The position numbers and the translations under genes were made by a program. From Novosphingobium sp. Gsoil 351 (lineage in GTDB: Bacteria; Pseudomonadota; Alphaproteobacteria; Sphingomonadales; Sphingomonadaceae), in assembly GCF_009707465.1 (NCBI RefSeq), contig NZ_CP046120.1, forward strand, positions 1,269,501 to 1,333,500: a DNA stretch of 64,000 bases, given 5' to 3'. Every line of letters starts with the position of its first letter. Position 1 is the first letter of the stretch. The notes below the pieces were generated by a model. The model saw only the letters and a program-made list of their open reading frames with translations. It had not been told where the DNA came from and ran no database searches. Of this stretch, positions 1 through 64,000 are shown piece after piece.

Positions 1-2
1 CA

Positions 3-910
3 TTGCCCGCGAGCGATGCGGATGGTGTCCGCGACCGCGCCAGGGGAGCGCTGCTCGGCCTGGCCGTGGGCGATGCGATCGGCACCACGCTCGAGTTCAC
101 ATGCCGCGATAGTTATGCGCCGCTCACCGACATGGTCGGCGGCGGACCGTTCGGGCTCGAGCCCGGACAATGGACCGACGATACTGCGATGGCGCTGGCG
201 CTCGCCGATAGCCTCGACCAGGACGATGGCTTCGCTCCGCATGATCTGTCGCATGGCGCCGCGAGGGTGCGTATTCGTGCACTGGCAGCTGCTTCGATAT
301 CGGCGTCACCACCGCGCAGGCACTTTCCCGATTCGAGCGCAATGACGACCCATTCGCCGGCTCGCTCGATCCCGGCACCGCGGGCAACGGCTCGCTGATG
401 CGGCTCGCCCCGGTGGCGGTCCGCCATTGGAACGATCGCGATACCTTGCGCCAGGTCGCGATCGATCAGAGCCGCACCACCCACGGTGCTTCGGAAGCAG
501 TCGGTGCTTGTGCCGCCTATAGCGAGATGCTGGCCGAGGCGATCGCCGGGGTTCCGCGCAAGGCCGTGCTTACGCCCTCACCTCTCGCCTATTCCGGAGC
601 CATCGCCAGCATTCTGCGCGGCTCGTGGCGCGGCAAGTCCCGGGCTTCGATCCGCTCGGGCAGCTATGTGGTGGAATCGCTCGAAGGCGCATTGTGGTCG
701 ATCGGGCGGACCGGCGATTTCCGTTCCGCGGTGCTGACCGCGGCCAACCTGGGCGACGATGCCGATACCACCGCGGCGATTGCCGGGCAGCTGGCCGGTG
801 CCATCTACGGCGCCTCGGGCATCCCGGCCCAGTGGCTTGTCAGGCTGGCCTGGCGCGAGCGGATCGAGGGAATGGCGGATCGGCTGTTTGCGAGATCCGT
901 CGATCGCTGA
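3..910 (+). pseudogene. ADP-ribosylglycohydrolase (DraG-like), frameshifted
   Basis: The family removes ADP-ribose from modified proteins or small molecules using a binuclear Mg site. The N-terminal frame shows [14 protein letters not shown] and the metal motif [11 protein letters not shown] (about residues 55-65). The C-terminal frame shows the second metal motif GDDADTTAAIAG. Between them the frame changes near positions 250-265: the stretch encoding [15 protein letters not shown] is in the later frame. Joined, the product is about 302 aa, normal for the family, but roughly five residues seem to be missing at the junction, so a small deletion of 3n+1 bases is likelier than a homopolymer miscall. 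The TTG at position 3 may be the start, or the gene may begin left of the window. It is unrelated to the catabolic island. Confidence 0.8.
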
Positions 911-1055
911 CCCGGATTCGGTTGCGGTGGTCAGGCTGAGCTACAGCCATACCATGCAGAAAGCGCAAGGCTGGACCGTTTCTCACGCCCGATCGTTTGT
1001 CATGCAATGTCACCGGGGCCGCCGCCGAGCGGCTTTGCCGAAGGGGAACTCAGTC

Positions 1056-1499
1056 ATGCACCACCGTCTCATCTTAGGGTTGGCTGCCGCGACAGTTCTG
1101 ATCGCGCAGCCGGCTGCTGCCCAGTACTCGAGCCAGGATCAAAGCCGGGTTGGCCGGGTTTCTGGCGAGATCGCGCGAACCGTCGAGGAAGCCGCTCGGG
1201 CCATAGGCACCGTCACCGATGCGTTCGATCGCAGTGTGTACCAAGCGCGGTATCGCGGCCCGGAACTTTACGCGATCGATGCCTGCCGTCCGCAAGTTGA
1301 ACGCTACGGGCGCATGCGGGTCGACGATGTGCGGCCCTACAGTAGGAGCAGCTTCAGGGTCTATGGCGTCACCGAGGGCTATCGCAGCGTTTATGGCGAT
1401 CGTTACCGCAGCGACGACTTCGGACCGCGAAGCTTCAAGTGCACCGTTGATCGTGACGGACGGGTGAAGGTCAAAACCAAGCGGCTCCGGCGCTATTGA
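1056..1499 (+). CDS. Secreted small protein of unknown function
   Basis: This 147-residue protein begins with a clear Sec signal peptide (MHHRLILGLAAATVLIAQPAAAQ, cleavage after about residue 22). The mature part is rich in Arg and Tyr (VYQARYRGPELYAIDACRPQ, YRSVYGDRYRSDDFGP) and has two cysteines that could form a disulfide. Its C-terminus (CTVDRDGRVKVKTKRLRRY) is basic. Small Tyr/Arg-rich periplasmic proteins of this kind are common in sphingomonads, but I do not recognise a named family. ATG 1056 was chosen because the signal peptide starts there and AAGGGGA lies upstream. Confidence 0.65.
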   Translation: MHHRLILGLAAATVLIAQPAAAQYSSQDQSRVGRVSGEIARTVEEAARAIGTVTDAFDRSVYQARYRGPELYAIDACRPQVERYGRMRVDDVRPYSRSSFRVYGVTEGYRSVYGDRYRSDDFGPRSFKCTVDRDGRVKVKTKRLRRY

Positions 1500-1579
1500 G
1501 CGGTCTGGCCGGCGACCCCTGCGTGAGGCTTAATGGAGCAGATTAGATTTGCCTGAGCGGTCGTGCGATCGGCCGATGG

Positions 1580-2266
1580 TCATCGTTCTGAGTGGGCGTA
1601 AGCGACCCCCAGCTCGATGGCTACGGTGCTTGCTGGTCTGGGCGTGGAAGTGGCGGCAGCAAGCCAAGTGGGATCCACTTCTACTTCCTCGCGCCGTCCC
1701 ATACCCTCGAGCCAGTTGGTCAGGTAGGACTGCCCGCGGTCTGCGGCGTAGAACTGGCCGGTACTAGCCGAGCAGTCGAGCGCGTACTCCCAGTTGTTGG
1801 CGCGCATGCAGACGGTGCCTTCCGCACCATAAGGCCGCAGCGCGAGTGCGATTATGTGCTCCGCGCTGTTTGCATCGAGCGGTCGATAGGCTGCCAGACG
1901 CAAGCGACCATCTTCGCGCGATGCCATCGCTGCGATCAGCGCCTCGCCGCGCTGGATGGTCACTATCGGGCCCGTCAGATCAACCGGAGCGATCTCGATC
2001 CACCACTCGGCCCCCGCTGCACTCGCCTCTGTCCGCCCATCCTGGGGAGCGATCAGCTCGGCGAGCCGGACCATGGCTGGCTCATAGCTCATCCAGTCCG
2101 CATCGCCGGCCGCACTTGCTTGCTGCAACCCGTGGAGCATCAGCGCGAATGGCAGGTCATCGCCGGCACCGACCATCTGATCTAAACCGTCGATCGATAT
2201 CGGATAGCCGATATCGGGAAGGCCATATAACTCGAGTGCCTCTGGCTTGAAGACCATCTCGGGCAT
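1580..2266 (-). CDS. Hypothetical protein, translationally coupled to nuclease-like gene
   Basis: This is a 228-residue soluble protein with no signal peptide or membrane segment and no motif I recognise. It has an acidic middle part with AEWWIEIAPVDLTGPIVTIQ and a CMRANNWEYALDC segment. Its ATG overlaps the TGA of the upstream gene (positions 2266 and after), so the two are probably made together. The pairing with a PD-(D/E)XK-like protein is the only functional clue: it could be a partner or accessory protein. A stand-alone metabolic role cannot be excluded. Confidence 0.5.
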   Translation of the reverse strand: MPEMVFKPEALELYGLPDIGYPISIDGLDQMVGAGDDLPFALMLHGLQQASAAGDADWMSYEPAMVRLAELIAPQDGRTEASAAGAEWWIEIAPVDLTGPIVTIQRGEALIAAMASREDGRLRLAAYRPLDANSAEHIIALALRPYGAEGTVCMRANNWEYALDCSASTGQFYAADRGQSYLTNWLEGMGRREEVEVDPTWLAAATSTPRPASTVAIELGVAYAHSER

Positions 2267-3492
2267 CAGGTCTGTTCGGCCGGTGTTCCCGGCCCCGCCT
2301 TTTCTATCTCACGGATCGCGTCGATGGCTTTGGCGATCGCCTCTGCCCAGGCCTCGGCATGAACCGGCAACAGCTGATCGACGGTGGGCGCTCCAGCGCC
2401 GTTGGTGCTGACGAAGCTGCGCCCCTTGTAATCGAATGCCACGACCCCGCCGATGAGGTCGGCAAGGCGCTGGTTGTAGGCGTTCGCCAGTTGCGCAGGA
2501 GCTGCCGCGGCAAACGGGTCGGTCCACACCTTGCCGTTCTTGTTGATGTAGCCAAAGTTGATGGTGCCCGCTGCCTCGGGAAAATCCGCCTTGAGGTTAA
2601 GGGCCGCTTTCAGCTCGGGATAGACCCCCAGCGGTTCGAGCAGGGTCACGAACGCCCTGATCTGGGCGGGGAGGCCCGGATCCTTCTTGGCAAGCGCTTC
2701 GTAATAGAGCTCCTCGCTGATGGTCGTCGCCTTGGTCGCGACTTTGGCGGACCCAGCAGCCTTCACGACCGCTACCCCGCTCTCGATCGTCACGACACCG
2801 CGTGTGATCATCGCGGTGCGCACGAGCGTGCTGGGAAGCGCGACGAGCTCGCCGGTCAACGGGTTGCGCCATAGCGAAAGCTCGACCAGCGCGAACGTAA
2901 AGTGTGACCCGGCATGGCTCTGGAGAAGATCGGCCAGCGCCTCGGTTTCGGTGCGGATGCCATCGCCCAGCGCCATCACCAGCATCCGGCCAGATCTGAG
3001 GTTGCGCGTCACCGCATCAATGAAGTCTTCCTCGGGCAGAGCATCGGGTTTCTCGGCAACAAGCGCGTGAAGCGAAGATACGGTCATCCCCTGCCCCTTG
3101 CAGCAGGCAGCCTCGAACACCTCATAGGGCATGCCCGTCAGCGCGGCGACATAATCGAGCGCCTGGGCAACGACCTCCCGCCGCGCCTGCGGGTTCTTCC
3201 ACAGCTTGGCTTCCACCAACACCAGATCGCCGCCGGGGGTGACATAGAGATTGTCGATATAGCCGTGCGCGCATGGCACCTCGCGGGCAACCGCGAACAG
3301 CTCGCCAAAGCGCGGTTCGATATCCGCGATCGGCAGGATTTCAGGGTAGTCATGGGCCAGGGCTTGCAACCAGGCCTCGTTGTGCTTGGAAGCCGCCAGG
3401 TCGAGCTTCTCCAAGCGAACCTGCGCCTTCCCGGGACCAATCAGCACTGGAGTGCCGGCTGCCTTGCACACCGGCGGGTACGTCGCGGTCAA
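2266..3492 (-). CDS. PD-(D/E)XK nuclease-like protein
   Basis: This 408-residue protein shows near its N-terminus the spaced residues of a restriction-endonuclease-like fold: E39 (SKHNEAWLQAL), D80 (GYIDNLYVTPGG), E94 and K96 (DLVLVEAKLWKN) and Q110 (VAQALDYVAAL). This is the E...D...ExK...Q pattern of PD-(D/E)XK enzymes. The C-terminal two thirds contain no domain I can name. The fold suggests DNA cleavage or a derived non-catalytic role, possibly defence or repair. It is followed directly by the coupled hypothetical gene 1580-2266 and no methylase is nearby, so it is not a classical restriction-modification system. The assignment rests on motif spacing only. Confidence 0.55.
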   Translation of the reverse strand: MTATYPPVCKAAGTPVLIGPGKAQVRLEKLDLAASKHNEAWLQALAHDYPEILPIADIEPRFGELFAVAREVPCAHGYIDNLYVTPGGDLVLVEAKLWKNPQARREVVAQALDYVAALTGMPYEVFEAACCKGQGMTVSSLHALVAEKPDALPEEDFIDAVTRNLRSGRMLVMALGDGIRTETEALADLLQSHAGSHFTFALVELSLWRNPLTGELVALPSTLVRTAMITRGVVTIESGVAVVKAAGSAKVATKATTISEELYYEALAKKDPGLPAQIRAFVTLLEPLGVYPELKAALNLKADFPEAAGTINFGYINKNGKVWTDPFAAAAPAQLANAYNQRLADLIGGVVAFDYKGRSFVSTNGAGAPTVDQLLPVHAEAWAEAIAKAIDAIREIEKAGPGTPAEQT

Positions 3493-3672
3493 GCGCCCAA
3501 AACTTCAGGCGGTCGGCGCGAGGCCGTTCGACGGACTTGGGAAACGCGCCAGAGTGGGGTGTCTGTGTAGACCATAAGTGACGCCACACATGCTTGGAAC
3601 CCCAGGCAAGTCAACGCCAATGTGACTGATCGTCTGTAGATCGATCGCCGACACGGGTGTTGTTGCCCGGCC

Positions 3673-3876
3673 GTGGACATCCGTCAGCGCCTCGGCCGAA
3701 ATGTACGTCGTCTCCGCGAGGAGAAAGGCTGGAGCCAGGAGGACTACGCCGACCGCGCCGGGATCCACCGCACCTACGTCAGCGATATCGAGCGAGGGAA
3801 GCGCAACCCCACGGTGACCGTGGTGGAGAAGCTGGCTGGGCCGTTGGGGGTGTCAGCGGGACGGTTGCTGGATTGA
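3673..3876 (+). CDS. Small XRE-family helix-turn-helix regulator
   Basis: This 67-residue protein is nearly all one HTH_XRE domain: RQRLGRNVRRLREEKGWSQE, then DYADRAGIHRTYVSDIERGK (recognition helix) and RNPTVTVVEKLAGPLGV. The motif SQEDYADRAGIHRTYVSDIE is typical of the Cro/C1 type and resembles controller proteins of restriction systems. It starts at GTG 3673 with a weak ribosome binding site. It is transcribed away from the nuclease-like gene, which begins 180 bp to the left on the other strand, so it may control that gene. This link is inference. Confidence 0.8.
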   Translation: MDIRQRLGRNVRRLREEKGWSQEDYADRAGIHRTYVSDIERGKRNPTVTVVEKLAGPLGVSAGRLLD

Positions 3877-3924
3877 AAGGCGGGTGCGCTTTGGGCTCGC
3901 TCGGCTCCGTCAGGGGCGGTCGGT

Positions 3925-5310
3925 TCAGAGGCTTTGACGGGTGACACGGATTTCCTGCAGTCCGCGACGGAAGATGAGTTGCCCGCCAATCACAGTTGCG
4001 GCGACTCGCTCAGCGGTTAGGTCGGCGAGAACGTCGGCGAATGTCCCTTCGCAGATAATGAGGTCAGCTGGCTCACCTATTGCCAAGCGTCGTGGCGCCC
4101 CACCCGGATCGAGCGGATGGCCCATATACAAGCGCAGCGCCGCCATTGCCGGCAGGCGCTCACGCGGAGACAGGATGTGTCCGTCCATCGTTCGGCGGTC
4201 GCGAGCCGCCCGCATTCCGAGCCACGGATCGACTGAGCTGTATGGTGCGTCGGAGCCGGCAGCCAATGGAACCCCGGCCCTTGTGATACTCAAGGCGCGA
4301 TATAGTTCGGCCCATTCGCCTTCAGGAACTGTCGCGTGATAGCGATCGCCGCGGTCGTGGATGAAACCGGGGTTGGTGACGACGGTCAGCGGGCTCGCTG
4401 ATATGACCCCTAAAGCGGCATCTGAAATCATCCCGCCATGCTCTATCCGGTCGCCGCGACGCGCCCCGCCCGCCTCGTTCAGCGCCGCGAAGTAGAGTGC
4501 GAGTTCCGCCGCAGTTGTGCAATGTGCCGCGATAGCACGTCCCTGTTCGCGCCCAGCAGCGATCCGTGCAGCCAGCGTCGTCGGGTCGGGGGGATCGCGC
4601 TCATCGATCAGCAGCTTGAGCGGTCCACGCAGATAGCGCCCATCCTCGGGCAAACTTTCGTCGCCCATCAACACTAGACGTTGCGGCATCGCGTCGGCCA
4701 GAGTTGCCGCTTCCGTCGGGCCATTATGCGCGCCCGCGTCAGTGAGGCCCGTCAACCCCAAAGCGGCAAGCTCGGCGCCCAACCGGGAAAGATCGGGCAA
4801 CAAGCGCGGCCAATGCTTTCCCAGCCAGTAATCCTCACGCCAGAACCGCCCGGTCGGTCGTCCCTCGTTGTCTCGCTCCGCGCCAGGGGGCAGCTCCCAG
4901 GGAAGCAAGGCCAGCGCTGCTGAGTTGAGCACCCATAAGGCCCCGGTCCGGTCCTGCAGTCGCAGTGGCCGGTTACCACTCCAGCAGTCGAGCATGATTC
5001 GGTCGGGCAGTCCGGCGACGCGCTCATCATAGGCGACCGCCCGAAGCTCGGTGCCTGTAGCGGCGGCAAGCGCTGTCTCGATGCCCGCAACATCCCTCTG
5101 CGCCGACAAGTCGACTGAGCCCGCGCGCGCCGCCGTGGCCAGGATGTGGAGGTGGTGATCGTGCAGCCCAGGAAGTACCGTCGCTCCGCCGGCGTCAAAT
5201 TTCTCAAGTCCGACGTCCGCTGTGCCGATGCTACTAATCTGGCCCTTGGCTAACGTCAGATCGACGAGCTCCCCGCTCCATAACCGGACCTTGCAGATCG
5301 CTAGAGTCAT
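3925..5310 (-). CDS. Amidohydrolase family protein (YtcJ-like)
   Basis: This 461-residue cytosolic metal-dependent hydrolase has the expected order: a small N-terminal beta domain, the metal motif HDHHLH (H53/H55), a candidate bridging Lys K232 in GPLKLLID, H263 (AAHCTT), H291 (RIEHGG) and D354 (GSDAPYSSVDPW). The beta domain is completed at the C-terminus (GEPADLIICEGTFADVL). YtcJ-like enzymes hydrolyse amide or cyclic C-N bonds, but the substrate is unknown. The start ATG overlaps the stop of the CoA-transferase gene (ATGA, 5307-5310), so it is the last gene of a coupled three-gene operon. A hydrolase acting on a ring of the substrate would fit the neighbours, but that is inference. Confidence 0.8.
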   Translation of the reverse strand: MTLAICKVRLWSGELVDLTLAKGQISSIGTADVGLEKFDAGGATVLPGLHDHHLHILATAARAGSVDLSAQRDVAGIETALAAATGTELRAVAYDERVAGLPDRIMLDCWSGNRPLRLQDRTGALWVLNSAALALLPWELPPGAERDNEGRPTGRFWREDYWLGKHWPRLLPDLSRLGAELAALGLTGLTDAGAHNGPTEAATLADAMPQRLVLMGDESLPEDGRYLRGPLKLLIDERDPPDPTTLAARIAAGREQGRAIAAHCTTAAELALYFAALNEAGGARRGDRIEHGGMISDAALGVISASPLTVVTNPGFIHDRGDRYHATVPEGEWAELYRALSITRAGVPLAAGSDAPYSSVDPWLGMRAARDRRTMDGHILSPRERLPAMAALRLYMGHPLDPGGAPRRLAIGEPADLIICEGTFADVLADLTAERVAATVIGGQLIFRRGLQEIRVTRQSL

Positions 5311-6248
5311 CCGGCCATGGCCCGCGCGTAAGTCGCAGCTACGCCCGCCAGCGGGATGTCGAGGCGACCGAACTGCCCCGTTCGGAGCGACTCAAGCGCG
5401 GTCAGCGCGGCCTCCAGCCCGGTGAGCGGATCGGCGAGCGCGTCACCCATAAAGCGGGGCTCTCCACCTTCCCGGCCCACCAAACCACCAGCGAATGCAC
5501 AATCGTCACCGAAGCCGACCCGATCGCTACTCCAACCATGAGCGGTGATCGCCACCCAGATCAATCGGAGATTATGATCGAAAAGCGCTGACGTAACGCC
5601 CAGCCGAGCCAGTGCATTCGCGCGTGCGCTCGTGACCAGGACGTCGGCGTCCCCAATCTCTCTGAGAAGTCTTGCACGTCCATCGAGCGTCCGCAGGTCG
5701 AGCGCTAGCGACGTTTTCCCTGCGTTCAGCCAACCGTCGAGTCCGGGCGAATTCAGCGCCACCGGGTCGGGTCGGGCGAGATTTTGGATCCGCACAACGA
5801 TAGCGCCGGCTTTGGCAAGCAGACCGGCGCACAAGGGCCCGGCCCACAGCGCGGAAAGATCAAGCACCCGGATCGGGCGCCCCGGGCCGCCCTGTGCGAG
5901 CCGGATAGGCCTGGCCTCGGCGAGCCTAGAAGCCGGGAGTTGGAGTTCGGCTGCCGCCGTAACGAAATCGTCGGTAGTGCGCGCCGCAGCAAAGCGCTCG
6001 ATCGTCGGCCAGTCATCGCCAAGGTCCGCTGTCAGTGCGGGAATAAGATCAACATCGTCTGACCTAGCGAGGTTGAGTGCGACCCATCCATCTCCTGCGC
6101 GCATGATCCGACAAGAGCCATTTGCCGAAACCTTGCCAGGGTCCTGCAGCCCCCCGAGCACATCGCGGGTAAACAGGCGGTCTGGTGTTACCGCAATCGG
6201 CAGCAAAGCGAGCCGCTCGCGCACGCACTCGCTCAATTTCACGATCAT
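5307..6248 (-). CDS. Class III (CaiB/BaiF) CoA-transferase with rearranged domain order
   Basis: Class III CoA-transferases move CoA between carboxylic acids through an active-site Asp. Residues about 120-313 match the usual N-terminal Rossmann part: RPIRVLDLSALWAGPLCAGL, VVRIQNLARPD, GDADVLVTSARANAL, GFGDDCAFAGGLVG and DPLTGLEAALTALESLRTGQ. Residues about 45-115 (CRIMRAGDGWVALNLARSDD, then an LGDDW and a LPASRLAEA segment) look like the small domain that normally follows the Rossmann part. The protein therefore seems circularly permuted, and at 313 residues it is shorter than the usual 380-410. ATG 6248 overlaps the stop of the crotonase gene (ATGA). It lies between a crotonase and an amidohydrolase in one operon. 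Confidence 0.7.
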   Translation of the reverse strand: MIVKLSECVRERLALLPIAVTPDRLFTRDVLGGLQDPGKVSANGSCRIMRAGDGWVALNLARSDDVDLIPALTADLGDDWPTIERFAAARTTDDFVTAAAELQLPASRLAEARPIRLAQGGPGRPIRVLDLSALWAGPLCAGLLAKAGAIVVRIQNLARPDPVALNSPGLDGWLNAGKTSLALDLRTLDGRARLLREIGDADVLVTSARANALARLGVTSALFDHNLRLIWVAITAHGWSSDRVGFGDDCAFAGGLVGREGGEPRFMGDALADPLTGLEAALTALESLRTGQFGRLDIPLAGVAATYARAMAG

Positions 6249-7219
6249 TTCATTATCATGTCGAGCAGACCCCAAGCGCGGCCCTGCGTTGCACCAATGC
6301 GCAACCCGGACAGCGCGAGCCAAGCAGTGCGGTGGCGGCCGATGCGGCGTGGCAGCGTCACGGTCCCACCGGCGCCGGGAATGAGGCCCATCTTCAGTTC
6401 AGGAAGGTGAACAAATGTATTAGGCGCGGCAAATATCCTGGCGCAGGCCGCAGCCATCTCGATACCGGAGCCGATGCAGGCTCCGTGGATCCGCACTTCG
6501 ACACGGTCCTTAAGTCGATGCAACAATGCAGCGCAGCTGCGCGAAGTGCGAACGACGTGCGCCGCAGCAAGATCGCTGGCGGAACCGAACTCGGCAATAT
6601 CGCCTCCACTGGAAAAACAACGACCCTCACCGCGCAAGGAAAGGGTGGGTTGGCTCGGATCTTCGACCACATTGGCTAGGGCTTCGTAGAGCGCGTCGCG
6701 CATTGCGGCGCTCATGGCATTGCGGGTCGACGGGCTAGCGAGCACCAGCGTTACGCTGTCATCTATGCGGTCGTAGTGCACGGATCCGCCGGCCGGTTTT
6801 ATCAAAGAACACTTCGACTTCCGCCAATCCTGGAATTCCCCGCCTCCAAGCAACGCTGAATAGGCAAACGATTCTACCGCGAGCGCGTCTTCGAAGGACA
6901 GATTTTCGCTTAAACGCAGCACTTGCGTCAGTACCGTGGCGGCAACTGGAGATCGACCGATGTTCTCCCTGGCCTGCTTGAGCTGCGAGTTCAACCGGGC
7001 CATCGGTATGCTCACCCAGGGCAACGGGGCTTCCATACGTGTCGTGATTAGCACGTCGCACTGACTAGGATCGATCTCGGGCACGGCACCACCACGATCC
7101 ACCGCGATCACGATGGCTGCGCGCGGCTTTGGCGCCGGCAACGCATCGGCATTACACAAAAGCAGTGGTTCGCCGAGCAAGGGGGAAAACGAACTGTCGA
7201 GCAAACCGTCGTGAGCCAT
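6245..7219 (-). CDS. Enoyl-CoA hydratase/isomerase family protein with N-terminal extension
   Basis: The C-terminal half of this 324-residue protein is a crotonase fold: LVLASPSTRNAMSAAMRDAL, the oxyanion-hole segment GRCFSSGGDIAEFG, a second loop HGACIGSGIEMAAACARIFA, and LPELKMGLIPGAGGTVTLPR, with a Glu at the position often catalytic. The N-terminal 150 residues contain CDVLITTRMEAPLPWVSIP and SPVAATVLTQVLRLSENLSF. These resemble the tail helices that usually end a crotonase, so the order again looks rearranged or the N-half is a degenerate copy. It is the first gene of the coupled operon 7219 to 3925 and probably acts on an acyl-CoA made by the CoA-transferase next to it. Confidence 0.75.
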   Translation of the reverse strand: MAHDGLLDSSFSPLLGEPLLLCNADALPAPKPRAAIVIAVDRGGAVPEIDPSQCDVLITTRMEAPLPWVSIPMARLNSQLKQARENIGRSPVAATVLTQVLRLSENLSFEDALAVESFAYSALLGGGEFQDWRKSKCSLIKPAGGSVHYDRIDDSVTLVLASPSTRNAMSAAMRDALYEALANVVEDPSQPTLSLRGEGRCFSSGGDIAEFGSASDLAAAHVVRTSRSCAALLHRLKDRVEVRIHGACIGSGIEMAAACARIFAAPNTFVHLPELKMGLIPGAGGTVTLPRRIGRHRTAWLALSGLRIGATQGRAWGLLDMIMK

Positions 7220-7620
7220 AGTGCACCATCAACCGGTGCGATCGCTCAGGCAAGCTCCGCCTTGTATCGACTCCTGTGCTCGATGATGTTCGTTAGGGGC
7301 GGCTCGCGCGACGCGCCTCTCGTGACTGGTTCAGAGCGCCGCGGGTGTGGTCGAGAGGTCTTTAAGCGCGGTGCCGATCTGGGTCCTGTTGGCCGATCGG
7401 GTGAACCAGCGCCATTGCCTCTTCGTTGGGGCGGACCTGGGCTGATTTTCGGTCGCGTCACGTACGAGATGCACTGGTAACGCTGAAATAGCTGCATGCT
7501 CTCGGTTGCGGAATCGTCGCGACTGACGATTGCAAAAAACTTGCTTGGTGCTTGATCGGAAAATCCAGTCAGCTGTGATAGAACCGACTTTATCACGGAT
7601 ACCGCCCAAGGGAGAATGAG
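7220..7620. other. Intergenic region without a convincing gene
   Basis: This 401-bp stretch lies between the divergent crotonase operon and dodecin. Open frames here lack ribosome binding sites and known motifs. A minus-strand frame at about 7331-7440 reads TKRQWRWFTRSANRTQIG and could be a remnant of a transferred gene, but I cannot assign it. The region must hold the promoters of both neighbours. The ribosome binding site of dodecin (AAGGGAGAATGAG) is at its right end. Confidence 0.4.
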
Positions 7621-7848
7621 ATGGATCAGCACGTCTATAAAATCGTTGAAATCGTTGGCACGTCGGGATCGAGCATCGAAGACGCGATTCAGACCGGGAT
7701 TACTCGCGCCGCCCAGAGCCTACGCAAAATCGGCTGGTTTGAAGTTTTAGAGACACGTGGCCACGTCGTCGATGGACGCATTGACCGTTACCAAGTGACC
7801 ATGAAGCTTGGTTTCACGCTCGAGGGAGTGGCGAGTGAGTCACTTTGA
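7621..7848 (+). CDS. Dodecin, flavin-binding protein
   Basis: Dodecins are small proteins that assemble into hollow dodecamers and bind flavins pairwise, acting as flavin storage or buffer. The 75-residue sequence matches the family over its whole length: VYKIVEIVGTSGSSIEDAIQ, TRAAQSLRKIGWFEVLETRG with the flavin-stacking Trp, and GRIDRYQVTMKLGFTLE. ATG 7621 has AGGGAGAATGAG just upstream. It stands alone between the crotonase operon and the first operon of the catabolic island, where many flavoenzymes are encoded. Flavin buffering for them is possible but not shown. Confidence 0.93.
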   Translation: MDQHVYKIVEIVGTSGSSIEDAIQTGITRAAQSLRKIGWFEVLETRGHVVDGRIDRYQVTMKLGFTLEGVASESL

Positions 7849-7895
7849 GGCTTCGGGCGATCTATCCCCTTAAAATTGCAGGTGATGGACTGTCG

Positions 7896-8900
7896 TCAAG
7901 CAGCGACTGCCGGAACCCTTACCCCGAGCATGCCTTGCAGGCGGCCATTGACGATATCTTCCGCCTCGCCGACGATCCGGTCTATCAGGTTCTGCACCGT
8001 CGGAATGTCGTGGATCAGGCCCTGGATCATGCCCGCCCAGAACACCCCCTTGGATAAGTCGCCGGTTTTGAGCAGTTCGCGCCCAGCGGTGCCCGCGACC
8101 AGTTCCTGGACATCCTTGAACTTCGCATCGGGCGCGCTGAGCCGGCGAACCACCTCCGTCGAGACTTCGCTCTTGCCGACCCGCGCGGTGTTCTTGAAGT
8201 TACGGAAGATCAGGTAAGTACCGCGCTCGTCGTTGTCGATGTACGCTTGCTTGACGCTGGGATGGATTTTGGCCTCTTGCGTCGCGCAGAAGCGGGTGCC
8301 CATATTGATACCGTCTGCGCCGAGAGCCAGGGCGGCGATCAGCCCGCGGCCGTCGCCAAAGCCTCCGCTGGCGAGCATAGGGATTTTCACTTTGTCCGCT
8401 GCGGCCGGAATGAGGATCAGCCCGGGAATGTCGTCCTCGCCGGGATGGCCGGCGCATTCGAAACCATCGATGGAAATCACGTCGCAGCCGGCCTTTTCCG
8501 CAGAAAGCGCGTGTCGCACTGCGGTGCATTTGTGGAGGATGACGATGCCGTGGGGCTTCAGCATCTCCCAGATTTCACGCACCGCCGGGGTTCCGGCGGT
8601 CTCGACGACCTTCACCCCGCTGTCGATGATCGCCTGTGCGTAAGCCTTGTAGTCAGGCGAATTAATCGTCGGGAAGACGGTCAGATTCACTCCGAACGGC
8701 TTGGGGGTCATGCTGCGGCAGCGCTCGATCTCGTCGCGCAGCGCTTGTGGCGTCGGCTGGGTAATTCCAGTCAGAATGCCAAGGCCGCCTGCATTCGAAA
8801 CGGCGCTCGCCAGTTCGGCCACGCCCACGCCCTGCATCCCACCCTGAACGATCGGATGCTCGATTCCGAGCAGTTCGGTAATACGGGTTTTGAAGGGCAT
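7896..8900 (-). CDS. Nitronate monooxygenase / FMN-dependent TIM-barrel oxidoreductase
   Basis: This 334-residue enzyme of the 2-nitropropane dioxygenase family shows GIEHPIVQGGMQGVGVAELA at the N-terminus, IDGFECAGHPGEDD with the conserved catalytic-region His, and the FMN phosphate loop PMLASGGFGDGRGLIAALAL followed by GADGINMGTRF. Members oxidise nitronates or act as flavin-dependent enoyl reductases; in catabolic clusters such as this the natural substrate is usually unknown. It is the last gene of the operon 11204 to 7896, after two acyl-CoA dehydrogenases, which argues for a role on an acyl-CoA intermediate rather than on nitronates. That is inference. Confidence 0.85.
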   Translation of the reverse strand: MPFKTRITELLGIEHPIVQGGMQGVGVAELASAVSNAGGLGILTGITQPTPQALRDEIERCRSMTPKPFGVNLTVFPTINSPDYKAYAQAIIDSGVKVVETAGTPAVREIWEMLKPHGIVILHKCTAVRHALSAEKAGCDVISIDGFECAGHPGEDDIPGLILIPAAADKVKIPMLASGGFGDGRGLIAALALGADGINMGTRFCATQEAKIHPSVKQAYIDNDERGTYLIFRNFKNTARVGKSEVSTEVVRRLSAPDAKFKDVQELVAGTAGRELLKTGDLSKGVFWAGMIQGLIHDIPTVQNLIDRIVGEAEDIVNGRLQGMLGVRVPAVAA

Positions 8901-8909
8901 GGTCGTCTC

Positions 8910-10115
8910 CTAGGCGGGAATCTCGTTGAACGGCACGCCCTTGTCGGGTCGATAATCCTGCGGAAGACCGAGTATCCGTTCGGCAATAGTGTTTAGCAGC
9001 ATTTCATCCGCCCCGCCGGCGATACGTCCGGTGGGAGCGTTGAGCCAGCTAGCCGTCCAGTCCTCCTTGACGAACGAGTGAGGGTCAAACGCAAACGCAG
9101 TGTTGCCCTGAAGGTCGATGGCAAGCTCAGAAAGTCTTTGCCTGCTGCGCACCGAAAATAACTTGTTGAGCGCCCCTTCCGGACCCGGCTCCATCCCCGC
9201 CTCCATCATTTTCATGGCCCGTGCAGTGATCGCATCAAGCCCGCGGCGCATCGCATAGTTGCGCGAGATGGCCGAGCGGACACGGCCATCCTGCAGCGCG
9301 GGCTTTCCGTTGATCTGGAGCTGGCGCGCCAGCTCAATAAACAGGTCGAGATGCGGTCCGGACCCCGCGCTGTCAGTGGCCGCGTACCGCTCGATCATCA
9401 GCGTTGCCATTGCGACGGCAAAGCCTCCGCCGACAGGGCTGATCCGCTGCGCATCGGTCAGTTTGACGTCGTCGAAGAACACCTCGTTCACGTGGCTGTC
9501 GCCGCCCGCAAGCTTAATCGGGCGAACCTGCACTCCCGGCGCTTTCATATCGACCCAGTAATAGGTGAGCCCTTTGTGTTTGAAGGCGCTGATATCGGTG
9601 CGGGCGACGATCACGCCGAAGTCGCTATACTGCGCCCAACTGGTCCACAGCTTCTGCCCGTTTAGCTTCCAGCCGTTACCGTCGGGCTCGGCCCGGGTGC
9701 GCAAGCCGGCAAGGTCAGAGCCAGCGGCGGGCTCGGAGAAAAGTTGACACCAGATTTCTTCGCCACGGAGTGCCCTTATCACCCGTTGCTTTACCCATTC
9801 ACGGTCCTGACCGAAGCGGATGAGAACCGGCACCGGCATTCCAATCGAGACGCTAAAATATCCCGTCGGCATCCGGTACCGCATTTCCTCGGTGTCGAAA
9901 GTGATCTTGTGCAGTGGGGACAGGCCCTGCCCGCCAAATTCGACCGGCCAGTTAATACCTGAGAAGCCCGCCTCGTATTTGGCCGCCATATAGCGCCGAC
10001 CGAGGGCCAGGTCGCCGCTAGGCGAGAGCTCGTGTCGCGCTTCCGAGCCGAAGGTTGCAGCGACCGAATCAAGCCACGCGATTGACCGCAAACGAAATTC
10101 TTCAACGCCACTCAT
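8910..10115 (-). CDS. Acyl-CoA dehydrogenase, larger subunit of a pair
   Basis: This 401-residue FAD enzyme introduces an alpha-beta double bond in an acyl-CoA. Visible motifs are WCQLFSEPAAGSDLAGLRTR (flavin/substrate loop), NGQKLWTSWAQYSDFGVIV, DVKLTDAQRISPVGGGF and the C-terminal GRIAGGADEMLLNTIAERIL. The start MSGVEEFRLR at 10115 overlaps the stop of the upstream dehydrogenase (ATGA), so the two are translationally coupled. Adjacent pairs of about 400 and 360 residues form alpha2-beta2 heterotetramers in actinobacterial steroid catabolism (ChsE-type), which act on bulky CoA esters. By analogy this pair would also be heteromeric. Confidence 0.85.
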   Translation of the reverse strand: MSGVEEFRLRSIAWLDSVAATFGSEARHELSPSGDLALGRRYMAAKYEAGFSGINWPVEFGGQGLSPLHKITFDTEEMRYRMPTGYFSVSIGMPVPVLIRFGQDREWVKQRVIRALRGEEIWCQLFSEPAAGSDLAGLRTRAEPDGNGWKLNGQKLWTSWAQYSDFGVIVARTDISAFKHKGLTYYWVDMKAPGVQVRPIKLAGGDSHVNEVFFDDVKLTDAQRISPVGGGFAVAMATLMIERYAATDSAGSGPHLDLFIELARQLQINGKPALQDGRVRSAISRNYAMRRGLDAITARAMKMMEAGMEPGPEGALNKLFSVRSRQRLSELAIDLQGNTAFAFDPHSFVKEDWTASWLNAPTGRIAGGADEMLLNTIAERILGLPQDYRPDKGVPFNEIPA

Positions 10116-11204
10116 GCTGCAACGCCCGTGAGTTGGTCGGCGAGAAAATCCTCCCAGTACAGCATGTTCCCCTGCTCGATAGCGAGGCTGCGCGCCCTGC
10201 GCATGTGGAGATGGAGCCCTAGCTCCCATGTAACTCCGATCCCGCCATGGATCTGGATGCAGTCGCGCGCGGCAGTGTCATACGCCTCCGTCGCCGAAAT
10301 CCGGGCACAGGCCGCAGCCTCCACGAAGTCGGATTTTCCTACGCGGGCTGCAGCATGAATTGCATTGGCCCGGGCGATCTCGATCAGGCCGTAAAGTTCG
10401 GCGATGCGATGCTTGACGGATTGAAATGCTCCGATTGGCTGGCCGAAGGCCTTCCGGTTCAGTGCATAGTCGCGCGCTGCACGCATCAGCGACTCTGCCC
10501 CACCCACTTGCTCGAACGCGGTAACTACGGCCATCCGGGCAAGCACATCGCGCGCCAGCGCAAATGCGCGTCCGCCTGTGGCGATGATCCTGATGGGGGC
10601 CTGCGCAAAAGCGAGATCGGTGTGAAGCCGCGCATTGTCGAAGCCGGCCACCGGCGTGCGTACGGCGTCACCCCCTCGACGAGGCCAAGACACGGCTCAT
10701 CCCCGGCAACGGCCCAGACCAGCACCAAGTCGGCGGCCAGCCCCCAGGGACGCCCTCTTTTGCGCCGCTCACCCTGGCTGCGGAGACTGCTGTCGTCGGT
10801 CGAATCGCGAGGGGTTGCTGGCCCTCTGCGAAAGCAATTGCAGCGATCGCGGATCCATCGGCGAGCCGGGGCAACCAGATGGATTTGCTCTCGTCGTCGT
10901 CACAACCCAGTAACGCCACTGCAGCTGCATAGCAGGACGTCAGAAACGGGGCGCCGGCAGTATCGACGCCGCATGTTTGAGCCACGAGTCCGAGCTCCAT
11001 GAGCCCCAATCCTACTCCACCTTGGGCTTCGGGAATACCGATTGCCGACCACTCCTGCTCGACAGCAGTGAGCCAGAACCCCCTGTCCCATTCCCCAGTA
11101 GTCTCGACGAGATCGAGCAGGCGCGGAAGGTCAGACCGCGACGCGAGGACCCGGGCCGATTCGGTCAAGATCGCTTGCTGCTCATCGTTTAACAAAATTG
11201 ACAC
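10112..11204 (-). pseudogene. Acyl-CoA dehydrogenase, smaller subunit; two homopolymer frameshifts
   Basis: The N-terminal frame gives NDEQQAILTESARVLASRSD and IGIPEAQGGVGLGLMELGLV. The C-terminal frame gives AFEQVGGAESLMRAARDYAL, KAFGQPIGAFQSVKHRIAEL and IHGGIGVTWELGLHLHMRRA. A third frame bridges them (AADLVLVWAVAGDEPCLGLV). Restoring one base in each of the two C runs at 10741-10745 and 10671-10675 (5 to 6) gives one 364-residue protein, normal for the family. Sequencing error is the likely cause. GTG 11204 has GGAAGGAGG upstream. It is the first gene of an operon with a candidate operator 24 bp upstream, and the partner of the dehydrogenase at 8910-10115. Confidence 0.8.
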
Positions 11205-11227
11205 TTCAAACCCTCCTTCCGGACCTT

Positions 11228-11243
11228 ACCTATATAACTAGGT
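11228..11243. promoter_or_regulatory. Candidate regulon operator, acyl-CoA dehydrogenase operon
   Basis: ACCTATATAACTAGGT has 5-bp inverted arms (ACCTA/TAGGT) around a TATA-rich centre and lies 24 bp before the start of the dehydrogenase operon. Its core TATATAACTAGGT is identical at 16745 and 42161. Confidence 0.65.
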
Positions 11244-11294
11244 AATATAAGGTCAAGGCGTGACCGCGCCGGGGGGGTGGGGTTGTTCGAGAAG

Positions 11295-12854
11295 TCATTT
11301 GGCGTGTGCCAGGCTACGAGCCCGCCGTCGCAACTCTTGCTTGAGGACTTTACCGATTGCGTTGCGGGGCAATTCGGAGACGATCTCCAGTCGCTCGGGC
11401 GCCTTGCCGGGCGCCGCGCCAACGGAGGAGAAATAGGAGCGCACCGACGCAATCGTCGGTTGCGGGCCGAAACCGGTAACGACGAAGGCGCAGACGATTT
11501 CTCCCAGACGCTCGTCGGGGGCCGCGACAACAGCGGACTCGGTGATGTTCGGATGCGTGAATAGCACGTCCTCTACCTCGCGCGAGGAGATGTTCTCGCC
11601 GCCCCGGATGATCACGTCCTTTATGCGGTCGGTAATAACGAGATAGCCTTCCGCGTCGCGGCGGCCGATATCCCCGGTGCGGAACCAACGGTCGGGTAGA
11701 AACGCCTGGGCGTCGAGGGCGGGGTCGAGGTACCCTTGGAATAGCTCCGGACCACGCGTGACCAATTCGCCTTCCTCGCCCTCGGGCAGCTGGCGCCCTG
11801 CCTCGTCGACGAAAGTGATTTCGCATCCGCAGGTCGGGCGGCCTTCGCTTCCCAGCCGCTTCGCAATTGGATCGTGCGGATTCCCCGCAGTGACCGTTGG
11901 ATGCTCGCTGGATCCATAGCTGCGGTATGGGCGCAAACCGCGAGCCTCTGCCCGCGCAATGAGGCCGGTCGGGACAGGAGCGGCCCCGACCAGACAATTG
12001 ACGAGGCTCGACAGGTCGCGACTGTCACGGTCGGCAGCATCGAGAATCCCCTGTAGATGGAAGGGGGTGAATGAAGCCGAGTTGATCGCGAAGCGTTCGA
12101 CAAGTTCGGCCGCAATCGCGGGATCCCACTGGTCGGTAAGCACAAGCTCTGTTTGCCCTGCCAGGAACCGCATTAACGTGATTGCCCCGGCAACATGGCC
12201 CGGCGGCCATGGCGAGAAAACGCGTTCGACTTCCAGCTCGCGACGCTCCCAATTCGTCGCCACGATCTCGGCCAGCAAGGAGCGATGCGAATGGCGCACC
12301 CCCTTGGGATCGGCCGTGGTGCCGGAGGTGTAGACCAGCATCGCCATGGTCTCGGGATCGACTGTCATTTTAGGAACCGGTTCGCAGGGCTGCTCAAACA
12401 CACTCCAGGACAAAGCTTCAGATGGAGCTTCCCCGATTACGATATGGTGCTGGAGCGTTGGCAAGGATCCGCAATCCGCCAGGATGCGCACGAAGTCTGC
12501 TTTTCGGAAGCGGTCGGGGGTGATGAGAACTTTTGCCTTGGACTGGCGCAGGATGAAGCCGAGTTCCTTCGCACGGTAGGTCGACACCACGGGAAGCAGA
12601 ATAGCACCGCAGCGCGCAATCGCGACGGCTGCAACAAGCCATTCCGACCAGGCTGGCAGCTGCACCGCGACAATGTCTCCAGGCTCCACACCCAGGCGGT
12701 GGAGCGCCGATCCCACTAATTCCCCCCGCCGATAAATCTCTCCTAGTGAGAGATCTGCAGGACGGACTTTTGAAACGACCACAAGACGCCGGTCGGGGCT
12801 GGAGGCAGCGGCCCGCTGGTAAAGCTTATCCAGCGTTGATGCTCCGGCGGTCAT
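11295..12854 (-). CDS. Acyl-CoA synthetase (AMP-binding, class I adenylate-forming)
   Basis: This 519-residue ligase forms an acyl-CoA from a carboxylic acid, ATP and CoA. It shows the P-loop YTSGTTADPKGVRHSHRSLL, the A5-like YRSYGSSEHPTV, the hinge region RTGDIGRRDAEGYLVITDRI, the CoA-binding motif GGENISSREVEDVLFTHP and the catalytic Lys in RNAIGKVLKQEL near the C-terminus. It is the last gene of the operon thiolase-DUF35-CoA-transferase-ligase; its ATG overlaps the preceding stop (TGATG, 12852-12856). The substrate is probably a cyclic or branched aliphatic acid, judging from the neighbours. Confidence 0.88.
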   Translation of the reverse strand: MTAGASTLDKLYQRAAASSPDRRLVVVSKVRPADLSLGEIYRRGELVGSALHRLGVEPGDIVAVQLPAWSEWLVAAVAIARCGAILLPVVSTYRAKELGFILRQSKAKVLITPDRFRKADFVRILADCGSLPTLQHHIVIGEAPSEALSWSVFEQPCEPVPKMTVDPETMAMLVYTSGTTADPKGVRHSHRSLLAEIVATNWERRELEVERVFSPWPPGHVAGAITLMRFLAGQTELVLTDQWDPAIAAELVERFAINSASFTPFHLQGILDAADRDSRDLSSLVNCLVGAAPVPTGLIARAEARGLRPYRSYGSSEHPTVTAGNPHDPIAKRLGSEGRPTCGCEITFVDEAGRQLPEGEEGELVTRGPELFQGYLDPALDAQAFLPDRWFRTGDIGRRDAEGYLVITDRIKDVIIRGGENISSREVEDVLFTHPNITESAVVAAPDERLGEIVCAFVVTGFGPQPTIASVRSYFSSVGAAPGKAPERLEIVSELPRNAIGKVLKQELRRRARSLAHAK

Positions 12855-15064
12855 CAGGCGATGATCTTGGCTTCTCGGTACGCCGCGATTTCGACGTCAG
12901 AATAGCCGATCTCTCGCATGATTTCGTTTGTGTGTTCGCCGATCGCAGGACAAGCGCGGCGGAAGGCGACCGCCAGGTCGCCAAAGTTCCAGAATGCGCC
13001 TGGCTGTTCGACAATCCCGTAGAGCGGCTGCTTGAGTTTCGAGACGAGATTCAAGGTATGATTCGCTGGATCGTCGAAGAAGCGGTTCATCGCATCACGA
13101 AATTTTACCATGTCGCAAGGCACCCCAGCCCACTCCAACTCCGCGAGTAGTTCAGGTGCCGCTTTCGCACGGGCCTTTGTTGCGAAGTCATCTTCGTCCG
13201 AACCAAGGACCGAACGCATACCGGCCCGTTGCTTTTCATTCACCGCCGCTACGGCAATCCATTTGCCCGCATCGCATTCGAAAATGCGGTGGTAGGGCGA
13301 GAAGCCGGTTTGGTCGGCCGTCAAGTGATAGGTCTCGCTAAGCGCACCGTCGGTGCCGATCAGGCGTTCACCTTGGGTGAATGCAGCCACCCCAAGTAGT
13401 GACGTCTGGGTAGCATACGCCCTGCCTTCAGAACGGCTAGCGTACAGCGAAGCCATCATTGCGACCAGCGCGCTTTGCGCGGTGCAGACATCCATCGTCC
13501 CGGGGCGGTTAAACACTGGCGGGTTGCCCTTGCCTGCATTCTCAAACTCCCAACCGGCAATGGCGTTAAAAATTGAGTCATAGCCCGGCCAGTTTCCGCG
13601 CTCCCCCATTTGGCCATAGGCACTAGAATAATTGAATGAGACGGCCGGATTGATACGTCTGATGTTGTCTTCGGTCAGGCCGAGCTTGGCCGCGCCCTTG
13701 AAGCGCATATTGTGGTGGACGACCTCGGCCCACCGGATGAGCCGCTCAAGGATGGGCTGCGCTTCTGGCTTGGTCAGGTCGAGCGCCAAGCTTCGCTTCG
13801 ATCGGGCCGCAGCCTGATAATAGCGATGCATAAAGCGAATCCGGTCGCCCGTCAGCGCCTCCACCTTGATGACATTCGCGCCCATGTCGCCCATCATCGA
13901 CGTTCCCATCGGGCCTGCCAGGAACATGCCTAGGTCAAGAATGCGTGCACCTTCGAGGACCTCGACGGGTCGCTCACTACCTGGCGCGACCTTTAACGGA
14001 TCTAATAGCCAATCGACATCACCTCCTTCGCCCAACGTCGGCGCGCGGGGAGCGGGAAGGATCGCGCCATCGACGTGGATGGGAACGTTAGGCTGAATCG
14101 TGGCGCCCAGCTCAGCATCATCGACCTCCACGGCATAACCATTTACGTGGGCTTCAGGATGACGCAGGACTTCGCCCATCGGATAAGCCGGCTCAGCGGC
14201 AATATCGGCGGCCCTTAAATCGGCGAGCCACGATTCTAGCGGACGACGACGGAAAGCCTCCACCAATCCTTCACTCGAGTCGATCTCGAATCCTTCGGCG
14301 AGCACTTCCCACATCGTTGGCAGCGAACCGAAATCAAACTGCTGCGACGGGTCCATGATTTGCAACCAGTCACCGCCGGCACACTGGTAAAGCTGGTTAC
14401 GCATCGGCCGCGCGGCCAACGGGTAGGGCTGTGGATTGGGCATCGGCCCCGCGGAATTCCGCGCCCATACCAGCGGCAGCGTTGCGAGGAAGCCTTGACA
14501 GATCGAGGTATGCGTCGGGCCTCCGCGGCCGGTTGCAAGCCGCAGTACCAAACGCGCGAGAATTCCTGCAGCGGCCAAATGTGCCGCCGACCACCCGCCT
14601 TGGCGGTAGCGGTAGACGATTGGGCCAGAACGATGGCCGTCGTTCTCGTATAAAACTCCGAGCCGAGCTGCGACCAGCAACTCATCGGCGGAGCGTTCCA
14701 CATCAACGTGGCCGGGAGGGGAACCAGTGATCGCGCATGTGACAAGTCGCGGAAATCGTCTCGCCAGGCTAGAGTCGTCAAGCTGGCGCGCCGCTGCCCG
14801 CCTGGGCGTGAACTGATGTAGCAACACGTCGGCAGCGGCAAGTCTCCGATCAAGCTCGGTGCGACTTTCTGCGGCGTCGAGATTAAGTACGATGCTGCGC
14901 TTACCGCGATTCCAGTTCGCAAACGGTGCCGTTCCCCGCGCTGGGTCACCCCCAGCGCGCTCTACTTTCAGAACTTCGGCGCCCAAGGCGCTCAGCAATA
15001 GTCCGGCGACGTGAACGGCCATACCTTCACCGATCTCGACGATGCGCAAACCCCGCAGCATCAA
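12854..15064 (-). CDS. Tandem CaiB/BaiF class III CoA-transferase (two fused domains)
   Basis: This 736-residue protein holds two CoA-transferase modules in series. The first (about 1-350) starts LRGLRIVEIGEGMAVHVAG and includes LGAEVLKVERAGGDPARGTA and a small domain with CAGGDWLQIMDPSQQFDFG. The second (about 370-736) starts GARILDLGMFLAGPMGTSMM and includes GANVIKVEALTGDRIR, the catalytic-Asp region GYDSIFNAIAGWEFENAG, and a small domain with ECDAGKWIAVAAVNEKQRAG. In the first module the catalytic Asp may be the one in ERSADELLVAARLGVLYEND. Class III enzymes work as interlocked dimers, so the fusion probably forms one dimer-like unit, perhaps with only one active half. It is encoded between DUF35/thiolase and an acyl-CoA ligase. 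Confidence 0.85.
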   Translation of the reverse strand: MMLRGLRIVEIGEGMAVHVAGLLLSALGAEVLKVERAGGDPARGTAPFANWNRGKRSIVLNLDAAESRTELDRRLAAADVLLHQFTPRRAAARQLDDSSLARRFPRLVTCAITGSPPGHVDVERSADELLVAARLGVLYENDGHRSGPIVYRYRQGGWSAAHLAAAGILARLVLRLATGRGGPTHTSICQGFLATLPLVWARNSAGPMPNPQPYPLAARPMRNQLYQCAGGDWLQIMDPSQQFDFGSLPTMWEVLAEGFEIDSSEGLVEAFRRRPLESWLADLRAADIAAEPAYPMGEVLRHPEAHVNGYAVEVDDAELGATIQPNVPIHVDGAILPAPRAPTLGEGGDVDWLLDPLKVAPGSERPVEVLEGARILDLGMFLAGPMGTSMMGDMGANVIKVEALTGDRIRFMHRYYQAAARSKRSLALDLTKPEAQPILERLIRWAEVVHHNMRFKGAAKLGLTEDNIRRINPAVSFNYSSAYGQMGERGNWPGYDSIFNAIAGWEFENAGKGNPPVFNRPGTMDVCTAQSALVAMMASLYASRSEGRAYATQTSLLGVAAFTQGERLIGTDGALSETYHLTADQTGFSPYHRIFECDAGKWIAVAAVNEKQRAGMRSVLGSDEDDFATKARAKAAPELLAELEWAGVPCDMVKFRDAMNRFFDDPANHTLNLVSKLKQPLYGIVEQPGAFWNFGDLAVAFRRACPAIGEHTNEIMREIGYSDVEIAAYREAKIIA

Positions 15065-15505
15065 TTAGACCTTGCGGAAGTTGGGCAGCACCCAGCCGTC
15101 ATTGATCGGCGTCCACTCGACCGCGACATTCATGCCAATATGTACGTCCTCCGCCGCGCAACCGGTAACGTTGGCGTTCAACCGCGCTCCCGGCGCGCCA
15201 TGGAGATCGACCACGATTGGAACGTAGATGTAGTCCTCGCCATCTTTTGGGTTCTTGTTGCAGATCGCAAAGCTGAAAACGGTCGCTGTGCCGGGTAGTG
15301 TCGGCCATTCCTTCTCGCGGCTGAGGCATTCGGGGCAGAAAGCGGTCGGCGGCATACGGAACGCTCCGCACGCCGCGCACTGACACGCGGTCAGGCGACC
15401 GTCCTTGGCGGCCTCCCAAAAGGGTTCGGTGTCGGGATTAGTGGTTATTGCAATCTGCTCGCCCGGGAGCAGGCGCGCAGGGCCATATATGACGTCAGCC
15501 ATCAT
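15065..15505 (-). CDS. DUF35 Zn-ribbon/OB-fold protein, thiolase partner
   Basis: This 146-residue protein has a rubredoxin-like zinc ribbon (CQCAACGAFRMPPTAFCPEC, two Cys pairs at about residues 42-63), then an OB-fold with GTATVFSFAICNKNP and YVPIVVDLHGAPGARLNANV. DUF35 proteins bind thiolase-like enzymes; in steroid catabolism the DUF35 domain of ChsH2 docks with the Ltp2 aldolase. Here the thiolase gene lies directly upstream and overlaps by four bases (ATGA, 15502-15505), so a stable complex of the two is the natural reading. Confidence 0.88.
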   Translation of the reverse strand: MMADVIYGPARLLPGEQIAITTNPDTEPFWEAAKDGRLTACQCAACGAFRMPPTAFCPECLSREKEWPTLPGTATVFSFAICNKNPKDGEDYIYVPIVVDLHGAPGARLNANVTGCAAEDVHIGMNVAVEWTPINDGWVLPNFRKV

Positions 15506-16719
15506 GCGCTCCTCAGGATAAGGCTTGATACCGGAAGCGACGCTGGACCGCCGGAGACCAGTGCAAAATCAGCATCTTTGACCTGGTTGATCGCGGTGCC
15601 CCGGACCTGCTCGACCCCCTCGACGATGTGGGTCATTCCGATGATGTAGGCTTCGTTTAGGTTGCCGCCGTGGGTGTTCACCGGTGTGCCACCGTTGACG
15701 CCTTTGCCGGTTGCGGGATCGTAGCGCAGCTTACCCGCGAGAACGTAGTCATTGCCTTCGCCTTTCGCGCAGAACCCGTAATCCTCGAGCTGCAACAGCA
15801 CCATCGGGCTGAAGTGATCGTAGATCAGCGCAACGTCGATGTCCCTGGCGGTCAGCCCCGATTGCGCCCAGACCCGATCGGCGGTGAACTTGTGGCCCGA
15901 ACTGGCGAAATGCGGATCGGGCATTCCCATCCAGGCAAATGCCCGGCCCCATTCGCGCTGGCCGCCATGGGCGCAGGCGTGGACCACTGCCGGCTTGTGG
16001 CGGCAATCCTTGGCACGGTCCATCGTGGTGGTGATCACCGCCACCGCGCCATCTGTTTCAAGGCAGAAGTCGAGCCGCCGCAGCGGATCGGCGAGCATGA
16101 CCGAAGCGTCGTATTCTTCCTTGGACAGCGGGGCTTTGCGCACCGCCTTGGGCCGGTTGTGGGTGTTGGCGCGGGTAGCCATCACAACTTCGCCGAACGC
16201 ATCCTGGGTGGTTCCGTAAAGGTGCATGTGACGCCGCGCGAGCACGCTCATAAGGTGGCCCGGACCGACCAGTCCCGAAGGCTGGAGGAAACTGTTTTCA
16301 GGATTCGGCGCCGCCGAGCCGAAAACCACGCCAAGCCGGTGCTGGGGCAACTGCTGGAGCGCCATTACGGTGACCGCATACTTGCAATCCTCGTTGACGA
16401 GCCCCGCGGTCGCCAGACCGATCGCGCCTGGGCAGCCACCGCCGCCGCTGGTCAGCGTCGCGGAGAACGAGACATGGGGCATGCCTAACGTCTCCATCAG
16501 CGAGGCGGTGTCGAACTTGTCCAGATAGCCCGCGCCCGCAGTCGAATAGTAGGAGAACCCATCGATGTCCTTGACGGTGATCCCGGCGTCAGCGCAGGCG
16601 TTGATGATCGCCTCGCCGGCCATGTCATTGATCGTGCGCGGCCAACTCTTGCCCCGTACGTAGTAGTCCGTCGCGCCCACGCCCACGATCGCACATTTGT
16701 CCTGGTTCGACCAAGCCAC
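15502..16719 (-). CDS. SCP2-type thiolase / lipid-transfer protein (possible aldolase)
   Basis: This 405-residue thiolase-fold protein shows CAIVGVGATDYYVRGKSW at the N-terminus, GGGGCPGAIGLATAGLVNED around the nucleophile position, DVALIYDHFSPMVLLQLEDY and GGTPVNTHGGNLNEAYIIGM with the conserved His. The C-terminal Cys-containing motif of classical thiolases is not evident. That is the situation in SCP2-like proteins, including the steroid-22-oyl-CoA aldolase Ltp2. It may therefore cleave carbon-carbon bonds by thiolysis or retro-aldol. GTG 16719 has AGAGGAG upstream. It is the first gene of the operon 16719 to 11295, with a candidate operator 23 bp before the start. Confidence 0.82.
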   Translation of the reverse strand: MAWSNQDKCAIVGVGATDYYVRGKSWPRTINDMAGEAIINACADAGITVKDIDGFSYYSTAGAGYLDKFDTASLMETLGMPHVSFSATLTSGGGGCPGAIGLATAGLVNEDCKYAVTVMALQQLPQHRLGVVFGSAAPNPENSFLQPSGLVGPGHLMSVLARRHMHLYGTTQDAFGEVVMATRANTHNRPKAVRKAPLSKEEYDASVMLADPLRRLDFCLETDGAVAVITTTMDRAKDCRHKPAVVHACAHGGQREWGRAFAWMGMPDPHFASSGHKFTADRVWAQSGLTARDIDVALIYDHFSPMVLLQLEDYGFCAKGEGNDYVLAGKLRYDPATGKGVNGGTPVNTHGGNLNEAYIIGMTHIVEGVEQVRGTAINQVKDADFALVSGGPASLPVSSLILRSA

Positions 16720-16741
16720 TCGGCACTCCTCTGCTGCCCAT

Positions 16742-16757
16742 ACATATATAACTAGGT
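16742..16757. promoter_or_regulatory. Candidate regulon operator, thiolase operon
   Basis: ACATATATAACTAGGT precedes the thiolase GTG by 22 bp. Read towards the gene it is ACCTAGTTATATATGT, preceded 18 bp upstream of TATATA by TTGCCA, a possible -35 box. The core is identical to those at 11231 and 42161. Confidence 0.65.
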
Positions 16758-16788
16758 GTTACATCCCTTGGCAAGAGGAGTGTCGTAC

Positions 16789-18008
16789 CTAAGCGAAATG
16801 CAACCGCCGATATTTCCCGCGAAAATAAAGCAACGGATCGCGCCGCGGCTCAAAATGAGCGCACGTGACCTCGCCGACGAGGATGAAGTGGTCGCCCGCC
16901 TCGTGAACGGCGGCGCGACGGCACTCAAACGAGCTCAGTGAGCCCGAGAGCACCGGCACTCCTGACTCACCGTGGCTCCAGTCGGTCCCGGCAAATCGGT
17001 CCTGGCCTTTGCCAGCAAACAGGTTGGAGACCGGTTGCTGCCCGATTTGGAGAACGTTGACCGCGAAGGACTCGACCTCACGAAGTGCCTGAGCACTGCC
17101 CGCGCCGTTGGCTATGCACACCAGCAGAAGCGGCGGATCCAGTGAGACCGATGTGAAACTGTTGGCAGTAAGTCCGATTGGCGCGCCGTCGGCTCCATGC
17201 GCGGTAACGACCGTCACTCCGGTGGCAAAGCAACCGAGCGCATCGCGCAAGGTCCGCGCATCCGAACCGGCCCGGAACTCGATCTCGTCCCTGGGTTGCT
17301 TGCGTTCGAGGAAGGCGAGCAGTATCGCATTGAAGGCCTCGGTACGGTCGCCCACCACGAGATGACCCGCATCCTCAACGTCGAGCCGCTCCGCATCAGG
17401 CAGTTGCGCAACGAAGGCGTCGGCGTCCTCGCTGCGGTCGAGCCGCGCCATGCCGCCGCGGACGAATAATGTCGTCACATTCAGCTTTGGAGCGACTTCG
17501 AGAAGGCGATCGGCCACGAGGTTGAGAGGGAAGCCGGCAACCGCTCGAGAATCCCACTTGGGATCGGCTTGATCTGCCAGATCTTGCAGGCGCGCGCGGA
17601 GCCGTTCCGAGGCCTCGGGATCGCTGCGGGCGGGCATGTCCACAAGGACCAGCGCCGCCGCCAGCAGCGCAGCGTCGCCCTCGAGCGCGACCGCCGCGAT
17701 CCACGCGCCCAGCGAGGCCGCGACAACCACGGGTCGCCCCCGAGCTGGGCTAGCACGGCGCGAAGATCCGCCGCGTGGGCGCTCAGGTCGTAGCGGCCGT
17801 CGGCGGGCCATTCGCTTCCCCCGTGCCCCCGTAAGTCGAGCAATATTGCTCGCCGTCCCGCATCCACCAACGCGCTGGCAATGTCGCTCCAGACTGCTCG
17901 AGTTTGTCCAGCGCCGTGGACAAGCAAGACCCCGGGATCGCGGGCATCACCTAGGATTTCAGCCTCGAGGCTGACCCCGGCAAACCCCGTAAATTGCACA
18001 ATGGTCAT
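16789..18008 (-). pseudogene. Alpha/beta hydrolase fused to flavin reductase; one homopolymer frameshift
   Basis: The N-terminal part is an alpha/beta hydrolase: DPGVLLVHGAGQTRAVWSDI with the oxyanion loop, AILLDLRGHGGSEWPADGRY, the nucleophile elbow VVVAASLGAWIAAVALEG, and a late His in VEDAGHLVVGDRTEAF. The C-terminal 165 residues are a flavin reductase domain: LRDALGCFATGVTVVTAHGA, IGLTANSFTSVSLDPPLLLV and HFILVGEVTCAHFEPRRDPL. The two parts lie in different frames; one extra base in the C run 17737-17741 joins them (LAQLGGRPVVVAASLG) into 406 residues. The fusion would couple reduced-flavin supply with hydrolysis. Its ATG overlaps the stop of the GntR gene (18005-18008), so this operon is coupled to its regulator. 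Confidence 0.75.
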
Positions 18009-18700
18009 CGTTCCGCCACTCCCGCCTGGACAAACCATTCCTCCAGCAATGCCGATCGGCGACGCATCAGCAGACGCGCTATATCCTCGTCACCTTCGAG
18101 CACTGCCTTGCAGATCGCTGCCTGGAGTTCGCGAGCTTTGCGTCGATCTTCCGACGCGCCAAAGAAGCGGATCCGCTCCTCCTCCATTCCGAAAGTGTGG
18201 CCGATCGCCATCACGAGTTCGATTGCAGGATTGCCGGTCATTCGGGTGAGAAGCGCGACAAGATCATTTTCCGCCCTGACTGTGTCCCCCGGGGTTTCGG
18301 CGTCAGGAATGGTCTTCGCGAACTCAGCCAGTTCGAGGCGAAGTCCAGGATCGGTGCAACGGGCGGCCAAGGCCCCGGCCTGCTCTGCGATCAAGCTATT
18401 GACCACAAAAAGGTCATGCAAGGTCGCCCCGTTGAGCCGGAGGTACCGCGCGACCGCCCGGACCGAATCGGTCGCGTCGGGACGATCGGAGTATAGCCCG
18501 CCGCGCTGTCCGCGACGGACGCTGATCAGGCGGTCGTTCGCGACCATCTTCGCCGCCTGGCGCAGGGTCGGGCGGCTCACTCCAAAGCGTTTCAGCAGAT
18601 CGTCCTCGCTCCCGAGGTAGCGGCCGTCCTCACCTTCGAGGCTCAGTTCGGCAAGCTGGCGGGCGGTGCGATCAACGCGAGTAGGGGGTGCAGTGGTCAT
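18005..18700 (-). CDS. GntR-family (FCD) transcriptional regulator
   Basis: This 231-residue protein has an N-terminal winged helix (LGSEDDLLKRFGVSRPTLRQ, then AAKMVANDRLISVRRGQRGG) and an all-helical FCD ligand domain (LHDLFVVNSLIAEQAGALAA; ENDLVALLTRMTGNPAIELV; ARELQAAICKAVLEGDEDIA). FCD regulators bind small acids or acyl compounds. It is the first gene of the minus-strand operon with the hydrolase-flavin reductase and is divergent from the amidohydrolase at 18820. The space between holds two copies of AGATATCT, which are its likely operators. Confidence 0.88.
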   Translation of the reverse strand: MTTAPPTRVDRTARQLAELSLEGEDGRYLGSEDDLLKRFGVSRPTLRQAAKMVANDRLISVRRGQRGGLYSDRPDATDSVRAVARYLRLNGATLHDLFVVNSLIAEQAGALAARCTDPGLRLELAEFAKTIPDAETPGDTVRAENDLVALLTRMTGNPAIELVMAIGHTFGMEEERIRFFGASEDRRKARELQAAICKAVLEGDEDIARLLMRRRSALLEEWFVQAGVAER

Positions 18701-18708
18701 AGGCTTAT

Positions 18709-18716
18709 AGATATCT
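18709..18716. promoter_or_regulatory. Palindrome AGATATCT, candidate GntR operator 1
   Basis: A perfect 8-bp palindrome, followed by CTTTAGC, 9 bp before the GntR start. The downstream copy at 18762 shares AGATATCT plus TTAGC at the same distance. Confidence 0.5.
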
Positions 18717-18761
18717 CTTTAGCCCATATGTCAAGATTATGTTGCCGCGTGGCCCATTAAC

Positions 18762-18769
18762 AGATATCT
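18762..18769. promoter_or_regulatory. Palindrome AGATATCT, candidate GntR operator 2
   Basis: The second copy lies 53 bp from the first (about five helix turns) and 50 bp before the divergent amidohydrolase. AGATATCT-NN-TTAGC is common to both. Equal helical phase would allow looping or cooperative binding. Confidence 0.5.
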
Positions 18770-18819
18770 AATTAGCGACTCGCGGCGACCACTGACGCCA
18801 AAAAAGCAGGAGAGGCACA

Positions 18820-19934
18820 ATGAAATCCTTCGTTTTCAGCGCCGATAGCCACATCATGGAGCCGGCCGATATCTTTCTCGAAGGACTCCCCGCGAGCTTG
18901 AAGGACCACGCTATTTACAGCCGCAAGGAGGGTGAGTTCCTGATCACCGGGACTAAGGACAAGGTCATCCACCGCCTGCGCGTGGGCCAGCACCGCGAGA
19001 AGGACCTCGGCGACGTCCAGCGCAAAGGCATTCGCGAAATCCCGGGCCGACTCGAGGACATGGAACTCGAAGGCGTGGATGCCGAGATCTGCTTTCCAAG
19101 CTTGGGCCTGTGGCTCTACTGCCTTGACGACCCTGAGGCGGAGGCGGCCTCGGCGCGGCTCTACAACGATTGGAACGACCGATTCTTAGGCACCTATCCC
19201 GACCGTTTCGTACGCTGTGGCATGCTGCCGGTGCTCGACTTCTCCAATACTCTTGCCGAGATCGATTACCTGGCGAGCAAAGGCTTCACCGCGGCAATGT
19301 TGCCCGCGACCACCCCGGCCGGACTGCCCAAATACAACGACGAGGTTTGGGATCCGATCTTTGCACGCGCCGCCACGAAGGGGCTGGTTTTCGTGCTGCA
19401 CACCGGCACGGGGCTTGCCACGGTGGTGGTCGAGCGCGGCCCGGGCGCAGCAATAATCAACTACACCAATCAGGCAATGGACGCTCAGATCAGCGCTATG
19501 TACCTGGTTTCGGGGGGGTGCTTGAACGCAATCGCGGAGCCAAAGTCGCGTTCATCGAAAGCGGCGCTTCTTGGCTGGTGGCGCTAGCCGAGCGGATGGA
19601 CGAGGTCGAGGTCGCGCATTCCAATTTCGTCAGACCCAAGCTCTCGCGCCGTCCCAGCCAGATTATCGACGACCAGGTCTGGGCGAGCTTCCAGCACGAT
19701 CGCGCCTGCATCATCGCCGCTTCTGCCGGACTTCCGGGTGCAAGGAATGTGATGTGGGGATCGGACTATCCCCATGCGGAGGGAACTTTCCCGATCAGCC
19801 GTCGCGTTCAGGAAGAACTGTTCGAGGGTATTACCGTTTCCGAGCAGGTCCGACGTGACATTCTGGGGCTGAACGCCGCGCGCCTATTCCGGATTGCGCC
19901 AACCGTCGCAACCAGTGAAAAGCTGGCGGCGTAG
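18820..19934 (+). pseudogene. Amidohydrolase-2 family metal-dependent hydrolase/decarboxylase; one frameshift
   Basis: The family (ACMSD-like) performs hydrolysis or decarboxylation on a TIM barrel with a divalent metal. Seen are FSADSHIMEPADIFLEGLPA (N-terminal DxH), ELEGVDAEICFPSLGLWLY, NDRFLGTYPDRFVRCGMLPV, VLHTGTGLA and, in the second frame, RNVMWGSDYPHAEGTFP with the late Asp. The frames join if the G run 19512-19518 has eight instead of seven G (YLVSGGVLERNRGAKVAFIE), giving 371 residues. A ribosome binding site (GCAGGAGAGG) precedes ATG 18820. It is divergent from the GntR gene, with shared operators, and so probably belongs to the same small regulon as the hydrolase-flavin reductase. 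Confidence 0.8.
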
Positions 19935-20009
19935 GGAGCTACGCGCATGCAGCGCGTGGCAGACCTGCGCCGATCGAAGGCGCATCCGGATACTGCGGTG
20001 TTTCCGCGG

Positions 20010-20042
20010 TTCGAGCGGACGGATTAGGGCGTCCGCCTCGAA
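20010..20042. terminator. Hairpin downstream of the amidohydrolase
   Basis: TTCGAGCGGACG pairs with CGTCCGCCTCGAA around an 8-base loop, with one bulged G. There is no U tract, so it may be a weak or Rho-assisted terminator, or just a spacer hairpin. Confidence 0.3.
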
Positions 20043-20184
20043 CATGGCTGCCAAGCAAGCAATGGTGGAGTGGCGCGCGTTCTCGACCTCCCAACGAGCT
20101 AACATTTCTCGCTCGAGGCACCGGCAGTGGCAGTGGCATATCAAGCCGTGCGACTGAATGACATACCGGCTGACGCCGGTAGGA

Positions 20185-20604
20185 TCATGTGGAGAGGCTG
20201 AAGCCGTCCTTGGCGGCATGCTGGTTGAGGTAATTTTCGATCACGTCATCGGTGATGTTTCCCGAGGTTGTCGAGAAGTAGCCCCGTTGCCAGAAGCGCT
20301 GTCCCCAGTATCGTTTGCGGATGTGGTCGAACTCCTGCTGGATCTTGCGTGAGGAGCGGCCCTTGGCGCGACGCACAAAGTCACTGACGACAACGTGTGG
20401 TGGTATCTCGACGAACAGGTGGACGTGATCGCGCGACAGCGCGCCCTTGACGATGGTCACTCCCAATTCGGCGCAGAACTGCCGGATAATCTCACGCACC
20501 CGGAGCCGAACGTCGCCATGCAGCACCTTGTACCGGTACTTGGGCGACCAGACGATATGGTAGCGGTGGTGGAATTTCGTGTGACTGCCGGTCGAATGCT
20601 CCAT
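20185..20604 (-). CDS. tnpA: IS200/IS605-family Y1 transposase TnpA
   Basis: This 139-residue single-strand transposase has the HUH motif H60-V-H62 (LSRDHVHLFVE) and a candidate nucleophile Y125 (VIENYLNQHA). The N-terminus TKFHHRYHIVWSPKYRYKVL and the middle part FVRRAKGRSSRKIQQEF are typical of the family. In well-studied members the Tyr is followed by Gln at +4; here Gln is at +3, so the exact catalytic set should be compared with close relatives. The start ATG and its ribosome binding site (GAGGAT) lie inside a 28-bp perfect inverted repeat. Confidence 0.92.
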   Translation of the reverse strand: MEHSTGSHTKFHHRYHIVWSPKYRYKVLHGDVRLRVREIIRQFCAELGVTIVKGALSRDHVHLFVEIPPHVVVSDFVRRAKGRSSRKIQQEFDHIRKRYWGQRFWQRGYFSTTSGNITDDVIENYLNQHAAKDGFSLST

Positions 20605-20675
20605 AGCCAGTATCCTCGGGAAAGTGAGACTTCACGCCCTACAGGCGGTCTCACTTTCCCGAGGATACTGGCTAT
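20603..20675. repeat. 28-bp perfect inverted repeat over the tnpA start
   Basis: Arms 20603-20630 and 20648-20675 are perfectly complementary over 28 bases around a 17-base loop. In tnpA mRNA the arm next to the gene contains the GAGGAT ribosome binding site and reaches the start codon, so translation of read-through transcripts would be blocked. Sequestering hairpins of this kind are known from IS200. Confidence 0.85.
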
Positions 20676-20769
20676 CAGGCGAGTCGAAGGCTGAAGCCAG
20701 CACCCGACTGAAGTCGGGGGGTTTTCTCCGCGCGTGAGACACTAAATCTGCACGCTCCGAACTTCAGGA

Positions 20770-23167
20770 TCACTTACCCAAAGTAAAATTGACCTGGCCA
20801 ATCGCCCCGTTGAATTTGAAAGGCATGCGATCGCGATAATCTGGAACAGCGGCGGTACCATCGTCTTCGCCAATGTCCAGTCCCTCGGTAGATTCAAACG
20901 TCAGGGGCAAGGTCCTATCGATCCGCCCACGACCAATAACAGTCCCGCTGTCCCTCAGCGTGATCTCGCCCCCTTGCCCATGCCACCTCCGTCGTAAACG
21001 AATTCGACCGAAAGGCGATGCTTGCCCGAGGCGATGGCACTCGTTGATTGAATGCGATAAATGACTTGGCCCGCCAGATTATAGCCGAAAGTAGGCCTTC
21101 CTTTATCAAGAAAGAAACTCCAGCCCGCGAAACGGCCGCCTTGCGTAACCAAAACTCCTTCCGCATTTTCGCTCACAATGACATCGGCACTGATTGCGAA
21201 GCTCTTGTTCTTGATATCGGGCGCGCTTCCGTTGCTGACGCGAGTGACGCCTGGATAATAGGTAAAATGGGTCTTGCCCGCCGTTGGGCTGGGCCGCTCC
21301 GGATTAAAAAGCCGCTCGATAAAGCGGTTGTCGAGCGGCAGCACGTTGTTGCGCTTGGCTTCGGACCACCACAACGCCTTCATCTCATCGAGCTTGGCAG
21401 GGTTCTTGGCGGCCAGGTCATTGGCTTGTGTCGGGTCCGCCGACAGATCGTAGAGCTCCCACGGCAACTTGTCGAAGTCTGCACCCGGCGCTTTGTGCCA
21501 AGGAATACCGTCCCGGCTTGAAGCAAACCATCCATCGTGAAAGACACCGCGATGGCCCATAATCTCGAAGTACTGAGTGTGTTTGTGAGTTGGGGCGCCT
21601 CGGGGGAGTCTTTCAAATGTGTAGGCCATACTGATGCCGTCCATCGGCTTCTGATCTACCCCATCGACTCGGATCGGTGCAGGAACGCCGATAACATCCA
21701 GAATGGTCGGCACGATGTCGTTCACGTGATGGAACTGGTCGCGCACCCCCCCCTGTCGGCTATGTGCTTGGGCCAGGTGACAACCATACCGTTGCGGATG
21801 CCGCCAAAATGGGACGCGACGGTCTTGGTCCAGCGGTAGGGTGTATCCGAAGCCCAGGCCCAGCCTGCCGGTAGCATCGGATGGGTTTCTTCCGATCCGA
21901 GCCCCCCAAGCCTCGATAGCATGTCTGGTACCGTTTCGGACAGCTTGTTCCCAAACGCCATGCTGTTCAATGATCCGTTGAGGCCCCCTTCAGAGCTGGC
22001 CCCATTGTCGCCGGCGATGTAGAATATCAGCGTATTGTCGTAGACGCCAGTCCGCTTCAGTTCGTCGATCAGTCGGCCGATTTCGTAGTCCGTCTGGGCT
22101 GTAAAACCCGCGTAATTCTCCATCATCCGCGAATAAAGCTGCCTTTGGTCCGCCGTCAGTGAAGTCCAAGAAGGGATCTCTTCCGGACGGGAAGTCAGCC
22201 GGGCATTTGCGGGCAATACGCCCAGCTTCTTTTGGCGACGGAAAGTCTCCACGCGATACTCATCCCAGCCAGTGTCGAACTTTCCCTTAAACTTCTCAGC
22301 CCACTCCTTCGCCACCTGATGAGGCGCATGCGTTGCGCCCGGAGCGAGATACATCAGGAATGGCTTGTCGGGCGTAACGCTACGCTCACCGCGCAGCCAT
22401 GCGATCGACTTGTCGATCAACAGCGCCGTTAAGTGGTCACCCTTCTTGTCTGCCGACACTTCGATTGGACGGTTGTTCTCGTAAAGACTCGGGCGCCATT
22501 GGTCCATCTCGCCGCCATTGAAACCATAAAAATATTCGAAGCCCAGTCCGCCGGGCCAGCGATCGAATGGTCCCGTGGGCCCACTTTCCGCGTCGGGCGT
22601 ATTATGGTTTTTGCCGATCCACGCCGTCGCATAGCCATTGCCCTTGAGGATCTGTCCGATGCTGGCGACCGACTTCGGCCAGACGTTGTTATAGCCCGGG
22701 AACCCAGCTGAAAAATTCTCGATGATCCCGAAACCCGCGTTGTGATGGTTGCGACCCGAAAGCAGCGCCGCGCGAGTGGGCGAGCAAATTGCGGTGGTAT
22801 TGAATGCTGTGTAGCGAAGACCGTCCTTGGCGAGGCCATCGAGAACCGGTGTGGCAATGGGCGACCCGAAGGTACCCATCTGACCATAGCCAACATCGTC
22901 GAGCAGGATAATGAGAACATTGGGCGCGTCCTTTGGCGCCGCGGGCGGTCGTGGGAAGTCCTGAATTGAATCCGCAGCCAGCGTCTTGACTACGCCGGCA
23001 AACGGGGTTTCCGGCTGAGGCAATATTTGCTGAGCTACTCCCATTGTTGAGAGACTGGTAAGCACGACGGCGAAGACGACGGCGCTCAATCGGACATTCC
23101 TGCCGAGACCTACTATGGGAGCGTCCGCGACGCCGCGTTTGCCGGCAATTTTAAGCACCGAATCCAC
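20770..23167 (-). pseudogene. Secreted arylsulfatase (Cys-type); two homopolymer frameshifts
   Basis: This alkaline-phosphatase-fold sulfatase hydrolyses sulfate esters after conversion of its Cys to formylglycine. The N-terminus has a membrane-spanning or signal segment (LSAVVFAVVLTSLSTMGVAQ). The first metal loop is LIILLDDVGYGQMGTFGSP and the modification site is CSPTRAALLSGRN; metal residues follow in AGDNGASSEGG. The C-terminal 150 residues form a beta-rich domain ending FKFNGAIGQVNFTLGK. The frames join if the C runs at 21746-21753 (8 to 9) and 20969-20973 (5 to 6) each gain one base, giving 799 residues. It follows the TonB receptor in the same direction, and an FGE is encoded at 54336-55331. 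Confidence 0.82.
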
Positions 23168-23322
23168 TCTCCTCCGCCTAGCGCGCCAAGCAACTTCGCT
23201 CGATTCCGACGCTTGTCACCCGTTCAGCCTTCGGACACCACCGGAAGTTAGGGGGAGGAACCCTGAAGCTCCTCCCTTCCTGTCCACAACGTTGCGTTTC
23301 AGGGCCTTCGCATCCGCTTGGC

Positions 23323-25775
23323 CTAAAACTTGACGGAGGCGGTCACGCCGTAGGTGCGCGGCTCGTTGTAGGTGGCAGATATGTACCCAACCGGCGCCAC
23401 AAGCTGGTTCTGGACGAATTCACGTTCATTGGTCAGATTGCGGCCGAACAGCCCGATCTCGAACCGATCGAGGAATTCGACCGAGACGCGCGCGTTGAGT
23501 AGCCCCAGCGATGGCCCTGTCGTTGCGGCGACAATCGCACCATTCTCCGGATTTGGAGCGTAATTGTACGTATCCAGAGGAACCTTGCCGCGCCACGCGT
23601 AATCGGCATGGAGGTTAATCTCGGCGTCATCTCCGACCGGTCGACTGTAGTCCGCCCCAAGTGCAAACTGCTTCTTGATCACTGCGCTGAACCGCTCGAA
23701 TGAACGATCGCCGGTAAGGTCAGCATACTTTACATACTTCGGATCGATTAAGGAACCAGAGACCGAAAGTGTCAGACCCTCAGCAACCAAAGCGGTGATT
23801 TCGGCTTCGGCTCCACGGAATCGCGCTTTACCTGCATTTCCCAGAACCGTTGCAGCACCGCCGACGCCGCCCGGGGCGGGGATCAGCGTCGAACGTTGAA
23901 TGTTTTTCACGTCTGAGGTGTAAGCAGCCAGATTCACACGCAGGCGCCGATCCAGAAATTCACCTTTGAAACCAACCTCATAAGAGTAAGCTGTCTCAGG
24001 CTGGAACGGAATGAGGAAGGCCGCGGACGGGGCGCGCAGATTTTGTCCGCCCGAGCGGAAACCCTTGGCCGTCTTGACATAGAGCAAAATATCTTCGGAC
24101 GGCTTGTAATCCAGTCCGGCAGTGTATGACCAGCCGGAGAAGTTATCTCGGCGCTTTATTGCACATTGAGGCGCGGCTACGATTTCGGGCCCGATCACGA
24201 CTGGTACGCCCGCGATAACAGAGCAAGCTGTCGCGCTGGTGATCCGATTAAAATTATTATTTCGGCTTTCGAGCCCTTTGTCGTCGACCGAATATCGACC
24301 CCCACCCGTGAACGCGAGTTCGTCAGTGATGTGGTACGTCGCTTGCGTGTACATCCCGATGCTATCGTTATCGATGCTGCCCCAAACGTGACTGGTTTGC
24401 GGATTAAGCGTGGGCGCCGTGATGGAAAAAGATTGTTCGAAGCCGCTTTCATGAAAGGCAAAGGCGCCAACTGCGAAGTCGAGCGCATTGTCGAGGGCTT
24501 TTCCGGTGAACTGAAGTTCGGCCGATTGTTGCTTCACTGACTGCTGGCTCTCAGTGAAGTGAATCGGAAGGGCGGTCCCTTCGAGGTCGATACCCGAGAA
24601 GGAATCGATCTTACGGTAGCTGAGGATAAGCTTTGCTTCCCCCAGCCGGTGTCAAGCCTGCCGGTCGCGTTGTAGGTTTGCGTCTTGGCATAGACGTAAG
24701 GCACTTCGTTGTTCGCGGTAATACGCCCACCGTTAGCCAGACGGGCGATCTCAGTGTTGAGAATGCCGAGACCGACTGCAGGCGCCGTGACTGCGGACGC
24801 GCCATTCGCCAAACCAGCAAAACGAGCCGCCGTGTTCGCCGTATTATACGTCGAATTGGCGCCACTAAACGAACCAGTAACATAAGCCAGATTGCGGCTC
24901 GGCGCAACCTCATCTAGCTTAAAATATTCTCCAGAGAGTAATACGCTGAAATTATCGGTAGCCTGTACTAGAACCTTGGCGCGCGCCTGCCAACGATCGC
25001 GGTCATCCGCCTTGATACCATTGAGATTGCCCGTGCGGGGCTGCCGCTCCACGACCGCGGTGCCGAGGGGAACGATGCTGGCGGCAGTAGCAGGAACGCT
25101 GTTAGTGGTATATCCGTCACGGGAGAACCGCTTTCCGGCTAAACGGATCGCAATTTTCTCACCAAGCGGAATATTGACCACGGCCGTCGGCTCGTACTCG
25201 TTGAAGCGCCCGTAACTCGTGGATAGTTTGCCGCTAAATTTGCCCAGTTGGGGATCATTGGAATTGATCAGGATTGCGCCACCCGTGGTGTTGCGGCCAA
25301 ACAGTGTGCCCTGTGGCCCTTTAAGGACCTGGACGGAATTGATGTCCAAAAGGTTGGCATTCAGACCGTACGCACGTGCCCAGTAAACTCCGTCGACATA
25401 GGTCCCGACCGAAGGATCGAGCGTTATGAGGGTGTCATTCTGCGCTTGGCCGCGCAAGGATACCAGGATGCCCGCAGGGCTATTCGCACCGGACCGCATG
25501 TACATCCCCGGGGTGAACGCGGCAATGTCCTGAACGCGGATGACAGACTTCTTGTCGAGTTCCTCGCCCGACAACACGGTCACTGCAACCGGAACTTCCT
25601 GAAGGTTCTCGTCAACCTTGCGGGCCTGGACGATGATCTCCGATAGCCCTCCTTCGGTGCTTTCCGTTGCCGTTTCATCGGCTGGAGCCGCCTGGGCGCA
25701 TGCTGGTGCGGCGATCCCAATGGCAGCAACCCCGCTCAGCAGGAATACGGAAATAGGCGTGACGATCTTGCGCAT
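23323..25775 (-). pseudogene. TonB-dependent outer-membrane receptor; one homopolymer frameshift
   Basis: TonB receptors import large or scarce substrates across the outer membrane. The signal peptide is MRKIVTPISVFLLSGVAAIG up to ACAQA. The plug domain shows LQEVPVAVTVLSGEELDKKS, AGILVSLRGQAQND, QVLKGPQGTLFGRNTTGGAI; the barrel ends with the aromatic C-terminus YGVTASVKF. The frames join if the C run 24639-24643 has six rather than five bases (DTGWGEAKLILSYRKIDSFS), giving 817 residues, normal for sphingomonad receptors. ATG 25775 has GGAGGAGA upstream. A candidate operator lies 46 bp before the start and the sulfatase follows downstream, so uptake of a sulfated compound is plausible. Confidence 0.85.
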
Positions 25776-25821
25776 GACAGGCTCTCCTCCCGGGAAGCAT
25801 ATGCGCGCTTCCGCTCCGAGT

Positions 25822-25834
25822 TGTATAACTAGGT
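25822..25834. promoter_or_regulatory. Candidate regulon operator, TonB receptor-sulfatase operon
   Basis: TGTATAACTAGGT, within AGTTGTATAACTAGG, is the same as at 34282. Towards the gene it reads ACCTAGTTATACA with TTGTGC 17 bp before TATACA, a possible -35/-10 pair. Confidence 0.6.
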
Positions 25835-25874
25835 GGTCTAGGATGCACAAGCCGTTTTTGAGTTTTTCTGCAAA

Positions 25875-26885
25875 CTACGTGATAAGGATTTTTTCAGAGA
25901 GAGTCGGCACGTCGGCCAACGCGCGAAGGACGTCGTTGAGATGGGTACATCCCATAGTGCCGGGCAACGTGTTAAGCACGCTGTCGCGGAACTCTCCGAG
26001 GGGCTGGCCGACCAGCCGCCCGACTTTGATTGACGCGCCGGGGCATTCGCGAAAGGGCAGAATCAACGGTAGAGCCTGGATGGACGCTAACGTCATCGTG
26101 TTTGGATCAATTTCCGCATGCACGCGATATTCATGAATGGCGGTGCGAGTGCCGCTCGGGCTGCTTCCACTATCCTGGAAGCCGATATCAGCGCGTAGCA
26201 AGACCCCGTCACGGAAAAGATCGATCCGTCGGGCACGCCGCATTTGCGGGCCAAATTGGGTCGCCAACTCATGCCAGCCTTGTGGGTCGTCGGGGTTCTC
26301 AAGTGGACCGACCTCCGTCCGGCTCTGGCTGCCGTGCACGACCTGGCCGTCTTCGCCAAGCGAACTTGCGCCAGTGGCAAACCCGGTGCAGATGTTTTCC
26401 ATTGCCCCGGTGCGGCCTGCAACCGGCTGTTTGCTGCCCGTGCCTAAGTCGGCTTGCCAGTTCTCGACCCATTCGGACCAAATCCATCCGGCAACGAGGC
26501 TGGCCCCGGCAAAATCGTCCAATAACTGGAATTGCGGGGTGCCACGCAAGTCACCCATGGTCGCCTTGAGCGCCTCGCGACTGGCGCCGCCAGCGCGGAC
26601 CCCGACCATCTCAGCGCTGCGGGGATGCGGCGGATCGACGACGATTTCCAGAATCTCACGGCGAGTCGATGCCGTGATGCTGAAGCTAGCATTCGCAAGC
26701 TCTACGGCCGCGCCGTGCGAGGTCGTCAGCAAATCCCGCGCGCGTCCGGTCATTGTCCATGGCTGGCCCCGTCCGTCAGGCCAGTGCGAATCAATCGATG
26801 TCGTGCGCCGCACCGAGCCGGGGCGGCGGAGTGGGGCGGGCCCGGCGGAGCGGCGCGCCCAATCGAACTGGGGAGGCACACTCAT
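25875..26885 (-). CDS. DUF2889 family protein
   Basis: This 336-residue soluble protein ends in the features typical of DUF2889: CPGASIKVGRLVGQPLGEFR then LNTLPGTMGCTHLNDVLRAL with a conserved Cys and His. Earlier parts include SITASTRREILEIVVDPPHP and RRIDLFRDGVLLRADIGFQD. DUF2889 genes often lie in aromatic- or steroid-degradation clusters, but no biochemical role is established to my knowledge. It lies between the ligase at 27066 and the TonB receptor, in the same direction as both. The first 60 residues are Arg/Pro-rich and the true start may be further in. Confidence 0.7.
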   Translation of the reverse strand: MSVPPQFDWARRSAGPAPLRRPGSVRRTTSIDSHWPDGRGQPWTMTGRARDLLTTSHGAAVELANASFSITASTRREILEIVVDPPHPRSAEMVGVRAGGASREALKATMGDLRGTPQFQLLDDFAGASLVAGWIWSEWVENWQADLGTGSKQPVAGRTGAMENICTGFATGASSLGEDGQVVHGSQSRTEVGPLENPDDPQGWHELATQFGPQMRRARRIDLFRDGVLLRADIGFQDSGSSPSGTRTAIHEYRVHAEIDPNTMTLASIQALPLILPFRECPGASIKVGRLVGQPLGEFRDSVLNTLPGTMGCTHLNDVLRALADVPTLSEKILIT

Positions 26886-27065
26886 CTACCGACCTCCGCC
26901 CCGAAACCGATTGGGCGCTTTGGCTGCAGATCAGGGCGCAGCGTCAAAGCCATTCCGCCAAACGCAGTGGACTGCCGTGCGGGCCCGTGGCGAAGCTTCG
27001 CTTGCTGCACACTATGACCCCCAAAAACTAACCAACGGAGATGAGACGACATTTTCATGCGTTCC

Positions 27066-28583
27066 TCATGTTTTCGCAAAGAGCATCTGCAGTCCCTGAG
27101 CAGATGGTTTCATCGACGCGGTTCGCGGGAAGTCATCGACAATGCGAAACCGCACCGGCACCTGGTACGGCAATAGGCGCGTCCGGAGCCATTGACGCAA
27201 TTCGGCTTCAATCGGCGGATTGGCCGAGTCGCGGGGAATCACGGCAGCAACCGGCACGGCGCCAAGACGACCGTCGGCCACGCCAATCACCGCCGCCTCG
27301 CGCACCGACGGATGCGCGTTGAGTGCTTCGGCCACATCTTCGGGATGAACCTTAAATCCACCGCGTACGATTGCATTGTCCGCGCGTCCGCGAATGAACA
27401 AGAAACGGTCAGCGTCGATTACGGCCCGGTCGCTGGTCCGCAGCCAGCGCTCTCCGCCGATCGCGTACCCCGGTCCAAGCTGTTCACCCTGAAGCTCCAG
27501 CAGGCCTTCGTCGCCGGGAGGTAGTGACTTGCCGGTTTCCGGATCCACCGTGCGCGCCCCAACGTTCGCGTGAAGACGTCCCGCCGCGCCGCGCTTTTGC
27601 GCCCAACACTCGCGGAAGGTATCGATGGTCCATCCGGCAACAGCTCCGGCGAACTCGGTCGCGCCATAGTTCGCGCAAACCGGGATCCCGAATCGTTCGT
27701 AAAACGTGTCAACCAGCGCAGGGTCGAGCGGCGCAGTTCCGCTGACGAGTGACGAAAGACTGGACAGATCGGCGGGATCGACATTGGCATCGAGCAGCAT
27801 TCGCAACGCAGATGGCACCGCAGAAGCGACCTTGGGACGATTTCGGCGAACGGCGTCGACCCAGGCCGCCACTGTGAAGCGTTCGAGTAGCGCAATTTTC
27901 CGGCCCGCTACCAGGGCACCGATGCAGCCGTAGATTCCCCCGATATGGGTAAGCGGGTTGACCACCATCGTGACCCCTGAGCGGAGACGAGGAGGCTCGG
28001 CGATGTCGCGATTGCGCTCGTATGACGTGAATGCTGCAAAGCTCGCTTCAAAAGCTTGGCGGGTCAACGGCACACGCTTCGGTGTGCCCGTCGTGCCGCT
28101 GGTCAGCATCTCGATTGCTACCCCGCGCGATACCGGGATCGGGCCTGCGCGCGATGTTCGTGCTTGAACGGTGCGGACCCCCTCCAAGTGGGCCCCGATG
28201 ATAATACTGGTGGTGCCCGCCTGGTCGAGCGCGCTCGCAACTACGGGACGCGCCGCATCGCTCTCATCGAGGATCACCACCGGCAGCCCCAGTGCGGCGA
28301 TATCTTCTGCAAATCGTTCGTCTGGCAGGGCGGGATTAAGGCTGACGAGGCAATATTCGCCCCCGACGACCGCGAGGATCGCAGCGACATGACCAGGCCG
28401 GTTGCGCAAGGCGATGCCGACGCGAGCATCGGCGGGCAAGCCTAGCGCATCTTGCACGGATGCGAGGCCTTCGACGACTCGCGAGATCTCGCCCCACGTA
28501 TAGTCACGGCCCCCAAAATCTATCTCCGCTCGCGAAGGGTCGAGCGACATGATCGCGCGCAGCTGCGCTGTGAACGCCGCCAT
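27066..28583 (-). CDS. Acyl-CoA synthetase (AMP-binding)
   Basis: The P-loop is MLTSGTTGTPKRVPLTRQAF; CANYGATEFAGAVAGW is the A5 region; RTSDRAVIDADRFLFIRGRA and DNAIVRGGFKVHPEDVAEAL are the hinge and CoA-binding segments. The C-terminal domain ends in a degenerate form (FPRTASMKPSAQGLQMLFAK) where the catalytic Lys is K-P-S rather than the usual G-K, so the position should be checked. Start 28583 gives 505 residues and begins at the natural domain edge (MAAFTAQLRAIMSLD); the reading frame extends to 28667 at the edge of the regulatory element. It is divergent from the P450 operon and shares its promoter region. Confidence 0.82.
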   Translation of the reverse strand: MAAFTAQLRAIMSLDPSRAEIDFGGRDYTWGEISRVVEGLASVQDALGLPADARVGIALRNRPGHVAAILAVVGGEYCLVSLNPALPDERFAEDIAALGLPVVILDESDAARPVVASALDQAGTTSIIIGAHLEGVRTVQARTSRAGPIPVSRGVAIEMLTSGTTGTPKRVPLTRQAFEASFAAFTSYERNRDIAEPPRLRSGVTMVVNPLTHIGGIYGCIGALVAGRKIALLERFTVAAWVDAVRRNRPKVASAVPSALRMLLDANVDPADLSSLSSLVSGTAPLDPALVDTFYERFGIPVCANYGATEFAGAVAGWTIDTFRECWAQKRGAAGRLHANVGARTVDPETGKSLPPGDEGLLELQGEQLGPGYAIGGERWLRTSDRAVIDADRFLFIRGRADNAIVRGGFKVHPEDVAEALNAHPSVREAAVIGVADGRLGAVPVAAVIPRDSANPPIEAELRQWLRTRLLPYQVPVRFRIVDDFPRTASMKPSAQGLQMLFAKT

Positions 28584-28667
28584 CAGATCGCCAACCCGCT
28601 GGCAGCTTCGATCACATTGCCGGTGGCCGATACGGCCTTTCCTCTCAGGCATCCCATGCAGCCCCAC

Positions 28668-28695
28668 TTGCCAACATAGTTCACTTAGTGCAATA
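28668..28695. promoter_or_regulatory. Divergent promoter element, ligase / P450 operon
   Basis: A 28-bp element matches the one at 62909-62936 at 25 of 28 positions. It begins TTGCCAACATAG and ends TTAGTGCAATA. In the direction of the P450 gene TTGCCA and CAATAA are 17 bp apart, a plausible -35/-10 pair. The centre CACTTAGTG is a variant of the regulon core. Confidence 0.65.
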
Positions 28696-28728
28696 ACTCA
28701 TTTAGAGGGTGCTTGATGGGACGAGACG

Positions 28729-29967
28729 GTGCGCGAGCCGGTCTACGAATTCGATTACATTGCCGACCCGGCCCTGCTCGCCGACTGCCATGCGCGTTAC
28801 TGGCAGCTGCGGGACCAGGCGCCGGAAGTGTTCTGGACCAACGCCAACGGCGGTCACTGGGTTTGCAACAGCGCCGCCACGGTAACGCAAGTGCTGCGTC
28901 ATCCGGAGTACTTTTCGAGCCGCTTTCTCTCGATCCCACCCAATCCGGGCCAGCCGCGGATGATACCCGAAATGCTGGATCCGCCCCAACACCGGGCATA
29001 CCGACAAGTCCTGCGGCCGTTTTTTGAAAGCAAAGCAATTGCCCCACTTGAAACGCAGGTCGAAGAGTGGACTGAGCGCCTGCTCGGCGACGCGGCCGCG
29101 CGGGGTGAATGTGAATTTGTCGGTGCTATCGCATCGCGCCTACCGGTTGCGGTGTTCATGGAACTGTTCGGTTTCCCGATCAAGAAATTCGACGAGTTTC
29201 GCGGCTTAGTAGTTGATTTCTTTAGTGCGCAGGCCACGCCGGACGAGCGCAACGGGCTGGGCCAAGCCATCAGCGTCCATATCGCCGAATTGATCCAACA
29301 ACGCATTGAAGCGCCTTGCGACGACATGATTTCGAAAATCATCGCCAGCGACTTCGTCGACGAAGCGGGGGTCCGCCGACTCGACTTCGGCGAGTTGATG
29401 TCGATCGGCTTCCTGATGTTCCTCGCCGGGCTCGACACCGTAACCAACGCGATGAGCTTCGGAATGCGCCACTTGGCGCACGATCGCGCACTTCAAGAAA
29501 AGGTGATCGCCGACCCAGGCGTTATCCCTGACCTCGTCGAGGAACTTCTGCGCCGCTACGCCTTCGTCGCGACCCCGCGCTACGTCGTCGAGGATGTCGA
29601 ACTCGCCGGAGTGATCATTCCCGGGGGCGATCTCATCCTTGCTCCATTGCCAATGGTTGGCTGGGACAACCAGCTCAATGCCAAACCTGAAGAGGTCTCC
29701 GTCGAGCGCCCGTTCTATCGCCATGCCGCCTTTGGATCTGGCATCCACACTTGCCTTGGGCTCCATCTCGCGCGGATGGAGCTCGCAGTTTTCTACCGCC
29801 AGTGGTTCGAACGCATGGGCCGCTTTCGCCAAATCGTCCGCGGTGACGAAGGCTGCCGTGGCGGATCGGTCATGGCGCTCGAACGCCTTCATCTCGCGTG
29901 GGAGCCGAAAGGCGAAGACGGCGGATTTAGCCCCCTGCCGCCGCACTCAATACGATCGAAAGGATGA
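28729..29967 (+). CDS. Cytochrome P450 (class I, soluble)
   Basis: This 412-residue soluble bacterial P450 shows an I-helix segment FLMFLAGLDTVTNAM (AGxDT), the ExxR helix VEELLRRYAFVATPRYV and the heme loop HAAFGSGIHTCLGLHLAR with the thiolate Cys. It hydroxylates an unactivated carbon using electrons from a ferredoxin and reductase, which are not encoded nearby. Its stop overlaps the ATG of an aldehyde dehydrogenase, which is followed by an SDR, so stepwise oxidation of a terminal methyl to an acid is the natural reading. Start is the GTG at 28729. CYP125/CYP124-like steroid or terpenoid chain hydroxylation is possible, but I cannot assign a family number. Confidence 0.9.
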   Translation: MREPVYEFDYIADPALLADCHARYWQLRDQAPEVFWTNANGGHWVCNSAATVTQVLRHPEYFSSRFLSIPPNPGQPRMIPEMLDPPQHRAYRQVLRPFFESKAIAPLETQVEEWTERLLGDAAARGECEFVGAIASRLPVAVFMELFGFPIKKFDEFRGLVVDFFSAQATPDERNGLGQAISVHIAELIQQRIEAPCDDMISKIIASDFVDEAGVRRLDFGELMSIGFLMFLAGLDTVTNAMSFGMRHLAHDRALQEKVIADPGVIPDLVEELLRRYAFVATPRYVVEDVELAGVIIPGGDLILAPLPMVGWDNQLNAKPEEVSVERPFYRHAAFGSGIHTCLGLHLARMELAVFYRQWFERMGRFRQIVRGDEGCRGGSVMALERLHLAWEPKGEDGGFSPLPPHSIRSKG

Positions 29968-31472
29968 GTCACTTGACTACCAAAGCAACCCAATCGTCGG
30001 CTACTGCCACGGTGCCGCAAGTCCACCTTCACATCGGCCATGAGCGGCGAACATCGGGATCTGGCGGAACCCACGAACATCTCCACCCGGTCAAACAGGT
30101 CGTGCAGGCGACTATTCCGCTTGCTGGTGCAGCGGAGGTCGAGGAAGCCGTGCGCCGCGCCGAGGCAGCGCGGGAAAGCTGGCGGCGAACCGCGCCCGAA
30201 GTACGACGCGACATCCTCAATCGCATCGCAGACCTGATGCACGCCAACCGCGCCGAGCTCGCCCAAATGACTGCGCTCGACGGCGGCACCCCGCTGTTCG
30301 CAGGAGAGCGCGGGGTCGATTATGCGGTGGCGTGGTGTCGCTATTACGCGGGATGGTGCGATAAGACGTCCGGCGAGTTACTGAGCACCTTCGATACTCG
30401 CGGCGAGTTTTCTTACACAATGCCCGAGCCGATCGGCATCGTCGGGATCATCATCACCTGGAACGGCCCTCTGATATCTCTCGGTATGAAGGTTTGCGCC
30501 GCGCTCGCCGCGGGCAATTGCGTAATAGTCAAACCGGCAGAAATAACCCCGTTTGCGCCAGAGCTGTTTGCGCGGCTCTGCACAGAGGCAGGGATTCCTG
30601 ACGGCGTGCTATCGATCATCCCCGGAACAGGGGAGGCGGGCGAAGCGATTGTCCGCCACAAGAAAATCCGCAAGATCAGCTTTACGGGAGGACCCATTAC
30701 GGCGCGTCGGATTCTCGAAGCTTGCGCGCAAGAGATCAAGCCGACGGTGATGGAACTTGGCGGCAAATCCGCGAGCCTAGTCTTTCCCGACTGCGACTTG
30801 CAGGCGGCTGCCGAGCGCGCGGCGTTCTGGACTGTCGGATGCCTGTCCGGGCAAGGCTGCGCGCTGCCAACTCGGCAAATTGTGCACGCTGACATCTATG
30901 ATGAGTTCGTCGCAAAGCTCAAGGCTGTTATCGAAGGCTTTAAAGTTGGCGATCCGTTCGAGCCGGAAGTGATGGTCGGGCCAGTCATCAACAAGGCCTC
31001 AGCTGACCGAATCATGGGCATGTTCGAACGAGCAAAGCGGGATGGCGCCGCGACCTTCCTTCTGGGCGGCGGGCGCTGCTCTGGGGCCCTTTCGGGGGGC
31101 AACTTCATCGAGCCCACGCTGATCGTCGATGCGGATCCCGATCATGAGATCAGCCAGGTGGAGATTTTTGGCCCGGCGATCGTGGTCTTGAAGTTTCACG
31201 ATGAAGATGAAGCAGTCCGCATCGCCAACAACAGCGAATACGGTCTTGCGGCTTACATTCAATCTAACGACATCCAGCGCGTCCACCGTCTGGCAGAACG
31301 GCTCGAAGCGGGTGGCGTTTATGCCAATGGCGGAATTCAAATCAACGCGCACACGCCCTTTGGTGGCATCGGCATCTCAGGCTTCGGCAAAGAAGGCGGC
31401 AAGGCAGGGATCGATGAGTTCCTCCACTACAAGACGGTAACCGTGGGTGTCGGCACAGGAGTATTTTCATGA
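29964..31472 (+). CDS. NAD(P)-dependent aldehyde dehydrogenase
   Basis: This 502-residue enzyme oxidises an aldehyde to the acid. The cofactor domain shows GIVGIIITWNGPLISLGMKV and KISFTGGPITARRILEACAQ; the catalytic Glu is in TVMELGGKSASLVF and the catalytic Cys in GCLSGQGCALPTRQIV. ANGGIQINAHTPFGGIGISG is the C-terminal signature. It is coupled to the P450 gene (ATGA, 29964-29967) and to the SDR (ATGA, 31469-31472). A His-rich N-terminal segment of about 25 residues (VHLHIGHERR) precedes the usual start of the fold; another start may be used. It probably completes oxidation of the P450 product. Confidence 0.9.
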   Translation: MSHLTTKATQSSATATVPQVHLHIGHERRTSGSGGTHEHLHPVKQVVQATIPLAGAAEVEEAVRRAEAARESWRRTAPEVRRDILNRIADLMHANRAELAQMTALDGGTPLFAGERGVDYAVAWCRYYAGWCDKTSGELLSTFDTRGEFSYTMPEPIGIVGIIITWNGPLISLGMKVCAALAAGNCVIVKPAEITPFAPELFARLCTEAGIPDGVLSIIPGTGEAGEAIVRHKKIRKISFTGGPITARRILEACAQEIKPTVMELGGKSASLVFPDCDLQAAAERAAFWTVGCLSGQGCALPTRQIVHADIYDEFVAKLKAVIEGFKVGDPFEPEVMVGPVINKASADRIMGMFERAKRDGAATFLLGGGRCSGALSGGNFIEPTLIVDADPDHEISQVEIFGPAIVVLKFHDEDEAVRIANNSEYGLAAYIQSNDIQRVHRLAERLEAGGVYANGGIQINAHTPFGGIGISGFGKEGGKAGIDEFLHYKTVTVGVGTGVFS

Positions 31473-32245
31473 GCTTTTCAAATCGCGCGTTCCGTCTCGA
31501 CGGCAAAGTTGCGATTGTTACTGGAGCGGGCGGTCGGGGGAACTCGATCGGGCGCGCCTATGCAATGGGTCTCGCCCAAGCGGGTTCAAGCGTGGTGGTC
31601 GCAGACCTCAATGAGGACGGAGCCAGGAGGGTCGCCAGCGAGATCGGAGAGCAGGCACTGCCAGTAAAGGTGGACATCGCAGATGAGGCTTCAGTCGCGG
31701 CAATGATGGCCGCGACGCAAGATCGCTTCGGTGGACTAGATATTCTGGTCAACAATGCCGCGTTGATGGTCGAGGCTGTGGGCACCCCGGCTATCGAAAC
31801 GGAAATCGCCGATTTCGAACGCCTACTGAAAGTGAATCTGCTTGGCGCGCTGATTTGTACTAAGGCTGCGGTACCGTTTTTCGAAGCCCGCGGCGGAGGA
31901 AAGATCGTGAACCAGCTGTCGGCCGGAGCATGGCCGGCGCAAACGCCTTACGGCGTTAGCAAGATCGCTCTCCACGGCCTGACCATCACGCTCGCCACCG
32001 AGCTTGGCCCGCTGGGTATTAATGTGAACGCGATCGCGCCTGGAATGACCATGTCTGATGCGGGCAAGGCGCTAACCCCCGATGACAGCCCTTTCGTCAA
32101 GGCGGCGATGGCTCGCGTGGTCAAGCAGCCGCGCGGGCTGCCCGACGACCTCGTAGGCGCGCTGCTCTTGCTCTGCTCACCGGCAGGAGACTGGATCACC
32201 GGTCAAGCGCTCAATGTCGATGGTGGATTCGTCCTGCGCAATTGA
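31469..32245 (+). CDS. Short-chain dehydrogenase/reductase
   Basis: This 258-residue classical SDR shows KVAIVTGAGGRGNSIGRAYA (TGxxxGxG), LDILVNNAALM (NNAG-type), the catalytic YGVSKIALHG (YxxxK) with an upstream Ser in QLSAGAWPAQTP, and INVNAIAPGMTMSD. The C-terminus is GQALNVDGGFVLRN. It uses NAD(P) to interconvert an alcohol and a ketone or aldehyde. As the third gene of the P450-ALDH operon it may act between the two enzymes or on a ring hydroxyl. Its C-terminal motif reappears as a fragment at 63014-63058. Confidence 0.9.
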   Translation: MSFSNRAFRLDGKVAIVTGAGGRGNSIGRAYAMGLAQAGSSVVVADLNEDGARRVASEIGEQALPVKVDIADEASVAAMMAATQDRFGGLDILVNNAALMVEAVGTPAIETEIADFERLLKVNLLGALICTKAAVPFFEARGGGKIVNQLSAGAWPAQTPYGVSKIALHGLTITLATELGPLGINVNAIAPGMTMSDAGKALTPDDSPFVKAAMARVVKQPRGLPDDLVGALLLLCSPAGDWITGQALNVDGGFVLRN

Positions 32246-32352
32246 TCGCACGGGATGCCGAAACGATGGAACACAGCCTGGGTACGCGGGCAGGCGTCGC
32301 GTGGTAATTCAGCTGCTCGCCTCGCGGACCCGGCCAGGCGCCCCACGGCGCG

Positions 32353-33841
32353 TCAGGCAAGCTCGGCCTTGAGCACGCGGCGCAGAAGCTTTCCGGTTTC
32401 GTTGTAGGGCAATTCGGCGCGGAAAAACCAGGCCTCGGGAGTCTTGGTTGAGCGAAGCCGGGCGCGGACGTGCGCGGCGAGCACGTCTGCCTCGATGCCA
32501 TCACCCCGGCAAACCACTGCGGCGACGATCTTTTCACCCCAGCGGTCGCAGGGCAGACCCAGCACGGCAACGTCGGCGACGTCGGGATGGGCACGCAGAA
32601 CGTCTTCGATTTCGCCGGGCGAGATGTTTTCACCACCCCTGACGATTACGTCATCGAGTCGCCCCTCGACGTAAAGGTAGCCATCCTCATCGATCCAGCC
32701 GGCATCGTTGGTGGGAAACCAACCTCCGCTCGCGAGCGCCGATTTGTGAAGGTACTCTCCTGAAACCTGATCGCCGCGCACGAAAATTTCACCCGGAGTG
32801 CCAGGCTCGCAGCACTTCCCGTCGCTGTCGCGGATCTCCAGTTCGAGGGTGGAAAGCGGGCGTCCTACCGAGGTCAGCCGACGTCGGACTTTGGGATCGG
32901 CCGACGTGAATGCGGCACGGTGGTCCTCCCCATCGAGTAAGGCGATAGTCGAACTGGTCTCGGTGAGACCATAGGCGTTGACGAAGGACACTTGCGGCAA
33001 CTTGGCCATGGCGCGCAGTATCGTGGCCTGTGGCATCCGCCCCCCGCCGTAGGACAACGCGCGCAAGTGCGGTAGGGTCTCGCCGGCGGCCTCCATCGCG
33101 TCAAGAACGCGGTCAAGCATAGTGGGCACGACCATCGCATGGCTGACAGCCTCACGCGCGGCAACGGCGACCCATTCCTCGGCCGAGAATTGCGACAAGT
33201 AGACAATCCGTCGGCCGCCATAGCAACCTGTCAGAACCGCCGAGATCGCGGCGATGTGGTAGGGTGGGACGCTCACTAGCGCCGCCTCGTCCTCGCTTGA
33301 TGCGAGGAACTCGACCGTGCTCATCACGTAGCCAGTCAGGTTGGCATGGCGCAATATTGCGGCCTTCGGATCGCCAGTGGTGCCGCTGGTGAATAACAGA
33401 ACTGCAATGTCCTGCTCGGACTCTTCATGGACATCCTCTTGTGGCATATTGGGCGCGAGGAAGCGGGTTTCGAAGGCGCTTCGCGTGATGACCTGAACTC
33501 CCGCGACGCCGGAAAGCCGCTCCGCCATATTGTCGTCCACGATCGCGACTGCGGGCGCACTGCGTTTCGCCAAGTTGCGAAGGTCGCCGTCACTCAACCG
33601 ATAGTTGAGCGGTACGAACGCCATTCCCGCGTATCCTGCTGCGAACAGGGCGAGCGGCATAGCCGGACCGTTAAGCCCGACGTACACAAGGTTTTTAGCT
33701 CCGGTTCCCCTCATCTCGGAGCCAGCCGCTCGGGCGCCATTGCGAAGCCGAGCGAAATCGACGCCCGCGTCGCGGGGGCCGACGGCAATGCGCTCCCCCG
33801 CACGTGTCGGCAGCAAGTTCGAGGAGAAGTGTGGTTCGCAT
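32353..33841 (-). pseudogene. Acyl-CoA synthetase (AMP-binding); possible frameshift near N-terminus
   Basis: The main frame (to 33816) has the P-loop LLFTSGTTGDPKAAILRHAN, VNAYGLTETSSTIALLDGED, TNDAGWIDEDGYLYVEGRLD, DVIVRGGENISPGEIEDVLR and the catalytic Lys in YNETGKLLRRVL. The expected N-terminus (MRTTLLLELAADTCG, a usual opening for this family) lies in another frame from ATG 33841; removing one C from the run 33795-33799 joins it to ERIAVGPRDAG and gives 495 residues. Alternatively translation begins at TTG 33816. It lies 4 bp after the small Cys-containing gene and is likely co-transcribed with it. Confidence 0.8.
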
Positions 33842-33845
33842 TGGC

Positions 33846-34154
33846 TCAGTCAGACGCGGGCAACGGCTTGGCGTCTTTTCGCGCAAGCGGGCGCCCCGCG
33901 AATGTAAGATCGCCCCTTCCGATTTTGGTGCAGAGCATCTCGACCCCGCTCTCAATGTCAGAATAGCGCTTGCCCACCATCGTGCCCTCGCCGTCGTGAG
34001 GCGCGCTCCCTGAGACACCGTCAGCGCTGCTATGGGCGCTCAGGGGCATTCCGCCGCACCCAAGCTGGCCCTGACCGGATGGCGGCCGGACGACGATAAA
34101 TTCGCCGTTGCACACCGCGCACTTCCACCGCGATCCTGGCTTGTAGTCGCTCAT
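33846..34154 (-). CDS. Small Cys-containing protein next to acyl-CoA ligase
   Basis: This 102-residue protein opens MSDYKPGSRWKCAVCNGEFI, giving a CxxC pair at C12/C15, with a third Cys in QLGCGGMPLS and a fourth in EMLCTKIGRGDLTFAGRPLA. The spacing suggests a metal- or Zn-ribbon-like site, but I do not know a named family; similar small proteins occur beside acyl-CoA ligases in other bacteria, as far as I recall. The gene precedes the ligase by 4 bp, so a role as partner or carrier for that ligase is possible. The regulon element is 127 bp upstream. Confidence 0.6.
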   Translation of the reverse strand: MSDYKPGSRWKCAVCNGEFIVVRPPSGQGQLGCGGMPLSAHSSADGVSGSAPHDGEGTMVGKRYSDIESGVEMLCTKIGRGDLTFAGRPLARKDAKPLPASD

Positions 34155-34497
34155 ATAATCGCTCCCTTAGCTTTCAGGCACCCAGCCGAAATTTACCGAA
34201 TTGGCGACTGCACCGCATCTCGTCTCTCACCACTGGCTCATGGTCGCCCGCACAATTCCACTGGAAACATATTCCCATAGTTGTATAACTAGGTACTACA
34301 GGACTTTGAGCGAATGATCAAGGCAAAGGTGCCAATTCGCGAATATGACCACGCTGGCATGATATCATCAGAGGGCGGTATGGCCCATGGGCGCTACCGG
34401 TTGCCCGGGTGGCAATTGTTGGACCAGTACGCAGCGTGGAGTCTCTTCGCTTAAGCGCAGTCGTGCAGGCCACCCAAAAATTCGTTGCCGTCCGGCG
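34155..34497. other. Intergenic region with operator and long leader
   Basis: This 343-bp stretch lies between the small protein gene and the end of the GntR gene, both on the minus strand. It contains the operator at 34282-34294 and an untranslated leader of about 125 bp before the small gene. Short open frames to the right of the operator have no coding features. I see no RNA gene. Confidence 0.45.
34282..34294. promoter_or_regulatory. Candidate regulon operator, small protein-ligase operon
   Basis: TGTATAACTAGGT within TAGTTGTATAACTAGG; identical over 15 bases (AGTTGTATAACTAGG) to the site before the TonB receptor. Confidence 0.6.
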
Positions 34498-35280
34498 CTA
34501 GCCGCCAATCGAATCTACAACGCGGCTCCCCTCGTCGCCACGTGTCCAGGCTTTATTGGCATTACGCAAATGTAGTCGCCAGTGCTCGACAGCGGCCTCA
34601 ACATCCCCCGCCTCGATCAACTCGACGAGTTTGCAATAAGATCGATAACCAAGCTCTGCCGCCTTGTTCCGCTCTGCTGCTTTCCGTGGGTGTCGTTTTT
34701 CGAACTCGACCTGATGCTTGAGCGCTAGGTTCGACAACATCCGGTTGAGGAATGTGAGCGTCTTGAGATTAGTGCTCGCTACCAGCGTCCCGTGAAAGAC
34801 CTCAACATGTTGAATGAACTCGTCGAAATGGCCATCCTCTATCATTCGCCGCATCTCGGCGAGCAGATTACGCAACTTGACCGTCGCGCTGCGGTCTTGG
34901 TCGGTCGTAAGCCAACGCACGACTGAAGGCTCGATCGCCAACCTCGCGTGATAAAGGTCTGCGATCGTCGTACCTTGCGACTCCAAGACGTAGCCCGCGT
35001 AGCGCGCGACAAGGTCGGCCGAGGGTTTGTGGACTCGAGCACCGGTGCGAGAACCCCGGATGACGCTTATTAGCCCTTCGGCCTCAAGAATCCGAAACGC
35101 TTCACGCAACGTCGGTCGAGAGATCCCAAGGGTTTCCATAAGCTGGCCCTCGGGAGGCAGGAATTCGCCCTCGCTGCGGTCGCCTCGGACGATCTGCCCG
35201 CGGATCTGGTCGGCAACGATTTCGCTTGTCTTTGGAACGCGAATGCGAGAGTTGGTCCCTTCTAGCTCGTTGCGCGCCAC
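34498..35280 (-). CDS. GntR-family (FCD, FadR-like) regulator, candidate master regulator of the island
   Basis: This 260-residue protein has a winged helix (SEIVADQIRGQIVRGDRSEG, LPPEGQLMETLGISRPTLRE, AFRILEAEGLISVIRGSRTG) and an FCD domain (LYHARLAIEPSVVRWLTTDQ; FDEFIQHVEVFHGTLVASTN; ELIEAGDVEAAVEHWRLHLR) with Asp/His residues of the usual metal or acid-binding pocket. The ATAACCTAGT element lies 39 bp before its start, as it does before most operons of the island, so autoregulation and control of the whole island are likely. FCD regulators commonly respond to CoA thioesters or acids, so an early intermediate is a reasonable inducer. Both points are inference. Confidence 0.85.
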   Translation of the reverse strand: MARNELEGTNSRIRVPKTSEIVADQIRGQIVRGDRSEGEFLPPEGQLMETLGISRPTLREAFRILEAEGLISVIRGSRTGARVHKPSADLVARYAGYVLESQGTTIADLYHARLAIEPSVVRWLTTDQDRSATVKLRNLLAEMRRMIEDGHFDEFIQHVEVFHGTLVASTNLKTLTFLNRMLSNLALKHQVEFEKRHPRKAAERNKAAELGYRSYCKLVELIEAGDVEAAVEHWRLHLRNANKAWTRGDEGSRVVDSIGG

Positions 35281-35316
35281 GTCGTGTCCCCTTGACTGCT
35301 GAGATACAGTTAGGGA

Positions 35317-35326
35317 ATAACCTAGT
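35317..35326. promoter_or_regulatory. Candidate operator in the GntR promoter
   Basis: ATAACCTAGT is followed by GAACTTGGTTTTATAACT, which contains a second TATAAC. It lies 37 bp before the regulator start, suggesting autoregulation. Confidence 0.6.
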
Positions 35327-35519
35327 GAACTTGGTTTTATAACTAAAGCTTTATTTGCGGTCCCAGCATTTATCGCGTTCAGGCATCGGCTGCGTCAGCC
35401 GCAAGCGTCGTCGGGCGACGAGCCGCCGTCTCGGCCCATGCAACCAGCCGCATTCGCAAGTCATGGGGCCGTCCCGTATTCGGCTATGTTCGAGGATCGG
35501 GACCCCGACCGAAGCAGGC

Positions 35520-36449
35520 TCAGACCCACCGTTTTTCAATCTCGGCCAGTCGCTCGCGCCATGGGCTTTTCGGCACCAGTGCGGCAAACTCGTCGGCGAG
35601 CCGCTCAATCAGGGCTGCCGTCGGCTCGACACCGTCAATAAGGCCTACGCTTTGACCGGCGCTGTAAAGATCAAGCCATGGGCGCACACCATCCGGCATT
35701 GCGGTCCGAATGCTCGGCAAGGTTGCGATGTCAAGGCCTGCAATTTCCAGCGAGTCCTGGATCCAGTTCGCAGGCACGCCGTTCATTGCCGCCGAAGTCA
35801 CGATACGATCCACGCCCACGCGGGGGATCATCGCCCGATGCCCCGCAGCCACTCCACTCTCGGGCGTGGCGATAAAGCGCGTGCCCATGCATGCGATATC
35901 GCCGCCCAACGCCAGCGCCCCGGCCATCCCACGGGCATCGGCAATTCCGCCCGCAACGATCAGCAAGCCGCCCCAAATCCTTCGCACCGCCGGCACGAAC
36001 GTCAGCGGGGTGATGAACCCAGTGTGGCCCCCTGCCCCGGAGCATGTCAGCATGAGGCCGTCGACCCCGGCCGCGATCGCCTTTTCGGCGTGGCGCAGCG
36101 TAGTCACATCCTGGACCACTCGTCCGCCCCAAGCGTGCACTCGTTGTACCATCAAACTAGGGTCGCCCAAGCTCGACAGGACCAGCGGCGCGCGATGCTT
36201 TTCGAGTAACGATAGCTTTGGGTCGTTCATCGCCGCGCTCGCGATGCGCGCGGGCAGGTTCACGATCGGGGGCGCGCGCGGGGACGCCTTCAGCACCTCA
36301 AGATAGCGTTCGAACTCATACAACGGGGTTGCACTTCCACCTTGCCAACCACCAATCGCGCCCGCTGTGCAACACGCGAATGCAAGAGGCACCGACGAGG
36401 CAAAACTCATCGGCGCGCACATCAGCGGCGCAGCTAGATTCTGGAGCAC
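35520..36449 (-). CDS. Nitronate monooxygenase-like FMN oxidoreductase
   Basis: This 309-residue paralogue of the enzyme at 7896-8900 has a shorter N-terminus (APLMCAPMSFASSVPLAFAC). Seen are DGLMLTCSGAGGHTGFITPL with the conserved His, the FMN loop LLIVAGGIADARGMAGALAL and GDIACMGTRFIATPES. The two share the fold but little close identity. It is the last gene of the long operon starting at 42138; its ATG lies at the stop of the WS/DGAT gene (36449). The natural substrate is unknown; a flavin-dependent step on an acyl-CoA or ring intermediate is possible. Confidence 0.82.
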   Translation of the reverse strand: MLQNLAAPLMCAPMSFASSVPLAFACCTAGAIGGWQGGSATPLYEFERYLEVLKASPRAPPIVNLPARIASAAMNDPKLSLLEKHRAPLVLSSLGDPSLMVQRVHAWGGRVVQDVTTLRHAEKAIAAGVDGLMLTCSGAGGHTGFITPLTFVPAVRRIWGGLLIVAGGIADARGMAGALALGGDIACMGTRFIATPESGVAAGHRAMIPRVGVDRIVTSAAMNGVPANWIQDSLEIAGLDIATLPSIRTAMPDGVRPWLDLYSAGQSVGLIDGVEPTAALIERLADEFAALVPKSPWRERLAEIEKRWV

Positions 36450-37816
36450 TAGGCCACTGACGACGCGTATTCGGCGTACGCCGCCTCAATTGCGCACGCG
36501 AGCGGCGCGGCATTGGAGATTTTCGCCGCATCCGTAATAACCCCCATGTCGAGGTTGGCCCCGCTGCGCCGCGAAGTAACGTTGAGGAAGCGGCCGCTGC
36601 CGATAATTGGAACAGGAAAGTTGTGCAGCTGGCGAAAGCCCATGAACAAGCGATCCCCGCCAGGTCCTGGCACATTGGAGACAGTAAGGTTTCCAGGCAG
36701 CACGCGCGTTCCGCCTGCCGTCCGCTCGGCAAAAGTCGCGCGGCGATCACGCGCGCCGAAAGGCTTCTCCAGCGCATCGAGGAGTGCCTCGTCGTAAGCG
36801 GTCCGGCGCATCTCTGCAGCCATGGACGCCTGGATTGCGCGCAACCGTCCCAGCGGATCGGTAATGTGCGTAGCGAGATGAGGGTGCAGCGCGACAATAC
36901 GGTTGCCGAACGCGCCATGTTCGGAGCGGCGATAGCTGCGCGCCGAGTTCACAACCAATGGCGTTGCGGGAAGATCATCGCGCGCAATGAGGTGGTCGCG
37001 CAACGCTTGGCTCACGCAAGCTAGAAACAGGTCGTTGATTGTCGCGTCGAGGCGTTTCGCGGCGGCCTTGAAGCGATCCAGCGGCAGGCTGAGCGTCGCG
37101 TAGGCGCGCTGCGCCGAAGTGGGGCCCGAAAGGCGAAGGGTCGGAGTAACGGCACGGTCACCCTTGAACGCCTCGAGCGCGGCCAGCGCTGCCTTTCGCG
37201 CTGCCGATTGGGCGCTGCGAGCTGCAGCCTCCGCTGCAAAGCGGCGTTCAGCTAGCGCACGCCAATCGTCCGCCGACGGCAGCGTGACCTCCGCTGTCCG
37301 GCGAGGTTGCCGCGGTGACTCATCACTCAGCAAGCGAAGCACTTCCTGGAAGCCGATCCCATCAGCGACCGAATGGTGCATCTTGAAATATATCGCAGCG
37401 CGGTCTCCAGGCAAGTTTGGGAAGACATAAGCGAAGAAGGGTGGGTACCTGAGGTCGAGGCGTTCCATGTTATGCCCCGCGACCGCAGCGTACAGCTCAG
37501 CATCGCTTGCAAAGGGCCGATCATCGCACACGACGTGCGCATCCAGGTCCAGCGAGGCGACGTCCGCCCAGACATCGGAATCGAAGCCGTCGGGCGCGTG
37601 CTCCAGTCGCACCTGGATCGGAGTACCGGGGAGCCGCTCCCTCAGTTGGCGACGAAACGCCAAAACAAGTTGCCTCTTTTCCGCCTCCGGAACCTCCAGC
37701 ACCAGCAACGCCCCAACGTGCATTGGCGAAGCGTCGGTTTCCGATAGGACCATAAAGTGGTCGTCCGGGCGCATCCGCCGAACTCCCGGGATCAGTTGGA
37801 GCGAATTGGTCGTCAC
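36449..37816 (-). CDS. WS/DGAT-type acyltransferase
   Basis: The family transfers acyl groups from CoA to alcohols or diacylglycerol, giving wax esters or triacylglycerol. The catalytic motif is FKMHHSVADGIGFQ (HHxxxDG). VNSARSYRRSEHGAFGNRIV and GNLTVSNVPGPGGDRLF belong to the C-terminal domain. GTG 37816 overlaps the stop of the upstream dehydrogenase (GTGA) and gives 455 residues starting at the natural N-terminus (LIPGVRRMRPDDHFMVLSET). It is one of three paralogues in the window. Here the acceptor may be a hydroxylated catabolite rather than a storage lipid; that is inference. Confidence 0.83.
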   Translation of the reverse strand: MTTNSLQLIPGVRRMRPDDHFMVLSETDASPMHVGALLVLEVPEAEKRQLVLAFRRQLRERLPGTPIQVRLEHAPDGFDSDVWADVASLDLDAHVVCDDRPFASDAELYAAVAGHNMERLDLRYPPFFAYVFPNLPGDRAAIYFKMHHSVADGIGFQEVLRLLSDESPRQPRRTAEVTLPSADDWRALAERRFAAEAAARSAQSAARKAALAALEAFKGDRAVTPTLRLSGPTSAQRAYATLSLPLDRFKAAAKRLDATINDLFLACVSQALRDHLIARDDLPATPLVVNSARSYRRSEHGAFGNRIVALHPHLATHITDPLGRLRAIQASMAAEMRRTAYDEALLDALEKPFGARDRRATFAERTAGGTRVLPGNLTVSNVPGPGGDRLFMGFRQLHNFPVPIIGSGRFLNVTSRRSGANLDMGVITDAAKISNAAPLACAIEAAYAEYASSVA

Positions 37817-38819
37817 CAGCCTGCCAACTCGGCCCGCGCGCGCGATGGTGCGCCGGACTTCCGAGCCAGGCACGATCGTAGACCGAGCGGCGGAACCAGT
37901 AGTTGAGGCCGTATTCCCAGGTGTAGCCGATCCCGCCGTGAGCGGCGATCGCGGCTCGCGTGGCGCGGGTATAGACTTCGCACAGATGCGCTTTTGCCAA
38001 TGCGGCGGCGCGGCTTGCGTCCTGCAAATGCGCGTCCCAAGCGTAGGCTGCATACCAGACTAATGCCCGCGCCGATTCAACATCGAGCGCCATGTGCGCG
38101 AGCTGATGCTTGAGTCCCTGGAACCGACCGATCGGCTGGCCGAACTGCACGCGCTCCTTGGCGTACGTCACGCTCATATCGGTCACGCGCTGCGCTCCCC
38201 CCAGTGCGTCAGCGGCGATCAGAACGAGTGCAGCGTCACGGATACGCGCTGTGAGTGGATCGCCGCCGCCGCACAGGCGGTGAGACTTTGCTCCTTCGAA
38301 CGAGACGCGCGAAACCGGGCGACTGAGATCCGTCGGGGTTAGCGGCTCAATCGTTACGCCTTCGCCCGCCTCGATCAGCAGCAAGCCGCCATCGGGGGCA
38401 TCGGCTAGGAACAGCTGCGCCACGCGAGCGGATTGAACCAGCCCCGACCCTAGCGCCAACGTCGCAACAACCTCGTTCTCGGCAATTTGAGGAAGGAAAC
38501 GACGGGCCTCGGGATTGTCGCTCGCGGTTACCGCCATTGCGGTAATTATCTGACCGATGACCGGCCCCGGCGCGGCGGCCTCGCCGATGGACTCGCAGAC
38601 AAGCGCAGCATCGAGCAGGCCCAGGCCGGCCCCGGCCATATCCTCGGGCAAAGTAAGCGTGCCGATGCCCAGCGCCATCAAGGCTTTCCAGCTCGCGGGA
38701 TCAAAATCCGCAGCGCCGTCAGCAAAGGTGTGCAGCTGCTGAATCGACCAGACGTCGGCAAGCGTACCTTTCACAGCTTCTTGGATAGCGACTTGTTCCT
38801 CGCTCGGGTGGAAGCGCAT
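37813..38819 (-). pseudogene. Acyl-CoA dehydrogenase, smaller subunit; frameshift at the C-terminus
   Basis: Seen are FHPSEEQVAIQEAVKGTLAD at the start, TLPEDMAGAGLGLLDAALVC, LTARIRDAALVLIAADALGG, QFGQPIGRFQGLKHQLAHMA and the end motif HGGIGYTWEYGLNYWFRRSV. The frame then runs past the natural end. One missing base in the GC repeat near 37833-37844 restores an ending (AELAGW) whose TGA overlaps the GTG of the WS/DGAT gene, and gives 335 residues. ATG 38819 overlaps the stop of the larger subunit (TGATG). It is the partner of the enzyme at 38819-40030. Confidence 0.8.
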
Positions 38820-40030
38820 CAATGTTGCTCCGCATCCATCGCAAGATCGCGTGGAAGACCCAGACCGCGCTCGGCGATGATGTTGCGCTGGATGTTCGAG
38901 GTCCCCCCCGCGATCGAATTGCCTAAACTGCCCATGATCTGGTCGAGCCATTTGTTGGGCCCACGCGCCCCACCGCCGCTGCGTCCGCCGACCGCCCCGG
39001 GTTGCGTCAGCGCATCCTCTCCGATGAGCTCCTGCGCCAGCAGCGCAATCTCGTGACCGGTCTCGGTCAGCAATAGCTTCATCATCAACTGGAGGGGGCC
39101 GGGGTCGTCGCCAGCCGCTTGACAGGAAAACAGGCGAAAGCTGCTGTATCGATGAGCCATCACCCGGCCTTCGATCTCGACCAGTCTGTCGCGAACAAGA
39201 GGGTCGCCCGATCTATCCATCTCCTTTGCCAGTTCGACCAGCTTGCCGAACTGGCGTCCGAGCCCGTCGGCACCGCCGATCGCCGCCCGCTCGTGTTTGA
39301 GCGTGGTGCGGCTTACGTACCAGCCCTGCCCACGCTCGCCGACCTGCCAGGCGACGGGTGCCTCGGCGTCGTCGAAAAAGAATTCGAAAAATGTATCTTG
39401 GCCTGCCATGCCAGTCATCTGCCGGATCGGGCGGCGGGTCACCCCCGGCTGGTCGAGGTCCATTAGCAGGTACGTAATGCCGTCATGCTTGGGCGCATCC
39501 GGCTCGGTGCGGACGAGCATGAACATGTGGGTTGCCGCCCCCCCTCGGCTCGTCCAGATCTTCTGGCCATTTACAATCCAGGTCGTCCCGTCGGGCGAAA
39601 GCTCTGCCCTGGTCCGCACGCTCGCCAAGTCGCTTCCCGACCCGGGCTCGGAATAGCCCTGTCCCCAGACATAGTCGCCCTCGATGGTCTTGCGAATGAA
39701 CAGCTCGCGTTGGTCTTCGGTGCCCTTTTCGAGCAGCGTCGGCACGGTCATGTTCACGCCGTTACCACCAACCTCGGCAGGTGCTCGTGCACGCCCGAAT
39801 TCTTCTCGGATCACTTGTGCCTTGATGACGTCAACTGGCTGCTCCGAGCCCCCATAGCGTCTGGGCACCGAGCGATAAAGATAGCCGGCTTCGACCGCCT
39901 TGCAGCGAAAGGCGCGAATGTAGTCCTTAATCTCGCCCTGTGGGAGTTCTTCTGGCTGCCACTCTCTCGCCAGGAACTTGCGAACTTCGTCTCGAAATTC
40001 TTCGGCCTCGGTGCCGTAGCTCAGGTCCAT
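38819..40030 (-). CDS. Acyl-CoA dehydrogenase, larger subunit of a pair
   Basis: This 403-residue protein has all family landmarks: VWGQGYSEPGSGSDLASVRT (flavin/substrate loop), TWIVNGQKIWTSRGGAATHM, FFDDAEAPVAWQVGERGQGW and the C-terminal LGNSIAGGTSNIQRNIIAER. It lies in the operon MaoC-ECH-ACAD-ACAD-WS/DGAT-NMO (42138 to 35520), with start and stop overlaps on both sides. Pairing with the 335-residue enzyme next to it suggests a heterotetramer acting on a bulky CoA ester. Confidence 0.88.
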   Translation of the reverse strand: MDLSYGTEAEEFRDEVRKFLAREWQPEELPQGEIKDYIRAFRCKAVEAGYLYRSVPRRYGGSEQPVDVIKAQVIREEFGRARAPAEVGGNGVNMTVPTLLEKGTEDQRELFIRKTIEGDYVWGQGYSEPGSGSDLASVRTRAELSPDGTTWIVNGQKIWTSRGGAATHMFMLVRTEPDAPKHDGITYLLMDLDQPGVTRRPIRQMTGMAGQDTFFEFFFDDAEAPVAWQVGERGQGWYVSRTTLKHERAAIGGADGLGRQFGKLVELAKEMDRSGDPLVRDRLVEIEGRVMAHRYSSFRLFSCQAAGDDPGPLQLMMKLLLTETGHEIALLAQELIGEDALTQPGAVGGRSGGGARGPNKWLDQIMGSLGNSIAGGTSNIQRNIIAERGLGLPRDLAMDAEQH

Positions 40031-40819
40031 CAGGGTTTGGCCTTGTGTTCTTCGCGCCAGATCAGCGCGCTGGCCTGCGTTGACAGGTTCATGTGAAGCG
40101 CCTCTGCGTCAAGCGCGGCTTCGAACGCCCAGTCTTCGGCGTTGTTCAGGTTGGCCTTCATATAACGCAGCCCCATCCGCGGTCCGTCGGCCAATCGATG
40201 GGCAGCGCGCATCGTCACCTCGCGCAATTCGTCGTCATCGATCAGACGGGTAAATATGCCTTTGGCGAATGCATCTTCTGCGCTCAGCTTCTCGCCCAGC
40301 AGGAACAACTCTCGAGCACGGCCTGTACCCAGAATTTTGGTCCAGAACCATGTCGAGCCAAAATCGCCGCTCGCCCCGATCCGGTCGAACGCAGTCAGGA
40401 ACGTCGCCGATCTCGCGGCGAAGCGCAAATCGCAAGCCCCGGCCAAGCCAATTCCCGCGCCGGCTACTGGACCGTTGACCATTGCTATCGAGGGTTTGGG
40501 CATTTCGTGGAGCAAGCGGGCCGCCTCCATAAATCCGCGCAGTCGGGTGAAGCCCTGCTCCACGCGGCTGCCGATTTCGGAGTTGGGCGGAGCTACTGCT
40601 TTGTCGGCACCGCCCTCTTTGATGTCGCCGCCCGAGCAAAACCCACGGCCAGCGCCCGTTATCACAACGCAGCCGACCGAGGCGTCGCGCGCCGCATCCG
40701 CACAGGCGGCCGCCAGGGGGAGCCATCACCGCCGAAGTCAGGGCATTGAGGCGGTCGGGGCGATTGAGTGTAATCACCCGCACGCCACGATCGTCCTGAA
40801 TCAAAACTTGGTCGGCCAT
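40030..40819 (-). pseudogene. Enoyl-CoA hydratase/isomerase; one frameshift
   Basis: The N-terminal frame gives MADQVLIQDDRGVRVITLNR and PDRLNALTSAVM. The other frame gives VVITGAGRGFCSGGDIKEGG (oxyanion hole), GPVAGAGIGLAGACDLRFAA and FDRIGASGDFGSTWFWTKIL. They join if the G run 40716-40720 has four instead of five bases (VMAPLAAACADAARDASVGC), giving 262 residues. The second catalytic acid seems to be in ASGDFGS, as in isomerase-like members. ATG 40819 is 32 bp after the MaoC gene in the same operon. Confidence 0.82.
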
Positions 40820-40851
40820 TGCCTGCTCCAGCTGCACGCCCGAGAGCTACC

Positions 40852-42138
40852 TCAGTCCCCGCCCATTTCCCAGTGACGCGCCATCAGTCTCGCCGCCTGG
40901 TCGGCCAATTCGTCAGGCACGGTCGGATAGAGCGGCAAAGGCCGGGCATTGCTCGGGAGCGCAATGGTAGCGGTGCCGCGCACGGTTTCCTCGCCTCGCT
41001 GGTTGGTGAATTTAACTGCAACGTCGACGACCTGGTTCCCATGCTCTGTACGCTTGGCGAGTACTTCGCCAGTGACATGCTGAACGTCACCCATATAATT
41101 GAACTTACGGACTTCGTCGTGGAGACTGGTAATGACGGCATCGTCGCCCGCCCAATCGTTGAGGTATTGCCACAGGTAATTCTCGCGCATTACGCCGTAA
41201 TCGTAAGCCATTGGGTTGCCGATCGCTTGCGCCCAAACCGGGTCCCAGTGGAGCCGCTGAGCAACATCGGGAATGCCGTGCTCGTTCTTGACGTAAAATG
41301 CGGGGATGCGCTGGCGGTTTTTATGCGCGCGGCGGTTGGCTGTAGGCGCGTAAGGCGAAAAGCCATAGCCGCCGGCATGAAAGCAGATCACGTCGGTGAC
41401 TGTCAGGGGGCCTTTGGCTTGAGTACCCAAGCTATCGCCCTTCTCGACATCCTCAAAGCGGCGCTTCTTTGCGCCCTGGACAGTCTCCGCGGCGTAGATT
41501 TCCTCGATCGCACGAAATTCTTCATCGGTATACGTTGCTGGCTCGATCGCGCTGTATTTACCCTTGGTGGCAGCAGTTTTACGTTCCGTGAGGACGCGCA
41601 AGACGTCGTAAGTGGCTATGACTTCGGCCCGCTGGTTCACCTTGACCCGGCGACTGGTCATAATGACGGAACGGCCCGCGAATTCCGACTGCTTGACCTC
41701 GCAGGTCAACTCCCCGCCGAAGGTGTAAACGGCGTCGCCGGGACGAAGCGGACGGTAGAAGTTCCAGTCTGCGCCGGAAACGAATACGTGGATACCTTTA
41801 AACAGACTCTTTTTAAGCGCCTTCACCTCGGCGCTTGGGGGATCGCCGCGCATCGGCGTGCTGACCTGTCCGACCATCATTCCCGGCGCGATGACCCCTC
41901 CCCAGCGCGTTTTGCGCGCGTAGTTGGGATCGACGAACAACGGGTTATCATCACCGCAGCCGTAGGCCCAATTACGGATGGAATCGTGCGAAGCGGTCTG
42001 GACGTATTCAGAGGTCTTCATCGCTTCCCAGACGCCGATGAGTTGGCGTTGACGCTCGATGTCCGAGTCGAGAATTTCGTAGGCGACGGCCTTCTGCCAT
42101 TCGTCGCTCTGCTTGATATCAGTTTTTACCTCAGCCAT
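40852..42138 (-). CDS. MaoC-like hydratase with FAS1-type N-terminal dehydratase domain
   Basis: This 428-residue double-hotdog protein has an N-terminal half with DSIRNWAYGCGDDNPLFVDP and GGVIAPGMMVGQVSTPMRGD, and a C-terminal half with FHAGGYGFSPYAPTANR, IPDVAQRLHWDPVWAQAIGN and NPMAYDYGVMRENYLWQYLN. These proteins hydrate trans-enoyl-CoA; two-domain forms occur in steroid and bulky-acid catabolism. It is a close paralogue of 52686-53960. ATG 42138 has GGGAG upstream and the operator 22 bp away. First gene of the six-gene operon to 35520; divergent from the ligase at 42208. Confidence 0.82.
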   Translation of the reverse strand: MAEVKTDIKQSDEWQKAVAYEILDSDIERQRQLIGVWEAMKTSEYVQTASHDSIRNWAYGCGDDNPLFVDPNYARKTRWGGVIAPGMMVGQVSTPMRGDPPSAEVKALKKSLFKGIHVFVSGADWNFYRPLRPGDAVYTFGGELTCEVKQSEFAGRSVIMTSRRVKVNQRAEVIATYDVLRVLTERKTAATKGKYSAIEPATYTDEEFRAIEEIYAAETVQGAKKRRFEDVEKGDSLGTQAKGPLTVTDVICFHAGGYGFSPYAPTANRRAHKNRQRIPAFYVKNEHGIPDVAQRLHWDPVWAQAIGNPMAYDYGVMRENYLWQYLNDWAGDDAVITSLHDEVRKFNYMGDVQHVTGEVLAKRTEHGNQVVDVAVKFTNQRGEETVRGTATIALPSNARPLPLYPTVPDELADQAARLMARHWEMGGD

Positions 42139-42160
42139 CGCCTGCTCCCTTGCATCCACA

Positions 42161-42173
42161 TATATAACTAGGT
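42161..42173. promoter_or_regulatory. Candidate regulon operator, divergent MaoC operon / ligase
   Basis: TATATAACTAGGT lies 22 bp before the MaoC start and 34 bp before the ligase start on the other strand, so one site could control both. Confidence 0.65.
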
Positions 42174-42207
42174 AATAGAAGCGGAGAGACGAAGCAAGGG
42201 GTTTTGC

Positions 42208-43704
42208 ATGACCACGGTAAGGCGCATCAGCGACGCTTTGAAGACGCGCGCTGTGCATCAGAGCGATGAGATAGCGCACGATGACACTCGTCGGCAGCTA
42301 ACTTTTGCCGCATGGGACCGCGAAGCGGACGAAATCGGAGGTGGGCTTGCAAAAGCGGGTTTGCTGCCCGGCGACCGGGTGTTCCTCCCGATCAGCAATG
42401 TTCACGCGGTGGAAATGGCGATCGCGGTTTTTGCGATCTTCCGCGCGGGTGGGATAGCATGCCCCATCAATACCCGCCTGAGTCGCCGCGAGATCAACGA
42501 TTACGCAGAACTCACTACACCCAAATGGTGTATGACCGACACGCCGGAAGCGGTTGCTGGGCTAGAGTTTTCAAGGTGTTGGACTGTCGATGCGATGCCG
42601 CGCGATTTTTCTGCGCTGCCGGACCAGGCAAGTCTCGATCCGAATGCTGACGCGGAAATTTTGGGCACCAGCGGAACCACAGGCAAAATCAAGGGCGTCG
42701 TCGTAACCCATCCCGACTTGATGAAGGGCGTCACCGGCACCAACATGGACCGCTCCCGTTCAACCTTGAACGCGTTGCCGCTAACCGGTTCCGGGGGCAA
42801 CCTAGGCATTGTTATGCTGCCCGCAAAGGGCGGCGCGACTGCAATTACCCAGCCCAAGTTCGACCCGAAGGGCTTCCTCGACCTGGTGCGGGATAGGCGC
42901 CCCAATCTCGTTTACCTGGTGCCCTCGATGCTGCGCCTGTTGCTAGATCATCCTGACGTCGCAGCTTACGACTTTGCCGGGGTGCGCTACCTGATGACCG
43001 GCACCGCGCCACTACCGCACGATTCGGTAAAGCGTGCCATGAAGCTATGGCCGCACCTTCGGATCCGGAATACTTACGGCATGTCCGAGGGCGGTGTCGG
43101 GATCGGCACTTCAAGCCAGGCACAGGTGCTCAAGGCCGGCTGCGTGGGCAAACTGCCGGATCATATGCAGATCCGAGCCGAAGACGGCAAAGTGATCCGG
43201 GAGGCTGGGATCGTCGGAGAGATTTTCGGATTTCAAAAGCACCCGCGCCGCTACTGGAACGATCCGGAGGCCACCGCAGCCAGCTTTGCCGGGGGTTGGA
43301 CTAGGACGGGCGACCTCGGCTACGTCGACGAGGACGGCGACCTGATCATGTCGGGCCGCTCGAAGGAACTGATAATTCGCGGCGGGTACAACATCACTCC
43401 GCTCGAAATCGAGACGGTGCTACACCTCCACCCTGCGGTGCAGCAGGCCGCGGTGGTGGGTATCCCGCACGATGTCCTGGGGGAGGATATCGCGGCCGCC
43501 GTGACGCTGCGTCCCGGCGAGACTGCCTGCGATGTTGAGATCGTCGCATTCTGCCGAGAGCATCTTGCCGACAACAAGATCCCGAGAACCCTGCTGGTGC
43601 TCGAACAGATGCCGCTCAATCCCAACGGCAAGATCGTCAAAAAGGAACTTGCCCCGCTACTCGAAGAGGCTGCGAGAGTGGCTCGGGCGAAACGGGTCGC
43701 ATAG
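42208..43704 (+). CDS. Acyl-CoA synthetase (AMP-binding)
   Basis: This 498-residue ligase has the P-loop ILGTSGTTGKIKGVVVTHPD, the A5 segment RNTYGMSEGGVGIGTSSQ, TRTGDLGYVDEDGDLIMSGR, LIIRGGYNITPLEIETVLHL and the catalytic Lys in LNPNGKIVKKEL. AAGGGG precedes the ATG. It is a single-gene unit divergent from the MaoC operon with a shared operator. It probably activates the acid that enters the pathway or a later free acid. Confidence 0.88.
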   Translation: MTTVRRISDALKTRAVHQSDEIAHDDTRRQLTFAAWDREADEIGGGLAKAGLLPGDRVFLPISNVHAVEMAIAVFAIFRAGGIACPINTRLSRREINDYAELTTPKWCMTDTPEAVAGLEFSRCWTVDAMPRDFSALPDQASLDPNADAEILGTSGTTGKIKGVVVTHPDLMKGVTGTNMDRSRSTLNALPLTGSGGNLGIVMLPAKGGATAITQPKFDPKGFLDLVRDRRPNLVYLVPSMLRLLLDHPDVAAYDFAGVRYLMTGTAPLPHDSVKRAMKLWPHLRIRNTYGMSEGGVGIGTSSQAQVLKAGCVGKLPDHMQIRAEDGKVIREAGIVGEIFGFQKHPRRYWNDPEATAASFAGGWTRTGDLGYVDEDGDLIMSGRSKELIIRGGYNITPLEIETVLHLHPAVQQAAVVGIPHDVLGEDIAAAVTLRPGETACDVEIVAFCREHLADNKIPRTLLVLEQMPLNPNGKIVKKELAPLLEEAARVARAKRVA

Positions 43705-43718
43705 CGTCGGTCAGGATT

Positions 43719-43739
43719 GCTGCCGGTCATTTCGGCAGC
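43719..43739. terminator. Hairpin between convergent ligase and dehydrogenase genes
   Basis: GCTGCCG-GTCATTT-CGGCAGC has a perfect 7-bp stem and 7-base loop, placed 14 bp after the ligase stop and facing a convergent operon. No U tract follows. Confidence 0.4.
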
Positions 43740-43806
43740 ATCACATGATGCCCATCCCAAGCGGACTCACACATGCCCCGGTGGTGCCGGGCCGATGCCG
43801 ATTAAC

Positions 43807-45027
43807 CTACCTCAGTTCATCGAACGGAACATCCTTGTCCATGCGAATTTCGCCAGGCATCCCAAGCAAGCGTTCAGCAATCTGGTTGCGCAGCACTTCA
43901 TCAGCGCCCCCGGCAATTCGCATTACCGTCGAGTAAATGTAATCGTATTGGAGATCGGCAGTGGCCGCGTCGCGAGGGTCAGGTGCGATCGCATCGAGGC
44001 CACGCAGTTCCATCCCCAGCCCACTGGTCTTTTGGTAACGCGCGGCATAGGCCAACTTAACCATCCCCGCGAGCGCGCCGGGATTCTCGCCCTTGGACAC
44101 CATGGTCCGCAGGCGCGCCTGGAACCATCGTTCCCCCTGCTCATCGGCAAGCGCCTCGGCGAGGCTTTGCCGCACCGCGCCGTCGTCGAACATTGAGCCC
44201 CCCTTTCCGTCGGGGGTCTCTTGCGCAAACGCCAACAGCGGTCCGATCTCGCTTTTATACGAGCCAGAGCCGAGCCGCTCGCCCATTAAGACCGTCATGC
44301 AGCAAGCCCAGCCTTCACCCACCGCACCGATGCGGTTGGAATCCGGAATTCGAACGTCCGTGAAGAAAGTCTCGTTGAACTCACTGGCGCCGGATATCTG
44401 GCGGATCGGGCGGGTTTCGATGCCGGGAGTCTTCATATCCACGACAAAAAACGTAAGGCCTTTGTGCTTGGGCATCTTGGGATCGGTACGGACGACGAGA
44501 ATGCCCCAGTCGGTCAGGTGCGCCCAGCTCGACCAGACTTTCTGCCCGTTTACGATCCAGTCTTCACTGCCGTCGTCAGCGCGAACCGCTTTCGTCCGCA
44601 AACCCGCGAGGTCCGAACCGGCGGCGGGCTCGGAAAACAACTGACACCAGGTAAGGTCGCCGTTAAGTGTCGCCTCGATGAAGCGTTCGCGCTGCTCATC
44701 GTTACCGTGCTTGGCGATGACCGGGAGCGCCATACCAGTGCCAATCGAAATGAATGGTCCCTTGGGCAGGTTATAGCAGGCCTCTTCCTCCGCGAAGATC
44801 AAGGCCTCGGCGCCCGACAACCCCTGCCCGCCCAGAGCCTTAGGGAAGGTCAGTCCCGACCAGCTGCCCCGAGACAATTCGCGCATCCAGGCGCGGCTGC
44901 GCTCCGCTTCTTCGGTGTCAGGAATCTTCTCTCCTGGGGTAAGTTCGTGCGCTGGTGCGTGGCCAGCAAGCCAAGCCTTGGCCTGTGCCCGGAAAGCGGC
45001 CTCCTGAGGTGAATCGTTGAAGTCCAT
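43807..45027 (-). CDS. Acyl-CoA dehydrogenase, larger subunit of a pair
   Basis: This 406-residue enzyme shows WCQLFSEPAAGSDLAGLRTK, WIVNGQKVWSSWAHLTDWGI, TFFVVDMKTPGIETRPIRQI and the ending RIAGGADEVLRNQIAERLLG, LPGEIRMDKDVPFDEL in form. It is closely similar in layout to 8910-10115, including the C-terminal DKDVPFDE/DKGVPFNE motif, so the two pairs probably arose by duplication. It follows the smaller subunit 45029-46117 with a 1-bp gap. Third dehydrogenase pair of the island. Confidence 0.88.
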   Translation of the reverse strand: MDFNDSPQEAAFRAQAKAWLAGHAPAHELTPGEKIPDTEEAERSRAWMRELSRGSWSGLTFPKALGGQGLSGAEALIFAEEEACYNLPKGPFISIGTGMALPVIAKHGNDEQRERFIEATLNGDLTWCQLFSEPAAGSDLAGLRTKAVRADDGSEDWIVNGQKVWSSWAHLTDWGILVVRTDPKMPKHKGLTFFVVDMKTPGIETRPIRQISGASEFNETFFTDVRIPDSNRIGAVGEGWACCMTVLMGERLGSGSYKSEIGPLLAFAQETPDGKGGSMFDDGAVRQSLAEALADEQGERWFQARLRTMVSKGENPGALAGMVKLAYAARYQKTSGLGMELRGLDAIAPDPRDAATADLQYDYIYSTVMRIAGGADEVLRNQIAERLLGMPGEIRMDKDVPFDELR

Positions 45028-45028
45028 T

Positions 45029-46117
45029 TCAGGCTGCTTTCGTTTGAGTGCCGGGCTGCTGAGATAGCAGGCGATCAGCCCAGAACCCGCGGTTGCCGAG
45101 GTTGACTGCGAGCAGGCGTTCTCGCCGGTAATAGAAGTGGCAGTTAGCCTCGAAAGTATAGCCGATTCCGCCGTGGACTTGCAGATTCTCTCGCGCCGCT
45201 AGCTCGAACGCCTTGATCCCGGACAGCCGGGCCGCTGCCGCAGCGCCGGGTAACTCCTCCGGCGCGCTTCCGGCCGTCCAACCAGCGAAATAGGCGTTGG
45301 AACGAGCCAGCTCAATTGCCACCGCGACATCGGCCAGCTTGTGCTTGATGGCCTGGAAACCCGCAAGCGGGCGCCCGAATATCTGGCGCTCCATGGAGTA
45401 AGCCCGGCCCATCTCGAGGCATGCTTCTGCTCCGCCGACCGCCTCGAACGCTACTTGGACAGCAGCTCGATCAAGCAATGTAGGAAGTTGGTTCTGGCCG
45501 GGAAGGAACTCCGCCTCCGCGCGATCGAAATCGACGCGATAGTGGGGGCGAAGCTGATCGAAACTCTCAAGCCGCGTTCGGGAAACACCCGGTTGGTCGA
45601 GCCTCACGAGAGCGATACCGGAGCCAACTTGAACCGCTGCAATATCCGCCACCCCGGCATCGGCGACGGGTGTTTTGGTCCCACTTAGTTTGCCGTTCGC
45701 CAATGAGACGGTCTGGCCCAGAATCGGCCCCGGCCCTTCGGCACTGGCGAAGCAGCCGACCGCCTCACCGCTCGCCAGTTTTGGCAGCCATTCGGCTTTC
45801 TGCGCGTCACTCCCGCCAAGTCTGATTGCATCGGCAGTAAGGACAATCGACGAGAAGAATGGCAATGCCGCATTGACGCGCCCTAGCTCCTCCGAAATTA
45901 CCCCTTGGTGAAGCTCGGACAGACCCATGCCACCATACGCTTCGGGCAGATTGATGCCTAGGAATCCCATGTCTGCCAATTCGCGCCACAGGACATGGTC
46001 CCATTCGGCGTTGGCATCGATCAGGACGCGTAGGCGGTCGTATGGTATGCGTTCGGCCAGAAGTCCGCGAGCCTGCTCGGCAAACATCCGTTGTTCGTCG
46101 GAAAGGTCGAAATTCAT
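45029..46117 (-). CDS. Acyl-CoA dehydrogenase, smaller subunit of a pair
   Basis: This 362-residue protein starts MNFDLSDEQRMFAEQARGLL and shows LGINLPEAYGGMGLSELHQG, AVQVAFEAVGGAEACLEMGR, QIFGRPLAGFQAIKHKLADV and QVHGGIGYTFEANCHFYYRR. ATG 46117 was chosen over GTG 46132 because GAGG lies just upstream of it; the GTG would overlap the preceding stop. It is the second gene of the operon that begins with the unknown 142-residue protein. Confidence 0.87.
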   Translation of the reverse strand: MNFDLSDEQRMFAEQARGLLAERIPYDRLRVLIDANAEWDHVLWRELADMGFLGINLPEAYGGMGLSELHQGVISEELGRVNAALPFFSSIVLTADAIRLGGSDAQKAEWLPKLASGEAVGCFASAEGPGPILGQTVSLANGKLSGTKTPVADAGVADIAAVQVGSGIALVRLDQPGVSRTRLESFDQLRPHYRVDFDRAEAEFLPGQNQLPTLLDRAAVQVAFEAVGGAEACLEMGRAYSMERQIFGRPLAGFQAIKHKLADVAVAIELARSNAYFAGWTAGSAPEELPGAAAAARLSGIKAFELAARENLQVHGGIGYTFEANCHFYYRRERLLAVNLGNRGFWADRLLSQQPGTQTKAA

Positions 46118-46128
46118 AGCCTCAATCC

Positions 46129-46557
46129 TCACTTCAACGTCTTGAGTGCGTCAAGCATTCGCACGAAGTGGAGGGCGTCCCAGACATCCTGGTCTTCTCC
46201 CCAGCCCACCCTGCCGTCGAAGTCCCAACGCATAAACTGGTTGGTGCCATAGCCCGCTTCGCTCATCTGGCTCATGGCCATGCCTTCGGCGGTCGTCTTC
46301 CGCCCAACGAGATCGGCCATCTCAACCTGCATGTGGGCGCTCCAGGCGGTTTCCGGGCTCCGGAAACAACGCATTCGGCTGATCGCCTTGTTGAGCGAAC
46401 CGTATGCGCCGTCGCGCAAGAGGTAGCCCCCGTTCATCGGGCTCCAGCCTTCGGCATCGCCATTTGTGGCCGGACAAAGCCGAGGAACCCGTTTTGGCCG
46501 TCGGCGTGTCTGGCCTTCTATTGCCAGGCGCAGGTCAGGGCGAATCACGCTTGCCAT
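46129..46557 (-). CDS. Unknown 142-residue protein, first gene of a dehydrogenase operon
   Basis: The protein runs from MASVIRPDLRLAIEGQTRRR to the C-terminus VWDALHFVRMLDALKTLK, with SPETAWSAHMQVEMADLVGR and NQFMRWDFDGRVGWGEDQDV in between. It has no signal peptide or membrane segment and no motif I recognise. ATG 46557 has GGGCGGGAA upstream and the regulon element starts 13 bp further upstream, which would lie inside the gene if an earlier ATG were used. Its place before an acyl-CoA dehydrogenase pair suggests an accessory role. Confidence 0.6.
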   Translation of the reverse strand: MASVIRPDLRLAIEGQTRRRPKRVPRLCPATNGDAEGWSPMNGGYLLRDGAYGSLNKAISRMRCFRSPETAWSAHMQVEMADLVGRKTTAEGMAMSQMSEAGYGTNQFMRWDFDGRVGWGEDQDVWDALHFVRMLDALKTLK

Positions 46558-46571
46558 TTCCCGCCCAGTTG

Positions 46572-46619
46572 TATAACCTAGTGCCATATCATTCACATTA
46601 TGCGGCGAAGGTGTCAAGC
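46572..46619. promoter_or_regulatory. 48-bp promoter block with regulon core
   Basis: Read on the minus strand it begins GCTTGACACCTTC and ends ACTAGGTTATA, matching 54124-54171 at 41 of 48 positions. It serves the minus-strand unknown gene-dehydrogenase operon and perhaps the divergent thioesterase operon. Confidence 0.65.
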
Positions 46620-46648
46620 TTGGCTTATCAGGGCGAACGTTCGGGACA

Positions 46649-47080
46649 ATGAGGCCCTCTGCCGACCGCCTTGTCGCCGAACGATTCCCGCGCCGGATGC
46701 CCGTTCCGGTCCGTTTTGCCGACATGGACATGTTTCGGCACCTCAACAACGTCGCTGCGGGGCAATTCTATGAGGAAGGGCGCTTTGCGATTCTGGCCGA
46801 GGCTAACGCGCGCGTGCCCCGCGAAGAGCGACGATCGCTTGTCGTCGCGAGTGTCCACACCACCTTCCTGGGCACGGCTCGCTATCCCGGCAAGATCGAC
46901 GTTTGCACCGGCATTGTCGAAGTTGGCATTAAATCGTTCGTGATCGGCCAGTCCCTGTTCGTCGAACAACGCTGTATCGGAACAGCCGACACAACCGTCG
47001 TCGCTACCGACCCCGATGGCGCATGCCCCCTGCCGGCAGTGCTTGTTGTGTACCTTCAAACACTGCTCATAACTCCGTGA
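46649..47080 (+). CDS. Acyl-CoA thioesterase (4HBT hotdog family)
   Basis: This 143-residue hotdog protein has the motif VRFADMDMFRHLNNVAAGQF, YEEGRFAILAEAN, with the conserved Asp and the HLNN turn of 4HBT/YbgC-like thioesterases, and SVHTTFLGTARYPGKIDVCT as the next strand. It would release a free acid from an acyl-CoA and recycle CoA. It is followed 46 bp later by the dehydratase-like gene in the same direction. Confidence 0.82.
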   Translation: MRPSADRLVAERFPRRMPVPVRFADMDMFRHLNNVAAGQFYEEGRFAILAEANARVPREERRSLVVASVHTTFLGTARYPGKIDVCTGIVEVGIKSFVIGQSLFVEQRCIGTADTTVVATDPDGACPLPAVLVVYLQTLLITP

Positions 47081-47126
47081 CCGCTCTGGGGGCGCCAGAC
47101 TTTGATCGAAAAGGATAAACTCGAAC

Positions 47127-48641
47127 ATGAACGCCCTGCACGTCCACCCGCACGAGGAATCGGCCGAGCGCCGCTGGTCAAGGTTCAAGCCGATCCGCTC
47201 GGGCGAAGACTACATCTCCTCACTTCGCAACCGGGGCACCGACCTCTATTTGTTTGGTGAAAAGGTCGCCGAGCCGGTCGACCATCCAATCATTCGTCCC
47301 TCGATCAACGCGCTGGCTATGACTTATGACCTGGCGCTGGAGGACCCCGATCTCGCCACGGCGCATTCCGAACTCATCGATGCGCCGGTCAACCGCTTCC
47401 TCCATATCGTCGGAAGCCCGAACGACCTAGTGATGAAGAACAGGATGCAACGCCGGATGGGTCAGCTTACCGGCACTTGCTTTCAACGCTGTGCTGGCCT
47501 CGACACGGTCAGCGTGCTTCACTCCCTTACCTGGGACATCGACGCAGCACACGGCACCTCCTATCACCAGCGCTACCTCGAATTCATGCGCCACGCGCAA
47601 GCGAATAACATCGTCATCGGTGCGGGTATGACGGACCCCAAGGGCGACCGTTCGAAGCGTCCCTCCGAGCAGGCCGATCCTGACATGTTCATGCACGTCA
47701 CCCGCCGCACCGAGCACGGGATTTATGTCCGCGGGGCCAAGGCGCACATGACCGGCGGATGGAATTCGCACTGGATCGCCGTGATGCCGACGATGAATCT
47801 CGGTCCGGGGGACAAAGACTATGCGGTTGTCGGACTCGTCCCGGTGGATGCAGCGGGGCTAACTTTTATATACGGTCGCCAGTCATGTGACACGCGCGCA
47901 ATGGAGAGCGGCAAGATCGACCAGGGTAACGCGCGATTCGGCGGGCAGGAGGCGCTGGTCGTATTCGATGACGTGTTTATCCCCCACGAGCATGTGCTCA
48001 TGGACGGCGAGTACACCTTCGCACAGCTCATGGTGTCGCGCTTTACCAGTTATCATCGGGCTTCGTATGTTTGCAAAACCGGGCTGGGCGATGTGATGGT
48101 CGGTGCCGCAGCGGCTATCGCGGAATACAACGGCGTGGACCAGGCCAGCCACGTCAAAGACAAGTTAGTAGAAATGACGCATCTTAATGAGACCATCTAT
48201 TCGTCGGCGATCGCTTCGAGCCATGAGGCCAAGCAGCTCGCGTCGGGTATTTTCATGAACGACGAAATGCTCGCTAATGTTTGCAAGCACAACGTTACTC
48301 GCTTCCCATACGAGATCAGCCGACTTGCCCAGGATCTGGCCGGCGGGCTCATGGTGACCCTTCCCTCCGAGCAGGAATTCGAAAGCGAGGTCACCGGGCC
48401 CATCTTGCGCAAATATTTGCAAGGCCGCGCCAATGTGCCGATCGAGCACCGACAGAGAATGTTGCGCTTGATCGAGAACATGACGCTGGGCCGCAATGCC
48501 GTGGGCTACCTCACCGAATCCCTCCACGGTGCGGGCAGTCCGCAGGCCCAGCGCATCCAGATCCAGCGGCAAATGGACGTCGAGAAAAAGAAGAAATATG
48601 CCCAGAACCTCGCTGGCATTGGCGAGGAATCTGGAAACTAG
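47127..48641 (+). CDS. 4-hydroxybutyryl-CoA dehydratase / HpaB-type flavoprotein
   Basis: This 504-residue protein belongs to the fold shared by HpaB monooxygenases and the [4Fe-4S]-FAD 4-hydroxybutyryl-CoA dehydratase. The C118xxxC122 pair (LTGTCFQRCAGLDTV) and H310/C316 (SYHRASYVCKTGLGD) correspond to cluster ligands Cys99, Cys103, His292 and Cys299 of the clostridial dehydratase. H to C is 6 residues here and 7 there. VKDKLVEMTHLNETIYSSAI and VTGPILRKYLQGRANVPIEH also fit the dehydratase branch. It would act on a 4-hydroxyacyl-CoA or isomerise a beta-gamma enoyl-CoA. An HpaB-like monooxygenase lacking the cluster is less likely because the ligands are present. Confidence 0.75.
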   Translation: MNALHVHPHEESAERRWSRFKPIRSGEDYISSLRNRGTDLYLFGEKVAEPVDHPIIRPSINALAMTYDLALEDPDLATAHSELIDAPVNRFLHIVGSPNDLVMKNRMQRRMGQLTGTCFQRCAGLDTVSVLHSLTWDIDAAHGTSYHQRYLEFMRHAQANNIVIGAGMTDPKGDRSKRPSEQADPDMFMHVTRRTEHGIYVRGAKAHMTGGWNSHWIAVMPTMNLGPGDKDYAVVGLVPVDAAGLTFIYGRQSCDTRAMESGKIDQGNARFGGQEALVVFDDVFIPHEHVLMDGEYTFAQLMVSRFTSYHRASYVCKTGLGDVMVGAAAAIAEYNGVDQASHVKDKLVEMTHLNETIYSSAIASSHEAKQLASGIFMNDEMLANVCKHNVTRFPYEISRLAQDLAGGLMVTLPSEQEFESEVTGPILRKYLQGRANVPIEHRQRMLRLIENMTLGRNAVGYLTESLHGAGSPQAQRIQIQRQMDVEKKKKYAQNLAGIGEESGN

Positions 48642-48645
48642 CGGC

Positions 48646-49329
48646 ATGGACATCCCGATTGTCGCCCTCTGCGGGATGGCCTCTGACTCGGCCAGTTGGC
48701 ACGGGATGCCTGTCGATAGGATCGAAGTTCCGCGTGGGCCAACGATCGCCGCGATGGCCGAGCGCATTATCACAAAGTTGCCGCCGCGCTTTGCTTTGTG
48801 CGGACATTCCATGGGAGGATATGTCGCGCTCGAGATCGCCCTACGCGAACCAGACCGTCTCACGGCCTTGGCCCTTATTTGCAGTTCCGCCACGCCCGAC
48901 ACGCCGGAGCAGTACGCGGCGCGGTGGGCGCTTATAGATCTGGCGCTCCGGGATTTTGAAATGGTGGCGCGGCGCCTTGCACGCGCCTTGCCCGGACCTA
49001 AGGCCAAAGCCGACCAGGTTTTTGTGAATGATCTCGAAGCGATGATCGTGCGCTGCGGTGTCGAGGCATTCGTGGAACAGCAGGAGGCGGTGGCAAACCG
49101 TCCCGATTACCGCGATCGCCTTTCAAGCATCGTAGTCAGCACGATGGTGTTGGCGGGCGCTGAGGATCGCATTGTTGCACCCGACCGATCGCGGGAGATT
49201 GCCGACCTGGTTCCCTCCTGCACACTTCAGATCATTCCCGAATGTGGGCACATCCCGCAATGGGAGCGCCCGGCCTTGGTTCACTCCGCCCTCGACAAAT
49301 GGCGAAACACTGCAACGGAAAACCACTGA
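48646..49329 (+). CDS. Alpha/beta-fold hydrolase
   Basis: This 227-residue protein starts MDIPIVALCGMASDSASWHG (oxyanion loop) and has the nucleophile elbow FALCGHSMGGYVALEIALRE, the acid in LAGAEDRIVAPDRS and the His in IPECGHIPQW, a full Ser-Asp-His triad. It lies 4 bp after the dehydratase-like gene and is surely co-transcribed. It could hydrolyse a thioester, lactone or ester of the pathway. Confidence 0.82.
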   Translation: MDIPIVALCGMASDSASWHGMPVDRIEVPRGPTIAAMAERIITKLPPRFALCGHSMGGYVALEIALREPDRLTALALICSSATPDTPEQYAARWALIDLALRDFEMVARRLARALPGPKAKADQVFVNDLEAMIVRCGVEAFVEQQEAVANRPDYRDRLSSIVVSTMVLAGAEDRIVAPDRSREIADLVPSCTLQIIPECGHIPQWERPALVHSALDKWRNTATENH

Positions 49330-49414
49330 CAGAGTTCAATTCGGATGAAGAGATATTCCATGAAATGTTGCGTGACCGCCGGGAATCGCACTTGCGATTA
49401 ACTTGCTCATTTAA

Positions 49415-49424
49415 ATAACCTAGT
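49415..49424. promoter_or_regulatory. Candidate regulon operator, enoyl-CoA hydratase
   Basis: ATAACCTAGT within TTTAAATAACCTAGTAATATT, 35 bp before the hydratase start. Confidence 0.6.
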
Positions 49425-49459
49425 AATATTGCGGACGTCGTGTCCGGGGAGTTTCAGGG

Positions 49460-50260
49460 ATGTCTTATCAGACAATACTGCTCGATATAGCCGGCAACGT
49501 CGCCACCATCACCATCAACCGCCCTGAAGCGTTCAACAGCTTCAACAAGATAATGGTGGAGGAGTTCGAGGCGCTGTGGAAGGAACTCGCCTGGAACGAC
49601 GACGTCCATTGCTGCGTCCTGCGCGCCTCGCCGGGCCGCGCGTTCTGCACTGGGGTCGATGTCAAGCAATCGCTCGAACCCGGAAATGAGGTCGTCCGCC
49701 TCGACAATATCTGGCATTGCGAGGATCCGGGGAAGTACCTCGGTCCCAAATCGATGAATTGCTGGAAGCCGGTTATTGCGGCCGTTCACGGCATGGCCGC
49801 GGGCGGCGCGTTCTACTGGCTCAACGAGAGCGACATCGTCATCTGTAGCGACGATGCGACCTTCTTCGATCCGCACGTCACTTATGGCATGACCAGCGCG
49901 CTCGAGCCGATCGGGATGACCTACAAGATGCCGCTGCAGGACGTGTTGCGGATGGTCCTGCTCGGCAACGACGAACGTGTCAGCGCGAAAACCGCGGAGC
50001 GCATCGGCATTGTCAGCGAGGTCGTACCGCTCGACACGTTATGGGACCGCGCGGCGGAACTGGCCGCAATTGTGGCGGCCAAGCCACCTGCGGCGACCGC
50101 CGGGTCGGTCAAGGCTATCTGGCAGAGCCTTGATCTACCGCGGTCGGTCGCGCTGCTCAATGGCCTGAAATATTGCCAGATCGGCAATCCTGTCGGCATT
50201 CCACAAGTCGATCGCAACGCTCTGATGGCAGACAAGGCCAAGCGCTTCACCCTACGCTGA
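49460..50260 (+). CDS. Enoyl-CoA hydratase/isomerase family protein
   Basis: This 266-residue crotonase shows NVATITINRPEAFNSFNKIM, the oxyanion segment RAFCTGVDVKQSLEPGNEVV and the second loop VHGMAAGGAFYWLNESDIVI, followed by FFDPHVTYGMTSALEPIGMT. The usual catalytic Glu positions are not clearly occupied, so it may be a hydrolase or a decarboxylase-like crotonase rather than a hydratase. GGGGAG and CAGGG precede the ATG. It is a single gene with its own candidate operator. Confidence 0.82.
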   Translation: MSYQTILLDIAGNVATITINRPEAFNSFNKIMVEEFEALWKELAWNDDVHCCVLRASPGRAFCTGVDVKQSLEPGNEVVRLDNIWHCEDPGKYLGPKSMNCWKPVIAAVHGMAAGGAFYWLNESDIVICSDDATFFDPHVTYGMTSALEPIGMTYKMPLQDVLRMVLLGNDERVSAKTAERIGIVSEVVPLDTLWDRAAELAAIVAAKPPAATAGSVKAIWQSLDLPRSVALLNGLKYCQIGNPVGIPQVDRNALMADKAKRFTLR

Positions 50261-50368
50261 AATACCCGCGATGCCCTTCCTTCCGCTCCCCAGTCACGAC
50301 ACGCCTGGGGTGCGATAGTCAATGGCAGTGCCTCGCGATGCTGCCGGACTCACCCCAACTCCGCAAGT

Positions 50369-52642
50369 TTACTTGTTAAAGTCGAAGACCAGATCGGATA
50401 CGCCACCACCGAAAGGGACGCCGCCAATATAGTCGGGAGAAACGGTACTGCCCCAATCAATTCCAATATCGAAGGTCTCGGAAAGACTGAAGGTTGGTGG
50501 CATTTTGTATGTGACGACGTCCTGAGCCAAGATACTGCCATCGTTAGAGATCACAATACCGACCTGTTTTGGCTGACTTTCACCCGAAGCGGGGCGTGAG
50601 ATTTCAAGACGAAGCGTATTCTCGCCAGTATGCAGGGCTTGCTGTCCCACAACTTCAACAGCCTTACCATCCATTGCGCGCAAGGTGACGACCGGCACTC
50701 CATTGCGAAGATGGAGTGCCATCCCACCTAGTGCCCCACCACGCGCAAATATGGGCCCATTCTCATGGCCAGTTGTCAGCCGGACACGAGCTGACATACG
50801 AAAAGGCCTTAGCGTTATAGGCGGGCTTGCTCGTTCGGCGATATGCGAAACGGGCGCTTGAAAAGTCCACCGCCCTCCACGGAGGCGCAGTTCTTCCTCG
50901 CGCAATTTATCCTCGTAAGGCCGAGATTCGCTGATGTTGCCAATGGGATATACGTTGTAAAGCTTGGCTTGGCGATCGAACTCCGCAGCCATCAATGCAA
51001 CTCTCGCCGGATCCGCCCTTGCAAGGTCTTTTGTCTGGCCGGGGTCTCGCGATAGATCATAGAGTTCCCAGGGCTCATTGGCTGGCTTGTTATCAACCAT
51101 GTCCCAGGTATTGATGCGATGACTGGTGACGATTGACCATCGATCGGACCACAAGCTTTTGTTTCCGTACATTTCAAAATACTGCGAGACCTTTCGGTCT
51201 TTTGCATTTTTATTGTCTAGCGTGTACGCAAAGCTGAGCCCTTCGAAAGGAGCCTGCTTGACATTGTTAAGCACCGCGCTCGGGCTGACACTGGTAAGTG
51301 CCAAGATCGTCGGAGTAATATCGGAAACGTGAACAAATTGTGTTCGCAATTCGCCCTTCGCAGAGATTTGGGCCGGCCACGAAACTACGAGGGGCACCCG
51401 CGTGCCGCCTTGGTGCGCAGTCTGCTTGTAATAGCGGAACGGGGTGTTCCCGGCAACCGCCCAACCGAAGGAATAATGAGGGTACGTTTCCGGTCCGCCC
51501 CATTTGTCAATGAACGGCATATTTTCTTCGGCTGATGGAAAACTTCCATTGGCAAAAAGAAACTCGTTGTAGGACCCATCAAACGCGCCTTCTGCGCTGG
51601 CCCCATTGTCGCTCGTGACAATGATCAGGGTGTTTTTCAATTCGTTCGAATCTTCGAGCGCCGTCAAGAGGCGGCCGAACTGCTCGTCGGCGTAACTAAG
51701 CGATGCAGCAAAGACCTCCATCTGGCGCGCATACAGCCGCTTCTTGTCTGCCGACAGACTATCCCACTCGGGCATCCCATCTGGGCGGGGAGCCAATTTC
51801 GTGAGCTTGGGGAGCAGCCCTGCCGCAATTTGCCTTTTTAGAATTTCCTGTCGTGCCCAGTCCCACCCCCGGTCAAATTTGTTACGATAGTGATCGATCC
51901 ACACCTGCGGCGCGTGGTGGGGCGCATGCGCTGTTCCGGTAGCGAAGTACAAGAAGAAGGGTCGGATCTCTGCAACTGCCGCGCGGCCGCCGATCATCGC
52001 GATTGCATGGTTCACCAAGTCGGAGTTAAGATGATATCCGGCTGAGGCGGGGGCCTGGACCGGAGCATTGTCCTGCATGAGCACCGGGTGCCAGTTGTCG
52101 GTGTCGGCCGCGAGAAAGCCGTAGAATCGGTCGAACCCCTGCTCCAAGGGCCAGTGATTGAAAGGACCCGCGGGCGTCATCTCCTTAGTCGGAAGATGAT
52201 CCCATTTCCCAAGGGCGAGCGTCAGGTAGCCCGCCGCGTGAAGGTTGGCTGCTACAGTCCCATCTTCGGGCGGAATATTCGCATCGTAACCCGGAAATGG
52301 TCGAAATGCGGCAGCGTGCCCCCCCATGTGTACGCTGTGCGAGTTGCGCCCCGTTAACAGGGACGCTCGACTTGCCGAGCAAATCGGTGTGGTGTTGTAG
52401 TTGGTGTAGCGCAACCCTGATGCGGCCAATCGATCGATATTGGGAGTTTCGACCAGCCCTCCAAAAGAAGACAGTTGCGCGAAGCCAACGTCGTCGAGCA
52501 TCCAAACGATGACGTTAGGCCGCCCCTCCGAGCCTCGCGCCGATTTCACAACCGCGGGGTCATTGCTTTGCCCCAACGCAGGCGAAACCAAACCGAGCCC
52601 CGAAGCGATCGCTAGGAACTTCAAGGCTGTCGGAATTTTCAT
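50369..52642 (-). CDS. Secreted arylsulfatase (Cys-type)
   Basis: This 757-residue sulfatase has a signal peptide (MKIPTALKFLAIASGLGLVS, cleavage after ALGQ), metal loop IVWMLDDVGFAQLSSFGG in form, modification site CSASRASLLTGRN and TSDNGASAEGAFDGSYNEFL. A C-terminal beta domain of about 150 residues (LRPFRMSARVRLTTGHENGP; FDIGIDWGSTVSPDYIGG) resembles that of 20770-23167. The Cys in CxAxR needs conversion to formylglycine; the FGE gene is about 1.7 kb away on the other strand. It lies 43 bp after the second MaoC-type gene and is likely co-transcribed with it. Confidence 0.9.
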   Translation of the reverse strand: MKIPTALKFLAIASGLGLVSPALGQSNDPAVVKSARGSEGRPNVIVWMLDDVGFAQLSSFGGLVETPNIDRLAASGLRYTNYNTTPICSASRASLLTGRNSHSVHMGGHAAAFRPFPGYDANIPPEDGTVAANLHAAGYLTLALGKWDHLPTKEMTPAGPFNHWPLEQGFDRFYGFLAADTDNWHPVLMQDNAPVQAPASAGYHLNSDLVNHAIAMIGGRAAVAEIRPFFLYFATGTAHAPHHAPQVWIDHYRNKFDRGWDWARQEILKRQIAAGLLPKLTKLAPRPDGMPEWDSLSADKKRLYARQMEVFAASLSYADEQFGRLLTALEDSNELKNTLIIVTSDNGASAEGAFDGSYNEFLFANGSFPSAEENMPFIDKWGGPETYPHYSFGWAVAGNTPFRYYKQTAHQGGTRVPLVVSWPAQISAKGELRTQFVHVSDITPTILALTSVSPSAVLNNVKQAPFEGLSFAYTLDNKNAKDRKVSQYFEMYGNKSLWSDRWSIVTSHRINTWDMVDNKPANEPWELYDLSRDPGQTKDLARADPARVALMAAEFDRQAKLYNVYPIGNISESRPYEDKLREEELRLRGGRWTFQAPVSHIAERASPPITLRPFRMSARVRLTTGHENGPIFARGGALGGMALHLRNGVPVVTLRAMDGKAVEVVGQQALHTGENTLRLEISRPASGESQPKQVGIVISNDGSILAQDVVTYKMPPTFSLSETFDIGIDWGSTVSPDYIGGVPFGGGVSDLVFDFNK

Positions 52643-52685
52643 AAAAAGCTCCTATTGATACAATGCGAAGGCCCCAGCAGGGTCG

Positions 52686-53960
52686 TCATGGCTTCAGCTG
52701 ATTGTGCCGTTCGAACATGCGCTGAGCTTTCGCCGACAGCTCAAGATCCGCTCGCGGCTTGATGACTGGTCCATGTTCGCGGCTCGGAAGGAGAATTGTC
52801 GCTTCACCCTCAACGGTGTGCTCACCCCGCTGATTCGTCATCGCAAGCTCCAGATCGACAAGGAAACGACCGTCATCGACCCTCTTGGCTAAGACCCGGC
52901 CCGATAAAAACTGGGTGTCGCCTATGTAGTTGAACTTACGCATGCTATCGTACTGACGGAATACCCAGCCGTCGTCGCCGCACCAGTCGGTCAAATAGTG
53001 GTTGAGCCACGATTCGCGCACCACCCCGTAGTCATAGGCCATCGGGTTACCGATCCCTTGGGCCCAGGCATTATCCCAGTGGAGGCGTTGCGCGACATCG
53101 GGGATGCCCTGCTCGTTCTTGATGTAAAATGGGGGAATCCGCTTGCGATTCTGATGCCAAAGCCTTGAGCCGAACAGGCCGTATTCCCTGATTCCGAAGC
53201 CGCCGGCATGATAGGCGATGAGGTGCGTTACTAGGAGAGGCCCCTTGACCATTGCGGGGAGTTCTTCTCCGACCGACACATCTTCGAAGTACCGCGGCTC
53301 CGCGCCGCGACGCTGTTCGGCGGCATAAAGGTCATCGATCCTTTGCAGGTCTGCGTCCGAGTAGGTAGCGGGCTCGATCGCCATGTATTTGCCCTTTTTC
53401 ACGGCACTCGAGCGTTCGGCGTATATAGAGCGTGTGCGCTGGTTAAACACGATCTCGCCACGCTGATTGAGCTTCACGCGGCGCTTGAATTTTGTCACGG
53501 TCCGCCCTGAGAATTCCGAAAGCTTCTCGACAAACGACTCATCTCCGCTGAAGGCGTGGAGTGAGTCACCGGGAAAGATTGGCTCATAGTACACCTTTTC
53601 CGACCCTGAGACGAACATGTGAATGCCACGAAACAGGCCGCTTGCAATCTCCTTCATTTCCTGCGGCAATTTATCGCCGTACATCGCCTTCGTTATGACT
53701 TCCGCCATGCTCGGAGGCGCGATGACCCCACCCCAGCGGGTTTTTTCAGCATACGCTGGATCGGTGAAAAGCGGATTGTCGTCGCCTATCCCATGGGCGT
53801 AGTTACGAATATTGTTCTCAGTTGCCTGTTCAATGAAAAGATTGCGCGTTTCGGCAACGTCGTAACCTACGGTTTTCTGGGCGCTTGCGATGTCTTCATC
53901 GGTAAGTTTCCACACTCGCGCCTTTTCAAACTCGTCCGAAATTGAAAATGCCTCGGTCAT
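52686..53960 (-). CDS. MaoC-like hydratase with FAS1-type N-terminal domain, second copy
   Basis: This 424-residue paralogue of 40852-42138 has the same two-domain plan: NNIRNYAHGIGDDNPLFTDP, GLFRGIHMFVSGSEKVYYEP, then AYHAGGFGIREYGLFGSRLW and IPDVAQRLHWDNAWAQGIGN. The shared stretches KGKYxAIEPATY and NPMAYDYGV show common ancestry, while the rest differs enough to suggest another substrate. ATG 53960 was chosen because the earlier frame start (54020) adds a segment without homology. It is the first gene of an operon with the sulfatase 50369. Confidence 0.82.
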   Translation of the reverse strand: MTEAFSISDEFEKARVWKLTDEDIASAQKTVGYDVAETRNLFIEQATENNIRNYAHGIGDDNPLFTDPAYAEKTRWGGVIAPPSMAEVITKAMYGDKLPQEMKEIASGLFRGIHMFVSGSEKVYYEPIFPGDSLHAFSGDESFVEKLSEFSGRTVTKFKRRVKLNQRGEIVFNQRTRSIYAERSSAVKKGKYMAIEPATYSDADLQRIDDLYAAEQRRGAEPRYFEDVSVGEELPAMVKGPLLVTHLIAYHAGGFGIREYGLFGSRLWHQNRKRIPPFYIKNEQGIPDVAQRLHWDNAWAQGIGNPMAYDYGVVRESWLNHYLTDWCGDDGWVFRQYDSMRKFNYIGDTQFLSGRVLAKRVDDGRFLVDLELAMTNQRGEHTVEGEATILLPSREHGPVIKPRADLELSAKAQRMFERHNQLKP

Positions 53961-54335
53961 CGTCGTATTCTCAATCTTAGCGAGGCAATGCTCAGTTACG
54001 TTGTGCCCGACGCTGGTCAAAGCCTACGGAAAGCAGGCCTAGCCTGCTACATCGCGATTTGGGTAAATTCGTACTCGTGGCCACAGGAGCCAGGCCGGCG
54101 CACGAGATCGGCACAGAAGTCATGCTTGACACCTTCACGGCTTAATGTGAGTGTTATGCTACTAGGTTATATACGTGGCGAGACATTGGCAAGCGGGATT
54201 CTCATGCTCGATCAATCTTTGACAGTCCCTCGCCTCATTGCCGTACGCGCGCTTCATCGGGACGGCAGCCAGCACAAGCCGCCGGCTGAAAGAGTAGAGA
54301 GGTCTTGTTCGGCGGGTAAAGCTCGATCGGCGATA
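53961..54335. other. Divergent intergenic region between MaoC-sulfatase operon and FGE gene
   Basis: This 375-bp stretch holds the 48-bp promoter block at 54124-54171 and an untranslated leader of about 160 bp before the FGE start. The frame upstream of the FGE ATG is open but shows no protein motif. Confidence 0.5.
54124..54171 (+). promoter_or_regulatory. 48-bp promoter block, FGE / MaoC-sulfatase divergent region
   Basis: It starts GCTTGACACCTTC, contains TAATGTGA and ends ACTAGGTTATA, matching 46572-46619 (opposite strand) at 41 of 48 positions. It is placed between a sulfatase operon and the FGE gene. Confidence 0.65.
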
Positions 54336-55331
54336 ATGCCTCTGCAGAGGGTCGTGCCCTTCCTCGCCCTGCTTCTTGCGCTTGCACTGGGGGCTTGCGG
54401 AACCTCTCGCGCGGAAAATCACACGACGGCGACGAGAGAGTGCGCACCTATATCAGATACACCGGTGAAGCTGGTTGGTGGCACGTTTTCGATGGGGCAG
54501 GACGACGTCTACCGGGAGGAAGGTCCTGTGCGCCAAACTCATGTCGATAGCTTTTCAATTGACCCTCACGAGGTAACTAACGCCCAATTCGCGAGGTTCG
54601 TACAATCGACGCGATATATCACGGTTGCAGAAAAACCTGTGGATCCCTCAGCCTTCGGTATTCCCGTTGCGGAGATTCCTCCAGATATGCTGAAGCCGGG
54701 TTCGGCCGTGTTTTCCCCGCCCGCGTATCCGACGAACAACTACCAGGATTGGTGGAAATATGTGCCCGGGGCCAACTGGCGGATGCCTTACGGTCCGCAA
54801 GGCCCCCGCCAAGTCCCCGACGAACCTGTGGTCCACCTCGCGTGGCAGGATATGACTGCCTACGCCAAATGGCGAGGAGGTCGGCTTCCGACTGAGGCCG
54901 AATGGGAGTACGCCGCGAGTGCTGGTCAGGTGGCTTCCACTGCGCAGCCATCCGAAGCCAACAGTTGGCAGGGCGTCTTTCCGCAGTTCAATACCGAAGA
55001 GGACGGTTTCAAGGCCATTGCACCCGTTGGCTGCTATCACCCCAACGCCAATGGACTATACGACATGATCGGGAATGTGTGGGAGGTCACCTCCGACTTC
55101 TACAAGCCTGGCCACGATCCTAAGGAAACAGATAATCCGCAGGGGCCAAGCGCGGCCGAAGCCTATGATCCTTCGAACCCCGGCTTTCCATCTCGCACAA
55201 TGAAGGGCGGCAGCTACTTGTGCGCCCCGAATTATTGCCAACGCTACCGCCCCGCTGCGAGGCAAGGGCGAGACCCAGGAATGGGGAGCAGTAACGTCGG
55301 TTTTCGACTCGTTTATGACCAGCCGGGGTAG
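54336..55331 (+). CDS. Formylglycine-generating enzyme (SUMF1/FGE), predicted lipoprotein
   Basis: FGE oxidises the sulfatase Cys to formylglycine. This 331-residue protein has a lipoprotein signal (LLLALALGAC, lipobox Cys21), then a full FGE domain: VKLVGGTFSMGQDDVYREEG, ITVAEKPVDPSAFG, RLPTEAEWEYAASAGQ, YDMIGNVWEVTSDFY and TMKGGSYLCAPNYCQRYRPA. C296 and C301 match the catalytic pair Cys336/Cys341 of human FGE, and the ending SSNVGFRLVYD is canonical. It is thus predicted to work in the periplasm on the exported sulfatases of this island. ATG 54336 begins at the signal peptide; an earlier ATG (54205) lacks a ribosome binding site. Confidence 0.9.
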   Translation: MPLQRVVPFLALLLALALGACGTSRAENHTTATRECAPISDTPVKLVGGTFSMGQDDVYREEGPVRQTHVDSFSIDPHEVTNAQFARFVQSTRYITVAEKPVDPSAFGIPVAEIPPDMLKPGSAVFSPPAYPTNNYQDWWKYVPGANWRMPYGPQGPRQVPDEPVVHLAWQDMTAYAKWRGGRLPTEAEWEYAASAGQVASTAQPSEANSWQGVFPQFNTEEDGFKAIAPVGCYHPNANGLYDMIGNVWEVTSDFYKPGHDPKETDNPQGPSAAEAYDPSNPGFPSRTMKGGSYLCAPNYCQRYRPAARQGRDPGMGSSNVGFRLVYDQPG

Positions 55332-55560
55332 ATGCTGCCCGTTGGCGTGCTCGGTCACGTGAATCGGGCGCGAACTGATGAGTACCGCGAGCTAGACCAC
55401 ATATCCACCAAGCAAGAACCCCTAACCGAATCACCGGACACCGCCATGGGCCTCGTCGAGGTTTCGCAGCCCGCCGGAGTCAGTACCCGCGGGAGCACAA
55501 ATTCTTCGAGGTTCAGATAGTCGTTTGAGGCAAGCTCGACTCCACGATCAACCTGTGATA

Positions 55561-55579
55561 CCTAGGTCACTAGGTTATA
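55561..55579 (+). promoter_or_regulatory. Candidate regulon operator (double core), WS/DGAT operon
   Basis: CCTAGGT is followed by C and ACTAGGTTATA, i.e. two cores in tandem, 24 bp before the gene. TGTGA occurs 10 bp before the second core, as in the blocks at 54124 and 46572. Confidence 0.65.
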
Positions 55580-55603
55580 TATGTAGGTTCAGGGGATGTT
55601 ACA

Positions 55604-57043
55604 ATGCGCCGGATTTCCGCCAGCGACGCTGTGTTTCTCGACATGGAAACACCCAACGCGCCTTTAGTCATCGGCGGAGTATTCCTGCTCGATCCAACAA
55701 CCGCGCCTGGAAATTTCGTCAGGCACCGCGACATCCTCGACTACGTCGACAGCCGCCTCCACCTTATGGGCAATTTGCGACGAAAGCTGGTCCATCATCC
55801 GCTTGGGCTCGATGAGCCCCGGCTCATCGACGACCCCGATTTTGACCTGGAATTTCACGTACGACATATCGCGTTGCCGAAGCCACATGACTGGCGACAA
55901 CTGAAAATCTTGACCGCCCGGCTAATCTCCAGGCCGATGGATATGCACCGCCCGCTTTGGGAAATGTACATCATAGAGGGACTGGATGAGCTCGAAGGCG
56001 TCCCAAAAGGTGCCTTTGCGATGCTCTTCAAAATGCATCACGCGACTTTTGATGGCAAAGCCGCCGGCGCGGCACTGTGGGCGTTCATGCAGGACACCCC
56101 AGATTGCGAGCCAGTACCTCCGCAAAAGCGCTGGGTGCCGGAACGCAATCCCAACGCACTCGGCTGGACCGTCAATTCAGTACAGGAAGGGGCTCGCCAA
56201 TGGCTGGCAAACCTTAGAGCTATGCCAAGCCTGGGCAAAGGTATGGTGGCCAGCATAAAGTCAGACGCCAGCAAGCGACCGACTGACTGGCGCGAAATGC
56301 TTGCACCGAAAACCCGCTTTCAAAACAAGATCACCACCCATCGGGTGTGGGATTTCGTCCGCTTCGAGATGGCCGATGTGCAAGAACTGAGGGCCGCCCT
56401 GGGCAAACCGAAAATGAATGACTTGCTCCTCACTGTCGTAGGCGGAGCCTTGCGAAAGTACCTTGCCAAACACGGCGAACTGCCCGAAAAATCTCTGCTC
56501 ACAATCTGCCCGATCAACGTTCGCGGCTCCGGCGACCCCGCCGAAGGAGGAAACTTCGTTTCCGGCATGCGCGTTCCTTTGGGGACGGACATCGCCGAAC
56601 CTCTCGCGCGGCTCGACGCAATCGCTGAAAGCGCCAAGAAGGGTAAGGCCCAATCCGAGGCGCTGGGCGGCCACTTCCTTGGCGACATGTTGGCATTGAC
56701 TCCCTATCCGGTGCGCACGCGAATTATGCGCGGGATATCGGGAATGGCAGGGCGCGGCAACGCCTCGCTGCCAGGCTTTGCCAACACCACGGTCACCAAC
56801 GCGCCCAACCCACCCGGCGGGCATTACTTTGCCGGTGCCAAGGTTCTTTGCTACGCAGGCTTTGGGCCCCTTTTCGAGGGAACAGGCCTATTTCATACCA
56901 TAACCGGGATGGACTTTGAGATCACGATTTCCGCCACCAGCTGCCGCGAAGTCTTGCCTGACATAGCCTTCTACATCGAGTGCCTGCGGGCCAGCTTCGC
57001 GGATTTGCAGATAGCGGCCAGGGAAAAGGCCGCAACGAAGTGA
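55604..57043 (+). CDS. WS/DGAT-type acyltransferase
   Basis: This 479-residue enzyme starts MRRISASDAVFLDMETPNAP and has the catalytic motif FKMHHATFDGKAAG, NDLLLTVVGGALRKYLAKHG, ICPINVRGSGDP and TTVTNAPNPPGG. It transfers an acyl group from CoA to an alcohol. AGGGGA precedes the ATG. First gene of the operon WS/DGAT-ligase-hydrolase-WS/DGAT (55604 to 61188), which could esterify and later release the substrate or store acyl chains. Confidence 0.88.
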   Translation: MRRISASDAVFLDMETPNAPLVIGGVFLLDPTTAPGNFVRHRDILDYVDSRLHLMGNLRRKLVHHPLGLDEPRLIDDPDFDLEFHVRHIALPKPHDWRQLKILTARLISRPMDMHRPLWEMYIIEGLDELEGVPKGAFAMLFKMHHATFDGKAAGAALWAFMQDTPDCEPVPPQKRWVPERNPNALGWTVNSVQEGARQWLANLRAMPSLGKGMVASIKSDASKRPTDWREMLAPKTRFQNKITTHRVWDFVRFEMADVQELRAALGKPKMNDLLLTVVGGALRKYLAKHGELPEKSLLTICPINVRGSGDPAEGGNFVSGMRVPLGTDIAEPLARLDAIAESAKKGKAQSEALGGHFLGDMLALTPYPVRTRIMRGISGMAGRGNASLPGFANTTVTNAPNPPGGHYFAGAKVLCYAGFGPLFEGTGLFHTITGMDFEITISATSCREVLPDIAFYIECLRASFADLQIAAREKAATK

Positions 57044-58563
57044 CCCATCCGCGCGTCCATGCTTTGCATCACCCGGACAAGCCCGCAGTCATCATGACCG
57101 ACGGATCTGCTACGCTCACTTATGGCGAGCTTGAGGACCGGGCCAACCGCGGAGCGCGATTGCTGCGGGCACGCGGCATCGAGAACGGTGACACGGTTGC
57201 CTATTGGCTCGGAAACGGTCCCGGCATATTCGAAGTCTACTGGGCCGCCCAACGCTGCGGGCTTTACATCACTCCGATCGCCACTGCTCTGACCGGAGAA
57301 GAAGCCAGCTACATTGTCGCGAACTCTGGGGCGAAGCTGGTCGTTGTAGCGCCAGAGATGGCTGGCTTGTCCGGACTCGACGTAGCACCCAATGTCGAGG
57401 TTTTGACCTTCAAGGAATGGCGGGAGGAATGCGCTCGGCACCGCCCGGAGCCGATTGGCGATGAAAGTCCCGGTTTCCACATGGTCTATTCGAGCGGTAC
57501 AACCGGACGACCAAAAGGCGTTCGGCTCACGTTGCCCGACGGGGGAGTGACCGATCTCCACATGCTCGCGGCCAAAGCGCGCGACGGTTACGGGATTGGG
57601 CCCAACGACATCTACCTGTCGCCCGCTCCGTTGTACCATACGGCCCCGCTGGCATTCACCACCACTTGTCACCGGCTGGGCTCGACCGTGGTCCAGATGC
57701 CAAAGTTCGAGCCTGAAGCGGCGTTGGCGGCGATCGAGCGCTATGGGGCGACAATCACCCAGATGGTTCCGACCATGTTCGTGCGGATGCTGAAGTTGCC
57801 GGAACAGTTACGGGGCCGCTATGACCTGTCGTCGCTCAGGACGGTGATCCACGCCGCCGCGCCGTGCCCGGTACCGGTCAAACGCCAGATGATCGAATGG
57901 CTTGGCCCGATAATTCATGAGTACTACGGCGGGTCGGAAGGCAATGGCTCAACCGCCATCTCGTCGGAAGAATGGCTTGAAAAGCCTGGCTCTGTTGGCC
58001 GGGCCAACTGGGGCACGCTTCACATCTGCAACGACGATGGCGACGAACTCTCGGCTGGTGAGCAAGGCATCGTTTATTTCGAGGGTGGATGGGACTTTCA
58101 GTACCTTGGCGACGACGACAAGACCCGCGACAGTCGAAATCCCAAGCACCCGACGTGGTCCGCGCTGGGCGATGTCGGCTACTTGGACGAGGATGGCTAT
58201 CTCTTCCTGACCGACCGCAGAAGCTACATGATCATCTCGGGCGGAGTTAACATCTATCCGCAGGAGATAGAGAATCTGCTGATAATGCATCCCGAGGTCG
58301 CCGATGCCGCGGTGATCGGCGTGCCTCATCCCGAGTTTGGCGAAGAAGTGAAGGCGGTCGTCCAGCCGGTCGAACTGGATGCCGCGGGACCTGCGCTGGC
58401 GGAAGAGCTTATTGCACTTTGCAGACAGAACCTGTCACCGATCAAGTGTCCGCGCTCTGTCGATTTCGACCCCGCACTTCCCCGGCTCGACAACGGCAAG
58501 CTTTACAAGCGCCTCATCAAGGATCGCTACTGGCAGGGTCGGTCAACCCGGATTTCGGGCTGA
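57040..58563 (+). CDS. Acyl-CoA synthetase (AMP-binding)
   Basis: This 507-residue ligase has the P-loop MVYSSGTTGRPKGVRLTLPD, the A5 segment HEYYGGSEGNGSTAISSEEW, ALGDVGYLDEDGYLFLTDRR, YMIISGGVNIYPQEIENLLI and catalytic Lys LDNGKLYKRLIKDRY. GTG 57040 overlaps the stop of the WS/DGAT gene (GTGA) and gives the natural N-terminus (THPRVHALHHPDKPAVIMTD). It probably supplies acyl-CoA to the acyltransferases in the same operon. Confidence 0.87.
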   Translation: MTHPRVHALHHPDKPAVIMTDGSATLTYGELEDRANRGARLLRARGIENGDTVAYWLGNGPGIFEVYWAAQRCGLYITPIATALTGEEASYIVANSGAKLVVVAPEMAGLSGLDVAPNVEVLTFKEWREECARHRPEPIGDESPGFHMVYSSGTTGRPKGVRLTLPDGGVTDLHMLAAKARDGYGIGPNDIYLSPAPLYHTAPLAFTTTCHRLGSTVVQMPKFEPEAALAAIERYGATITQMVPTMFVRMLKLPEQLRGRYDLSSLRTVIHAAAPCPVPVKRQMIEWLGPIIHEYYGGSEGNGSTAISSEEWLEKPGSVGRANWGTLHICNDDGDELSAGEQGIVYFEGGWDFQYLGDDDKTRDSRNPKHPTWSALGDVGYLDEDGYLFLTDRRSYMIISGGVNIYPQEIENLLIMHPEVADAAVIGVPHPEFGEEVKAVVQPVELDAAGPALAEELIALCRQNLSPIKCPRSVDFDPALPRLDNGKLYKRLIKDRYWQGRSTRISG

Positions 58564-59696
58564 TGTTAGCCGGTTTGGCGACCCTGTTCCTGGCGCTCGG
58601 TGCAGCGGGTTTATTCGGCGTCAAGCCTAGGTGGCTGCCGCCCGGGATGCTCTTGATCTACTGGCTGCCGAGCTGGCTCGGCCAGTCGTTGGCGGCACAA
58701 ATTATGGTCGCCTCTGCAATCATCGCAGGCCTCGGAGAAGGGACTGCGCAGGTGATTGCAGTTCTGGCAACTGTCGTCCTGTTCGTCGTGCACTTGCGAA
58801 ATCGGCGGGATGGTCAGGCGGTGATGGCCGCGGTCAAGCTCGAGGAACGGCTTCCTGTAACCGCGGGCTTTTGCCCGTTTAGCAGCCGGCATGGGATCAA
58901 GCGCATTCAAGGGGTTGCCTATGCCCAAGGCGGAGAGCGCAACACGCTGGACATCATCACTTCGAGCGATGCGCCAACAGAGGATGCAAGGGTTCTCATC
59001 CATATACCAGGCGGGGCGTGGGTCACCGGCAAACGCAACCAGCAGGCACGTCCGCTGATCCACCATCTTGCACGCAATGGTTGGGTGTGCGTCGATATCA
59101 ACTACCGGCTCGGTCCCCGCAATCGCTTCCCGGCTATGCTCACTGACGTCCTGCGCGCGATCGCCTGGGTCAAGACTCACATCGCCGTCTATGGAGGCGA
59201 TCCTGGGCGTATCGTACTCACTGGAGGGTCCGCAGGAGGGCACCTCACCGCGCTCGCGGCGTTAGCGCACGACCGCGACGAGGCGAAGCCCGGGTTCGAA
59301 GGTGTCGATTGTGCCGTTCGGGCCGCAGTGGCGCTCTACGGGCGATACGACTTCATCGACCGAAATCGCTTGTGGGGCCGCAATCACGACAAGCTGATCC
59401 AATTTGCTGCCGAAAAAATAATGCCTCGCGACGCTGGCCCACAATTGTGGGACCTCGCGAGCCCCATCGCTCAAGTCCGAGGCGATGGCCCACCGCTGCT
59501 GGTGATTCATGGACGCCACGACACCTTGCTGCCGAGCGAGGAAGCGGACCTGTTTGCCGACGCCCAGCGCGCAGCGGGCGGCAAGGTTGACGGGGTCACC
59601 CTGTCTGGCGGCCAGCACGCCTACGATATGCTGGAATCTGCAATGACTGTTGGACACATGCGCGCAGTGCGCCACTGGCTCGAAAGTAGGATGTGA
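58563..59696 (+). CDS. Membrane-anchored alpha/beta hydrolase (HSL/LipN-like esterase)
   Basis: The N-terminal 80 residues have two hydrophobic spans (LAGLATLFLALGAAGLFGV; IAVLATVVLFVV). The catalytic domain then shows VLIHIPGGAWVTGKRNQQAR (HGG-like oxyanion region, with I-P-G-G), VCVDINYRLGPRNRFPAMLT, nucleophile elbow IVLTGGSAGGHLTALAALAH, the acid in VIHGRHDTLLPSEEAD and a late His in LSGGQHAYDML. It is coupled to the ligase by a TGATG overlap. An esterase for wax esters or sterol esters at the inner membrane is plausible. Confidence 0.83.
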   Translation: MLAGLATLFLALGAAGLFGVKPRWLPPGMLLIYWLPSWLGQSLAAQIMVASAIIAGLGEGTAQVIAVLATVVLFVVHLRNRRDGQAVMAAVKLEERLPVTAGFCPFSSRHGIKRIQGVAYAQGGERNTLDIITSSDAPTEDARVLIHIPGGAWVTGKRNQQARPLIHHLARNGWVCVDINYRLGPRNRFPAMLTDVLRAIAWVKTHIAVYGGDPGRIVLTGGSAGGHLTALAALAHDRDEAKPGFEGVDCAVRAAVALYGRYDFIDRNRLWGRNHDKLIQFAAEKIMPRDAGPQLWDLASPIAQVRGDGPPLLVIHGRHDTLLPSEEADLFADAQRAAGGKVDGVTLSGGQHAYDMLESAMTVGHMRAVRHWLESRM

Positions 59697-59697
59697 C

Positions 59698-61188
59698 ATG
59701 GCCGAACTTCACCAGCTGACCTCAAGCGACGCGGCGATGCTGTTCCTCGAAACGCCGGACACGCCGAATCACATCGCGCCGCTCATCATCTGCGATCAGT
59801 CCACCGTGCCGGGTGGCACCACGCTGCGCCTGCGACAAATCAAGGCTAAAATGGAACGGGCCCTCGATGGCGCGCCAAATTTCCGCCGACGGCTAGTGCG
59901 TCCGCCGCTCGACATCGACAACCCCTACTGGGTTGACGATCCGAACTTCGACCTCGACTTCCACTTACGCCATCTTGCCTTGCCTGAGCCCGGTGATTGG
60001 CGGCAGCTGTCGATTCAGGTGGCCCGGCTGCTCTCTCGCTCGCTGGATCCGAACCGGCCATTGTGGGAAATGTACGTAATCGAAGGACTGGACCGGGTTG
60101 TCGATCTCCCGCCCGGGGCGTTTGCCGTCCTATTGAAAATTCATCATGCAATGATGGACGGCATGGGGGCGATGTCGCTGATGGATGGAATGTTTGATCG
60201 CTCTCCGCTGCAACCGCCCGAGCCGTCGGCAGCGAAGTGGCGTCCCCAACCTGGGCCGCATATGACTGAGATAATATCCCGCGGCTGGTTGAATGCCGGC
60301 CTTCGCTTTAGCAAAATCGGGGTACGATTGAATGCCCTTGCTGCCAAAGCCGTGCGCGAACGGCTATCCGGCCCCACAGAAGAATCACCGATTCCCGCCA
60401 ACGCAGTGCCAAAGACCCCATTTAATGGCCCTCTGACCCCGGCGCGTGTCTATGACCTGAAACAATATCCACTCAAGCGCATCAAATCATTACGGTCACT
60501 GGTTCCCGGCTCAACCGTAAATGATGTCGGGTTGGCGCTCATCACCGGCGCGCTCCGGCGCTACCTGATAGGCCGAAATGCCTTACCCGCGGACAATCTG
60601 ATCTGTGCGGTACCAGTGTCGATCCGAAGCGAGGCCTCTAGAAACAAGCCGGCCGGCAACGAAATTTCGGCTATTTATACCCCGATCCCCACAGGGACCG
60701 AGGACCCACTGGAACGATTGCGCCTGATCGCTGCGCAGATGGCCCAGCAAAAGGTTCTCGACCGTGCGCTGAGCGCGCGCAGCTTGGTCGATTTGACGTC
60801 TGAGTTGCCGGGCACGATGGGTGGGCTGATCAGCCGTGGGATGACCGCCATTGGCGATCGAAGGGGCCGGGCGCTTATCGCCAATACGTTGGTCACCAAC
60901 GTTCCGGGAATGTCCGCACCGATGTATTTCTGCGGAGCTCGGATCGTCAATATCGTCGGCGGCGGACCCTGCGTCACCAACATGGGCCTGATCCATCTGA
61001 TCGGGAGCTATTGCGACTTGTTCAACATCAACGTCGTGGGTTGCCGAGACCTGGTTCCGGACATAGGGTTCTACATGGAGTGCGTCGAAGACAGTGTGGC
61101 CGAATACTTTGATCTATACGCAGCCCTAGTCGGGCACGATGTGACCTCCTCACCTGTTTCTCGCCGGACTAAGAAAAAAGCGCTCTAA
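59698..61188 (+). CDS. WS/DGAT-type acyltransferase
   Basis: This 496-residue enzyme starts MAELHQLTSSDAAMLFLETP and has LLKIHHAMMDGMGAMSLMDG (HHxxxDG), VNDVGLALITGALRRYLIGR, CAVPVSIRSEASRNKPAG and VTNVPGMSAPMYFCGA. It is the third WS/DGAT paralogue of the window and the last gene of its operon. The N-terminal sequence resembles 55604-57043 more than 36449-37816. Confidence 0.88.
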   Translation: MAELHQLTSSDAAMLFLETPDTPNHIAPLIICDQSTVPGGTTLRLRQIKAKMERALDGAPNFRRRLVRPPLDIDNPYWVDDPNFDLDFHLRHLALPEPGDWRQLSIQVARLLSRSLDPNRPLWEMYVIEGLDRVVDLPPGAFAVLLKIHHAMMDGMGAMSLMDGMFDRSPLQPPEPSAAKWRPQPGPHMTEIISRGWLNAGLRFSKIGVRLNALAAKAVRERLSGPTEESPIPANAVPKTPFNGPLTPARVYDLKQYPLKRIKSLRSLVPGSTVNDVGLALITGALRRYLIGRNALPADNLICAVPVSIRSEASRNKPAGNEISAIYTPIPTGTEDPLERLRLIAAQMAQQKVLDRALSARSLVDLTSELPGTMGGLISRGMTAIGDRRGRALIANTLVTNVPGMSAPMYFCGARIVNIVGGGPCVTNMGLIHLIGSYCDLFNINVVGCRDLVPDIGFYMECVEDSVAEYFDLYAALVGHDVTSSPVSRRTKKKAL

Positions 61189-61199
61189 TATTCAATTGT

Positions 61200-62725
61200 T
61201 TACCCTCTCGGGGAAATACGAGGAAGTCTCGGACCAAAGGATCGCCGCATCCGCGTGTCACGTCTATCGACCGCTTCATTCTCAAGCCGAACTAAGTGGG
61301 CGTTGAGCGCCTTGCTCACCGATATAGCATTACGGATCTGCTCGATCCGGGGCCACGTAGCTCGCCGCCCCTCGGCTATCAGTTTCTGGATTTCGGCATC
61401 ACTTGAGAACTTGAAAAGTGAGTGCTTCAGACTGCGCGCGTTAAAGCTTGCTTCGATCGTGATATCGCCGGAGACAGTCTGATCGGCGACGCGATAGAAA
61501 TACTCAAGCCAGGCGTCGGCCCCATATCGATTAATCCCCCACGGTGAGCGTTGCGCAAGCTTGGCACCCTCGCGCAGCGCACCGAAGAAGAGGTTGCTCG
61601 ATTGATAGATCACTCCGTCCTTTCCGGATTTGGGGTCGGCACGGAAAAACGGCGTCATCAAGCTCATGGGATTTATCTGGCTGACAATAGTGTGATTGAC
61701 CGCGTAGAGTCGCTGCAGCCGCTTCAACGGAAGATCGTCTGCCAAGGCACCGTCGATCCAGCGCTGGTTGGGCAAGTATGGCACGATCTTGCCGCTGCGA
61801 TCCTTGGCTTCAAGCATCGACGGTTCCACAAACTGCGGCACTGACGAGGTCGCATGGCAGGCGGAACGCAGCGTGACGTTGGGCGAAGTGATCGCATTGA
61901 GGAGGCGACTTCTATGATGCCGATCGGGCGAAGCAATTGAAATATTGATCATTCGCCCAGTGTGTTCATACGCCTCTGCAAAAGTCATGTCGTCTACAAG
62001 CTCCTCGATGACTTCCCGCCTTGATTGATCGAGTTGGCTATCGGCCCGCACCTTTCGCCCCAAAATAGCAGCCCATGGAAGACCATTTTTGCCTACCAAA
62101 TTATAGCGTTTGGCGTCGAGATACCCTGTGAGCTGCTCGTCGGTGCGCGTACCGAGCTGCGCGCAAAGCCAACCACCGGCGCTGGATCCTGACAGCACAT
62201 CGGGCAAAACCCCCTCACCGAGCAACGCATCGACCACACCGTGATGGAAATATATCCGCCCCCCCCACCGCTCAGCATAAGCGCAGAGCGACCGTAGCAG
62301 AGGGAGGCCCTCTGGAAAAAATCGAGCTTCTCGCCAAAGGCCACTTCATTCTCGGGTGATCTGGCAACCACATCCAGCGCTTCAATTATTGCCGCGACGT
62401 ACTGCGGTATCAAATCCTTCGTGCCGTACTTCGAACGGGCATACAGTTCCGGATTTCCCATCCCGCCCATGTTGCCGTGAATGCCCTCGCTAAGAATATT
62501 GAGCAGACCTTCGCCGTCGCGAGACTCCACACTCTGACGCAAGGAATCCTGCCTTCTTCGGATGTCTGCCGCATCGAACGAGCCATCTACTTCGTCCGCC
62601 TTCCATGCGTCAGCACCGGAGACCCGGTCACAACTCTTGGCGGCGGCGCTCCATTCGGCATAGGTCCTTGCCGGAACTCGACGGTTTGGCGTGTTCGACA
62701 CGGTCTCGCCTTCGAGGTTTGCCAT
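61200..62725 (-). pseudogene. Patatin-like phospholipase with DUF3336 domain; frameshift in the active-site loop
   Basis: The N-terminal frame has a DUF3336-like helical part (RTYAEWSAAAKSCDRVSGAD; GNMGGMGNPELYARSKYGTK) and RSALMLSGGG. The other frame continues HGVVDALLGEGVLPDVLSGS, SAGGWLCAQLG (GxSxG nucleophile) and WIDGALADDLPLKRLQ with the catalytic Asp (DGA). The C run 62259-62266 has eight bases; nine would give LMLSGGGGRIYFHHGVVDAL and 508 residues. The miscall or mutation falls exactly in the glycine-rich oxyanion loop. Patatin/TGL4-type enzymes hydrolyse triacylglycerol or steryl esters, which fits the WS/DGAT operon next to it. Confidence 0.8.
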
Positions 62726-62754
62726 CGACAACACGTTCTTCCCCTACTTATCAT

Positions 62755-62765
62755 ACTAGGTTATC
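62755..62765. promoter_or_regulatory. Candidate regulon operator, patatin gene
   Basis: ACTAGGTTATC lies 29 bp before the patatin start. Read towards the gene the element is GATAACCTAGTATGATAA. Confidence 0.55.
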
Positions 62766-62908
62766 TATCATGAGGGATAGCGGGCCGATGCTCGGATAGC
62801 AAGCTGTCCGGGTCCCCTTCCCACAAGTCTCCGCACGCTTGTATGCCCTCCCCCATGTGCTGCCGACGACGTGTGTATGCTTTCATTCAAGCTATTTGCT
62901 TGCACACC

Positions 62909-62936
62909 TTGCCTACATAGTCCACCTAGTGCAATA
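62909..62936. promoter_or_regulatory. Second copy of the P450-type promoter element
   Basis: 25 of 28 positions match 28668-28695, beginning TTGCCTACATAG and ending CTAGTGCAATA. It precedes a fragment of an SDR gene and the full SDR at 63075. Confidence 0.65.
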
Positions 62937-63013
62937 TGTCGGCGCAGAGGATGTGGCACGGCGATCGTGGGAGCGCGCCTAATGCCGTGCAGCAGCACCG
63001 GCTACTTGTCCCG

Positions 63014-63058
63014 AGCCAGATTCTCAACGTGGACGGCGGCTTGGTGCTGCACAACTGA
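63014..63058 (+). pseudogene. C-terminal remnant of an SDR gene
   Basis: The 14 codons before TGA 63056-63058 read SQILNVDGGLVLHN, matching the end of the SDR at 31469-32245 (GQALNVDGGFVLRN). No nucleotide-binding motif or active site precedes it. The 28-bp element upstream equals the promoter of the P450-ALDH-SDR operon, so this is probably the two ends of a second copy of that operon with the middle deleted. Confidence 0.65.
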
Positions 63059-63074
63059 ACGAAGGACTACAACC

Positions 63075-63905
63075 TTGGCACAAGACATTCTAGGATACGC
63101 GGGCAAGCGCTGCGTCGTAATGGGCTGCTTCTCCGGCACAGGCGAGGCTCTGGCCCGCCAACTCGTGGCACTCGGTGCCGAAGTCCACGGCGCGGACATC
63201 AAGCGATCGCCGGTCGAGCTTACCTCATTCACCACGGTCGACCTCAAGGATCCATCATCGATAGCCTCGGGCGTCGCCAGTATTGGCGGTGAGATCGATG
63301 CGCTGTTCAACGTTTCTGGTCTGCCGCAGACCTTTCCCGGAGAAGACGTCGTTACCGTCAACTTCCTCGGGATTCGTGCCTGGACCGAAGCCTGCCTGCC
63401 GAGGATGCGCGATGGCGGCGCAATCGTCACCGTTTCATCGCTGGCGGGCATGGCTTGGCTCACCAAGCAGCCGCTCGTGCGCGAATTCATGGCAATCACC
63501 GATTTCACTGCCGCCCGCGACTGGTACACCGCCAACAAGGACCGAGCTGGGGATCCCTACGCCCTGTCCAAGGAAGCGATAAACACCTGGACGCAGATCT
63601 CCGCACCAATCTTGATGGAGCGGGGCATTCGCATCAACTGCACGATGCCGAGCCCGATTGACACGCCGATGCTCAATGATTTCAAGCAGATTGCGGGCGA
63701 TGCGGTGCTCGGCGCTTTTGCCAAGGCCAAGGGCCGTTACTCGACTCCCGAGGAACAGGCATTGCCACTGATCCTGCTCAACAGCGACGCGGCGGGTTTC
63801 ATCAGCGGGGTCTGCCTTCCCGTTGACGCAGGGCTGGCAGGTGGTCTTGCGACCGGGGTCCTCGATATCCAGAAGATGATCGCCGAGGCGAGTGCGGCGG
63901 CCTGA
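63075..63905 (+). CDS. SDR, coniferyl-alcohol/3-alpha-hydroxysteroid dehydrogenase-like
   Basis: This 276-residue SDR shows KRCVVMGCFSGTGEALARQL (GxxxGxG variant), HGADIKRSPVELTSFTTVDL, DALFNVSGLPQTFPGEDVVT, VTVSSLAGMAWLTKQPLVRE and the catalytic DPYALSKEAINTW (YxxxK). It has the long insertion between the catalytic Ser and Tyr and the VNFLG helix typical of 3-alpha-HSD and coniferyl-alcohol dehydrogenases. It would oxidise a hydroxyl to a ketone with NAD(P). TTG 63075 has GAAGGA upstream; no ATG fits the domain start. It follows the remnant by 16 bp. Confidence 0.8.
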   Translation: MAQDILGYAGKRCVVMGCFSGTGEALARQLVALGAEVHGADIKRSPVELTSFTTVDLKDPSSIASGVASIGGEIDALFNVSGLPQTFPGEDVVTVNFLGIRAWTEACLPRMRDGGAIVTVSSLAGMAWLTKQPLVREFMAITDFTAARDWYTANKDRAGDPYALSKEAINTWTQISAPILMERGIRINCTMPSPIDTPMLNDFKQIAGDAVLGAFAKAKGRYSTPEEQALPLILLNSDAAGFISGVCLPVDAGLAGGLATGVLDIQKMIAEASAAA

Positions 63906-63965
63906 ATTCCACCATGTTGAATGAAAGTAATCGACGCACTGTCACTATGAGCGAGAGCAAGGTCC

Positions 63966-64000
63966 ATGACTGAAGGTGCGGGCCGAGGTGCGCTCGTGAC
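63966..64000 (+). CDS. Partial gene at the window edge, possibly another SDR
   Basis: From ATG 63966 the frame reads MTEGAGRGALVT and runs off the window. GALVT would fit the first strand of an SDR (usually xALVTGA). AAGG lies upstream. The remaining 60 bp after the preceding gene contain nothing else. Confidence 0.4.
   Translation, partial: MTEGAGRGALV

Follow-up and report, generated by a model that had tools for sequence, protein, structure and literature searches.

A Pfam scan of 50 open reading frames (ORFs) of the window, by which we mean the whole 64,000-nt stretch of Novosphingobium sp. Gsoil 351 DNA analysed here, revealed an island coding for several acyl-CoA dehydrogenases, five acyl-CoA ligases, a CoA transferase, ChsH2-like, thiolase/lipid-transfer and MaoC-like proteins, three WS/DGAT acyltransferases, a P450, an aldehyde dehydrogenase, two sulfatases, a formylglycine-generating-enzyme-like protein and a TonB receptor. 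The P450 has its nearest relatives in the CYP101 group, and the thiolase matches a lipid-transfer protein. The HpaB-family protein encoded at 47127-48641 is a relative of vinylacetyl-CoA isomerase/4-hydroxybutyryl-CoA dehydratase (742 bits to 6vjr), for which reason steroid ring degradation was rejected as a function of the island; the scan assigned none of the 50 proteins to a ring-cleavage family. The predicted gene products suggest a pathway that degrades, by CoA-linked steps, a bulky lipid, terpenoid or steroid-like ester or sulfate.

Several reading frames of the island are split or overlap. The TonB receptor gene (23323-25850) is split into ORFs of 438 and 404 aa with a 4-nt overlap, whereas each of its six best matches in relatives is one ORF (821-926 aa); it is either a pseudogene or the product of a sequencing error. 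The acyl-CoA dehydrogenase at 10112-11204 also consists of two overlapping ORFs, its best matches in relatives being single (362-375 aa), and at 61200-62734 DUF3336 and patatin domains lie on two ORFs with a 145-nt overlap, possibly another frame break. An IS200-like transposase gene (20185-20604) separates the amidohydrolase block from the sulfatase genes.

Two putative transcriptional regulators of the GntR type and two copies of a short palindromic element are of interest here:

34498-35280, minus strand: GntR1, with Pfam GntR and FCD domains, the proposed operator-binding regulator
18005-18700, minus strand: GntR2, a second GntR/FCD protein and the rival regulator
18709..18716: AGATATCT, part of the predicted operator type of GntR2 itself (approximately TAAANAGRTAYCTNTTA)
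18762..18769: a second AGATATCT, toward the divergent amidohydrolase gene

GntR1 exceeds the cut-offs for both PF00392 (58.0 bits) and PF07729 (57.1 bits) and so has the architecture of an FCD-type GntR protein. Its predicted fold (mean pLDDT 84.4, pTM 0.72) has a helical C-terminal domain, residues 1-16 being of low confidence.

A 25-bp palindrome upstream of the island operons

The sequence-only reading had described a recurrent element made of the heptamer ACTAGGT, or its complement ACCTAGT, beside a TATA tract. All the sites that it listed are present, TATATAACTAGGT being identical at 11231, 16745 and 42161 and TGTATAACTAGGT at 25822 and 34282. The heptamer was rejected as the unit of the motif: a matrix that started from the window sites and was refined by iteration over island DNA of six related genomes yielded instead a 25-bp palindrome, ASWTRTWTAAC-YWR-GTTAWAYAWST. 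Its centre, ACYWRGT, can be read as either ACTAGGT or ACCTAGT. The window contains 13 such palindromes, with scores of 21.4-31.1, which we consider as candidate operators (coordinates, centre, matrix score, neighbouring genes and distance to the start codon):

11228..11252, centre 11240, score 31.1: acyl-CoA dehydrogenase operon (minus strand), GTG at 36 nt
16742..16766, centre 16754, score 28.0: lipid-transfer-protein/thiolase operon (minus strand), GTG at 35 nt; 6 of 7 orthologues likewise have an upstream site
25819..25843, centre 25831, score 25.8: TonB receptor/sulfatase operon (minus strand), ATG at 56 nt
28674..28698, centre 28686, core ACTTAGT, score 28.8: between divergent genes, an acyl-CoA ligase gene (minus strand, ATG at 34 nt) and the P450 gene (plus strand, GTG at 43 nt)
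34279..34303, centre 34291, score 26.9: upstream of the minus-strand 34154/33816 genes
35320..35344, centre 35332, core ACTTGGT/ACCAAGT, score 28.8: GntR1 promoter, GTG at 52 nt
42158..42182, centre 42170, score 29.9: a single palindrome between divergent genes, a MaoC-like gene (minus strand, ATG at 32 nt) and an acyl-CoA ligase gene (plus strand, ATG at 38 nt)
46567..46591, centre 46579, score 26.8: 46129-46557 gene (minus strand), ATG at 22 nt, plus two acyl-CoA dehydrogenase genes
49409..49433, centre 49421, score 21.4 (the weakest): enoyl-CoA hydratase gene 49460 (plus strand), ATG at 39 nt; site upstream of 4 of 5 orthologues
54152..54176, centre 54164, score 24.3: formylglycine-generating-enzyme-like gene (plus strand), ATG at 40 nt, with a divergent minus-strand ORF 144 nt away
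55560..55584, centre 55572, score 28.6: WS/DGAT-acyl-CoA ligase operon (plus strand), ATG at 32 nt
62746..62770, centre 62758, score 27.9: DUF3336/patatin gene (minus strand), start at 24-33 nt
62915..62939, centre 62927, score 24.4: SDR gene (plus strand), ATG at 55 nt

For the gene downstream of centre 46579, annotated as an ORF at 46129-46749, the start at 46557 is the likelier one since the first 93-95 residues are unmatched in relatives. A site was correctly attributed to the GntR1 promoter by the sequence-only reading, with a misplaced position: its ACCTAGT at 35320 is an outer arm of the palindrome whose true centre is 35332, and several orthologues read ACTATCT at this arm. The GntR1 promoters of orthologues carry a TAGTTATAAAACCAAGTTYACTATCT-like sequence (73 of the 79 loci were compared).

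The motif is concentrated in the island at every level of description. ACTAGGT occurs 14 times in the 64-kb window (both strands) compared to a mean of 1.41 in shuffled windows, and none of 100 shuffles reached 14 copies. Only 48 copies exist in the whole genome, a single contig of 3,818,329 bp of which the window represents 1.7% (binomial P = 4e-14), and 16 of these 48 lie between 1.28 and 1.35 Mb. The longer string TATAACTAGGT is found six times in the genome, five times in the window and once at window coordinate ~70375; allowing one mismatch adds one site in the window and two places elsewhere. The half-site pattern ASNTRTNNNACYWRGT, which was composed with knowledge of the window sites, matches the genome at 16 places (12 in the window, one just to its right and three elsewhere), compared to 10 for its reversed control; 13 of the 16 fall in one 59-kb stretch, that of the island. 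Matrix matches of at least 13 number 15 in the window versus two (13.6 and 19.2) in 300 kb taken from the rest of the genome. The sequence-only reading was to be refuted if the motif were equally common before unrelated genes, and it is not. Two of the 15 add no operator to the list, as the match at 12744 (15.9) lies in a coding region, probably by chance, and that at 55563 (13.6) partly coincides with the higher-scoring 55572. The exact heptamers at 47425 and 50726, both in coding sequence, do not appear in the set of window matrix matches of at least 8; neither had been listed by the sequence-only reading. The right flank of the window holds one further copy of the palindrome (28.4), and an isolated, fairly strong match (19.2) lies outside the island, ~10.8 kb left of the window (L002:9196).

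In the island set, matches of at least 10 number 149 in 578 kb versus 23 in 450 kb of control DNA, and matches of at least 16 number 104 versus one, the island set doubling as the training set of the matrix. The shuffles, the genome counts and the matrix background together rule out chance or base composition as the origin of the motif. The earlier claim that it precedes almost every operon is a fair one between 11 and 63 kb and fails at two places, as there is no match of at least 13 at 1-11 kb of the window and none before the divergent 18820/18700 pair. We regard both the motif and its confinement to the island as near certain: it is common to the promoters of most island operons and scarce elsewhere, the distribution of a local regulon under a single regulator.

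The palindromes occupy a constrained position relative to start codons. A plausible start lies 22-56 nt from 12 of the 13 window centres, in rough agreement with the 12-50 bp given before; the exception is centre 34291, for which the nearest start found is 137 nt away and whose site is kept upstream of none of the nine orthologues counted. Some palindromes stand between two divergent starts. Among 95 sites scoring at least 18 (window, right flank and islands of relatives), a plausible start was found 15-80 nt away on both sides for 37, on one side for 45 and on neither for 13, whereas the same rule applied to 675 AT-matched random positions gave 28, 197 and 450, respectively (at least one start for 82/95 sites versus 225/675 random positions). 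The median distance of 42 nt between site and start is bounded by the rule itself because starts were sought only 15-80 nt away. With this spacing the TATA-like arm that faces downstream would lie in or close to the -10 region, consistent with the predicted overlap of the site with the -10 box. A constant -35 box was rejected: no -35 partner stands out at one fixed spacing, the upstream TTG counts being spread over several positions.

GntR1 and GntR2 as candidate binders

GntR1 orthologues (at least 64% identity) are encoded by eight of 98 related genomes, own genome included. These eight carry 1-12 copies of TATAACTAGGT (median 6; G000 6, G003 7, G008 6, G017 1, G024 7, G033 12, G049 6, G055 6), whereas 84 of the other 90 have none and six have one. 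G017, with its single copy, is a fragmented assembly that is 75% complete, and G011, one of the six genomes with a single copy, encodes a 52% identical GntR1 relative on the contig with that copy. When the own genome, which is one contig, is set aside, 41 of 45 copies of TATAACTAGGT lie on a contig that carries GntR1. Half-site totals are 11-24 in the eight genomes versus 0-12 (mean 3.8) in the other ninety. Novosphingobium sp. KCTC 2891 (G033) has three GntR1 copies, on contigs C6, C29 and C31, and its 12 copies of TATAACTAGGT are confined to two of these contigs; the locus of the third GntR1 copy has a site at L180:1117, with GntR1 at 2108.

We scanned 77 of 79 GntR1 loci, omitting L112 and L138 in which GntR1 lies at a contig edge. 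All 42 loci with at least 61% identity, 34 of which are outside the training islands, have at least one site scoring 20 or more in the fetched DNA. A site of at least 15 lies within 300 bp of GntR1 in 22 of them; the other 20 belong mostly to Sphingopyxis and kin, and in Sphingopyxis the sites are typically found at about -2.4 kb and -9 kb. Two of the 42 loci (L098 and L099) were counted separately though apparently one sequence: the record titled Gammaproteobacteria bacterium RIFCSPHIGHO2 has the match statistics and site positions of a Sphingopyxis MAG, and its name is probably wrong. Among 22 distant loci of 41-53% identity (L120-L142 without L138), 12 have an own-promoter site (200 bp, at least 15) compared to 2.9 expected. 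The significance of this difference is overstated, as the 200-bp limit and the threshold of 15 were set after the scan of the 77 loci, two loci with no or one matched window were given the mean expectation, and several loci are close relatives. A Sphingomonas paeninsulae plasmid, outside the training of the matrix, encodes a 52% identical GntR1 relative; in the 40.7 kb surrounding this gene, all nine matches of at least 13 fall inside seven of the eight divergent intergenic regions, one of which is the regulator's own. The remote loci L143-L155 (~39-44% identity, mostly Streptomyces at ~40-42%) have no own-promoter site of at least 15 (0/13).

The block at 16.8-19.9 kb, which contains GntR2, had been set aside as an exception with its own GntR and other sites. 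This holds for the window, where the GntR2/amidohydrolase promoter (18700-18820) lacks a GntR1-type palindrome (best score 4.9), and not for the orthologous promoter, since a GntR1-type site of at least 16 lies upstream of GntR2 in 15 of 17 relatives. The block therefore appears to be a regulon member elsewhere whose site was lost here. Of 18 GntR2 loci, 16, that of the window among them, have AGRTAYCT upstream of the gene, and the remaining two have a version of it with one change; the wider form of this palindrome, judged by eye, is TAAANAGRTAYCTNTTA. In five relatives the GntR1-type site is joined with AGRTAYCT in a composite, AAAGATACCTAGTTATATAAGT. Comparison of these promoters suggests an operator swap at that of the window. 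Membership of the regulon turns over more generally, because a site of at least 14 lies upstream of 47 of 71 orthologues of site-bearing genes versus 28 of 109 orthologues of genes that lack one in the window, the amidohydrolase and GntR2 genes among the latter (best matches of at least 40% identity over half the query, seven islands).

That GntR2, or both GntR proteins, bind the palindrome is unlikely. The two share an SRPTLR motif, the promoters of most relatives place the palindrome upstream of GntR2, and the eight genomes with GntR1 are also those that encode GntR2 orthologues, so that co-occurrence at the genus level fails to separate the two regulators. What separates them is that GntR2 is preceded by a different conserved operator, with no GntR1-type palindrome at its promoter in the window, and that GntR1 and the sites are found together where a clear GntR2 is missing, on which grounds GntR2 was rejected as the main binder. 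Six of 22 genomes with GntR1 relatives have no clear GntR2. In four of these, TATAACYWRGT lies on the GntR1 contig (G116 1/1, G117 2/2, G118 1/3 and G119 5/6 matches, counts that include both strands of a palindrome); G119 is a MAG, and GntR2 may therefore merely be missing from its assembly. In the other two, G113 and G114, the GntR1 promoter has matrix matches of 27.9 and 18.6, with TATAACYWRGT distant or on other contigs. TATAACYWRGT totals in the 22 genomes are not above those of a reversed control pattern, and only their clustering near GntR1 speaks, as in G103, where 9 of 11 matches are at most 25 kb from GntR1.

Two further readings dispense with both proteins. The sites could be bound by another regulator encoded outside the island, GntR1 being a mere member of the regulon, as regulators can be; we regard this as improbable given that the site follows GntR1 into other genera, onto a plasmid and to the third copy of G033. 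The element could also be a promoter class for an alternative sigma factor and no operator at all, which would account for its position before start codons and its TATA-like hexamers. The two-fold symmetry of the palindrome and its core, the excess of sites flanked by starts on both sides, the variable upstream TTG and the lack of any sigma factor among the 50 scanned proteins make that reading very improbable. GntR1 is the best candidate, as the sequence-only reading proposed, because it co-occurs with the sites and has one in its own promoter at many loci, the operator of GntR2 differs, and GntR1 and the sites persist without GntR2. On this comparative evidence it is likely that GntR1 binds the palindrome.

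Proposed regulation and relation to known systems

We propose, with a probability of about 0.77, that the palindrome is the operator of a local GntR1 regulon and that GntR1 is a promoter-blocking repressor released by a pathway intermediate. A GntR1 dimer would bind the 25-bp palindrome through its AC-N3-GT centre and AT-rich arms of the ASWTRTATAAC type. Because the palindrome would overlap the core promoter of most island operons, bound GntR1 would most likely block RNA polymerase; repression of this kind, the usual mode, is fairly probable. Release of GntR1 by a pathway intermediate, which may be a carboxylate or an acyl-CoA, would then induce the dispersed operons together. The site in its own promoter would subject GntR1 to negative autoregulation, and between divergent genes one palindrome could serve both directions.

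A more elaborate arrangement is possible but doubtful, in which the palindrome is at once operator and two-way core promoter, the island grew as gene pairs gained this unit, and GntR2 takes part through the composite. Each AT-rich arm would then supply the -10 element for one direction, a single 25-bp unit would switch a divergent gene pair on or off jointly, and the amidohydrolase promoter of relatives would be a composite site read by two FCD regulators. Near-symmetric -10 regions are described as giving rise to divergent transcription at bidirectional promoters of E. coli and Salmonella, with start sites commonly 18 bp apart (PMC12825309, PMC10268837). We take a bidirectional promoter to have divergent start sites 7-25 bp apart that arise from a single symmetric element. 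The symmetry of the E. coli and Salmonella promoters lies within the -10 element, whereas here a 25-bp element is repeated in one island; from their sequence and position, the island palindromes are candidates for such an arrangement.

Returning to GntR1 as a repressor, its best solved relative by sequence is NanR of Escherichia coli (PDB 6on4, 6wfq and 6wg7; profile E 8e-17), with an alignment that begins at residue 15 of GntR1 and residue 29 of NanR, the first helix of GntR1 starting at 18. The NCBIfam NanR model gives GntR1 98.5 bits, below its cut-off of 260. NanR is described as an FCD repressor of several operons that uses direct repeats of the half-site GGTATA and a 32-residue N-terminal extension for cooperativity (PMC8012715). 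The GGTATA half-site resembles the arm RGTTATA of the palindrome. Yet the island site is an inverted 25-bp palindrome and no direct repeat, and in place of the 32-residue extension GntR1 has only ~16 low-confidence N-terminal residues.

FadR, PdhR, LldR and GlcC share with GntR1 the GntR plus FCD architecture and have AT-rich palindromic operators. The consensus given for the FadR subfamily consists of TKGT/ACMA boxes in which GT and AC are typically 3 nt apart, NanR and BioR being named as exceptions (PMC4494728). The order GT-N3-AC of that subfamily is reversed at the island centre, AC-N3-GT, the invariance of which is partly by construction as the sites were chosen by matrix. We file the island as a known kind of system in a new form, that is, an FCD regulon with a non-canonical operator. 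Other repressors of catabolic clusters in sphingomonads are EdcR, an estrogen-dependent repressor of the TetR family from Caenibius tardaugens, and PheR, a phenanthrene repressor from Sphingobium; as described, they act at other loci and on other substrates than those of the island and its GntR1. Literature searches, among them a full-text search for strings of the motif, listed no paper whose title pointed to an earlier account of this operator.

The regulon proposed here would place 60 kb of dispersed acyl-CoA, sulfatase, P450 and wax-ester-synthase-like operons under a single regulator that answers to a single signal, and for this reason finding the inducer of GntR1 would point to the substrate of the island. 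The palindromes also offer a natural set of promoters with which repressor action on two-way promoters may be tested. For the family at large, GntR1 and its relatives would add, across several sphingomonad genera, a group of FCD regulators with a box order opposite to the family rule.
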